Below are positions 1-36,886 of a DNA stretch of 36,886 nt, in pieces; within the stretch, counting starts at the first letter, position 1, and the number at the start of each line of letters is the position of its first letter. The position numbers and the translations under genes are program-made. The notes beneath the pieces are model-generated. The model saw only the letters and a list, made by a program, of their open reading frames with translations. It was not told the origin of the DNA and ran no database searches. The stretch spans positions 1-36,886 of the forward strand of contig PABP01000001.1 of assembly GCA_002699585.1 (NCBI GenBank), in the 5' to 3' direction. Source of the stretch: Anaerolineaceae bacterium. GTDB lineage: Bacteria; Chloroflexota; Anaerolineae; Aggregatilineales; Phototrophicaceae.

Positions 1-478
1 TCCTCTTTGATCTCTTTGGGAATGCGTCGACTCATTGGATCGGCCCTTCTAGTCAGCATTTTTCTCAGACTCTTGTCTTAGTTTATGGGGTACCGATCAA
101 TCATTATAGTCCCTCATTTTCTTCCATAGGGTAGTCAGTATTTCATGGGGTCGCATATAGGCTTTTTGTGTCATTTCAGACTCATAATCTAAGAAGATTA
201 TTGAAAGCAATTAGTTGCTAAAAGCCTACACAGATTGTATGCGTGCACCAACTTCTATCGGCCCTACCATGGTGACGCCTTTGTCCCATCACAGAGCATG
301 AGAACCAGTGCTTATTTAGCAAATATTGCCTCTGGATGGTAGTTGCACCAGAAATGACTGGAATCGACTTAAGCTATTGACTTTGTGGTCTCCAAATCAA
401 TATCGTTGAAGTAGAAGGTCGCATGTTTTGGTGGGGTTCTTTTGGTATACAAATTGATGGAGCGTACTAGGGGGTAAA
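1..478. other. Gene-free left flank
   Basis: I see no convincing gene in this stretch on either strand; the open frames here are short or overlap the recombinase antisense. The sequence is AT-rich with no long repeat. The end carries a good ribosome binding site (AGGGGG at about 470-475, then TAAA and the ATG at 479), so this flank should hold the promoter of the recombinase. I cannot assign a specific promoter box. Confidence 0.6.
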
Positions 479-1648
479 ATGCGATGCGTGGGATACGTTC
501 GCGTAAGTTCCGAGGAACAAGTAAGTAATTATTCGCTGGATGCTCAGAAACGGGCGATTGAAAAGTGGGTTGATGGCCAGGATGACGCCGTACTGATAGA
601 TGTTTATGCAGATGAAGGTTACTCAGCAAAGACATCAGAACGCCCTGCATTTCGACAACTTCGGCGTGACGCAGCGAAGGGTCAATATGATGCTCTGATT
701 GTCCACAAATGGGACCGATTCGCGGGGAATCGTGAAGATGCCATCCTCTATAAATCTTTTTTGCATCGTGATTATGGCATCAAAGTATTCAGCGTAACAG
801 AGTCGAGCCAGGATAGTGATGGTGCGATGGGTATGCTGGTAGAGTCTATCCTGGAAGCTATTTCGCAGTGGTACAGTCTAAACTTGGCAGCAAAAGTCTC
901 AAAAGGTATTCAGGAAAAGCATCGTCGCGGATTGCACGTTGGTCATGCGCCCTTTGGCTACCAGAAGAATGACAAGGGTCATCTAATCCCTGATGCACAT
1001 GAGCAGATGGGTATCTCACTGATATTTGAAGGGTATGCAACAGGAAATCATAGCTATAGCGACATAGCACGGCTTTTGAATGAGCGTGGTTATCTGACGA
1101 AGCGGCGACAAGCTTTTACTAAGGAAGGTGTACGCGAAATATTGCGCAATGGCATTTATGTGGGGCGCGTGTCTTATCAGAGAGTCTGGTTCAGTACAAA
1201 GCATTAAGTGAGCGTATAAAACGGCTAGATTTTTCGTTTTGACCGAAGTTTTGTTGACCATGAACCCTATGTATATGAGCGAACACAGTTGCAATCGGAA
1301 ATAGATGACCTGATAACCAAGCTGAATCATGAACTTGTGCGTTCGCTAGAAACACTTAGTCGATATAGCGATGAATTAAGTGTCTACAATGATGATATCG
1401 AAAAGTAGCATCGATTTTTGAAGAAGTTCATCCAGAAGGTGTCGGTATCTGGTGAGCGTGTAGTTGAAATAAGCGTTAAAGAAGGCCTGAGGGTGATAAT
1501 CGGCGATAAGCAAGCATTAAAGGTGGCGCTTGACGCACAAACGCCTTATGAGGGCCAATTTGCGGGTTTCGAAGGTACAAAAATGCAGGAAGATAAAGGG
1601 GAGAATAAAGTGTTTAAGAATAGGATGTGGGCAATAAAGTGGGCGTAG
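479..1648 (+). pseudogene. Large serine recombinase, decayed
   Basis: The first 242 codons (479-1207) encode the N-terminal catalytic domain of a large serine recombinase. The start reads GYVRVSSEEQ with the catalytic serine near residue 10, followed by the Recombinase domain (GHAPFGYQ, the repeated GIYVG-type motif). The frame then hits stops at 1205, 1226 and 1406. Beyond them the same frame still reads recombinase-like sequence: a coiled-coil-like stretch (DHEPYVYERTQLQSEID, from 1256) and a basic tail from about 1409 to 1648. The usual zinc-ribbon region between catalytic part and coil is missing, which suggests a deletion as well as point mutations. The catalytic domain could still be translated, but a functional integrase is unlikely. 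The final stop lies inside the repeat core (1643-1673), so the last codons come from the repeat. Confidence 0.8.
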
Positions 1649-1702
1649 AGAGGGTTGGACGCACGCGTGTGCCTTTCCAGTATTTGGCTTGTTCCAGAGC
1701 AT
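1610..1702 (+). repeat. Dispersed intergenic repeat, copy 1 (truncated)
   Basis: First of six same-orientation copies in the window. The 31-bp core is at 1643-1673 and contains AGAGAGGGTTGGAC and the hairpin segment ending GTGTGCC; the right box (TTGGCTTGTTCCAGAGC) follows. Upstream, 1610-1632 matches the TTTACTATAGGATGTGGGC segment of other copies, but an extra 12 bp (AATAAAGTGGGC) separates it from the core. The left box and terminator-like hairpin of other copies are absent. The copy overlaps the 3' end of the recombinase pseudogene and supplies its stop codon. Confidence 0.8.
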
Positions 1703-1950
1703 CTCATTTTTTGTCTGGATCAACTATACAGAACTTGTACTCTCCATAAATATAATGCTATGTTTGTGCTAATTCACAAATTGCGAAACAAGGGCCTCTG
1801 CTTTGATAGTGTAGGCTAGGGAGAAGCCTTAACCTGGAACGCCAAAAAACTGCGAAGTTCCTTCGATATTTGATATACTAGGCCTGATATATGTTAACTG
1901 CGTGTCGTGAATAATGTTTCTTGGGTAATTAGTACATTTTTCGGCTTAGT

Positions 1951-4614
1951 GTGTCAAATGCAATGGAACCTATTCTAGCGACTAAGCTTCATATCCCTCA
2001 CTTGAAGCCAGAAAGCGTTTCTCGCCCGCGTCTGCTTCGTCAGTTGGATGCTGGACAATATCATAGACTCATACTGGTGTCTGCCCCAGCTGGCTTTGGA
2101 AAAACGACCTTGGTCAATGAGTGGGTACGCCAATCTGATTTGCCTGTAGCGTGGCTCTCACTCGACGCAGGCGACAACAACCCCAATCGCTTCGTGGCAT
2201 ACATTCTGGCGTCATTGCAGACAGTCGTTGCAGGGTTTGGTCAACACCTGATGGATTCTCTGACGTCTGGACAAATGCCATCTGAGACATTACTGACAAA
2301 TGTTGTCAATGCAATTAGCCAACAATTTGAGCAATTGATAATGGTGCTCGATGACTACCATGTGATTGAGGAATCCGACGTCGATGACATCCTTGTTTAT
2401 CTCATCGAGCATCTTCCAGTACATATGCATCTCGTTGTCACAACCCGCATTGACCCACAGATTCCGATTGCACGCTTGCGTGCACAGGGATTATTGACAG
2501 AGCTACGTGCTACAGAGCTTCGTTTTAGTCGAAGTGAATCAGCTCAGTTTCTAAATCATGTTATGAAGCTAAATATCGCTGAAGCAGAAGTAGCTACATT
2601 AGAAAGTCGCACAGAAGGGTGGATCGCTGGATTACAGCTTGTAGCTATCTCGTTGAAAGGGCGGGAGAACACATCCGAACTGATTGCGTCATTTTCTGGT
2701 AGCCATCGCTTTGTGCTGGATTACTTAATTGAAGAGGTCTTACATCAACAATCTGACGAAATCCAATTGTTCTTATTACAGACTGCTGTGCTCAATCATC
2801 TAACGGCTTCTCTATGTGATGCCCTAACCGAGCAAGCAAATGGCCAAGATACACTGGAGATTCTTGAACACAGTAATTTATTCATTATGCCGCTTGATGA
2901 AGAGCGCCATTGGTATCGCTATCATCACCTTTTTAGGGAACTTCTTTACCAACAATTGCGCCATTACTACCCTGATCAGATAGCCATACTCCACCTGAGG
3001 GCGAGTGTTTGGTACGAGCAGCATGGCTCTATCGAAGCGTCCATTGACCACGCTCTGAATGCTCAGAATTATGAACGTGCATGCGGACTTATTGAGCAGA
3101 TTGGGATGGCCCGTTGGACACTGGGCGAGGACCAGCAGTTGGGACGGTGGCTCACATTGCTTCCAGCGTCTGCCATTGACTCGCACCCGAAGTTAAGTAT
3201 CTTCTATGCATGGTACCTGTTTTCACAAGGGCAAATTGATACAGCCGACCGATTCATCGAGTCGGCTGAAATGGCCATTGAGGCGTCTAATGTGAATGTA
3301 TCAGATATTGCGGGCCGGGTGGCGGCGACGCGTGCTTTTGCTGCGTTTTATCGTGGCGATACTGTTGCGATCATCCAAAACGCACAGACCGCACTAGTGT
3401 TGCTTGGACCTGATGATCGTGCGTGGTTTAGCGTTGCCCTTCATATTCTGGGTGATGGTTATGACCTCGATGGTAACATGAATGAAGCTTATATAGCTCG
3501 TCGGGATGCGGTTGAAAATATGGATGCTTCCGTCAATCTTTATCAGGGCCTGGTCGCCCACCTCAAACTGGCGGTTGTCTTGCGCCATCAGGGACAGTTG
3601 CCGCGCGTGATTGAGGTTTGTGAACAGCAAATGAAGTCGGCAACTGCAGGTGGGCTCACCCACAGTGGCGTCTGTGGTTGGTTATTGGCCATCTGGGGGG
3701 AAACACTTGCTGAAACTAACGACTTAGATAGTGCCCTTGAAAAGGCTCAAGCAGGCGTCGAGCTTCTCGAACAGGGTGGCGATCAGGCCATGCTAGCTTG
3801 GAGCTATATTTGTCTTATTCGAGTGCTTTTCTCATCTGAGCAATTCGACCAACCACAGCAAATTATCAATAGAATCGAGAATATCGCGCGCGAAAGCTAT
3901 TTTCCTCCCTGGATGCTGCATCATGTAACAGCCTGGCAAGTGAGATTGTGGCTGGCGACTGGGACCATCGGGCTGGCGTCCCAATGGGCCGAGGAATACT
4001 ACCAAACGAGCAGCGAGACCTTGTCCTATGTAACGGAAGCCAAGGATATTGTTCTGGCGCGAACATGGATAGCACAAGGCAATTGTGCAATGGCAACCAG
4101 GCTGCTACAGCGCCTATTTGTCAATGCCGAGGCAGGTGGCCGCACATCTCGTATGATCGAAATCCGGCTGTTACAAGCGCGTGCCCTATATGAAGTAGAC
4201 TACACCTCAAGTGCATTGAAGCGTATTCAACATGCAATCGAACTCGCTGAATACGGCGGGTTCGTGCGTATCTTCGTCGATGAGGGTAGGCACATCCTTC
4301 CGCTGCTACATGAGGCTTTTAGGGCCAACCTATCGCCGGAATATACGGGCCAAATACTCGCTGCCTTTGCCAATAAAGAGTCGGTACTAACACCCCAGGT
4401 TCCCTCAACTGATGGCGTTGATTTATTAAGCGAGCGCGAGCTAGAAGTTTTGCGGCTGATTGCGCAAGGCTATACTAATCAGCAGGCTGCTAATGAATTG
4501 TTCCTCACACGTAACACGGTCAAAGTTCATACACGCAACATCTATGACAAGCTAGGTGTCCATAGCCGGACCGAGGCCGTAGCCAAAGCACGTACGCTTG
4601 GTTTGCTGTCCTAG
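1951..4614 (+). CDS. LuxR-family ATP-dependent regulator (LAL / MalT type)
   Basis: An 887-residue transcription factor of the MalT/LAL class. Residues 46-54 hold a Walker A motif (APAGFGKTT) and residues near 130 a Walker B (LIMVLDDYH). A long helical TPR-like sensor region fills the middle, and a LuxR HTH occupies about 823-884 ([20 protein letters not shown]). The opening ILATKLHIP is typical of the family. These proteins use bound nucleotide and an inducer to self-associate and activate nearby promoters. No clear ribosome binding site distinguishes the GTG at 1951 from an ATG at 1963; family alignment slightly favours 1963. The gene lies directly upstream of a five-gene run on the same strand, its probable target. 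The 1703-1950 gap holds no gene. Confidence 0.9.
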
Positions 4615-4660
4615 CATACCCATATCCCACAACTTGTTACTCTGTCTACTCCCAAATCCA

Positions 4661-4679
4661 AATACCCCTCTAATACCCC
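4661..4679 (+). promoter_or_regulatory. Direct repeat, candidate LAL activator site
   Basis: AATACCCC occurs twice, at 4661-4668 and 4672-4679, with an 11-bp period, about one helical turn. It sits between the regulator stop and the acyltransferase start, roughly 110-130 bp before the latter. MalT-type activators bind short directly repeated G-rich boxes, and the reverse strand here reads GGGGTATT. Assigning it to the neighbouring regulator is inference. Confidence 0.3.
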
Positions 4680-4748
4680 CCTGGTGGTATGACAGCCTCA
4701 TTCCACAGTCGTAAACTGAGATTACAGTGACTATTTCGCTTACGCTGA

Positions 4749-4770
4749 AGTCAACAGACTTATGTTGACT
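4749..4770. promoter_or_regulatory. Perfect 8-bp inverted repeat before acyltransferase gene
   Basis: AGTCAACA (4749-4756) and TGTTGACT (4763-4770) form a perfect inverted repeat with a 6-bp spacer. It ends about 20 bp before the ATG at 4791, so it is either an operator near the transcription start or a hairpin in the 5' leader that could affect ribosome access. The sequence does not tell which. Confidence 0.4.
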
Positions 4771-4790
4771 CGTTGTCAGGGGGAGACAAA

Positions 4791-6008
4791 ATGCAAAAAG
4801 CAAGCACACTACACACAACAGAATCTGCCGCTCCATCACGAGCCATAGCTAAGGAGAGCACTCGGCTCTATTTCATAGACCATTTACGTGCCGCATTGAC
4901 CATCCTTGTGGTGCTACACCACATTGCCATGGTTTTTGGGGCCAGTGCGCCATTCTATTTCGTTGATCCGCCCTTGGATGAGCCTGTCGCATTCCGTGAT
5001 TTGCTCGTCTTCGCTCTGGTTAACCAGGGCTGGTTCATGGGGGCGTTTTTCCTCCTTGCGGGTTACTTCACGCCGACGTCATTCGACCGAAAAGGAACTG
5101 GCCCATTCCTCAAAGATCGACTGATTCGATTGGGCATCCCACTGATTGTCTTCACGTTCATTCTTGGACCACTTTCGGGGCTTGGTGCCTGGCTGATGCC
5201 TGTTGAACTCACTGGCATAACCAACCCGCCAACCTGGGAAGTTTATCCTGACTTGCTGGGTATTGGTCCGTTATGGTTTGTGTTGATGCTGCTGATCTTT
5301 AGCGTCGGCTATGCGGCTTGGCGGCTATTGATCAAACCTTCATGGGTTTCCAACGAGGGGCCATCGCACCTTGGTTATGGCAAGATCCTCGTCTTTACAA
5401 TCGCCTTGGCAGTAGTGAGCTTCTTCTTCCGAATGCTCATACCCTTGGGCCAATCGACGAGTGTTATCTTCGATTTTATTAGCTTCCCAACCCTGGCTTA
5501 CTTGCCGCAATATCTTGGCATGTTTATTGTTGGCTTGGTTGCGGCTCGCAATGATTGGCTGCGCACGATCTCTAATGCAATGGGATTGGTCGGCTTTATC
5601 GCAGCCGCTGCTGCAACGATCATCCTGTTTCCATTGGCGTTCAGTGGCCAACTTTTCTCGCTTGAACTAACCGAAGCCATGCAAAATGCGATGGGTAACG
5701 GTCACTGGCAATCAGCCGCGTATGTAGCCTGGGATTCGATCCTGGTTGTCGGCCTCTCACTGGGTCTCATCGCATTATTCCGTAACGTTTTCAATGTCAA
5801 AGGCTGGTTAGGTACCTTCCTCTCCAAGCAAAGTTATGCCGTCTACATCATTCACATTCCAATTGTGGTCTATCTGACGTATGCGTTGACCAGTCTTGAT
5901 TTGACCAACATTCAGAAGACGATTGTGGCATCGATCATCATCGTTCCGGTCTGCTATATCGTAGCTTTTCTGATTCGTAAACTGCCGTTTGTATCGCGTG
6001 TGGTTTAG
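4791..6008 (+). CDS. Membrane acyltransferase, acyltransferase-3 family
   Basis: A 405-residue polytopic membrane protein with about ten hydrophobic segments. The N-terminal sequence RLYFIDHLRAALTILVVLHH is typical of the acyltransferase-3 (OatA/MdoC-like) family; the histidines after the first membrane helix are the usual catalytic position. Members transfer acyl groups, often from acyl-CoA, to envelope glycans, antibiotics or lipids; the substrate here cannot be told. The ATG at 4791 is chosen over an upstream TTG at 4773 because a strong ribosome binding site (AGGGGGA) lies 6-7 bp before it. It is the first gene of a probable operon reaching 8774 and follows the LAL regulator. Confidence 0.85.
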   Translation: MQKASTLHTTESAAPSRAIAKESTRLYFIDHLRAALTILVVLHHIAMVFGASAPFYFVDPPLDEPVAFRDLLVFALVNQGWFMGAFFLLAGYFTPTSFDRKGTGPFLKDRLIRLGIPLIVFTFILGPLSGLGAWLMPVELTGITNPPTWEVYPDLLGIGPLWFVLMLLIFSVGYAAWRLLIKPSWVSNEGPSHLGYGKILVFTIALAVVSFFFRMLIPLGQSTSVIFDFISFPTLAYLPQYLGMFIVGLVAARNDWLRTISNAMGLVGFIAAAAATIILFPLAFSGQLFSLELTEAMQNAMGNGHWQSAAYVAWDSILVVGLSLGLIALFRNVFNVKGWLGTFLSKQSYAVYIIHIPIVVYLTYALTSLDLTNIQKTIVASIIIVPVCYIVAFLIRKLPFVSRVV

Positions 6009-6030
6009 ATAACGCGCCAGAGCGCATTGG

Positions 6031-6055
6031 TAACTGTGGCCTTCGGCTGCAGTTA
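6031..6055 (+). terminator. Hairpin between acyltransferase and next gene
   Basis: TAACTG (6031-6036) pairs with CAGTTA (6050-6055), with further wobble and GC pairs around a CTTC-type loop. No T-run follows, so it is a weak terminator at best. It may be an intercistronic hairpin that lowers or stabilises the downstream part of the transcript. Confidence 0.35.
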
Positions 6056-6122
6056 TTCCGCCAAACGCAGTTCAAATAGGTAACGCCAAAAATCTAGTTG
6101 GGCACAAAACAGGGTGTTTGCT

Positions 6123-6380
6123 ATGAAAAACAAAGGTCGCAGACTCACCTTAGATCGCCCGACGCTTTACCAGATCAAAGTGCCTGGTGCACTTGATGCA
6201 ACGTGGTCGGATTGGGCAGAGGATGTGACCCTCAATGTAGAGGATGATGAAATAGGTCAACGTGTTACTGTCCTGACCTGTAAGGTGGACCAGGCAGCAC
6301 TACAAGGCATATTGCGTCGACTATATGCATTGGGCTTACCACTACTTTCAGTGGATAGCATCGACTGTGACAATGATTAA
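6123..6380 (+). CDS. Small conserved-looking protein of unknown function
   Basis: An 85-residue soluble protein starting MKNKGRRLTLDRPTLYQIKV. It is acidic in the middle (WAEDVTLNVEDDE), ends with a helical stretch (ILRRLYALGLPLLSVDSI) and an acidic tail. The alternation of strands and a helix suggests a small alpha/beta fold. The ATG at 6123 is preferred over GTG at 6114 because AGGG at 6111-6114 is well placed as its ribosome binding site. It ends 33 bp before an MDR gene, so the two are probably cotranscribed. I do not recognise a named family and assign no function. Confidence 0.7.
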   Translation: MKNKGRRLTLDRPTLYQIKVPGALDATWSDWAEDVTLNVEDDEIGQRVTVLTCKVDQAALQGILRRLYALGLPLLSVDSIDCDND

Positions 6381-6413
6381 GCCATCAAACAGCTTTTTCT
6401 ATGGGGGATTGTG

Positions 6414-7415
6414 ATGAAAGCTGCTGTTTATTCACAGTACGGGACACCTGATGTACTACAGGTGAAAGAGGTAGCAACACCTACACCACACGACAACGAG
6501 GTTCTGATTAAGGTGAAGGCAGCTACTGTAACACGCTTTGATTGTTGGATGAGGCAAGGTACCGGTCCCGCAGGGTTTGGTCTCATAAGCCGTATGGCTT
6601 CTGGTTTTAACAAACCGAAGCAACCCATTCTTGGTACGGAACTATCGGGTGTCGTTGAAGCAGTAGGGGAGACTGTAACGCGCTTCAAAATTGGTGATCC
6701 AGTCTTTGGCTTTACAGGCGCGCGTCTGGGTGCATATGCTGAGTATATTTGTCTTCCAGACGACAGTACGCTAGCGACTTTACCTGAAAATCTGTCCTAC
6801 GAGCAGGCTGCTGCTGTGCCCTATGGCTCATTGACAGCGTTGTTCTTCTTGCGTGCGGCCAATATTCAGCCGAACCAGAAAGTACTGGTCTTTGGTGCAT
6901 CTGGTTGTGTCGGAACGGCAGCCGTCCAAATTGCCAAGAATTTTGGAGCGGAGGTCACTGGCGTTTGCAGTACCTCAAAAGTCGATATGGTGGAATCTCT
7001 GGGTGCTGACAAGGTCGTTGACTATAAAACGGAGGACTTCTCCAAACAGGGTGTGACCTATGATGTTATCTTCGACACAATAGGTAAAAGTCCCTTTGCC
7101 GACAGTGTGAAGGCGCTCAAAAAGGGAGGCATGTATCTATTTGCCACGTTTGGCTTGCCGCGTATGCTGCAACTCTTCTGGCTCAAGCTGACTAGCAACA
7201 GGAAAGTTGGGCCACTTGCTACAGTCGAAGAGCACGTAGAAGACCTTGTCTTCCTCAGGGATTTGATTGAGGCTGGTGAGATCAAGCCATTCATCGACCG
7301 CTGCTTTCCACTTGAAGAGATCGCTGAGGCGCATTGCTATGTCGAATCCGGCCGTAAGCGCGGCAACGTAATCATAATCGTCAATGATACGAACCACGTG
7401 GAGACAAGAACATGA
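6414..7415 (+). CDS. NAD(P)-dependent MDR oxidoreductase (quinone-reductase type)
   Basis: A 333-residue medium-chain dehydrogenase/reductase. The N-terminal GroES-like half (MKAAVYSQYGTPDVLQVKEV) is followed by a Rossmann nucleotide-binding segment with GASGCVGTAAVQIAK near residues 160-175. The C-terminal phrase FPLEEIAEAHCYVESGRKRG is typical of the family. The structural-zinc cysteine cluster of classical alcohol dehydrogenases is absent, so a zinc-independent quinone/enone reductase-like activity is more likely than alcohol oxidation. GGGGGA upstream supports ATG 6414. Its stop overlaps the start of the next gene (ATGA), implying translational coupling. A paralogue lies at 7839-8774. Confidence 0.85.
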   Translation: MKAAVYSQYGTPDVLQVKEVATPTPHDNEVLIKVKAATVTRFDCWMRQGTGPAGFGLISRMASGFNKPKQPILGTELSGVVEAVGETVTRFKIGDPVFGFTGARLGAYAEYICLPDDSTLATLPENLSYEQAAAVPYGSLTALFFLRAANIQPNQKVLVFGASGCVGTAAVQIAKNFGAEVTGVCSTSKVDMVESLGADKVVDYKTEDFSKQGVTYDVIFDTIGKSPFADSVKALKKGGMYLFATFGLPRMLQLFWLKLTSNRKVGPLATVEEHVEDLVFLRDLIEAGEIKPFIDRCFPLEEIAEAHCYVESGRKRGNVIIIVNDTNHVETRT

Positions 7416-7798
7416 CCTCTGTGAAGATCAAACTTTCCGCGTCTTGGGTCGCGCTGATGCTCACGTACTTGCTAGGAGACGTACTGCGGATATTCAGCGG
7501 GGACTTCAATGCTGGCGAAATCGGTGATGTCCAAATTGGACAAATGTTGTACCTGGCGCTGGCTGTGCTGATGGTGATTCCCATCATCATGGTCTATGCA
7601 TCTGTCACGCTCGATGATCGACTGAATCGCTGGGTGAACATGGCTGCCGCTGTATTCCTGTTTGTCTTTAATCTGGTTGGATTGCCAACTTACCCAACGG
7701 CCTACGATAAATTTCTCATTGTCGTGGGCCTCGGATTCAACATATTGACCATATGGCATGCCTGGACTTGGTCAAAATCCGAGACTGCTGTTGTTTAA
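7412..7798 (+). CDS. Four-helix membrane protein, DUF6326-like
   Basis: A 128-residue protein with four hydrophobic segments: near 12-28, 48-68, 78-98 and 103-120. The pattern (SASWVALMLTYLLGDVLRIF, then a short hydrophilic loop and VQIGQMLYLALAVLMVIPII) resembles the DUF6326 family of small membrane proteins with no known activity. Its ATG overlaps the stop of the preceding MDR gene. Lying between two MDR paralogues suggests a membrane partner or a shared metabolic context, but that is inference. Confidence 0.7.
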   Translation: MTSVKIKLSASWVALMLTYLLGDVLRIFSGDFNAGEIGDVQIGQMLYLALAVLMVIPIIMVYASVTLDDRLNRWVNMAAAVFLFVFNLVGLPTYPTAYDKFLIVVGLGFNILTIWHAWTWSKSETAVV

Positions 7799-7838
7799 GA
7801 CCTGTCACCTGAGTGAGAAACCCAAGAGGGCAATAATT

Positions 7839-8774
7839 ATGAAAGCGGTTATTTGTACGAAATATGGTGCGGCGGATGTTTTGCAGCTGGCAGATATTCC
7901 AAAACCATCTCCCAAAGACAATCAAGTACTCATTAAAATTCACGCGACAACCGTCCACGTCGGTGATATTCGTATTCGCAGCTTTGATGTGCCGCGCTGG
8001 TCATGGCCGCTGGCGCGCCTGGCGCTTGGCCTTTTCCGGCCAAGGAATCCGGTCCTCGGTATGGAATGCGCGGGCACCATAGAAACGGTAGGTCAGGATG
8101 TTACGCGCTTCAAGGTTGGGGATGCTGTAATGGCATCTTTGTTTCCAGCGTCGAAACAGTTCGGAGGCTATGCTGAATACAAGTGTCTACAAGAGAGTGA
8201 TTTGATTGTTCATAAACCCGACAACATAAGCTTTGAGGAAGCTGCAGCAGTTCCAGCTGGTGGCCTGACTGTCATGGTGCTATTCAACCAAGCCAATAGT
8301 CAGCCTGGCCAAGAAATCCTGATTTATGGTGCATCAGGCAGCGTGGGCACGTATGCTGTTCAAATTGCCAAGGCCCGAGGTGCCAAAGTTACAGGCGTGT
8401 GTAGCACACGCAACTTGGATCTGGTGGCATCACTTGGCGCTGATCGCGTCATTGACTACACTCGTCAGGATTTCGTTACTCTAGATCAAAAGTATGACCT
8501 TATTCTGGATGCAGTCGATAAACTGAAGCCTGAATATGGCAAGCAGGCTCTAAAGCCTCAAGGAATCTATCTCAATGTTTCAAAGGATTCGGGTTCTCCA
8601 AAAGATGTCAAACAAGCATACTTGGATGAACTTCGAGAGCTAATAGAAGCAGGCAAACTGAAAGTTGTGATAGACCGTTGCTATCCACTAGATGAGATCG
8701 TAGAAGCTCATCGATACGTCGAACAGGGGCACAAGCGTGGTAATGTTATTGTCACAATTTTGCCAAACACGTGA
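7839..8774 (+). CDS. Second NAD(P)-dependent MDR oxidoreductase
   Basis: A 311-residue paralogue of the 6414 gene, starting MKAVICTKYGAADVLQLADI, with Rossmann motif GASGSVGTYAVQIAKARGA and C-terminal YPLDEIVEAHRYVEQGHKRG. It is shorter than its paralogue mainly in the loop before the C-terminal catalytic segment. AAGAGGG at 7824-7830 places the start at ATG 7839; the longer in-frame reading from 7758 would overlap the upstream gene and is rejected. It is the last gene of the run; the repeat copy 2 follows about 125 bp later. Confidence 0.85.
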   Translation: MKAVICTKYGAADVLQLADIPKPSPKDNQVLIKIHATTVHVGDIRIRSFDVPRWSWPLARLALGLFRPRNPVLGMECAGTIETVGQDVTRFKVGDAVMASLFPASKQFGGYAEYKCLQESDLIVHKPDNISFEEAAAVPAGGLTVMVLFNQANSQPGQEILIYGASGSVGTYAVQIAKARGAKVTGVCSTRNLDLVASLGADRVIDYTRQDFVTLDQKYDLILDAVDKLKPEYGKQALKPQGIYLNVSKDSGSPKDVKQAYLDELRELIEAGKLKVVIDRCYPLDEIVEAHRYVEQGHKRGNVIVTILPNT

Positions 8775-8900
8775 TTCAATCGGGACATCCTTCTATGGCG
8801 TTTTTTGGCCACCTGGTGAAGATGTTGAGCTTTGACCTAGACTAGGTGCTTGGCGCTTCCTGTATAGGCTTTGATATCAATAGTTGTTAATCTCTTAAAA

Positions 8901-9028
8901 TGAAAAAGACCAAATACACCTAAGCATCGATCTTTCATATCATTTATAGTTTTTACTATGGGATGTGAGCGCAGAGAGGGTTGGACGCACACATGTGCCA
9001 CTCTGGTATCTGGTTTGTGCCGGATCAT
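8901..9028 (+). repeat. Dispersed intergenic repeat, copy 2
   Basis: Core at 8969-8999 with AGAGAGGGTTGGAC and the hairpin segment, then the right box (CTGGTTTGTGCCGGATCAT) to 9028. TATAGTTTTTACTAT at 8945-8959 is the short hairpin of the family. The terminator-like part upstream (AAAAAGACC at about 8904) is degenerate and no longer pairs well. It lies between convergent genes, 127 bp past the plus-strand MDR stop. No gene is seen in 8775-9108. Confidence 0.85.
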
Positions 9029-9108
9029 TTAAGTGTTCAAGATTGTACTTTATCTTGAAGAAGATGGATTGGATCGACAAGCGAAAAGTCAATCTTTACA
9101 TCCAAGCG

Positions 9109-9402
9109 TCAGTGCTTATCAAAGCAGTTAGGAAGCTCTTCTAATAACAAAATCTCAGCTTGGTCGACAACTCCAGATTTTTGCATCGATTCATTTAAAC
9201 TAACGGATTGAACAAACAGTCGGGCACGCTCCAGATCAAGCCAGCCTAGCAATACTGTGATCTCATTTAGATCATCGACATTACGCATTGCGAAAATCTG
9301 CTCTGTAGCACCGCCTGCCTGACGTGCTGAAAGGTGAGTATCAAAGGTTTCTTTCCACCTTGCAAAATCCTCAACGTCATGTTGTATGAATATATAGATC
9401 AT
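9109..9402 (-). CDS. Small protein, probable dimeric alpha/beta-barrel (ABM-like)
   Basis: A 97-residue protein starting MIYIFIQHDVEDFARWKETF. The pattern of a strand, a helix carrying DFARWKETFD, two strands (EITVLLGW) and a final helix plus LLLEEL matches the ABM/dabb-type ferredoxin-like fold. Proteins of this shape may be small monooxygenases, cyclases or merely stress-linked, so no reaction is assigned. No clear ribosome binding site is visible. Two further small proteins of similar size and probable fold lie upstream on the same strand, each separated by more than 140 bp. Confidence 0.65.
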   Translation of the reverse strand: MIYIFIQHDVEDFARWKETFDTHLSARQAGGATEQIFAMRNVDDLNEITVLLGWLDLERARLFVQSVSLNESMQKSGVVDQAEILLLEELPNCFDKH

Positions 9403-9546
9403 CTATAGAAGCCCATTCTGTGAACGCAATAACGTGATTGCGACAAGGAAGCCTTTTCCTATTTTAACCCTATAAGAAATTAGGCTTCCTGTAGGTCTCA
9501 GAAGCTATTTACGAAGTTTATGGGGTGTTTCCCTTGTGGAATCCGT

Positions 9547-9810
9547 TTAGATGTTCTCGATTTCAAATTCAGGGAAGGGGACACCGACTTGGTCGAAGGT
9601 TGGTCGTGCCATGGCGACGAACTGATCCCACGCAGCCTGTGATTCGAAATCGGTGATGAACACAAGACGTCCATTTTCCATTATTTCCTGTGTTTGGCTG
9701 ATGGAACCGGGAGGGCCGTCGCTTGGTTCACCCCCAGCGGCTTGTTGTGTTCGCGTAATATCCTCGCGGGTGACACCTTCTGCAAAAATAGCCTTTACTC
9801 GAATAGACAT
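9547..9810 (-). CDS. Small unknown protein, possibly alpha/beta-barrel type
   Basis: An 87-residue protein, MSIRVKAIFAEGVTREDITR at the start, with LVFITDFESQAAWDQFVAMA in the second half. The strand-helix-strand-helix order fits a ferredoxin-like small barrel, but similarity to a named family is not clear to me. GAGGAAG lies about 5 bp before the ATG on the minus strand, supporting the start. It has its own spacing from both neighbours, so it may be transcribed alone. Confidence 0.6.
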   Translation of the reverse strand: MSIRVKAIFAEGVTREDITRTQQAAGGEPSDGPPGSISQTQEIMENGRLVFITDFESQAAWDQFVAMARPTFDQVGVPFPEFEIENI

Positions 9811-10071
9811 GGTTGCTTCCTCACTGTTTGATTAATTGATGTAATAGATGCTACTAGAAAGCGATTTGATAAGGGGCGCTGTGCGATAGATGTATGATTC
9901 TACGATGCCCATTTCAGCCATCCTCTTTTATGTATTCGAGGCGCCTTCCCGATCTCAGCTGATCCACTTCTCGAAATCTATGACACTATGACTTGTGACA
10001 AATGCATACATTGTTCATGTTGGATATAAGAGAAAAATTTGATCGGAAAATATCTCCGTTTGATGCGCTGG

Positions 10072-10350
10072 CTAGGCTTTTTCAGTGATCCACAAGTCCA
10101 TTGGCAATTGCACACCCATTTGCTTCATTTGTGCTTCGACTTCTGACGATTCAATAATCGCTTTATGATTCTGCGCTTCTTCTAGAGCGTTGTATGTGTT
10201 GACAATAATAACGCGATTTTCGCCAATCACATGAAAATGTGTCTGCTCAATAACACCCCACTCCTCAAGCTGTTCTTTTGGATGTGATTTTGACATCTCA
10301 ATGAATGCTTCAGGGTCAGGGACAATCATGCTACTGAAGAATGTATACAT
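10072..10350 (-). CDS. Small unknown protein, probable alpha/beta-barrel (ABM-like)
   Basis: A 92-residue protein beginning MYTFFSSMIVPDPEAFIEMS. It has a strand, a helix (AFIEMSKSHPKEQLEEWGV), strands (HFHVIGENRVIIVNTY) and a helix with EAQNHKAIIE, again like the dimeric alpha/beta-barrel fold. AAGGAG placed about 8 bp before the ATG strongly supports this start. It is divergent from the BTAD regulator gene at 10522, and the 171-bp gap between them should hold both promoters. Confidence 0.65.
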   Translation of the reverse strand: MYTFFSSMIVPDPEAFIEMSKSHPKEQLEEWGVIEQTHFHVIGENRVIIVNTYNALEEAQNHKAIIESSEVEAQMKQMGVQLPMDLWITEKA

Positions 10351-10521
10351 TTTTGCATCTCCTTGTTATTGAAACATGTTTTCAGTATCCAGATGAACTG
10401 GTTATTTAGACAATATCAATCCAACGTCAGCAGATCGTCAGCACTTAGCGCCATCATCTCGCTTGTTTCTCGTCTATAATCCAATATAGCTTCAATAATT
10501 TCATTTTTTCGAAGAGTATCA

Positions 10522-13500
10522 ATGAAACATCTCTCGCTTGCGTTGCTTGGTACATTCCATGCGACACTAAACAACAAAACACTAAGCAATTTCCGATCTA
10601 GTAAAGTACAAGGTCTACTCGTTTATCTCGCGTTGCATCATGATGAGCCGCATTCACGAGATATACTCGCAACTCTTTTCTGGCCAGATGATCCTGAATC
10701 AATTGCCAGGCAGAACTTACGTCAGTCACTCTATCAACTCCGTAAGGTATTGGGGGATATTGATTCGACAAATGAACCCTACTTGCTGGTCACACGCTCA
10801 AGTGTTCAATTCAATGCCGATAGCGATTATTCACTTGATGTAAAAGACTTCCTGTCCTATCTGGAAAACGATCAACCAGAGTCAGCAGTTACTCTTTATC
10901 GTGGTGACCTTCTGTCGGGTTTCACCTGTGACAGTTCCCCATTCGATGAGTGGCTAAGGCAGGAACGGGAGCGTTTGCATCGGCTGGCATTGGATGCTCT
11001 ATTTGCCTTGACTGTCAACAGTCTGGAACATGGAGACTATCAAAAAGCTCAAAGGCTGGCGCGACGACAACTGACGTTAGAGCCGTGGCGCGAAGAAGCC
11101 CATCAGCAGTTGATACGGGCGCTTGCTCTGTGCGGCGAACGCAGTGCCGCCCTTGCGCAATATGAAACGTGTCGGACGATACTCACAGAAGAATTAGGTA
11201 TTGAACCGTCAGCCAAAACCGAAATTCTAATCGCCCGTATTCGTGACCAACAACTTGTCCAGCTGACTCAAAACAAAAAACTGTATCATCATGTTAATAT
11301 CCCTTTCGTGGGTCGCTATGCTGAATACGCTGAATTGGTCAAAGTCTATCAACGGATGACCAGTGAGGGGGTGCAGCTCGTCATCGTATCGGGCAAAGCG
11401 GGGATTGGTAAATCGCGCTTGACCCAACAGTTCTTGGAATGGGCGGTTATAGAAGGTGCGGATGTGCTTCATGGTCGGGCATTTGAAACAGGTGCAGGTC
11501 TATCCTACCAACCATTCACCAATCTGCTGCGCCAACGCATCGAACGCGAGAATGCACCCGAAGATTTGCTCTCGGATTTGTGGTTATCCCAGCTTACGCG
11601 CATTTTGCCTGAATTACGTGACCGTTACCCTGATTTACCAGAGCCGATACAGGAAGAAAATACCGCCAGACAACATCTCTTTGAAGCGATTACACGCCTA
11701 GGTCAATCTCTTGCTGAACGTGCTCCACTGCTCCTATATATAGATGATTGGCACTGGGCGGATACAGCATCCCTGGATGTGATGCAATATGCTACACAGC
11801 GTTGGTCAGACGAGAAAACACCTATTCTCGTACTTCTGACCTTGCGTGAGGAAGCCCTCGCTGAGTCTGCTGATTTACAAAACTGGCTGACACGTTTCAA
11901 GCGCGATATACCTTCGCAATCTTTACGTTTAAGCGAGTTATCTCAAATAGAAACCGAGCAAATGATACAGATGTTGCTTGACCCTGAAGTCGAGAATATT
12001 GGTACCAGTCAATCATCGCTGTCGCAATTGAGTAACAGGTTATTTGCGGAAACAGACGGACAACCTCTTTTTCTAACAGAGACGCTGAAAGCAATGGTCG
12101 AGGAGGGTTTACTATATCTCGATTCAACCTCAAAATTCTGGCAAGTTGACTGGTCGAGAGTCCATAAACAGCAAGAAAAGGCAGATGTTTTGCCGACGGT
12201 GCAACAAATTATTCAGGGATGGTTAGAGCGTATCACGCCATCTGCTGTTGATTTACTTGTGGCGGTCTCTGTCTTGGCTGAGCAAGCCTCTTTTGACAAT
12301 ATCTACCGTGTAGTTGGGCTTGAAGAAACGGTTGCATTGACTGCTTTGGACGAATTACTCAGCAAACAGTTATTGTCAGAGGCCGATGGGATTTCGCCGT
12401 CAATTGGTCATGATCCACTTTATCGCTTCTCGCACCAAAAAGTTAGAGAAGTCATCTATACCGAAGCAAGAAGAGTGCGGCGACGAATATTTCATCGACG
12501 TGCATTTGAGACATTGCAAGAGTCAAACGTCCCTGCGGCTGAACTAGCACATCATGCCCTTCATGCGGGGCTGGTCGCTGAGACCATACGATATAGCCTT
12601 GTTGCGGGTAACGAGGCGATGGCTCTCTTTGCTGTTAGGGTTGCTATTTCCCATTTTGAGACCGCTTTTCAAATTGCAGAGCACAAAGGCTGGTCGGAGG
12701 AAATTTCTGGTTCGGATCGACAGGCACTCTACACGGGTTTGGGGCGAGCTTATGAACTGGTAGAAAACTGGCAACGGGCGCAGGAAATTTACCAGTCTAT
12801 GATCGCGTATGCTCAGACAATTGATGCACCCGCGATGGAATGTCTGGGGTTAAATCATCTAGCGACAGTTTACCTTCATGGGATAGTCGATTTTCCTCAA
12901 GCCCTTGCAATCTTAGAGCAGGCAAGGTCAGTAGCTGAACAAAACGATGATCGACGCGGATTGGCAGAAACAGAGTGGAACTTATCCCTGGCTGCTATCC
13001 ACGAGGAAAAGCCGAGGCTAGCGCTTCATCATGGTGAACAGGCTGTCACATTAGCTCGCGAATTAGAACATCCTCAATTGTTAGCTGGTAGCTTGACCAC
13101 ACTCTCGCAGGTCTATTTTTTACAGCGACAGTTTGAAAAAGCAGAAGCCTATGCTTATGAATCAAAGCAACTCTATGTTGCTTCTGGTAATCTCTTACTT
13201 GCAGCGAATAGTCAGCGCGGGCTGGGCTTTATTAAGTTATTCCTTGGTCGCCCTCTGGAAAGCCTGGCTCTCCTACAAGAAACTTCTGCCTTTAGCCAGA
13301 AAATCGAAAATCTATGGGGACAGGCTGATAGTGCCTGGATATTGGCACGTACTCATTTAGAACTAGGCAATTATGGCGAAGCCATCAGTCTGTGCAGACA
13401 AGCTGTCGAGCAGACTGATGGCTTGGGACCCCCTTTATTTCATCGGATAGCTTACTCGGCCTGGGGTGTTGTTCAGCGTACAATCATGAACTGGGATGTT

Positions 13501-14100
13501 GCCGAAAAGATATTTTTAGAATTTATTGTCAAACCATCTGAGGAAGCAGTTCGCTGGACAGACTTTGCATCTGAATTATGTACGCTTCATGCTCAACGTG
13601 GTGATTGGAACAAAGCTCATAATTATGCGAAGCAAGCCATATCCAATCGAGATGATCATTTGCTACCCTTTACATTCACAAGGTACTACGAAATTGAAGT
13701 CCTCTTGCGGGGTGGCGAAGTTGATCTAGCACGTTCTGAAGTTGAGCAATTCACAAAACTTGTGAGCGATAATAAACGCTATCAACTCATCCTGTATCGT
13801 TGTCAGGCGGTGTTAGAACAATGGAGTGGCGACGCAAATCGGGCAATCTTCCATCTGCAAGACGCCCTTAAGCTAGCTCGAGATATGCAGTTACCGGGAG
13901 AAGAATGGCCAATTCTCGGTGAGTTGGGCAAGCTGTACACGGAGCTAGGTAACGAAAGTCATGCAACACAAGCCTATAGAAATGCTTCAGCAATCACCGT
14001 GCGGCTGGCTGAAACCATTGATGACAATGATTTGCGATCAGGCTTCTTAGCAGCTGATTCTGTTCGATCTATTCTCGATAAAAGCAACATTACCTCTTAG
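10522..14100 (+). CDS. BTAD-AAA-TPR transcriptional regulator (SARP/AfsR-like)
   Basis: A 1192-residue protein. Residues 1-95 form a winged-helix DNA-binding domain (OmpR-like, with SRDILATLFWPDD). Residues about 100-245 are the bacterial transcriptional activator domain (BTAD; EPWREEAHQQLIRALALCGE). An AAA/NTPase module follows, with Walker A GKAGIGKS at about 290-297 and Walker B LLLYIDDWHWAD near 407. The rest, from about 650, is TPR-type helical repeats. AfsR/SARP-like proteins of this shape activate nearby operons after binding nucleotide and a partner or ligand. It lies divergent from the 10350 gene and upstream of the envelope cluster, so either may be its target. A terminator-like hairpin in repeat copy 3 follows. 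Confidence 0.88.
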   Translation: MKHLSLALLGTFHATLNNKTLSNFRSSKVQGLLVYLALHHDEPHSRDILATLFWPDDPESIARQNLRQSLYQLRKVLGDIDSTNEPYLLVTRSSVQFNADSDYSLDVKDFLSYLENDQPESAVTLYRGDLLSGFTCDSSPFDEWLRQERERLHRLALDALFALTVNSLEHGDYQKAQRLARRQLTLEPWREEAHQQLIRALALCGERSAALAQYETCRTILTEELGIEPSAKTEILIARIRDQQLVQLTQNKKLYHHVNIPFVGRYAEYAELVKVYQRMTSEGVQLVIVSGKAGIGKSRLTQQFLEWAVIEGADVLHGRAFETGAGLSYQPFTNLLRQRIERENAPEDLLSDLWLSQLTRILPELRDRYPDLPEPIQEENTARQHLFEAITRLGQSLAERAPLLLYIDDWHWADTASLDVMQYATQRWSDEKTPILVLLTLREEALAESADLQNWLTRFKRDIPSQSLRLSELSQIETEQMIQMLLDPEVENIGTSQSSLSQLSNRLFAETDGQPLFLTETLKAMVEEGLLYLDSTSKFWQVDWSRVHKQQEKADVLPTVQQIIQGWLERITPSAVDLLVAVSVLAEQASFDNIYRVVGLEETVALTALDELLSKQLLSEADGISPSIGHDPLYRFSHQKVREVIYTEARRVRRRIFHRRAFETLQESNVPAAELAHHALHAGLVAETIRYSLVAGNEAMALFAVRVAISHFETAFQIAEHKGWSEEISGSDRQALYTGLGRAYELVENWQRAQEIYQSMIAYAQTIDAPAMECLGLNHLATVYLHGIVDFPQALAILEQARSVAEQNDDRRGLAETEWNLSLAAIHEEKPRLALHHGEQAVTLARELEHPQLLAGSLTTLSQVYFLQRQFEKAEAYAYESKQLYVASGNLLLAANSQRGLGFIKLFLGRPLESLALLQETSAFSQKIENLWGQADSAWILARTHLELGNYGEAISLCRQAVEQTDGLGPPLFHRIAYSAWGVVQRTIMNWDVAEKIFLEFIVKPSEEAVRWTDFASELCTLHAQRGDWNKAHNYAKQAISNRDDHLLPFTFTRYYEIEVLLRGGEVDLARSEVEQFTKLVSDNKRYQLILYRCQAVLEQWSGDANRAIFHLQDALKLARDMQLPGEEWPILGELGKLYTELGNESHATQAYRNASAITVRLAETIDDNDLRSGFLAADSVRSILDKSNITS

Positions 14101-14144
14101 GCTGTATCAAGTCCGCAATAAAGCCAATGTTAACTCACGTTTTT

Positions 14145-14307
14145 GGACTCCCAACCTATTCTGATCCGTAAGATCGAAAATAAAAAAGACCGATACAGAG
14201 ATGTATTCGGTCTTTTTATCATCATAGTGTTTATTATAGGCTAGTGGGCGCAGAGAGGGTTGGACACACACGTGTGCCAAACAAACATATGGTTTGTTCC
14301 AGATCAC
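14145..14307 (+). repeat. Dispersed intergenic repeat, copy 3 (full length)
   Basis: A complete copy. It has a left box (GGACTCCCAACC at 14145-14156), a spacer of about 30 bp, a terminator hairpin at 14188-14212, a degenerate TATAGT-type hairpin, the core at 14248-14278 and the right box (ATGGTTTGTTCCAGATCAC). It starts 45 bp past the stop of the BTAD regulator gene. Its right box differs from other copies (TTCCAG in place of GCCGGA). Confidence 0.88.
14188..14217 (+). terminator. Rho-independent terminator inside repeat copy 3
   Basis: GACCGATACA (14188-14197) pairs with TGTATTCGGTC (14202-14212) apart from one bulged T, preceded by A-rich and followed by T-rich sequence (TTTTT, 14213-14217). 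This is a good terminator for the BTAD regulator transcript, and the A/T flanks would allow it to work in either direction. Confidence 0.75.
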
Positions 14308-14475
14308 TTGCATTTGAGTAGCTTATCACACTTGAAAGCCGGATAGAGTTGCATTTTCGAACTTGGATGTTGCTATCTGAAATTTTCAAGTGACGTTAGA
14401 AGTTGGCACCAGAAATGAGGATGTTTATTACACAGTCTATCAGTCGTTGGGTGACCGTTGAGTAAGCACCCATAT

Positions 14476-14496
14476 GTATAGCCACTGTCGCTATAC
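14476..14496. promoter_or_regulatory. 7-bp inverted repeat, candidate operator
   Basis: GTATAGC (14476-14482) and GCTATAC (14490-14496) form a perfect inverted repeat with a 7-bp spacer, about 39 bp before the GTG start at 14535. The place fits a promoter-proximal operator. The rest of the 14308-14534 gap shows no gene. Confidence 0.4.
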
Positions 14497-14534
14497 AATT
14501 ACGGTAAAAGGCTTACTTAACAAGGGATTTCATT

Positions 14535-17174
14535 GTGTTTCGTTCTGTATTGATTTTCTGTCTTCTCCTCGTAGTTCCGGTATTTAGTGTACTGGCACAG
14601 GATGGTATTCCAGATAACTGTGAATGGGCTAATTCGCCTCAACAGAGAGCACAATTTGCACGCTTTGAGCCACAAAATAATAGGCTTGTACTGGTCAACT
14701 GGAATACGGGTGACCTAGTAAGCACTTTGGCTGAGGGTGTGCAGGGAGTCGCTATTTTAGGTTGGTCGGTCGACTGCAACTATATTGCTGTTGCAGAAGG
14801 CACAACGGAAACAATGAACACCGTCGTTTACGATGTGACCAATAATATGCGTATGGGCAGCGTAGATGATGCACATAGTCAGCCACACCATATCACGTGG
14901 GGTCCAGACAATTACCTGGTTGTGGAGACACGAACAGGTGGAATTTTATGGCATGTGCCGTCTAATCGGCGCGTAACGTTGACCGAAGCCTTCAATACGG
15001 TGACGGTGCGCAACTTCAGTCGGTTAAGGTGGGATGCCGAGAATGGGCAGCTCATTGCTAACTTGGCAGTTGGTGGCCGTGTTGTATATGACCTTGTTAC
15101 GGGCAATGAGGTGCCTGTAGCTGCTCAACAGACAGTCTCTTATCCAAATGCTGATGACTTTGAGCATGTTGTACTCGGCGGGAGAACATATCCTTGCTTG
15201 GGTAGCTACCAACTTGGCTATCGAAATTGGTTTTCTGCAAGTGGACCTCCGAGCGTTTTTCTTGATTATGATCGTACTAATCAGTTGATGACGCTTCAAC
15301 TCAATGATATTTATGGTGAAGAAGAAACAATCGTTACGTTGGAAGATGGTTTTGATGCATCGTGGGTGCAACTGCGCAGTTGGAGTGCTAACTGCCATTA
15401 TCTCGCAGCATCATTAGGAATTCCTGGGCGAGATGCAAGTGATACGGTTGTCTATGATGCGGTTTCTGGTCGGCGGGTAGGGCAAGTAGAAGATGCTCGT
15501 CAGATATTGCACCCGATTTCGTGGAGTACCGATGGAGAATCGCTCTTGGTGCAAACTCGTAATGGTGGTGTGTTATGGTATCTACCAACGAATAGACAAA
15601 CCATTATTGTCGATGCAGCACAAGTTCCACTGACAGGTGTGTCAAATGTAGCAAATGTATGGGCAACTGCCTGGAGTGGTAGTGAACTATTTGCTGTTCC
15701 TGTGGATCGCCCTGATACTGTTGTCGCCTATGAGGCACAGACAGGCGCCTCCAGGGATATACTGACCCTCACACATGACATCGGCCAGTTGAGTGCATTA
15801 GGTGCGGGTTGGATGCTGGCTCACTTGGCTGATACCGGAGAATATAATACGGATGAGTTGGTACTCTTCCACAATGATAGCACGTATCAGCTCGATCTGG
15901 GTATTGGAACAGGCAGCAGTGCAGCCATCAGTCCAGATGACCACTATCTGGCATTGTCTGTGTCGGGGCCCATTATTGGCGTCGGCATATGGGATATACA
16001 AACAAGTAGCCTAATTAACATTTACGACTTCAGGAATTATCCCGACCTGAGCAACTTTACCTTTGCTGATAATACGACACTTCGGTCTATATCGGGCGTG
16101 ACCTTGGATGTTGTGTCCGGTATATATGAGGCAAGTCAACCATCGACGGATGTCGTGCGCAATTCACTAGTAGGTGAAGATGGTTATTCGCCTTATGTTT
16201 ATTGGTGGTCATCACCTGTTAATCAATGCGAGTCAGCTTCTGTGTATTATGATGGGGAGAGACGGTCGCTGATTGTAGAGCAGCCAAATGGTGACGAACG
16301 CACGTTGGTCAGCAATCTGAACGATACTGACCGGGTTGGTTGGTCGCCCAATTGTAGTGTCATCTATGGTAATGTGTCATTGTTGAGCGATACGGAGTTA
16401 CCTTACGATGGCAATCCGTTGGATGATATATATCGTGATGACCTTAGCTACACAGTAGCGTTCTGGGATGCGGGAACCGGAGAAGTGTTAGCTACGTTTG
16501 ATCGTCCCTATCGCTTCGCGAGTCCAGCCCGTGTTTCTTGGAGTCCACAAGGTGAACGGGCACTGGTTCGTACAACCGAAGGCTATTTCTTATTCGATCC
16601 CGTAACTCGTGAACGTGTTTTGCTCACTTATATGCCTTCTCGATATTCCTCAACATCACGTATCAATACCTACTATCGACTCTATTGGGATTTCTCTCAC
16701 GGACGGCTATTTACGACTGCCTGGGGCGGGGTTGACGTCTTTGACCTGAATACTGGTGAGCAAATTGCGCTGCTCAGTTCAGGTGGTGGCTGTGACTATG
16801 GTGGCTGTACATTTAAGAGAAGTGATGATGCGAGGTACCTGTACGTTTTTGGCGCAGGAGCGATAACCCAATACGACTTTGTGTCGTTGCAGGGTGTGAG
16901 TGTCGACGTTGACAATCCGGGCAGTGTTCATTCTGGCAAGCCAACAGCGACCAGCCCAGATGGCCGATACCTGGTCACTGCCTGGTATAGTGTGCGCGTA
17001 TGGGACTTAACCAACTTAGCAGAGGCTTTTGACGAACGCGATCCGGTAATCACATTCAATGGTCCTGAGGGGCGCGCCTCTCAGATGGAATTTATTGACA
17101 ATACGACGATCCGCATCACGACGCGGACCGGGTTAGTAAGTGACTGGAATATTGTTACCGGGCAGGAAGTTTAA
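14535..17174 (+). CDS. Secreted beta-propeller protein with threefold internal repeat
   Basis: An 879-residue exported protein. The signal peptide (about 1-21, ending SVLA before QDG) is followed by WD40-like/TolB-like blades (WSPQGERALVRT, WSTDGESLLVQT, SPDGRYLVTAW). Three related modules begin near residues 29, 221 and 565; each has two cysteines at matching places (Cys29/81, 221/287, 565/607), probably disulphides in the mature exported protein. There is no catalytic motif; such propellers usually bind protein or peptide partners. AAGGGA about 7 bp before the GTG supports the start. It stands alone between repeat copies 3 and 4, beside the FecR/TPR/CHAT genes, so a role in the same envelope process is likely but unproven. 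Confidence 0.8.
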   Translation: MFRSVLIFCLLLVVPVFSVLAQDGIPDNCEWANSPQQRAQFARFEPQNNRLVLVNWNTGDLVSTLAEGVQGVAILGWSVDCNYIAVAEGTTETMNTVVYDVTNNMRMGSVDDAHSQPHHITWGPDNYLVVETRTGGILWHVPSNRRVTLTEAFNTVTVRNFSRLRWDAENGQLIANLAVGGRVVYDLVTGNEVPVAAQQTVSYPNADDFEHVVLGGRTYPCLGSYQLGYRNWFSASGPPSVFLDYDRTNQLMTLQLNDIYGEEETIVTLEDGFDASWVQLRSWSANCHYLAASLGIPGRDASDTVVYDAVSGRRVGQVEDARQILHPISWSTDGESLLVQTRNGGVLWYLPTNRQTIIVDAAQVPLTGVSNVANVWATAWSGSELFAVPVDRPDTVVAYEAQTGASRDILTLTHDIGQLSALGAGWMLAHLADTGEYNTDELVLFHNDSTYQLDLGIGTGSSAAISPDDHYLALSVSGPIIGVGIWDIQTSSLINIYDFRNYPDLSNFTFADNTTLRSISGVTLDVVSGIYEASQPSTDVVRNSLVGEDGYSPYVYWWSSPVNQCESASVYYDGERRSLIVEQPNGDERTLVSNLNDTDRVGWSPNCSVIYGNVSLLSDTELPYDGNPLDDIYRDDLSYTVAFWDAGTGEVLATFDRPYRFASPARVSWSPQGERALVRTTEGYFLFDPVTRERVLLTYMPSRYSSTSRINTYYRLYWDFSHGRLFTTAWGGVDVFDLNTGEQIALLSSGGGCDYGGCTFKRSDDARYLYVFGAGAITQYDFVSLQGVSVDVDNPGSVHSGKPTATSPDGRYLVTAWYSVRVWDLTNLAEAFDERDPVITFNGPEGRASQMEFIDNTTIRITTRTGLVSDWNIVTGQEV

Positions 17175-17258
17175 GGAGCTCTTGGCATAGCTAGAATCTG
17201 ATTTACAGGTGAGAGTCAAGCTATGAGGCAGTAGTTAGCTATTTATGATCAGCGCAAT

Positions 17259-17411
17259 GGACTCCCGACCCGCCTCTATCAGAAAATAATGACCGATACA
17301 GTGGTGTTTTCGGTGTTTCTTATCATTATAGTTTTTACTATGGGATATTAGGCGCAGAGAGAGTTGGACACACACGTGTGCTAGTCAGGCATTTGGTTCG
17401 TGCCGGATCAT
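17259..17411 (+). repeat. Dispersed intergenic repeat, copy 4
   Basis: The left box (GGACTCCCGACC) is at 17259-17270 and GACCGATACA at 17291-17300, but the partner arm has changed (TCGGTG) and the T-run is broken. TATAGTTTTTACTAT is intact. The core is at 17352-17382 with two substitutions (AGAGAGAGTT, and a final T), and the right box ends GTGCCGGATCAT. It lies in the gap between convergent genes, 85 bp past the propeller gene. Confidence 0.85.
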
Positions 17412-17462
17412 ATGGATTTGTCCAATGCCCATCGGTTATTCAGGCCCATTAATACATATTGA

Positions 17463-18686
17463 TCAGTCACTAATATCATTCTTCCACACGAAGTCCTCAA
17501 AAGTCGGATCCATGCATACGACGGATCGCTTTTCACAGAAATCTTCAAGGAACATCGCGAAGGCTTCGTCTGATAATATTTGATTGTATAGAGATAGAGC
17601 CGCCTCGTAGTATTCTAGATCAATTGGGGCAAAGGCTAATTCTGCTGCCCCGAATGCGGCTCGTGCCGCGACTTCTGTATCCGGCTCAGCTAGATCGAGA
17701 CTTTTCTGAAAAGTCATGAAGGCATTTGATGTTAGTCCTACCGTTGAGTATAGTTCGCCAAGGAAATTGTATATCTCTGGTGATTGGGCTAGCTCGTTAT
17801 CGGGAAAGCTATTCAACAGTGATTCTATGTGTTGTACGGCTTCGCCATAATAGGCATCGGGAACATCCACTGGGAGTGCTGCTGTGACAGGTTGCGATAG
17901 TAAAACAGCCAAAGAAAATTCATATGCAGCATCATTATCAGACAGGCTACGTCTGAGGCTGGCCTCTAGTGCTTCAAAGTAGGGAGCGGGCACATAGTAA
18001 AAGGTTGTTTGAGCGGCTTCGCTATTTGCATCACTCGCGCAAAATGTATTGAGGCCAACAAAAGCGCACACTTCGACCTCATACGCTCCACCTGTCGATG
18101 TCAGTAAGATATCCATTTCTGCGCGATCATTCTTATGGGTATCCGATGGAAAAACGCGCAATGGCTCATTGGCAGATTGTCGTGTGTCAGATACTGTGAC
18201 GTCATAGAAATTTGCATCAAAGATGGGGTTCCAAATGAGTGTGACGCGCTGATCGCGGACCAAAGTCGACCTGGGGAAAATCACGTAAGGATAAGCAGCC
18301 TCCAGATCGTTGGCACGTTGACGGAGCGCGCGCCGTGCACCGGCTTGTCCCGGTACGAGCGGCTCATCAGTCGGTCCACAATGCAGATAGCCGTTGTAGG
18401 CTAGTTCAGTTGATAAAAAACGCCGAACAATCCCTTCCGGGCACAGCACCAGCAAACTGGCTTGGCTGGCTTCATCGGGGAAGATAATATCGGTCGCCCA
18501 TAGTTGGCTGCCCGGCAACAGTACCTGCGATGTTTCAAAACCCGGGCGTCGGTACTCGACGTGTCCTTCAATAGCCAGGATGGTGATAGGTAGAGGCGGT
18601 TCAGGCTCTTCCTGCGCGCTGATGGGCAGGATGATCAGCAGTAACATATGCAGGCACAACATGGTTCGGCTGATTGTTAATTGCAT
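17463..18686 (-). CDS. Exported FecR-like domain and helical-repeat protein
   Basis: A 407-residue exported protein. Residues 1-27 are a signal peptide (MQLTISRTMLCLHMLLLIIL, cut after ISA). A FecR-like segment follows (ITILAIEGHVEYRRPG, then LLPGSQLWATDIIFPDEASQ), a beta domain often seen in bacterial envelope signalling. The middle has a fibronectin-like beta segment (VTLIWNPIFDANFYDVTVSD) and the C-terminal third is TPR-like (IYNFLGELYSTVGLTSNAFM). ATG 18686 is chosen because it begins a standard signal peptide; an in-frame ATG at 18728 would add 14 residues. It is divergent from the membrane TPR gene at 18881, and the two share a control region with a strong palindrome. Confidence 0.75.
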   Translation of the reverse strand: MQLTISRTMLCLHMLLLIILPISAQEEPEPPLPITILAIEGHVEYRRPGFETSQVLLPGSQLWATDIIFPDEASQASLLVLCPEGIVRRFLSTELAYNGYLHCGPTDEPLVPGQAGARRALRQRANDLEAAYPYVIFPRSTLVRDQRVTLIWNPIFDANFYDVTVSDTRQSANEPLRVFPSDTHKNDRAEMDILLTSTGGAYEVEVCAFVGLNTFCASDANSEAAQTTFYYVPAPYFEALEASLRRSLSDNDAAYEFSLAVLLSQPVTAALPVDVPDAYYGEAVQHIESLLNSFPDNELAQSPEIYNFLGELYSTVGLTSNAFMTFQKSLDLAEPDTEVAARAAFGAAELAFAPIDLEYYEAALSLYNQILSDEAFAMFLEDFCEKRSVVCMDPTFEDFVWKNDISD

Positions 18687-18751
18687 CAAAAATACCCATC
18701 CCTGTTTGTTTACAGCACGACTAAACATACTAAACAGTTATACATGAATGC

Positions 18752-18790
18752 GATGATAATCTTAGATTATCATCAACAGGATGATTCATC
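18752..18790. promoter_or_regulatory. Palindromic operators in divergent promoter region
   Basis: GATGATAATC (18752-18761) and GATTATCATC (18765-18774) make a perfect 10-bp inverted repeat with a 3-bp spacer. A second, shorter palindrome with the same half-site theme (GATGA, T, TCATC) lies at 18780-18790. Both sit between the start codons of two divergent genes (18686 minus, 18881 plus), a normal place for a dimeric regulator that controls both. No regulator can be named. Confidence 0.6.
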
Positions 18791-18880
18791 ACAATTATGA
18801 TGTAATATTCTTATGTTTGCCGTATGTTCGCTTGTAATCTATCACTGTCCGTTGAGCCATCCTATAAGCGGAAAAGAGAA

Positions 18881-20173
18881 ATGATGAACCGAGCAATGAC
18901 CGTCATCAAATGGCTGCTAACCATCCTGTTTTTGCTTCTGGTCGGCGAGCTATTACTGCAATTATTACGCGCCGGAGAAGCAACGATAGGCATCATCACG
19001 GCGCTGGTATCATTGTTCGCGACGCTGGTATCATTCTTGCCACGAGCTGCTCCCGATGGTGACCATCGCTTGATACGACTGTATCAGACCCTCTTACCTG
19101 GCATTTTGATTGTGGGTTTGCTCCTTCTACGAGGAGCGATCTTCGATCTGGCAGCAGCACAACAAATCGAGCGGATACTGACAGCAGATACAGCATCCGA
19201 GACCATCAGAGCAGCTGAAAATGCTGAAGCGTTCGGGGCGGATGTCTCAATGGAGTTGGAAACATGGCTAACGGCATATCTGGACAAACCAGATGCAGAG
19301 GTATCACTCAATCGTTCAGTCACGCTCCTAGAAACATATGCAGCAGTTGCATCACCCGAAGATATCGCTGCGTTCAGCACACGGCTGGCAAACCAAATTC
19401 GGGAGGACATCGCCACTGGCATTGTTTCTGAAGAGGAGGTGACGCTTTTCAATAAGCTGGACCCGGAGGCCAGTAATACCCTTGCTGATTCGCTCAACGA
19501 TAGCGGACAAGTTGCCCTGGCAGCTAATGATCTTGTTGGTGCACGTGTCCAACTCGAAACGGCCGCCCTGATTGATCAGGTTGACCCAACGCTGCGCGAT
19601 GCTGAACATCAGGCAGCGACGCTCCACAACTTGGGGCAACTCTATGAAGTTGATCTTAGCCTAGAGAACAATAGCCAGCTCGCCATAGATACTTATCGCC
19701 GCATCATTGCCATTCATCCAAATGATGTAGAAGCTTATTATGCGATGGCGGCTCTATCGCTCAGGCAAGAGAATTATGTTGATGCTGTCAACATCGCTGA
19801 GCAGGGCCGAACGTTCTTGCCCGATGCTTGCGAAGGTGTCCCAACCGCGTTTGAGAGTGACATTGATGCTCTGTTGTGTTACTTCCTGCTAACTACTGAA
19901 GCCGGAGGGCGCTACAACCAGGGCGACAGCCTGCGACTGGTACAGACCCTGGCAGCGCGCGCAACCGACATCGCCGCAGCCTTCGATCATTTTGAGCCAA
20001 ACTACTATACAGCAGAAGCTTACTACTACTTGGCTCTATCCTCAGAAGCGCTGCCCGACAAGGATACGCTATGCGCAATTATCTTCTATCATGACGAGAG
20101 CGATGATATGCAGCAGGAATGGGCCGACTATGCACGCGTCCAACTCGGCGACTATCCATGTTTCAGGGATTAA
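18881..20173 (+). CDS. Membrane-anchored TPR protein
   Basis: A 430-residue protein. Two hydrophobic helices (about 11-30 and 37-54) and a third (about 70-95) anchor the N-terminus; the rest is soluble with TPR-like helix pairs (HNLGQLYEVDLSLENNSQLA, YYAMAALSLRQENYVDAVNI). Such proteins usually serve as scaffolds. ATG 18881 has AAAAGAGAA before it, giving a better start than an ATG at 18824. The gene is convergent with the CHAT gene, with only 10 bp between their stop codons, and divergent from the FecR-like gene. This arrangement makes it a probable partner of both. Confidence 0.75.
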   Translation: MMNRAMTVIKWLLTILFLLLVGELLLQLLRAGEATIGIITALVSLFATLVSFLPRAAPDGDHRLIRLYQTLLPGILIVGLLLLRGAIFDLAAAQQIERILTADTASETIRAAENAEAFGADVSMELETWLTAYLDKPDAEVSLNRSVTLLETYAAVASPEDIAAFSTRLANQIREDIATGIVSEEEVTLFNKLDPEASNTLADSLNDSGQVALAANDLVGARVQLETAALIDQVDPTLRDAEHQAATLHNLGQLYEVDLSLENNSQLAIDTYRRIIAIHPNDVEAYYAMAALSLRQENYVDAVNIAEQGRTFLPDACEGVPTAFESDIDALLCYFLLTTEAGGRYNQGDSLRLVQTLAARATDIAAAFDHFEPNYYTAEAYYYLALSSEALPDKDTLCAIIFYHDESDDMQQEWADYARVQLGDYPCFRD

Positions 20174-20183
20174 CTACTGGTTT

Positions 20184-23100
20184 CTAAGGTAGTCCTGTCA
20201 AAACAAAGGCTGCCCAGAGTTCCGGCTCTGGATGGGTAGCACGTGTGTAGAGCATGGCCCGCTGCAAAGCTATTGCATCGGGCAAGTGCTCATCGTGACG
20301 CAGCCGCATATATTCTTCCATTAAGTAAGCTGTTGACTCATCATTTACGTTCCACAAGCTGGCAACAGTGCGGTCCACACCGATGGCGGCAAAGCTGTAG
20401 GTCAGCAAGCTAAAGTCTGTACCATTACCAAGGGCTGTCTCGCAGGCTGATAGGACAACCAGATCAACGCTGGTATTCATGCCCAGTTCGAACACCTCAC
20501 GCAATTCAAAGCGACCATCATAAGCGTCAGACTCCCCTAGGCGAATGGCACTGAACAAAGGCGCAGAGGGTTCCATTGATGCATGCGCAGCAATATGCAC
20601 GACAGAACTCTGGGCAAACTGAGCGCGCAGATCAGACTCTGTAGCGTTGAGAATAGCATCCACATCATATATCGCCGCAACTTCCTGAGCCTCCTCATCT
20701 GCATAATTCAGGCGTTCCAGGCCTTCAACCTCAGACTGGGACATCACCAGAACGTCCGAACTAGAAACGGGTACACCATCTTGCAACTGCCGAACTAGGC
20801 TCGTTGCGTTGAAGGTATAGCTGATGGTGTAGTCATCAACTAGATAGCTACGGTCATCGCGTTGGAGCGCCGCAAAGGGCATATAGCGCATAGAAGCCCC
20901 CGGCATGATGATGAGGTCTGTGTCTGCTAGTTCTGGCTCCACTGCTGCAAACAGGTGCTGATACATGGTGTTAAGCGCGCCGTTATCCCCCATGCGGTCG
21001 TCAGAAAAGTCTGTCAACAGGTCATTGACGTCATCGAGCGTCGTTTGCAGTGGCACATAACGGGCATCGGTATCGGAGATGATGAAGACACCGCTGTCGA
21101 GCGTACCTATGCTGTAGTAGAGCAGCGTCGTATCCGGCGGTAGAAGAGACTGCACCTGGGGCAGTGTCGCAATTTCGCCCGATAGTTCGCGCTCCAGGAA
21201 GCCGCCTGTCAATTGTAGGTGTTCCAGATGGCTGATGTAAAGCTCGCGCGCGGCATCGAGATCACGACTGGCATGCTGAACATCCGCACTTGTCGCTCGG
21301 CCCGCCTGGAAGTCGCTGTTGGTCGCATCTAGTACACGCTGGTGTTCATTGACAGATTCTCTTAGCTGGCGTTCCTGGGCGATAAGCTCGGGATCGAGCG
21401 TCTCGGAATAATCTATTAGTTCGGTTGATAACTGCAGCCGAACCAGCAGACTTGCACCACGTTCTGCCGACCGGAAACCCGTCTCAAGGTCACCTGAACG
21501 CGCCAGGAGCGTCGCCAGGCGCTGATAAGGCCAAGTGTTCTTGCCCAGCGTCGTCAGATTAGCAATGGCGTTATCCAATGCCGTATCGTTGAGGATCGAC
21601 TCTAGGACGGTGATGGCCTGATTGTAATAATCAATGGCCGCGACATAATCAGCGTTCACTTCAGAGACCATGCCTAGATTGACCAGAGATAGTGTCAGGA
21701 GTGGCCGCTCATAGTTGGTATCAAACGCAGCACGCGCAGTATCTGCATACTGGTAAGATGACTCTAAATCTCCTTGTTCGAGGGCAATCCCTCCCAGGAT
21801 AAGCTGGGCTGTCGCAGTCAATGACGGTACTCCTGCTCGCTCGAAGATGGGTAGAGCTTCATTAGTTAACTGACGGGCTGTATCGTAGTCTTCCTCAAGA
21901 AAATAGGTTAAGGCCAGGTTGGATTTGATTAGTCCGATCTGGATTTGTGTGCCAAGGTCTTCTGCTAGCACTAACGCCTGATCGTAAAGCTGTCGGGCAA
22001 CATCCACAAAACTGCCTTGGCCTGCCATGCTTGCCTCCAAGTAGCTAGCTCCTTGGTCGTTTAATAGGCGCACTTCAATAAAGCGTGCCCCAATTTCCCG
22101 AACAATTTCAAGGGCGCTGGTATATTGCTCATCAGCCAAACGATAACGGCCCTGACGATAATACAGATGGCCAATGTTGCTCAATGCCGTTGCTTCTGTC
22201 AGACGGTCACCGATAGCCTGAGATTGCTCCAATGCGACGCTCAAGTGTAATTGCGCGAGGCCATAGTCGCCGCGCTGGGAATAAGACGCGCTAATCGCAT
22301 TATGTATATTGGCCGTGAGCGCTGTCAGGTTGAGCGCATTCGCTGTCGTCAGGGCATCTTCAAAGATGCTGAGGGCATCCGCATAGCGCCCTTGCTGGTG
22401 GTAAACGTCGCCGATATTAATCGCACTTGTGGTGTGGGCGGCGATGTTGCCTGTATCCTGCCAGATTCTCTGAGCACTGCGATAATCATCCAGCGCTTTT
22501 GACAAATCCCCGCGCGACATATCAATGAAGGCCAGGTTATTGTAAACAGTGGCAATGCCATCCACGTACTGGATCACTTCAAATATGGCCAGCGCCTGCG
22601 AATGATAGTCGATGGCCATTTCATATTGGCCGCGAATCGCGAAAACGCCTCCCAGGCCATTCAGTGCAGTCCCCTTATACAATGGTGCAAGGCCCTCTGG
22701 CAGGTCGCTGAGCGTAAGTTGATACAACGCCTCCGCATCGGCATAATTCCCCTGTGCTTGATACATTAGCGCAATGTTATTGCGTGTGGCTGCCATGCCG
22801 ACCACATCGCCACTTTGTTCACGTAGCTCTAGTGCCATCGTCAGATGCTGGTCGGCTTCGTCATAGCGGCTCAATTCAATGTAGACTTCGCCCAGCGCAG
22901 ATTGGGTAGTTGCAATGCCCTTCGTATCTTGTTGATGCTGACGCAGCACGAGTGCCTCTTCTAGGTGAGTGATAGCCTCATCAAATTGACTTTGCTTAGC
23001 AGAAATAACTCCTAGGTTGTGCAAAACGCCGCTGCGCAAATAAGGATCACCTCCAACAAGTTCAAGCGCTTGCTCGAATTCCATACGAGCTGCTGCATAA

Positions 23101-23891
23101 TCACCCTGACTGGCCAGCACACGACCCAGTTCCATGCGCGTCCTGGCTATCCCACTTGGATTATTCAGCCGCATCCATAATTGCAGAGCCTCGTCGAGGC
23201 TGACTTTTGCATCTGCATATTGTGACAGATAGAATTGGCTCGCTCCAATCCCTATCTTGGCCAATGCCTGACCTGGCTCATCGCCAATGCTTTTACTCAG
23301 GTCATATGATTGCTCATAAACCGTAATCGCATCCTCGTACCGATAAAGGTCTTCATAGAGCGTAGCCAAATATCCCAGGCCCGTTGATTCTCCCAGGGTG
23401 CTTCCTACCTGGCGCCAAAGGATGATGCCCGTTCCATAGGCTGTGATGATGTCGGAGAAGTCATTTTTCAGATCATGTTTGAAGTAAAGTGCCTGACCTA
23501 GCAGCAAATTGACGTCTGCCTCGATTTCGATTTCCCCGGCAGCCTGGGCTTGCTCCGCAACGGATCTGTACTCACTGATGGCTTGCTCAAATTGGCCACT
23601 CAGCGTCAGACTAAAAGCAGTCCCGAGATCATTGAGCAAATCTGCAAATGTTTCTGCTTCTGTCAGCCGTTGAGCATCGCCAGCGCATAAGTCCAACGCC
23701 TGACCAGAAAGCAGAAAAGTGCGGTCAATATCAGCCTGAGCATAGGCTTCGCGCGCCAGAACGAGTACATTCCCTGGGCCACTATCGCAATGCGGCTGAG
23801 ATTGCGAAACTACGTTTCCTATAATCAAAGCACTTAACAAAAAAGTGAGGGTTATCATCAGCGCAGTGCGGAAGATTAATGTCTTTGCCAT
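20184..23891 (-). CDS. Secreted TPR-CHAT protein (caspase-like protease fold)
   Basis: A 1235-residue protein with signal peptide (about 1-30, cut near VVS before QSQPHC), about fifteen TPR units (for example YEDAITVYEQSYDLSKSIGD, ATALSNIGHLYYRQGRYRLA), and a C-terminal CHAT domain from about 930. The expected catalytic pair is present: His1103 in VVHIAAHAS and Cys1150 in VVLSACETALGNG, followed by VASLWNVND and WAAFVLTGLP. CHAT is the caspase-HetF-associated clan CD peptidase fold; some members cleave target proteins on activation. Here the signal peptide puts it outside the cytoplasm. ATG 23891 is preferred over TTG 23897. The substrate is unknown; the adjacent membrane TPR, FecR-like and small secreted proteins are candidates. 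Confidence 0.88.
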   Translation of the reverse strand: MAKTLIFRTALMITLTFLLSALIIGNVVSQSQPHCDSGPGNVLVLAREAYAQADIDRTFLLSGQALDLCAGDAQRLTEAETFADLLNDLGTAFSLTLSGQFEQAISEYRSVAEQAQAAGEIEIEADVNLLLGQALYFKHDLKNDFSDIITAYGTGIILWRQVGSTLGESTGLGYLATLYEDLYRYEDAITVYEQSYDLSKSIGDEPGQALAKIGIGASQFYLSQYADAKVSLDEALQLWMRLNNPSGIARTRMELGRVLASQGDYAAARMEFEQALELVGGDPYLRSGVLHNLGVISAKQSQFDEAITHLEEALVLRQHQQDTKGIATTQSALGEVYIELSRYDEADQHLTMALELREQSGDVVGMAATRNNIALMYQAQGNYADAEALYQLTLSDLPEGLAPLYKGTALNGLGGVFAIRGQYEMAIDYHSQALAIFEVIQYVDGIATVYNNLAFIDMSRGDLSKALDDYRSAQRIWQDTGNIAAHTTSAINIGDVYHQQGRYADALSIFEDALTTANALNLTALTANIHNAISASYSQRGDYGLAQLHLSVALEQSQAIGDRLTEATALSNIGHLYYRQGRYRLADEQYTSALEIVREIGARFIEVRLLNDQGASYLEASMAGQGSFVDVARQLYDQALVLAEDLGTQIQIGLIKSNLALTYFLEEDYDTARQLTNEALPIFERAGVPSLTATAQLILGGIALEQGDLESSYQYADTARAAFDTNYERPLLTLSLVNLGMVSEVNADYVAAIDYYNQAITVLESILNDTALDNAIANLTTLGKNTWPYQRLATLLARSGDLETGFRSAERGASLLVRLQLSTELIDYSETLDPELIAQERQLRESVNEHQRVLDATNSDFQAGRATSADVQHASRDLDAARELYISHLEHLQLTGGFLERELSGEIATLPQVQSLLPPDTTLLYYSIGTLDSGVFIISDTDARYVPLQTTLDDVNDLLTDFSDDRMGDNGALNTMYQHLFAAVEPELADTDLIIMPGASMRYMPFAALQRDDRSYLVDDYTISYTFNATSLVRQLQDGVPVSSSDVLVMSQSEVEGLERLNYADEEAQEVAAIYDVDAILNATESDLRAQFAQSSVVHIAAHASMEPSAPLFSAIRLGESDAYDGRFELREVFELGMNTSVDLVVLSACETALGNGTDFSLLTYSFAAIGVDRTVASLWNVNDESTAYLMEEYMRLRHDEHLPDAIALQRAMLYTRATHPEPELWAAFVLTGLP

Positions 23892-23979
23892 GCCCAAACC
23901 TATGTGCTAGTATCCGTGTGCGTTATCTATTAAAACATAAATCTATAACATGAATGACACGTCCGGGGGACAATGTTCT

Positions 23980-24747
23980 ATGCTACCCAAAAAGCGTTGG
24001 TTGATATTGCTTTTCGCCTTGTTACTCACCGTGATCCAACTACCCATCGTCGTCACTGCTGAACAACCTGCTGCTTGCTTTGAGTATACGATCGCCGCTG
24101 ATGAATATGGCGGATATTATACGGCGCTGCTAGATTCAACTGGTTCGACACCTGCCCTTATCAATGAGAACTACTATTATGGATATACGCCTGGGGAACT
24201 GATCACCCAGGTCGTTATGGTTGATAGTTACCGTATTTTCTACGTATCTAATACAGAAAACCCCGTTTATAACGAGGTCATTATTTTCACCGATGACGTG
24301 ACGTTTGCCATTTCAGAACTAGGTGCGGCTTCTGCTCGGCGTCTATATGCTGACAGCCGCTGTGCAGGCGCTAGTACCATATTTGTTGATGGAAGACTCA
24401 ATTATAGGGACCTGGCCGCACGCGCAGCCGTTTATCAAACTAGGGATGGCTATGAGGTCTGGCGCATTGACGACGAAACCGGCGAAGGCACTCTGGCATT
24501 TACCGTCACTGTTGATGAAATTTTTGATGCTTTTATAAGCTTCAATCCAGATAACCCGGTCAACAAAGTCATCAGAACCAGTGATGATGGTGTCGCCAGT
24601 TTCATCGCCCTCAGCAGCTACGAGTGCCAACTCAATTACACTTCTCTCGATGGATTCATTCGTTCAACAGTCATCCCTTGTTTGAGCGACTTCGCCTCTG
24701 ATTTCAACGCGCTCGCAGAAGAAGCTCTTGTTGAATTGGGCGGATAG
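23980..24747 (+). CDS. Small secreted protein of unknown function
   Basis: A 255-residue protein with a signal peptide (MLPKKRWLILLFALLLTVIQ, cut near VVTA before EQP). The mature part is rich in tyrosine and acidic residues (EYGGYYTALLDSTGS), has four cysteines (in ACFEY, RCAGA, ECQLN and PCLSD) and mostly beta-like sequence. GGGGGA about 9 bp before ATG 23980 supports this start over ATG 23950. It is divergent from the CHAT gene with a gap of about 90 bp, so the two are probably regulated together. I recognise no family; it might be a substrate or partner of the CHAT protein, which is speculation. Confidence 0.7.
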   Translation: MLPKKRWLILLFALLLTVIQLPIVVTAEQPAACFEYTIAADEYGGYYTALLDSTGSTPALINENYYYGYTPGELITQVVMVDSYRIFYVSNTENPVYNEVIIFTDDVTFAISELGAASARRLYADSRCAGASTIFVDGRLNYRDLAARAAVYQTRDGYEVWRIDDETGEGTLAFTVTVDEIFDAFISFNPDNPVNKVIRTSDDGVASFIALSSYECQLNYTSLDGFIRSTVIPCLSDFASDFNALAEEALVELGG

Positions 24748-24772
24748 GATTTTGGAAGCTTCATAACAGCTC

Positions 24773-24802
24773 AAAAGGGTACCCGTTGGTATCCTTTTGT
24801 GT
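24773..24802 (+). terminator. Rho-independent terminator after secreted protein gene
   Basis: AAAAGGGTACC (24773-24783) pairs over 11 positions, one a GU pair, with GGTATCCTTTT (24788-24798) around a CGTT loop. The terminal A and T runs make it bidirectional. It is about 100 bp upstream of repeat copy 5, so that copy is not the main terminator of this gene. Confidence 0.8.
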
Positions 24803-24901
24803 TTCCTTGTAGCCAAGGCTAGTGGTTGCCCATACTTCTTGGACTGCTTTTGTTCTTCTCGTTGCAATGGCCTGGTTCTACAAAAGCAGCCCAACGCTTA
24901 T

Positions 24902-25056
24902 GGACTCCCGACCTGTTTGATCACTCAAATACGGCAATCAAAAAGACCGATACATAGGTGTAATCGGTCTTATAGTTTTTACTATAGGCTATTTGGGCGC
25001 AGAGAGGGTTGGACGCACGCGTGTGCCACTCAGGTATCTGGTTTGTGCCGGACCAT
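24902..25056 (+). repeat. Dispersed intergenic repeat, copy 5
   Basis: Left box GGACTCCCGACC at 24902-24913; hairpin GACCGATACA with TGTAATCGGTC at 24945-24969; then TATAGTTTTTACTATA; core at 24997-25027; right box ending GTGCCGGACCAT at 25056. The hairpin stem is intact but the T-run after it is short because about 8 bp (ATCATTAT in other copies) are missing. No gene is visible in the 24803-25312 interval. Confidence 0.88.
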
Positions 25057-25240
25057 CTATCGTCAACCTCAATACCTAGCGATTCTCAGTCTATACGTCG
25101 CAGTGTCGATCCGCGTGGAGTATTCTGAGGATAAATCGAGTGTCCCAGTAAATTTACACAAGAATAATTGACCTCCACGATGTCTAACATTTGATATTTT
25201 CTTAACATAACGATAATATATGAACTCAAATTAGATAATA

Positions 25241-25252
25241 TATCTGCAGATA
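25241..25252. promoter_or_regulatory. 12-bp palindrome upstream of ABC transporter genes
   Basis: TATCTGCAGATA is a perfect 12-bp palindrome about 60 bp before the first permease start, in AT-rich sequence suited to a promoter. It is a candidate repressor site for the transport operon; no regulator gene is beside it. Confidence 0.3.
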
Positions 25253-25312
25253 ATTGCTGTTGGTTGAGTAATCGTCTGTCTTATTGGCAAAACTCTTAGT
25301 GAGCATTTTCTT

Positions 25313-26404
25313 TTGGAATCTTCATCGCAAGACTTACATTCACCTTGGTATGGTCGGCGTAAGCTCCTCAAAATGCTTGAGGGATATGCTTACTTAACGC
25401 CTACATTGGTCGTACTGAGCATATTTGTTTTCATACCTATTATCTCATCGTTCCAGCTCAGCTTGACGCGTGTGGCACCCTTTGGGAATGCAGTTCGTTA
25501 CGTTGGCTTGGAAAACTATGAACGGCTGCTTGTCCGGCTCATTAACGTTGAAGCGGCTCAGACTTACTTGCCGTATTTGCTGGTTGCACTGGTACTAAGT
25601 GTCATTGCAATCATTGGATATTCAATCCTCAAACATCAACCATTTGGGCAATACCGTTCTCGTCTGCAATATTTAATCATATTTGTTGTTCTAGTCTATA
25701 TCATAGCTATTGTCCAGGGGGCGCTGCGAGTATCCCTCATATTTACTCTGGGTACGACCATTCCTGGCATAACCATTTCGGTTTTTCTTGCTATAGCTTT
25801 GTCAATGCCGCTTCGGCGCTTTTCGTGGTTCCATCGTTTGCTGATTTTCGTGCCCATCGTTATTAGTAGTGCCGTAACGGGGGTTTTATTTCGCTGGATA
25901 TACCACCCTGTGGTCGGGTATATCAATTATGTGCTTAGTCTTTTGGGTATTGATGGACCGAATTGGTTATCGGATGCTGACTGGGCGATAGTTGCGATTA
26001 TGCTGGCTGTTCTTTGGCGTCAATTAGGCTTTAACGTCATTATTGCACTCGCAGGTCTCCAAAGCATCAGTAGCACATTTTACGAGGCAGCCAAGGTCGA
26101 TGGGGCCAACCTGTGGCATCAGATTCGACACATTACACTGCCTTTGCTCTCACCAACGCTCTTCTTCCTATTTGTAATTAACACGATCAATAGCTTACAG
26201 GTTTTTGGCGAAATCGATGTCTTGACTCAGGGCGGTCCTGGGGAAACCACGCGGACGTTGTTGTATGACATCTACTTCCTCGCTTTTCGGGGCACACCAC
26301 AACGTGGTATCGCATCTGCTGAGTCGTTCGTTCTCTTTATATTAATTGTCATATTGTCGGTTGTGCAGTTCCGCATTGCCAACAGCAGGGTTCATTACCA
26401 ATGA
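25313..26404 (+). CDS. ABC sugar/glycerol-phosphate permease (UgpA/MalF-like)
   Basis: A 363-residue inner-membrane permease. The membrane start is LTPTLVVLSIFVFIPIISSF and the ATPase-docking EAA loop is YEAAKVDGANLWHQIRHITL. It is longer than the roughly 290-310 residues usual for UgpA: about 65 residues with two extra hydrophobic helices (near 85-105 and 120-140) are inserted after the first periplasmic loop. The start is a TTG with weak ribosome binding; an ATG at 25373 is possible but would remove the cytoplasmic tail. The stop overlaps the next gene by 4 bp. With 26401 and 27621 it forms a Ugp-like importer; no ATPase gene is nearby, so one must be supplied from elsewhere. Confidence 0.85.
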   Translation: MESSSQDLHSPWYGRRKLLKMLEGYAYLTPTLVVLSIFVFIPIISSFQLSLTRVAPFGNAVRYVGLENYERLLVRLINVEAAQTYLPYLLVALVLSVIAIIGYSILKHQPFGQYRSRLQYLIIFVVLVYIIAIVQGALRVSLIFTLGTTIPGITISVFLAIALSMPLRRFSWFHRLLIFVPIVISSAVTGVLFRWIYHPVVGYINYVLSLLGIDGPNWLSDADWAIVAIMLAVLWRQLGFNVIIALAGLQSISSTFYEAAKVDGANLWHQIRHITLPLLSPTLFFLFVINTINSLQVFGEIDVLTQGGPGETTRTLLYDIYFLAFRGTPQRGIASAESFVLFILIVILSVVQFRIANSRVHYQ

Positions 26405-27483
26405 GCATGCCTACAAGCGAAAAAGAAAAAAGCGCAATCGCGGTCAGAAGTATGGAAGAGCGTCCAGTTGATCTGCGCTCGGAAATCATTCTGCAATTCT
26501 TGCTCTTTGGGGTAGGGCTGATCGTATCGTTCCCTATTTTGTTGGCGCTGCTTTCTAGCTTTAAAGTGCCAGAGGACATTATAAACTATCCTCCGACCCT
26601 ATTCCCGCAGCAGCAAGTCCATGTCAGCGTGACGGGTTACGATGAGCCTTTGCCTCTCTATCAGTTGACTTTGGATGATGGCACCGTCGCTGAGTATGCT
26701 CAAGTTTCGCGCGAGGGTGGTCGTTTATACATGGTTAATCCGTCTAACCCAGGCGACATGATTGATGTTGCACCGTCTGCAGCCAAACGCATCGAGCGCT
26801 TTGCACTGTCTTTTGAGAATTACGAAACAGCCTGGACCTCCCAGCCTTTTGCACGCTATTTTTTCAATAGCGTTGTGCAAACCGGCATCATAGTGGCCTT
26901 TCAACTCCTGTTCAGTATTCTAGCTGCCTATGCCTTCGCAATCCTCGACTTTCCAGGTCGCAACTTTCTATTCTATTTGATCGTCGGCAGTCTGATGGTT
27001 CCGTTCCAGTTAACCTTTATTCCGAATTTCATATTTGTAAGCGAACTTGGCTTATCGAATACATACATTGGATTGACGCTGCCTTTCCTTGCGAGTGCTT
27101 TTGGCGTGTTCTTGCTGCGTCAATTCTTTATGTCGCTGCCAAGAGAGCTGTACGAAGCTGCCCTCATTGACGGGGCCAATAGCTGGCTCTATCTATGGCG
27201 TGTCGTCGTACCGTTGAGCAAAGGTGCGATTAGTGCATTTGGTATTTTCTCGTTCCTGGGCGCATGGAGCCAGTATCTATGGCCACTCGTTATTACCAAT
27301 GAGGTCGACATGCGCACCATACAAATAGGCATCCGGTTCTTCTTGTTCGATCAAGAACGGGGTGCCGATTGGGGTGGCATTATGGCCACCGCTATAATCG
27401 CGTTGCTCCCAACGTTGCTTATTTTCCTTGTTGCTCAGCGACAATTAGTCCGTGGTATCGCAATGACCGGACTTAAAGGTTAA
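26401..27483 (+). CDS. ABC sugar/glycerol-phosphate permease (UgpE/MalG-like)
   Basis: A 360-residue partner permease with the EAA loop YEAALIDGANSWLYLWRVVV. Between the first helix (about 30-50) and FALSFENYETAW is an insertion of about 65 residues (QVHVSVTGYDEPLPLYQLTL and on to about 135), predicted outside the membrane and beta-rich. UgpE proteins normally have about 280 residues. The start overlaps the upstream stop (ATGA), so the permeases are made together. The insertion may contact the binding protein. Function as glycerol-phosphate uptake is inferred from the binding protein and the phosphodiesterase downstream. Confidence 0.85.
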   Translation: MSMPTSEKEKSAIAVRSMEERPVDLRSEIILQFLLFGVGLIVSFPILLALLSSFKVPEDIINYPPTLFPQQQVHVSVTGYDEPLPLYQLTLDDGTVAEYAQVSREGGRLYMVNPSNPGDMIDVAPSAAKRIERFALSFENYETAWTSQPFARYFFNSVVQTGIIVAFQLLFSILAAYAFAILDFPGRNFLFYLIVGSLMVPFQLTFIPNFIFVSELGLSNTYIGLTLPFLASAFGVFLLRQFFMSLPRELYEAALIDGANSWLYLWRVVVPLSKGAISAFGIFSFLGAWSQYLWPLVITNEVDMRTIQIGIRFFLFDQERGADWGGIMATAIIALLPTLLIFLVAQRQLVRGIAMTGLKG

Positions 27484-27620
27484 TCATCTTACGTTGCTGA
27501 CCGATATGTACGTTTCCAATAGGTTTGGCTTTGTGCGGGATTGATCCGCTTAAGCAATAGAGGTTTTGGGGTGCTGTTGGCAAGCTTCCCCATGCTTACT
27601 TTCCACATTTAGGAGGTATT

Positions 27621-28946
27621 ATGTTGAAGAAACTATCTGTCTTTGTTCTTCTTTCTGTCTTGGCGCTTGTACTTACGACAACGTCTGCCCAAGAACCGAT
27701 TGAGCTGCAGTTCTGGCACGCTATGGGTGGTGATCTCGGTGAAGTCGTTGACGAACTGGTCGCACGCTTTAACGAAAGCCAGGATGAAATCGTTGTAACG
27801 GCTGTTTTCCAGGGATCGTATGATGACACATATAACGCCCTGCTCGCTGCCCTAGAAACAGATTCGATGCCGAATGTGACCCAGAACTTCGATCTGGCTA
27901 CCCAGACAATGCTGGACTTCCCTGGCTTGTTGCCAGCTAATACGCAATTTGGTGATGACTTTGACCCGTCGGTTTTCGTCCCCGCAGTACGTGACTACTA
28001 CAGTGACGAAAACGGCATGGTCGCCATGGCTTTCAATAGCTCAACGCCCATTCTCTATTACAATGCTGAAATTGTTGCCGAAGCAGGTGTCGACCTTCCT
28101 GACAACGATAGCCTGTCGTTCAGCGAACTGCTTGAGGCTTGCGATACCATCATGGCCAATACAGATACCCAATACTGCATCACCTTTGGGCAGGTTGGCT
28201 GGTACTTTGAACAGATTCTCGCGAACAGCGGCGGCCTGTACTTCAACAATGATAATGGTCGTACCGCCCGCGCTTCGGAAGTCATGTTCAATCAAGGTCT
28301 GGGTGTCGAAGTCTTCACCTTCCTGACGGATCTGATGGCCAATGGCTATGCGCCTAACCTGGGCAATACGTGGACTGACACCGATGCAACCTTCCTGGCT
28401 GGCGAAGCAGCAATGATCTTTGACAGCACGGCGGGTGCACGCGGCTTCCAGGAAGCTGCTGAATTCGAAGTCGATACGACCTACATCCCCCATGCTGACA
28501 GCGCCGAGCGCAATGGTGTAGTTATCGGTGGTGCTGCTCTGTACCTGCTAGATAGTGGCGACGAAGCGACCAACCAGGCAGCCTGGGAATTTATGCGTTT
28601 CATGTCACAGGAACCTCAGCAAATCACTTGGCACACGGGCACGGGCTACTTCCCGGTTCGCTCCTCATTGCAGGACAACGAAGAACTCCAGACGTTCTGG
28701 GCTGATAACCCGAACTTCTTGACTGCGATTCAACAATTGGCGGATACCAACACCACACTTGACGATGGTGCGCCAAACTATGCAGTTCTGGGTGGTCGCG
28801 CTGGGCCATTCCCGGCAATCCGTCAGTTGATCGTCACCGCATATAGTCGTGTGCTTGACGATGGTTTGACCCCACAAGAAGCGCTCGACGAAGCGGCTGC
28901 CGCAGCAAATCAGGAACTCGCTGATTACAACGCGTTCTTTGAGTAA
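27621..28946 (+). CDS. Extracellular solute-binding protein, UgpB-like
   Basis: A 441-residue substrate-binding protein. The signal peptide (1-23, cut at TSA before QEP) is not followed by a lipobox cysteine. The mature start (ELQFWHAMGGDLGEVVDELV) and later GTGYFPVR match the UgpB family of glycerol-3-phosphate / glycerophosphocholine binders. AGGAGG at 27611-27616 gives a strong start. It is 137 bp after the permeases and followed by a terminator-like hairpin, which would raise its amount relative to the other genes. With no lipid anchor seen, it may be free in a periplasm or held by another component. Confidence 0.85.
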   Translation: MLKKLSVFVLLSVLALVLTTTSAQEPIELQFWHAMGGDLGEVVDELVARFNESQDEIVVTAVFQGSYDDTYNALLAALETDSMPNVTQNFDLATQTMLDFPGLLPANTQFGDDFDPSVFVPAVRDYYSDENGMVAMAFNSSTPILYYNAEIVAEAGVDLPDNDSLSFSELLEACDTIMANTDTQYCITFGQVGWYFEQILANSGGLYFNNDNGRTARASEVMFNQGLGVEVFTFLTDLMANGYAPNLGNTWTDTDATFLAGEAAMIFDSTAGARGFQEAAEFEVDTTYIPHADSAERNGVVIGGAALYLLDSGDEATNQAAWEFMRFMSQEPQQITWHTGTGYFPVRSSLQDNEELQTFWADNPNFLTAIQQLADTNTTLDDGAPNYAVLGGRAGPFPAIRQLIVTAYSRVLDDGLTPQEALDEAAAAANQELADYNAFFE

Positions 28947-28979
28947 GCTGATTTGTTGTAGTAAGTACTGAATACCTTT

Positions 28980-29017
28980 GGGGTGGATGGTGTGGCTGTC
29001 CACCCCTGTCTGTTTTT
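28980..29017 (+). terminator. Terminator-like hairpin after binding-protein gene
   Basis: GGGGTGGA (28980-28987) pairs perfectly with TCCACCCC (28999-29006); TGTCTGTTTTT follows to 29017. It lies between the UgpB-like gene and the phosphodiesterase gene. Partial read-through would give high binding protein and lower downstream expression. Confidence 0.75.
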
Positions 29018-29046
29018 GTCACTTTAATTAATAGGGTCTGATTTCT

Positions 29047-30024
29047 GTGAAGCGTTTTTCTCTCGTCTGCATGCTGTTAGTCGTAGTTGTGCCGCTATAT
29101 GCTCAGTCCACTCTCCTACCAGAGAGTTTCGACGTGCAGGGGCATCGGGGCGCACGTGGCCTAAAGCCAGAGAATACCTTGCCAGCGTTTGAAATCGCGC
29201 TTGATCTTAGAGTCAGTACGCTAGAAATGGACCTGCATTTTACAGCGGATGATCGTGTTGTGGTCTGGCATGATCCGGAAATCAACATGGATCGCTGCCG
29301 GTTGCCAGAAGACAACACCATTGAACTGCCTCAGAGCAGCAGTCTTATTTTCGGTAGTAACTCCCTACAGATCAGGCAGCTTACGCTGGAACAGGTACAG
29401 GCATTCATCTGTGATGGCCTTGATAATGAACGCTTCCCTCAGCAAGTCAACAGCCCTACGCTGCTGGCAGACGATGACTACCGCATCCAAACGTTAGATG
29501 CCGTTTTTGCCTTTGTCGATGATTATTCTGAGTCAGAGGCAAAATCCGCTAGCCAGCGCGAAAATGCGTCAACCATTCACTTCAATATTGAAAGTAAACG
29601 AAATGCGAATGATGCATCTGTCATAGATGATGGCTTCGATGGCGAGCATATCGCGCCATTTGAGCAGGCTATTATGACTATCGCAGCCGAATATGACGTC
29701 TTGGAGCGGATCACTCTACAGAGCTTTGACCATCGTGTGTTATGGGCCGTGAAGGCCGCATATCCCGATGTGCAAATCGCCGCCTTAACCAATCGCCAGC
29801 ATTCCCAATTTGAAGTTTATGCTGACCAAGGCACCGAGATTTGGTCGCCGAACTATACGCAAATCACCGAAGCCGACATTGCCCAGGCACATCGAAACGA
29901 GATATTGGTTATCCCTTGGACCATAAATGACCCTGATGATATGCTTAAACTGATCGAGTGGGGCGTTGATGGCATTATTACGGATCGTCCCGACATCCTC
30001 TTGAATCTACAAATTGACGAGTAG
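29047..30024 (+). CDS. Secreted glycerophosphodiester phosphodiesterase
   Basis: A 325-residue exported enzyme of the GDPD family. The signal peptide ends at PLYA before QST. Catalytic motifs are visible: HRGARGLKPENT near residues 33-44, EMDLHFT with the metal-binding acid pair, and VVWHDPEINMDR; the C-terminal WTINDPDDMLKLIEWGVDG is also typical. The enzyme hydrolyses glycerophosphodiesters to glycerol 3-phosphate and an alcohol. Placed after a UgpB-like importer, it fits scavenging of lipid headgroup phosphodiesters outside the cytoplasm, followed by uptake. The GTG start is the only one giving a complete signal peptide. Confidence 0.88.
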   Translation: MKRFSLVCMLLVVVVPLYAQSTLLPESFDVQGHRGARGLKPENTLPAFEIALDLRVSTLEMDLHFTADDRVVVWHDPEINMDRCRLPEDNTIELPQSSSLIFGSNSLQIRQLTLEQVQAFICDGLDNERFPQQVNSPTLLADDDYRIQTLDAVFAFVDDYSESEAKSASQRENASTIHFNIESKRNANDASVIDDGFDGEHIAPFEQAIMTIAAEYDVLERITLQSFDHRVLWAVKAAYPDVQIAALTNRQHSQFEVYADQGTEIWSPNYTQITEADIAQAHRNEILVIPWTINDPDDMLKLIEWGVDGIITDRPDILLNLQIDE

Positions 30025-30036
30025 AAAAGCGACCAT

Positions 30037-33000
30037 ATGTCCAAGAAGCTCGTTCTCATAGCCGTTCTAATATCACTGTTGACAGCCACTTTGCATGTTG
30101 TGGGCCAACAGTCGCTCATGACGCTCGACGAGCCACCACAGGTAGAGGTAGTTGTTGAAGGCCTACGTAATCCAGTCGGACTAGCAGCTTTGCCTGATGG
30201 CACGTTGATTATTGCGGAGGAGGGTACAGGTGAACGTGACCTGAGCGCTGGCGTAAGCATTCTTCAGCCGGATGGCCAGGTGGGACGATTGATTAGTGGT
30301 ATCCGTAGCGGGCGTGATTCCGGTGATTTAAGTGGGGTTGCCCTGGTAGGGGTCTCGCCAGATTATCAGACATTGTATGTGGGTAACTTTAATGAGGGGC
30401 ATCTTTGGACGCTGCCTATCCCCCCAGAAGGCATAAGTTTACCAGAAACACCATATACTCCTGATGACCTTGAGGTGGCGATGCAGCCGCTCAATCGCGT
30501 CAAGCTGACCAATCCCTATGACATTACTTTTGATGCTGATGGCATTCCAATTGTTTCGGATGCTTCAGGCGATGGCGTCGCTCGTGAATTGCCCGATGGC
30601 ACAACCCAATTTTTTCATCGTTTTGCGCGCATTCCAAACCCAACCAATGAGAATCTGACAATTTCGCCTGTACCGACAGGCATCGACCGCATTGGCGATG
30701 AGTATTATGTCACGCTGACAGGGGGCTGCCCGTATCCGGCAGGCAGTGGCTTATTGGTTGCCATTGACGAGCAGCGTAACCAACGCACAATCGTCGATAA
30801 TCTGAACATGCCCATTGATGTCGTGCAGGCTGATGATGGCACTGTGTGGGTACTGGAATTCGCTCGTTTCTCGCCAGATGGATCATGCTTCAGCGGGTCG
30901 GGTTATTTGCCGAACAGTGGGCGCTTGAGCATTCTTGCTGATGATGGCACGCTTGAAACAATTCTGGAGAATCTGGACTTTCCCGGTGCAGTAATGCCGA
31001 TGCCTGACGGTAGCCTTTACGTCAGCGAGATTTTCGATGGAGAAATACTGCACATCACATTTGACGAGCGTGAACTCGGTAGCGATTTTGACCTGCCAGA
31101 TATTGCCGGACTAACACCCCAATACAATGCCGTAGAGGACTATGATGCGGCGTTGCAGCAAGTCATTGCTGAGCAGGATTTGCAGGCCTATCCGGGCGCC
31201 TCGGTCCGGGAAGGGGACACGCCCTTAGCCGAATTGGGGCGTGATCTCTTTTTCGATCCCATACTATCAGGTGATCAAAACATTAGCTGTGCAACTTGCC
31301 ATCATCCGGCCTTTGCGATGGGGGATGGTCGCGTTCTGCCTATTGGTACAGGTGGGAGTGGGCTGGGAGAGCACCGTGATTTCCAGTCTCATATCACGTT
31401 GAGTGATGAATACTATCTGGCTGATGATCGCGGTGCACAAGTGCCGAATCCCGCTAATGGCATGTTTGTGCCCCGCAACAGCCTGACCATTATCAATAGT
31501 GCCTTGTTGCCTGCCCAATTCTGGGATGGTCGTGTAGAGAGTTATGCTTTGGGGGCGCAAGTTAAAGCGATTGAACCTGGCGTCAGTGAACTGGCATTGA
31601 CTGATGCCCTTGCTGTGCAGGCCATGTTCCCGATCACTTCCCGCGCAGAAATGAGCGGCGCAACTTTTGGCGAAGCTCTACCTGCCAGCATCCGCACTCT
31701 AATCGTCCAACGTTTGATGAATATTCCAGCTTATCAAGCGCGCTTTGCTGATATCTTCGGCGATAGCGACATCACTCCCGTGCAGATCGCTACCGCTATT
31801 GCTGCCTTTGAGCGTCAGCTCGTGTTTACGGATTCGCCTTGGGATGACTATTTAGCGGGTGATGTGGATGCCCTGTCTGAACAGCAGAAACGTGGCGCGC
31901 TCCTCTTCTACGGCGTGCTTAATGACGAAGTGAACTGTGCGTCTTGCCACAGCGGCGATATGTTCACTGACATGAATTATTACAACCTGCTTGTGCCACA
32001 GCTTGGCCCTGGCAAAGGCAATGGTACAAGCGGACGCGAGGATTATGGTCGAGCTAATGTATCTTTTGATTGGCGCGATCGTTACCAGTTCAGGACAGCT
32101 CCGCTGCGTAACGTGGCTATCACTGCGCCTTACTTCCATAGTGGGGCATACGACACACTCGAAGATGTCATCTGGCATCATGCCAATGTTTGGCAATCTG
32201 CTCAGCAATATGATCCGTCCCAATCCCTACCGCAGACTTTCTATAGCAGCTTCAGGGAGTATGACTTTGAGGCTCAAGCCCCTTATGTCGCTGCCGGTCT
32301 GGCAAACGGCTTGCCTCTGAGTGATCAGGATGTGGCCGATTTGATAACCTTCTTGGAGAGCTTGACAGATGCTTCGGCGAGTGACTTGACCCACTTCGTA
32401 CCACAAGCTGTACCGAGCGGCTTACCGCTTGACCCCGTACCTGAAGAAGAACTCGCGACGCATCATAGCGATTCAGCGCCGGAAAGCGTCAGTGAAACAA
32501 TAGATCCATTGTCTGAGGAAGCAACCAATTGGCACTTTGTCAATGTCGCCCAGGAGGTTGGTCTGGACTTTACGCATGGGGCATTCCAGTTCAACATCTA
32601 TGAAGATCCTGCCGCGATGATGGGGGCAGGTCTTTGCTGGCTAGATTATGATAATGATGGTTGGCTGGATCTCTATTTAGTTAATAGCCATGCAGAAGAA
32701 GAGGTTGATTTACTGGCCGATGCCTTGCCCCAGAACCGATTGTTCCGTAACGTTGAAGGACATTTTGTGGATGTGTCTAGCGAAACTGGAACAGCCATTG
32801 CTGTACGTGGTAATGGCTGTGTTGCTGCCGACTTCAATGTTGACGGCTGGGATGATTTGTACCTCACGGTCGATGGATCAGATCGCTTGCTGATGAACCA
32901 GGGCGATGGCACTTTCGTGGATGAAACGACTTCGGCAGGTCTGGGTGCATCTGAATGGACAACTGCTGTGTCGGTCGGCGATCTCAATGGGGATGGACTG

Positions 33001-34110
33001 CCTGATCTGTTCGTGGGGGCCTATATATCGCTCGACAACAAAATCCCTAATCCGATGGGGGCCTTCCCACAGGACTATTTTGGTTTGCCGGACCATCTTT
33101 ACATTCATGATGGTATCGCTCCTGATGGCAGCATTCACTTTACGGAAGTGACCCTAGAGGTCGGCCTCCTGCGCGAGGAACGTACCCTGGGTTCGATTTT
33201 GACCGATGTTGATCTCGATGGTGACCTGGATCTGTACATCGCAAACGACGGCCAGCCGAACCGCCTTTATGAGAATGTGCCAGTTGACAATGATCTGATT
33301 GGATTCCGGTTTGTTGATCTAGTGGATAGTGCCCAGGTAGGGGATGCTGGCAGTGGCATGGGCGTTGCTTCCGGCGACTATGATGGCGATGGATTCTTTG
33401 ACCTGCTGGTGACCAATTGGGAAGCTGAGCTAAACGCACTTTATCGCAATGAAACAGCGGAAAACGATCATATCAGCTTCAGGTATAGTACCTTCCGCAT
33501 TGGCATGCGGGGATTGGGAAACAATCAAACCGGATGGGGTGTTACCCTGGCTGACTTCGACCACGATACGGATATGGACATGATGAATGTTAACGGTCGT
33601 GTGCCTGTTGCCAACTTCACAACCGATCCGGAGCTTGTGCAGCTCTATGGCAATTCCTTGGCCGAACAAGGTCGTGCCACGTTTTTGCCTTGGACGCAGC
33701 GTGTAGGCTTGTCAGCAGTCGGGCCGCTGCTTGCTCGTGGCAGCGCCATTGCCGATTATGATAATGACGGCGATCTGGATATAGCGATCAACATCATACG
33801 CGGCGAGGCTGTTTTGCTAGAGAACAGGGATGTTTCGGGAAACTGGCTGCTTGTCAGTGGCGATTTTGACGCTGGAACAAAAGTCATTGTGACACTGCCC
33901 GATGGCCGTGAATTGATACGTGAACTGCACACGGGTAGTAGCTACCTGTCATCCGAAGATCCACGACTTCATTTTGGACTTGGGAATGTCGATGTTGTGT
34001 CACAAGTAACGATATATCTACCTGACAACCAGTCGCTTGCCCTTAGTGAAATCGCTGCTAATCAAATAGTACCATTGCGCGCATTTAGGACTGCCAACAA
34101 TAGCGAATAG
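30037..34110 (+). CDS. Propeller / diheme cytochrome c peroxidase-like / VCBS-ASPIC fusion
   Basis: A 1357-residue exported protein of three parts. Residues about 30-350 are an NHL/ScyD-type beta-propeller (VEGLRNPVGLAALPDGTLII). Residues about 380-790 are a diheme cytochrome c peroxidase/MauG-like domain with heme motifs CATCH (418-422) and CASCH (634-638). Residues 850-1270 hold about seven VCBS/FG-GAP repeats with calcium-type DxDxDG motifs (DYDNDG at 870 and 1240). The end (about 1280-1350) is an ASPIC/UnbV domain. The signal peptide ends near VVG before QQS. It starts only 12 bp after the GDPD stop, so cotranscription is likely. Electron-transfer or peroxidase activity is expected from the hemes, but no substrate is evident. 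I find no frameshift; the frame is continuous. Confidence 0.85.
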   Translation: MSKKLVLIAVLISLLTATLHVVGQQSLMTLDEPPQVEVVVEGLRNPVGLAALPDGTLIIAEEGTGERDLSAGVSILQPDGQVGRLISGIRSGRDSGDLSGVALVGVSPDYQTLYVGNFNEGHLWTLPIPPEGISLPETPYTPDDLEVAMQPLNRVKLTNPYDITFDADGIPIVSDASGDGVARELPDGTTQFFHRFARIPNPTNENLTISPVPTGIDRIGDEYYVTLTGGCPYPAGSGLLVAIDEQRNQRTIVDNLNMPIDVVQADDGTVWVLEFARFSPDGSCFSGSGYLPNSGRLSILADDGTLETILENLDFPGAVMPMPDGSLYVSEIFDGEILHITFDERELGSDFDLPDIAGLTPQYNAVEDYDAALQQVIAEQDLQAYPGASVREGDTPLAELGRDLFFDPILSGDQNISCATCHHPAFAMGDGRVLPIGTGGSGLGEHRDFQSHITLSDEYYLADDRGAQVPNPANGMFVPRNSLTIINSALLPAQFWDGRVESYALGAQVKAIEPGVSELALTDALAVQAMFPITSRAEMSGATFGEALPASIRTLIVQRLMNIPAYQARFADIFGDSDITPVQIATAIAAFERQLVFTDSPWDDYLAGDVDALSEQQKRGALLFYGVLNDEVNCASCHSGDMFTDMNYYNLLVPQLGPGKGNGTSGREDYGRANVSFDWRDRYQFRTAPLRNVAITAPYFHSGAYDTLEDVIWHHANVWQSAQQYDPSQSLPQTFYSSFREYDFEAQAPYVAAGLANGLPLSDQDVADLITFLESLTDASASDLTHFVPQAVPSGLPLDPVPEEELATHHSDSAPESVSETIDPLSEEATNWHFVNVAQEVGLDFTHGAFQFNIYEDPAAMMGAGLCWLDYDNDGWLDLYLVNSHAEEEVDLLADALPQNRLFRNVEGHFVDVSSETGTAIAVRGNGCVAADFNVDGWDDLYLTVDGSDRLLMNQGDGTFVDETTSAGLGASEWTTAVSVGDLNGDGLPDLFVGAYISLDNKIPNPMGAFPQDYFGLPDHLYIHDGIAPDGSIHFTEVTLEVGLLREERTLGSILTDVDLDGDLDLYIANDGQPNRLYENVPVDNDLIGFRFVDLVDSAQVGDAGSGMGVASGDYDGDGFFDLLVTNWEAELNALYRNETAENDHISFRYSTFRIGMRGLGNNQTGWGVTLADFDHDTDMDMMNVNGRVPVANFTTDPELVQLYGNSLAEQGRATFLPWTQRVGLSAVGPLLARGSAIADYDNDGDLDIAINIIRGEAVLLENRDVSGNWLLVSGDFDAGTKVIVTLPDGRELIRELHTGSSYLSSEDPRLHFGLGNVDVVSQVTIYLPDNQSLALSEIAANQIVPLRAFRTANNSE

Positions 34111-34176
34111 CGTACTGGTAAGTGCAATTTCTGACTACTAAAGAGGAGAGTCTTTCGAACGTGGGCGGCGACCAAT

Positions 34177-34321
34177 GAATTCTCGACTCGCTTAACTCGT
34201 AAGACATCAAATACTCTTATATCGAAATTCTTATCAGTATAGTTTTTACTATAGGATGTGGGCGCAGAGAGGGTTGGACACACACGTGTGCCATTCTGGA
34301 ATCTGGTTTGTGCCCGATCAC
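34177..34321 (+). repeat. Dispersed intergenic repeat, copy 6
   Basis: The left part (CTCGACTCG near 34182) and the hairpin region are degenerate and no longer form a stem. TATAGTTTTTACTATAGG is intact, the core is at 34262-34292, and the right box is CTGGTTTGTGCCCGATCAC. It starts 67 bp past the fusion gene. With copies 1, 2 and 4 it shows that the core survives where the terminator arm does not. Confidence 0.85.
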
Positions 34322-34681
34322 TTGCCTATTAGCTGCTTGATAAACGCATATGCGGAGCACGAATGCCTTACTTTGGGTGAAATCCGGTAGCATCGTGCCG
34401 CTCTCCGCTAAGCAGATGAAACGAAAATCTCTTTTTCGTATGGTGTTTTAATAGCATCTTTGCTTATGCCGCTCCATCAAGGGTGCTGTGCATCCTGGCA
34501 CATACCAGGACTAGCGCCCTTTACCTTACTGCCTATTCCCTATTACCAGTCGAAATACAATCAGACGACATCACTCATAAAATTGCTTCTCTCGCTGCAT
34601 TAGAGCGATTTTAAAGCCTATATCAGCCTGAAAATATATTCCCCTACTACTTTGCTTAATTGGTGATAGTTTGTTCGGTTG
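34322..34681. other. Gene-free region with a long imperfect hairpin
   Basis: No gene is supported here. At 34333-34415 three pairing blocks are nested: CTGCTT (34333) with AAGCAG (34410), GCGGAG (34352) with CTCCGC (34403), and CACGA (34358) with TCGTG (34393), the last closing over a loop that holds GGGTGAAATCCGG. This looks like a structured RNA leader or DNA extrusion site. A smaller hairpin, TCCTGG with CCAGGA, is at 34493-34510. No open frame follows closely, so the role is unknown. Confidence 0.5.
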
Positions 34682-34718
34682 TTGACAATTGTTATCGCAG
34701 TATGCTTATAATGCGATA
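34682..34718 (+). promoter_or_regulatory. Promoter and inverted-repeat operator of partition operon
   Basis: TTGACA (34682-34687) and TATAAT (34707-34712) form a consensus promoter with a 19-bp spacer. TATCGCA (34693-34699) and TGCGATA (34712-34718) are a perfect inverted repeat that spans the -10 box, a typical autorepressor site. The predicted start lies only about 6-8 bp before the ATG at 34727 and no ribosome binding site is seen, so the first gene is probably read from a nearly leaderless message. Confidence 0.7.
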
Positions 34719-34726
34719 GGCGCCCC

Positions 34727-34915
34727 ATGCAAGTCCCAAACAAGACCCACAATTCAAAAAAGAAGAAACTAATCCACGAAGTACGGATAAAGTTTCTAGC
34801 TCCACGCGACCTCAAATCCAATCTTGAACAAATGGCCGATGATCGAAATGTTACCTTGTCGGCTCTATTGCGCCTAATTGCGACGGAGTACGTTAAACGC
34901 CATTTGGATATATGA
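34727..34915 (+). CDS. Ribbon-helix-helix DNA-binding protein (partition repressor/CBP)
   Basis: A 62-residue protein with a basic N-terminal tail (NKTHNSKKKK), a beta strand (HEVRIKFLAP) and two helices (RDLKSNLEQMADDRN, then LSALLRLIATEYVKRH): the ribbon-helix-helix order. Its stop overlaps the ParA start (ATGA). In ParA-type partition loci with RHH proteins (for example omega of pSM19035), this protein binds repeated short sites as centromere, represses its own promoter and stimulates ParA. Here both the promoter inverted repeat and the octads at 35817-35856 are candidate sites. Confidence 0.8.
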   Translation: MQVPNKTHNSKKKKLIHEVRIKFLAPRDLKSNLEQMADDRNVTLSALLRLIATEYVKRHLDI

Positions 34916-35673
34916 TTATTTCTATTGCCAACCAAAAAGGCGGTGTTGCCAAAACAACGACTGCTATCAACCTTGCTGCTGGCCTCTCACTTGAAGGCTA
35001 TAAAGTATTGCTGATTGATGCCGACCCCCAGACCAACGCTACCCAAGTTTTTATTCATCCCAACCATGAAATCAGCCCCGACAAATCTCTTTATCAAGTG
35101 ATGGTGAACCTAGTGTCGGTTTCAGGCATTATTTTGGAAAGTCAGTTCCCAAATCTGCATATGGCTCCCTCTCATATTCGCCTATCTGGGGTCGATCTAG
35201 AACTTGCGACAGCGCTTGACAATCGTAGCGCCAGATTAAAGAAAGCCCTTGATTCAGTTCGAGACAATTACGATTACATTGTTATAGATAATCCCCCATC
35301 CCTTGGCTTGATGACGATTAATTCATTTGTCGCCAGCGATAGAGTCATTATTCCTGTTTCTACCGCGTTTTTTGCACTATCAGGTTTGGTACAACTTCAA
35401 GAAACGATCAGCATGGTTAAGCAGACACAGCTTAATCCTGACCTAGAAATCATGGGGGTGCTTTGTACATTTTCAGACCGAACTAACGTGTCAAACGACG
35501 TAGAAAGACAACTTCGTGAGTATTTCGGTCAGTTGATATTCGAAACAACGATTCTCAAGAATGTGACGTTGGAAGAAGCCCATTCCCACCACAGCCATAT
35601 ATTTGATTTATCCCCTAATAGTGCCGGAGCCATTGCCTATAAATCGTTCGTTCAGGAAGTATTGAAAAGATGA
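34912..35673 (+). CDS. parA: ParA-family Walker ATPase
   Basis: A 253-residue ParA/Soj-type ATPase. The deviant Walker A KGGVAKTTT (residues 9-17) carries the signature lysine; LLIDADPQ and YIVIDNPPSLG are the following motifs. It has no extra N-terminal HTH domain, so it belongs to the small ParA type that relies on a separate DNA-binding partner. ParA moves or positions DNA through ATP-dependent nonspecific DNA binding. It overlaps the RHH gene at the start and the small basic gene at the end by 4 bp each, so the three are translationally coupled. Confidence 0.9.
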   Translation: MIISIANQKGGVAKTTTAINLAAGLSLEGYKVLLIDADPQTNATQVFIHPNHEISPDKSLYQVMVNLVSVSGIILESQFPNLHMAPSHIRLSGVDLELATALDNRSARLKKALDSVRDNYDYIVIDNPPSLGLMTINSFVASDRVIIPVSTAFFALSGLVQLQETISMVKQTQLNPDLEIMGVLCTFSDRTNVSNDVERQLREYFGQLIFETTILKNVTLEEAHSHHSHIFDLSPNSAGAIAYKSFVQEVLKR

Positions 35674-35852
35674 CCAAAACAGGTGGATTAGCCGACAGCC
35701 CATTCTTTACGAAACCCCCTATGGAGGCTACTCTACCAACGCCAAAAAAAGTTTCTAGGAAGAAGAGGAACAAACCTAAGTCCAAGAAAAAAAGTCATTC
35801 GAGCAACCATGAAACCGTGATACCACGACACCGTGATACCACGACACCGTGA
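35670..35852 (+). CDS. Small basic disordered protein of the ParA operon
   Basis: A 60-residue protein: MTKTGGLADSPFFTKPPMEA, then a Lys/Arg-rich linker (KKVSRKKRNKPKSKKK) and a short tail. It is predicted unfolded and very basic, perhaps a DNA-binding or ParA-interacting peptide. The start overlaps the parA stop (ATGA). The last dozen codons (from about 35814) are written by the octad repeats, so the end of the protein and the putative centromere share DNA. I do not recognise a family, and it may not be translated in a conserved way. Confidence 0.55.
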   Translation: MTKTGGLADSPFFTKPPMEATLPTPKKVSRKKRNKPKSKKKSHSSNHETVIPRHRDTTTP

Positions 35853-35875
35853 TACCAAGCTTGGTGTCATGACAC
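35817..35875. repeat. Octad repeat array and palindromes, putative parS
   Basis: Five contiguous 8-bp units, alternating GTGATACC and ACGACACC, run from 35817 to 35856 (shared pattern GAYACC). They are followed by two overlapping 12-bp palindromes: ACCAAGCTTGGT (35854-35865) and GTGTCATGACAC (35864-35875). Read in reverse the first unit is GGTATCAC, similar to the WATCACW heptads bound by omega-type RHH proteins. The array lies at the end of the RHH-ParA operon, so a centromere function is the best guess. Confidence 0.65.
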
Positions 35876-35916
35876 TGTAGCCAACCCGTGATTAGTACCA
35901 ATCATAAGTGGAATAA

Positions 35917-36708
35917 TTAACTGGCTGCCAATCGAAAAGCAGCAGGCGTCATGCCATTCAAGGCATCATGTGGTCGTTCTTGATTGTAGCTGCTCATCCA
36001 TCGTTGGGTAATGTCGCGGACCTCCAGGAGTGAGTGAAATAAGTAAAAGTCGAGAACCTCTTCACGATAAGTACGATTGAACCGTTCGATATAGGCATTC
36101 TGAGCAGGCTGGCCAGGCTGGATGAAATCGAGTATGACGTTATGATCCTGGGACCAACGCATCAAGGTGGTGGAGATGAACTCCGGGCCATTATCAATGC
36201 GAATCCGAGTGGGATAACCATGCCAGTCAGCGATCTGCTCTAGCACCCGAACAACACGCTGAGCGGGCAATGACGTGTCGACTTCAATCGCCAAAGCTTC
36301 ACGATTAAAGTCATCAATGACATTCAAGGTCCGAAACCGCCGTCCGGTCAACAGTGCATCGCTCATAAAATCCATCGACCAGGTCTGATTGGGTGCAGAT
36401 GGTTCTGCCAGTTCGGAGGGAAAACGTTTAGGCAGCCGCTTCCGACGAGTGACCCGTAAGTTGAGTTTCATCGCACAGTAAACCCGATACACACGCTTAT
36501 GATTCCAGCTATGGCCCTGATTACGCAGATAATGATACAGCTTGCCAAATCCCCATCGTGGATGCGCTTCTGAGACTGTTTTGAGTGCGTTGATGATCGC
36601 CTCATCACAGCGTGGCTTGGGTTGATAACGCAACATCGTTCGACTAATGGGAATGATCCGACAGGTGCGTCGTTCGCTCAAATCGTATTGCTCTTGAATG
36701 TCTCTCAC
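35917..36708 (-). CDS. IS3-family transposase OrfB (DDE domain)
   Basis: A 263-residue IS3-family OrfB. The N-terminal helical region ([20 protein letters not shown]) precedes the integrase core: first Asp in WSMDFMSD, second in RIDNGPEF, and Glu in [14 protein letters not shown], with 35 residues between the second Asp and the Glu. The frame is intact, so the enzyme is probably active. The visible GTG at 36708 may not be used: the frame is open back to an A7G slippery run, and the usual product is an OrfAB fusion made by -1 frameshifting. Confidence 0.9.
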
Positions 36709-36731
36709 CAGCTCGCGCCTCTTCTCGGCGC

Positions 36732-36886
36732 TTATAGCTTTTTTTCAATGACTTCCTTGAGAATCTGGTGATCCAGGCTCAGTTCAGCAAACATCTTCTT
36801 CAAACGACGATTCTCTTCTTCCAGTTCACGCAGCCGTTTGACGTCCGAGCTTTTCATACCGCCGTATTTGGCTTTCCAGTTGTAAA
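36732..36886 (-). CDS. IS3-family OrfA, 3' part (cut by window end)
   Basis: The minus strand reads [20 protein letters not shown], then a leucine-zipper-like helix ([18 protein letters not shown]), ending at a TAA at 36732-36734. This is the C-terminal part of an IS3 OrfA, whose N-terminal HTH lies outside the window. At GAAAAAAAG just before the stop, an A-AAA-AAG slippery site would shift ribosomes -1 into the OrfB frame. Confidence 0.85.

Follow-up and report, generated by a model that had tools for sequence, protein, structure and literature searches.

Tandem gene blocks in an Anaerolineaceae bacterium separated by probable attachment sites of a tRNA-targeting large serine recombinase system

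A repeat that recurs between genes along a 36,886-nucleotide stretch of an Anaerolineaceae genome (the window, meaning the whole stretch that was analysed) very probably serves as the attachment site for a large serine recombinase (LSR) system whose integration target is a tRNA gene 3' end, in this case that of tRNA-Val(CAC). The repeat family is real, its core consensus is a tRNA 3' end, LSRs of the clade are located at the ends of tRNA-Val and tRNA-Asp genes, and direct repeats delimit units, a plan that recurs at tRNA-Asp in two other genomes (G009 and G001) and on contig C36 of the same genome. From these observations we infer recombination events, movement of units in trans and regeneration of the site.

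A covariance model (CM) search of the 6.70 Mb genome returned exactly eight copies (E<=10), made up of six on the window contig (C15) and a further pair in the terminal 8.2 kb at one end of contig C7. The six plus-strand copies described by an earlier, sequence-only reading were all present, and its count was short only of the two on C7. CM scores were 149-174 bits for c2 to c6 and 84.6 bits for c1.

c1, 1637..1705, plus strand: recombinase tail, core 1639-1652 (1 mismatch) and P' arm, without the terminator arm
c2, 8877..9046, plus strand: left arm with weaker hairpin, core 8965-8978 (1 mismatch), P' arm; 149.2 bits
c3, 14140..14325, plus strand: left box, terminator arm, core 14244-14257 (exact), P' arm; 174.4 bits
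c4, 17254..17429, plus strand: left box, left arm with weaker hairpin, core 17348-17361 (2 mismatches), P' arm; 165.6 bits
c5, 24897..25074, plus strand: left box, terminator arm, core 24993-25006 (1 mismatch), P' arm; 162.9 bits
c6, 34172..34339, plus strand: degenerate left box, left arm lacking a hairpin, core 34258-34271 (exact), P' arm; 167.1 bits
c7 and c8, C7:1133-1316 and C7:8033-8204, both minus strand: extra copies from the CM search

No copy was found by CM search in G001, a single-contig genome of the same genus, and this result together with E-values of 2.5e-13 to 4.6e-32 excludes a chance origin of the repeats. The genomes of 60 relatives, searched with stricter filters, also held zero copies; matches solely in the own genome indicate that the repeat sequence does not travel whereas the tRNA logic does. 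Phage and plasmid collections queried with one copy each gave no match, nor did a core-pattern search of GTDB contigs, a set from which the own genome is possibly absent.

The repeats were about 70-170 bp long. The conserved block ended fairly sharply on the right, about 50 bp past the core (mean pairwise identity of 0.84, 0.53 and 0.35 over successive 10-column bins), and was ragged on the left. Copy c1, previously described as a full mosaic, shared with the others its right half alone (about 1637-1705), as its left half is a decayed recombinase tail that is not homologous to the other copies. The terminator-like hairpin attributed to the whole family could be seen clearly in c3 and c5, was weaker in c2 and c4 and weak in c7, and was absent from c6 and c1, while the sequence boxes quoted for it were exact in two (GGACTCCCGACC), one (CTGGTTTGTGCCGGATCAT), five (AGAGAGGGTTGGAC) and two (TATAGTTTTTACTATA) of the six window copies. 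The attachment-site reading does not account for the left box.

Restriction of the copies to two contig segments argues against a chromosome-wide, strand-biased motif and against a general 3'-UTR RNA, both of which had been considered. A regulatory 3'-UTR RNA family common to these operons is very unlikely, even though good folding of the c3 terminator hairpin (z -5.1) was seen on the minus strand, which is tRNA-sense, as the hairpin is missing from c6, c1 is without such an arm, an Rfam scan of the window returned 0 families at the gathering threshold and conservation peaks in the core and P' arm. The placement at gene 3' ends proposed earlier applied to c8 and to all six copies in the window, with a pseudogene preceding c1. 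It did not apply to c7, which is found on the 5' side of a gene, the earliest possible start of this oppositely oriented ORF being 19 bp away; this position also counts against the RNA family.

All 14 positions of the core consensus, GTGGGCGCAGAGAG, agreed with the antisense strand of the tRNA-Val(CAC) gene at its 3' end, and across the eight copies the core had no mismatch in two, one in five and two in one. The units are bounded by direct repeats of an RNA-gene 3' end.

tRNA-Val(CAC), own genome (G000), C2:12895-12969: tRNA gene at which a second LSR of the clade ends

A miniature transposable element targeting terminators, which would fit the hairpins in the repeats and their position mostly after stop codons, is highly improbable given that the core is a tRNA 3' end, c1 has a right half only, 8/8 copies fall within two contig segments in a genome of 6.7 Mb and zero copies occur among 60 relatives. 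The dispersal in both orientations of a MITE was not seen. A mobile element preferring terminators was the nearest of the three earlier readings, although the repeat does not itself transpose. Classical integrons, which have a tyrosine integrase (IntI) and in which attC sites with the core motif GTTRRRY follow the cassettes, share with the window a single orientation and cassette-like units, and GTTGGAC in the repeat fits that motif. Conservation nevertheless continues well past GTTGGAC, the adjacent recombinase is a serine rather than a tyrosine enzyme and the tRNA accounts for the core, so that a classical integron appears very unlikely.

The attachment-site reading predicts incongruent left and right arms, and these were found (Mantel r -0.30), based on seven copies with c1 dropped and so with small power. 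Three composed P-core-P' sites, picked after the motifs were seen, showed dyad symmetry at 15-16/24 positions (shuffle p 0-0.0225), as expected of attP, while six uncomposed sites had no significant dyad (p 0.48-0.97). Synteny with G001 ended at c8, the presumed chromosomal edge, where the neighbouring gene does not adjoin tRNA-Val in G001. By eye, the left arm resembled the terminator of the G001 tRNA-Val.

The window has a broken LSR gene whose decayed tail enters c1.

LSR gene, 479..1204, plus strand: catalytic domain and start of the recombinase domain (Pfam Resolvase 9.2e-30, Recombinase 1e-11)

Its C-terminal part has decayed through stops and frame changes, with a trace reaching about 1645, inside c1. 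The LSR architecture, a Resolvase followed by a Recombinase domain over about 500 aa, was identified with the Recombinase domain partial in the window copy, which had 51-58% identity to the nearest LSRs; the PDB match was SPbeta YokA, over 49-472. The second LSR copy, on C2, also has a zinc ribbon, and the LSRs of ten relatives, when translated through to the stop, were 490-587 aa, with some of them running into the tRNA. ARAGORN placed a tRNA-Val or tRNA-Asp, antisense and at most about 185 bp from the 3' end of the LSR, at 18 of 23 loci (L106-L128, at least 39% identity; 28 were scanned among 79 loci returned). Of the remaining five, one locus (L112) ends at a contig end within the core and two (L116 and L124) have the core followed by non-tRNA sequence; no tmRNA was found at the scanned LSR loci. 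A serine recombinase overlaps an attachment site antisense to an RNA gene, and the clade was seen in Chloroflexota-named assemblies.

A well-kept site consists of a left arm that holds an intrinsic-terminator hairpin, then a core of 14 bp that matches where the tRNA ends (3'), then a P' arm; the left arm would be a tRNA 3' flank or a unit-borne mimic of one. Circular units would integrate one after another into the tRNA-adjacent site, and each junction of the resulting tandem array would join the right arm of the previous unit, the core and the left (P') arm of the next. The single orientation would follow because directional site-specific recombination builds identical junctions. Every unit would supply a tRNA 3' end and terminator, so that the tRNA gene would stay whole and the target would be rebuilt for the next unit. 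The terminator is most likely of the tRNA type and part of the site itself, and not what the site targets. Most units hold cargo only and would need an LSR in trans, and present activity is doubtful because both LSR genes detected in this genome are broken.

The units between the repeats were 3-9 kb and mostly multigene, most of those seen carrying only cargo such as regulators, enzymes and transporters.

Unit 1, 1706..8876, plus strand: MalT/LuxR-type regulator 1951-4614, acyltransferase, zinc-type dehydrogenases 6411-7415 and 7758-8774, DUF6326
Unit 2, 9047..14139, plus strand: BTAD/AAA/TPR regulator 10522-14100; three short minus-strand ORFs
Unit 3, 14326..17253, plus strand: single large protein 14535-17174 with weak beta-propeller matches, all under curated cut-offs
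Unit 4, 17430..24896, mixed strands: TPR-CHAT protein 20184-23897 (minus); three ORFs matchless or weakly TPR
Unit 5, 25075..34171, plus strand: ABC permeases, solute-binding protein, GDPD phosphodiesterase, MauG/FG-GAP protein
ParA-type ATPase, 34912..35673, plus strand: 90% identity to the ParA of the LSR-bearing terminal unit in the G009 array
IS3-type transposase, 35917..36708, minus strand: at the contig end (assembly break)

Contigs C15, C7 and C2 are unjoined and end in repeated, transposase-like sequence, the C7 end being common to C2, C32, C23 and C37 and the right end of C15 to C41. The C7 end had a weak rve match, under the cut-off, and the left end of C15 was read as transposase-like by eye. 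Across these gaps the array order is inferred to be C7 end, C15 and the tRNA-Val on C2, and C15 could be a separate circle.

Comparable units were found elsewhere. G009 has six core sites on the plus strand, the last being tRNA-Asp itself, with at most two mismatches in five on the plus strand versus none on the minus strand, and its arm repeats were 88 bp (84%) and 108 bp (89%); this array surfaced only with the tRNA core as query over a longer stretch. It includes regulator and dehydrogenase pairs like those of unit 1 (36-52% identity). In the own genome, C36 has a terminator-core-P' site 8.7 kb from a tRNA-Asp with an LSR tail. A 5.6 kb unit of G001, for which no LSR hit was obtained, has direct repeats of 133 bp (77%) at its limits, and these end in the core of tRNA-Asp. 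G047 has a second core site 73 kb before tRNA-Val that looked recombinase-tail-like by eye, and a profile search found no recombinase there.

An alternative that we consider rather unlikely, yet deserving of weight, is that one or two LSR insertions were followed by growth of the array through homologous recombination or duplication between repeats, the recombinase-less units being dead CIME-like remnants and not mobile cassettes. Such remnants would be consistent with the two broken local LSRs, with the arms of the G001 unit, which by eye resemble a retained LSR 3' tail although an LSR profile search found no match in that unit, and with the CIME accretion described in the excerpt of PMC5704250. 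Against this, the cargo of the window units is unrelated from one to another, with no duplications, and a regulator and dehydrogenase pair like that of unit 1 is flanked by two att-like sites in G009, another genus, at a different tRNA. The recurrence of this pair is weak evidence of cassette exchange because those families are common. It is plausible, though short of probable, that the LSR system performs an integron-like capture in which small cassettes that lack a recombinase, several of them with a MalT-type regulator at the start, pile up behind tRNA-Val and tRNA-Asp across Anaerolineae, the target being rebuilt at each insertion by the carried tRNA 3' end and terminator.

Integrons are one-way gene-cassette arrays separated by recombination sites; the window array is alike in this respect and differs in its serine recombinase, its 3-9 kb, mostly multigene units and an att core taken from a tRNA. 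SCC/SCCmec elements target rlmH and, unlike the tRNA-targeted system here, use two ccr genes in different bacteria. Serine recombinases (CcrA/CcrB) and one-orientation tandem insertions at a gene 3' end are shared with them, as summarised in the excerpt of PMC3146451. By analogy, the nearest known system is that of the tandem ssrA-specific genomic islands of Dehalococcoides, with the serine recombinase DsiB, where 15/31 islands lack an integration module (PMC3146451, in excerpt). That excerpt likewise describes a Chloroflexota host, tandem units behind one RNA gene with direct repeats of its 3' end, and a recombinase gene, antisense to the RNA gene, whose 3' end extends over the att site. The target there is ssrA (tmRNA) and not tRNA-Val or tRNA-Asp, and the repeat is 20 bp plus flanks (PMC3146451, in excerpt), as against about 70-170 bp here with a left arm that may hold a terminator. 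A Pfam scan of 23 window ORFs matched a ParA and no DsiA-, ParB- or Mom-like gene, unlike the Dehalococcoides islands as excerpted. ICE/IME accretion and CIMEs also involve tandem elements at a tRNA 3' end and recombinase-less members that retain att sites, and in the excerpt of PMC5704250 the tRNA-targeting cases described use tyrosine recombinases whereas serine-recombinase IMEs disrupt dispensable genes.

No serine-recombinase array at a tRNA gene was described in the literature searched, and the tRNA version with mostly recombinase-less blocks appears new. The 2014 Islander paper, as excerpted, described serine integrases as without known tRNA-gene targets (PMC4383910), in contrast to the repeated targeting of tRNA genes by this clade. 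The sites mark units closely enough for unit limits to be read off, making the arrays a record of gene capture in the poorly studied Anaerolineae and a source of tRNA-end att-site pairs as candidates for genome engineering. They also offer a test of the movement of recombinase-less units and of tRNA gene survival under repeated insertion.

ParA was not a reliable marker of such regions, since five ParA neighbourhoods (G022, G048, G050, G066 and G092) had no clade LSR and no tRNA within the 37-100 kb read. A long-direct-repeat self-comparison of 12 LSR regions (11 relatives and C2 of the own genome) gave nothing array-like except on contig C21 of G054, where multi-copy repeats were seen in the LSR region.

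The repeat family of the sequence-only reading is confirmed and largely explained, and the array on the window is judged to be a tandem island, or an array of cassettes, that targets a tRNA. All six repeats claimed to share a single orientation were indeed on the plus strand of the window, which is the complete contig C15 of an assembly of 6.70 Mb in 42 contigs. The search of the genome and its relatives proposed in that reading, using a covariance model trained on seven copies, returned exactly eight copies in the genome at E<=10, namely the six on the window (c1-c6) and two (c7 and c8) in the leftmost 8.2 kb of contig C7 (1.10 Mb):

C7:1133-1316, minus strand, copy c7 (covariance model)
C7:8033-8204, minus strand, copy c8 (covariance model)

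The model with stricter filters detected no copies in 60 relatives including the same-genus single-contig genome G001. The claim of c1 as a full repeat held for its right half and failed for its left, where a serine recombinase gene ends.

The consensus core of the repeat, GTGGGCGCAGAGAG, is identical to the first 14 antisense bases of the tRNA-Val(CAC) gene of the same genome (C2:12895-12969), with no mismatches in c3 and c6, one in c1, c2, c5, c7 and c8, and two in c4. In c3-c7 the left box, seen for example at window 17259-17270 and 24902-24913, carries GGACTCCCGACC, a second tRNA-like piece that matches 11 of 12 bases of the antisense tRNA-Val T-arm GAACTCCCGACC but is located 81-99 bp ahead of the core.

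The window recombinase (479-1204) has a Resolvase domain and a partial Recombinase domain, and other members of its clade end mostly at tRNA genes. A second, stop-interrupted clade member on contig C2 terminates at the tRNA-Val(CAC) gene. Both recombinases found in this genome are broken and current activity of the system is therefore unsupported. Just ahead of the C2 recombinase are E1-like and JAB-like defence-type genes (L040:8668-10066; PADLOC E1-E2 6e-26, JAB 3e-15). Alignment of the clade against named GTDB contigs returned 79 loci, 28 of which were scanned for tRNAs. Among the 23 of these with at least 39% identity (L106-L128, several from genomes that also entered the comparison with the nearest recombinases), eighteen had an antisense tRNA-Val (four) or tRNA-Asp (fourteen) within about 185 bp of the matched 3' end of the recombinase. 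Neither tRNA was found at the recombinase 3' end in the other five of the 23, where the contig ended within the core (L112), the core was followed by non-tRNA sequence as in c1 (L116 and L124), or no core was seen in the bases inspected (L126 and L128).

Repeated site-specific integration next to a tRNA is the simplest account of the array. An incoming circle (right arm-core-P', where P' denotes the right arm of the repeat) would recombine with the tRNA site (arm-core-tRNA), joining the right arm of the previous unit to the P' of the new unit, and the arm and core of the new unit would then abut the tRNA. Direction would be fixed by the asymmetric site, which would account for the single orientation of all eight copies if C7 and C15 belong to one array. 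Units with no recombinase of their own would be fossils or else be moved in trans. Left and right arms were uncorrelated over c2-c8 (c1 dropped; Mantel r -0.30, p 0.84) as predicted by repeated integration, though the test is weak; a control within the right arm gave r 0.33 (p 0.07).

In G001, where tRNA-Val is uninterrupted, a terminator-like hairpin lies immediately past the 3' end of the gene, and similar hairpins were seen by eye beyond many other tRNA-Val and tRNA-Asp genes inspected. Folding of the tRNA-sense strand without shuffles gave a clear left-arm hairpin in c3, c5 and c8 (-16.0, -13.1 and -13.0 kcal/mol), a weaker one in c2, c7 and c4 (-9.3, -8.8 and -5.9 kcal/mol) and none in c6. 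With shuffle controls, z was -5.1 for c3, -2.1 for c8 and -1.0 for a c6 stretch that includes the small hairpin only. The left arm is interpreted as the 3' flank of a tRNA gene, or as a sequence that mimics such a flank. Where recombinases are seated at tRNAs this position is filled by their own last codons; those of the C2 recombinase (L040:12835-12900), antisense after the tRNA, form a hairpin of -29 kcal/mol (z -4.8), and this gene tail may be the terminator for tRNA-Val.

Sites composed of the arm beside the C2 recombinase and the c6 right arm, or the equivalents in the same-family genome G009, had 15-16 dyad-symmetric positions out of 24 (p 0 to 0.0225 against shuffles), the arm pairs having been picked once the motifs had been seen. 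By eye, the dyad was centred on one and the same position of the T-stem for both tRNA-Val and tRNA-Asp. None of six uncomposed sites (c1, c6, L116, L124, and those on contig C36 of this genome and in the relative G047) had a significant dyad (p 0.48-0.97). An identification of the common part of the repeats as the right half P' of an attP fits, and is not proved.

The closest known system is the Dehalococcoides ssrA islands, where the serine recombinase DsiB overlaps an att site, 20-bp repeats are in tandem, and 15 of 31 islands have no integration module (PMC3146451). The present array works in the same way, but the defining target differs, being a tmRNA there and a tRNA here. The 2014 Islander paper stated that no serine integrase was known to use a tRNA gene as its target (PMC4383910). 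For M. abscessus, a 2023 survey of mycobacterial prophages counts 16 attB sites at a tRNA or tmRNA, every one of them among tyrosine-integrase systems, along with six sites of serine integrases (PMC10654092). The terms tRNA, tandem and Chloroflex do not occur in PMC10083194, and in the literature searched, which lacks most subscription journals, no description was found of arrays built by a serine recombinase at a tRNA gene.

In the stretch compared, synteny with G001 extended from about C7:19,420 down to 8,310, where a dehydrogenase gene ends shortly ahead of c8, and went no further. Copy c8 therefore looks like the chromosomal edge of the array; in G001, however, this dehydrogenase gene is far from tRNA-Val. 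The tRNA-Val edge is on C2, the far side of which is syntenic with G001. Because the ends of C7, C15 and C2 are repeated, transposase-like sequence, we can only infer the order C7-C15-C2. Both window ends (1-60, by eye, and 36700-36886) seem to lie inside IS-like genes of the same orientation, and C15 may be circular or else a segment flanked by two copies of an IS. Unit 2 of the window includes three short minus-strand ORFs (9109-10350; 97, 87 and 92 aa) with no Pfam matches.

In G009, six plus-strand core sites were spread across 83 kb, with 3, 0, 0, 1, 2 and 0 mismatches in order; the sixth is that of tRNA-Asp itself. The minus strand had three matches, each with 3 mismatches, and five mononucleotide shuffles gave 0-4 per strand at <=3 mismatches. 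Since shuffles and the minus strand also yield 3-mismatch matches, the case for the 3-mismatch site depends on its left arm, an 88-bp stretch of which is 84% identical to the left arm of the third site. Two right arms were alike over 108 bp (89%), and the last unit has a ParA 90% identical to the window ParA and a recombinase at the tRNA. Two regulator and dehydrogenase pairs resembled those of window unit 1 (36-52% identity), one between two detected sites and the other left of the first. A second, divergent and oppositely directed serine recombinase (G009:C7 about 1434413-1435810, from the end of L101 into the start of L102) overlaps another core site at its 3' end, and recombinases may therefore abut sites from either side.

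Two tRNA-Asp units have the same plan as the window array. One, an 8.7 kb unit on C36 of this genome (L270-L271), has a terminator-core-P' site 8.7 kb from tRNA-Asp, and the tail of a recombinase lies at this tRNA; the other, a 5.6 kb unit in G001 (L276), is bounded by 133-bp direct repeats (77%), has a MalT/LuxR-type regulator as its first large gene and gave no recombinase match. No recombinase was detected at a second core site in G047, 73 kb before tRNA-Val, where recombinase-tail-like sequence was seen by eye. On contig C21 of another relative, G054 (L048-L049), repeats of about 150 bp occur several times near a recombinase of the clade, in both direct and inverted orientation.
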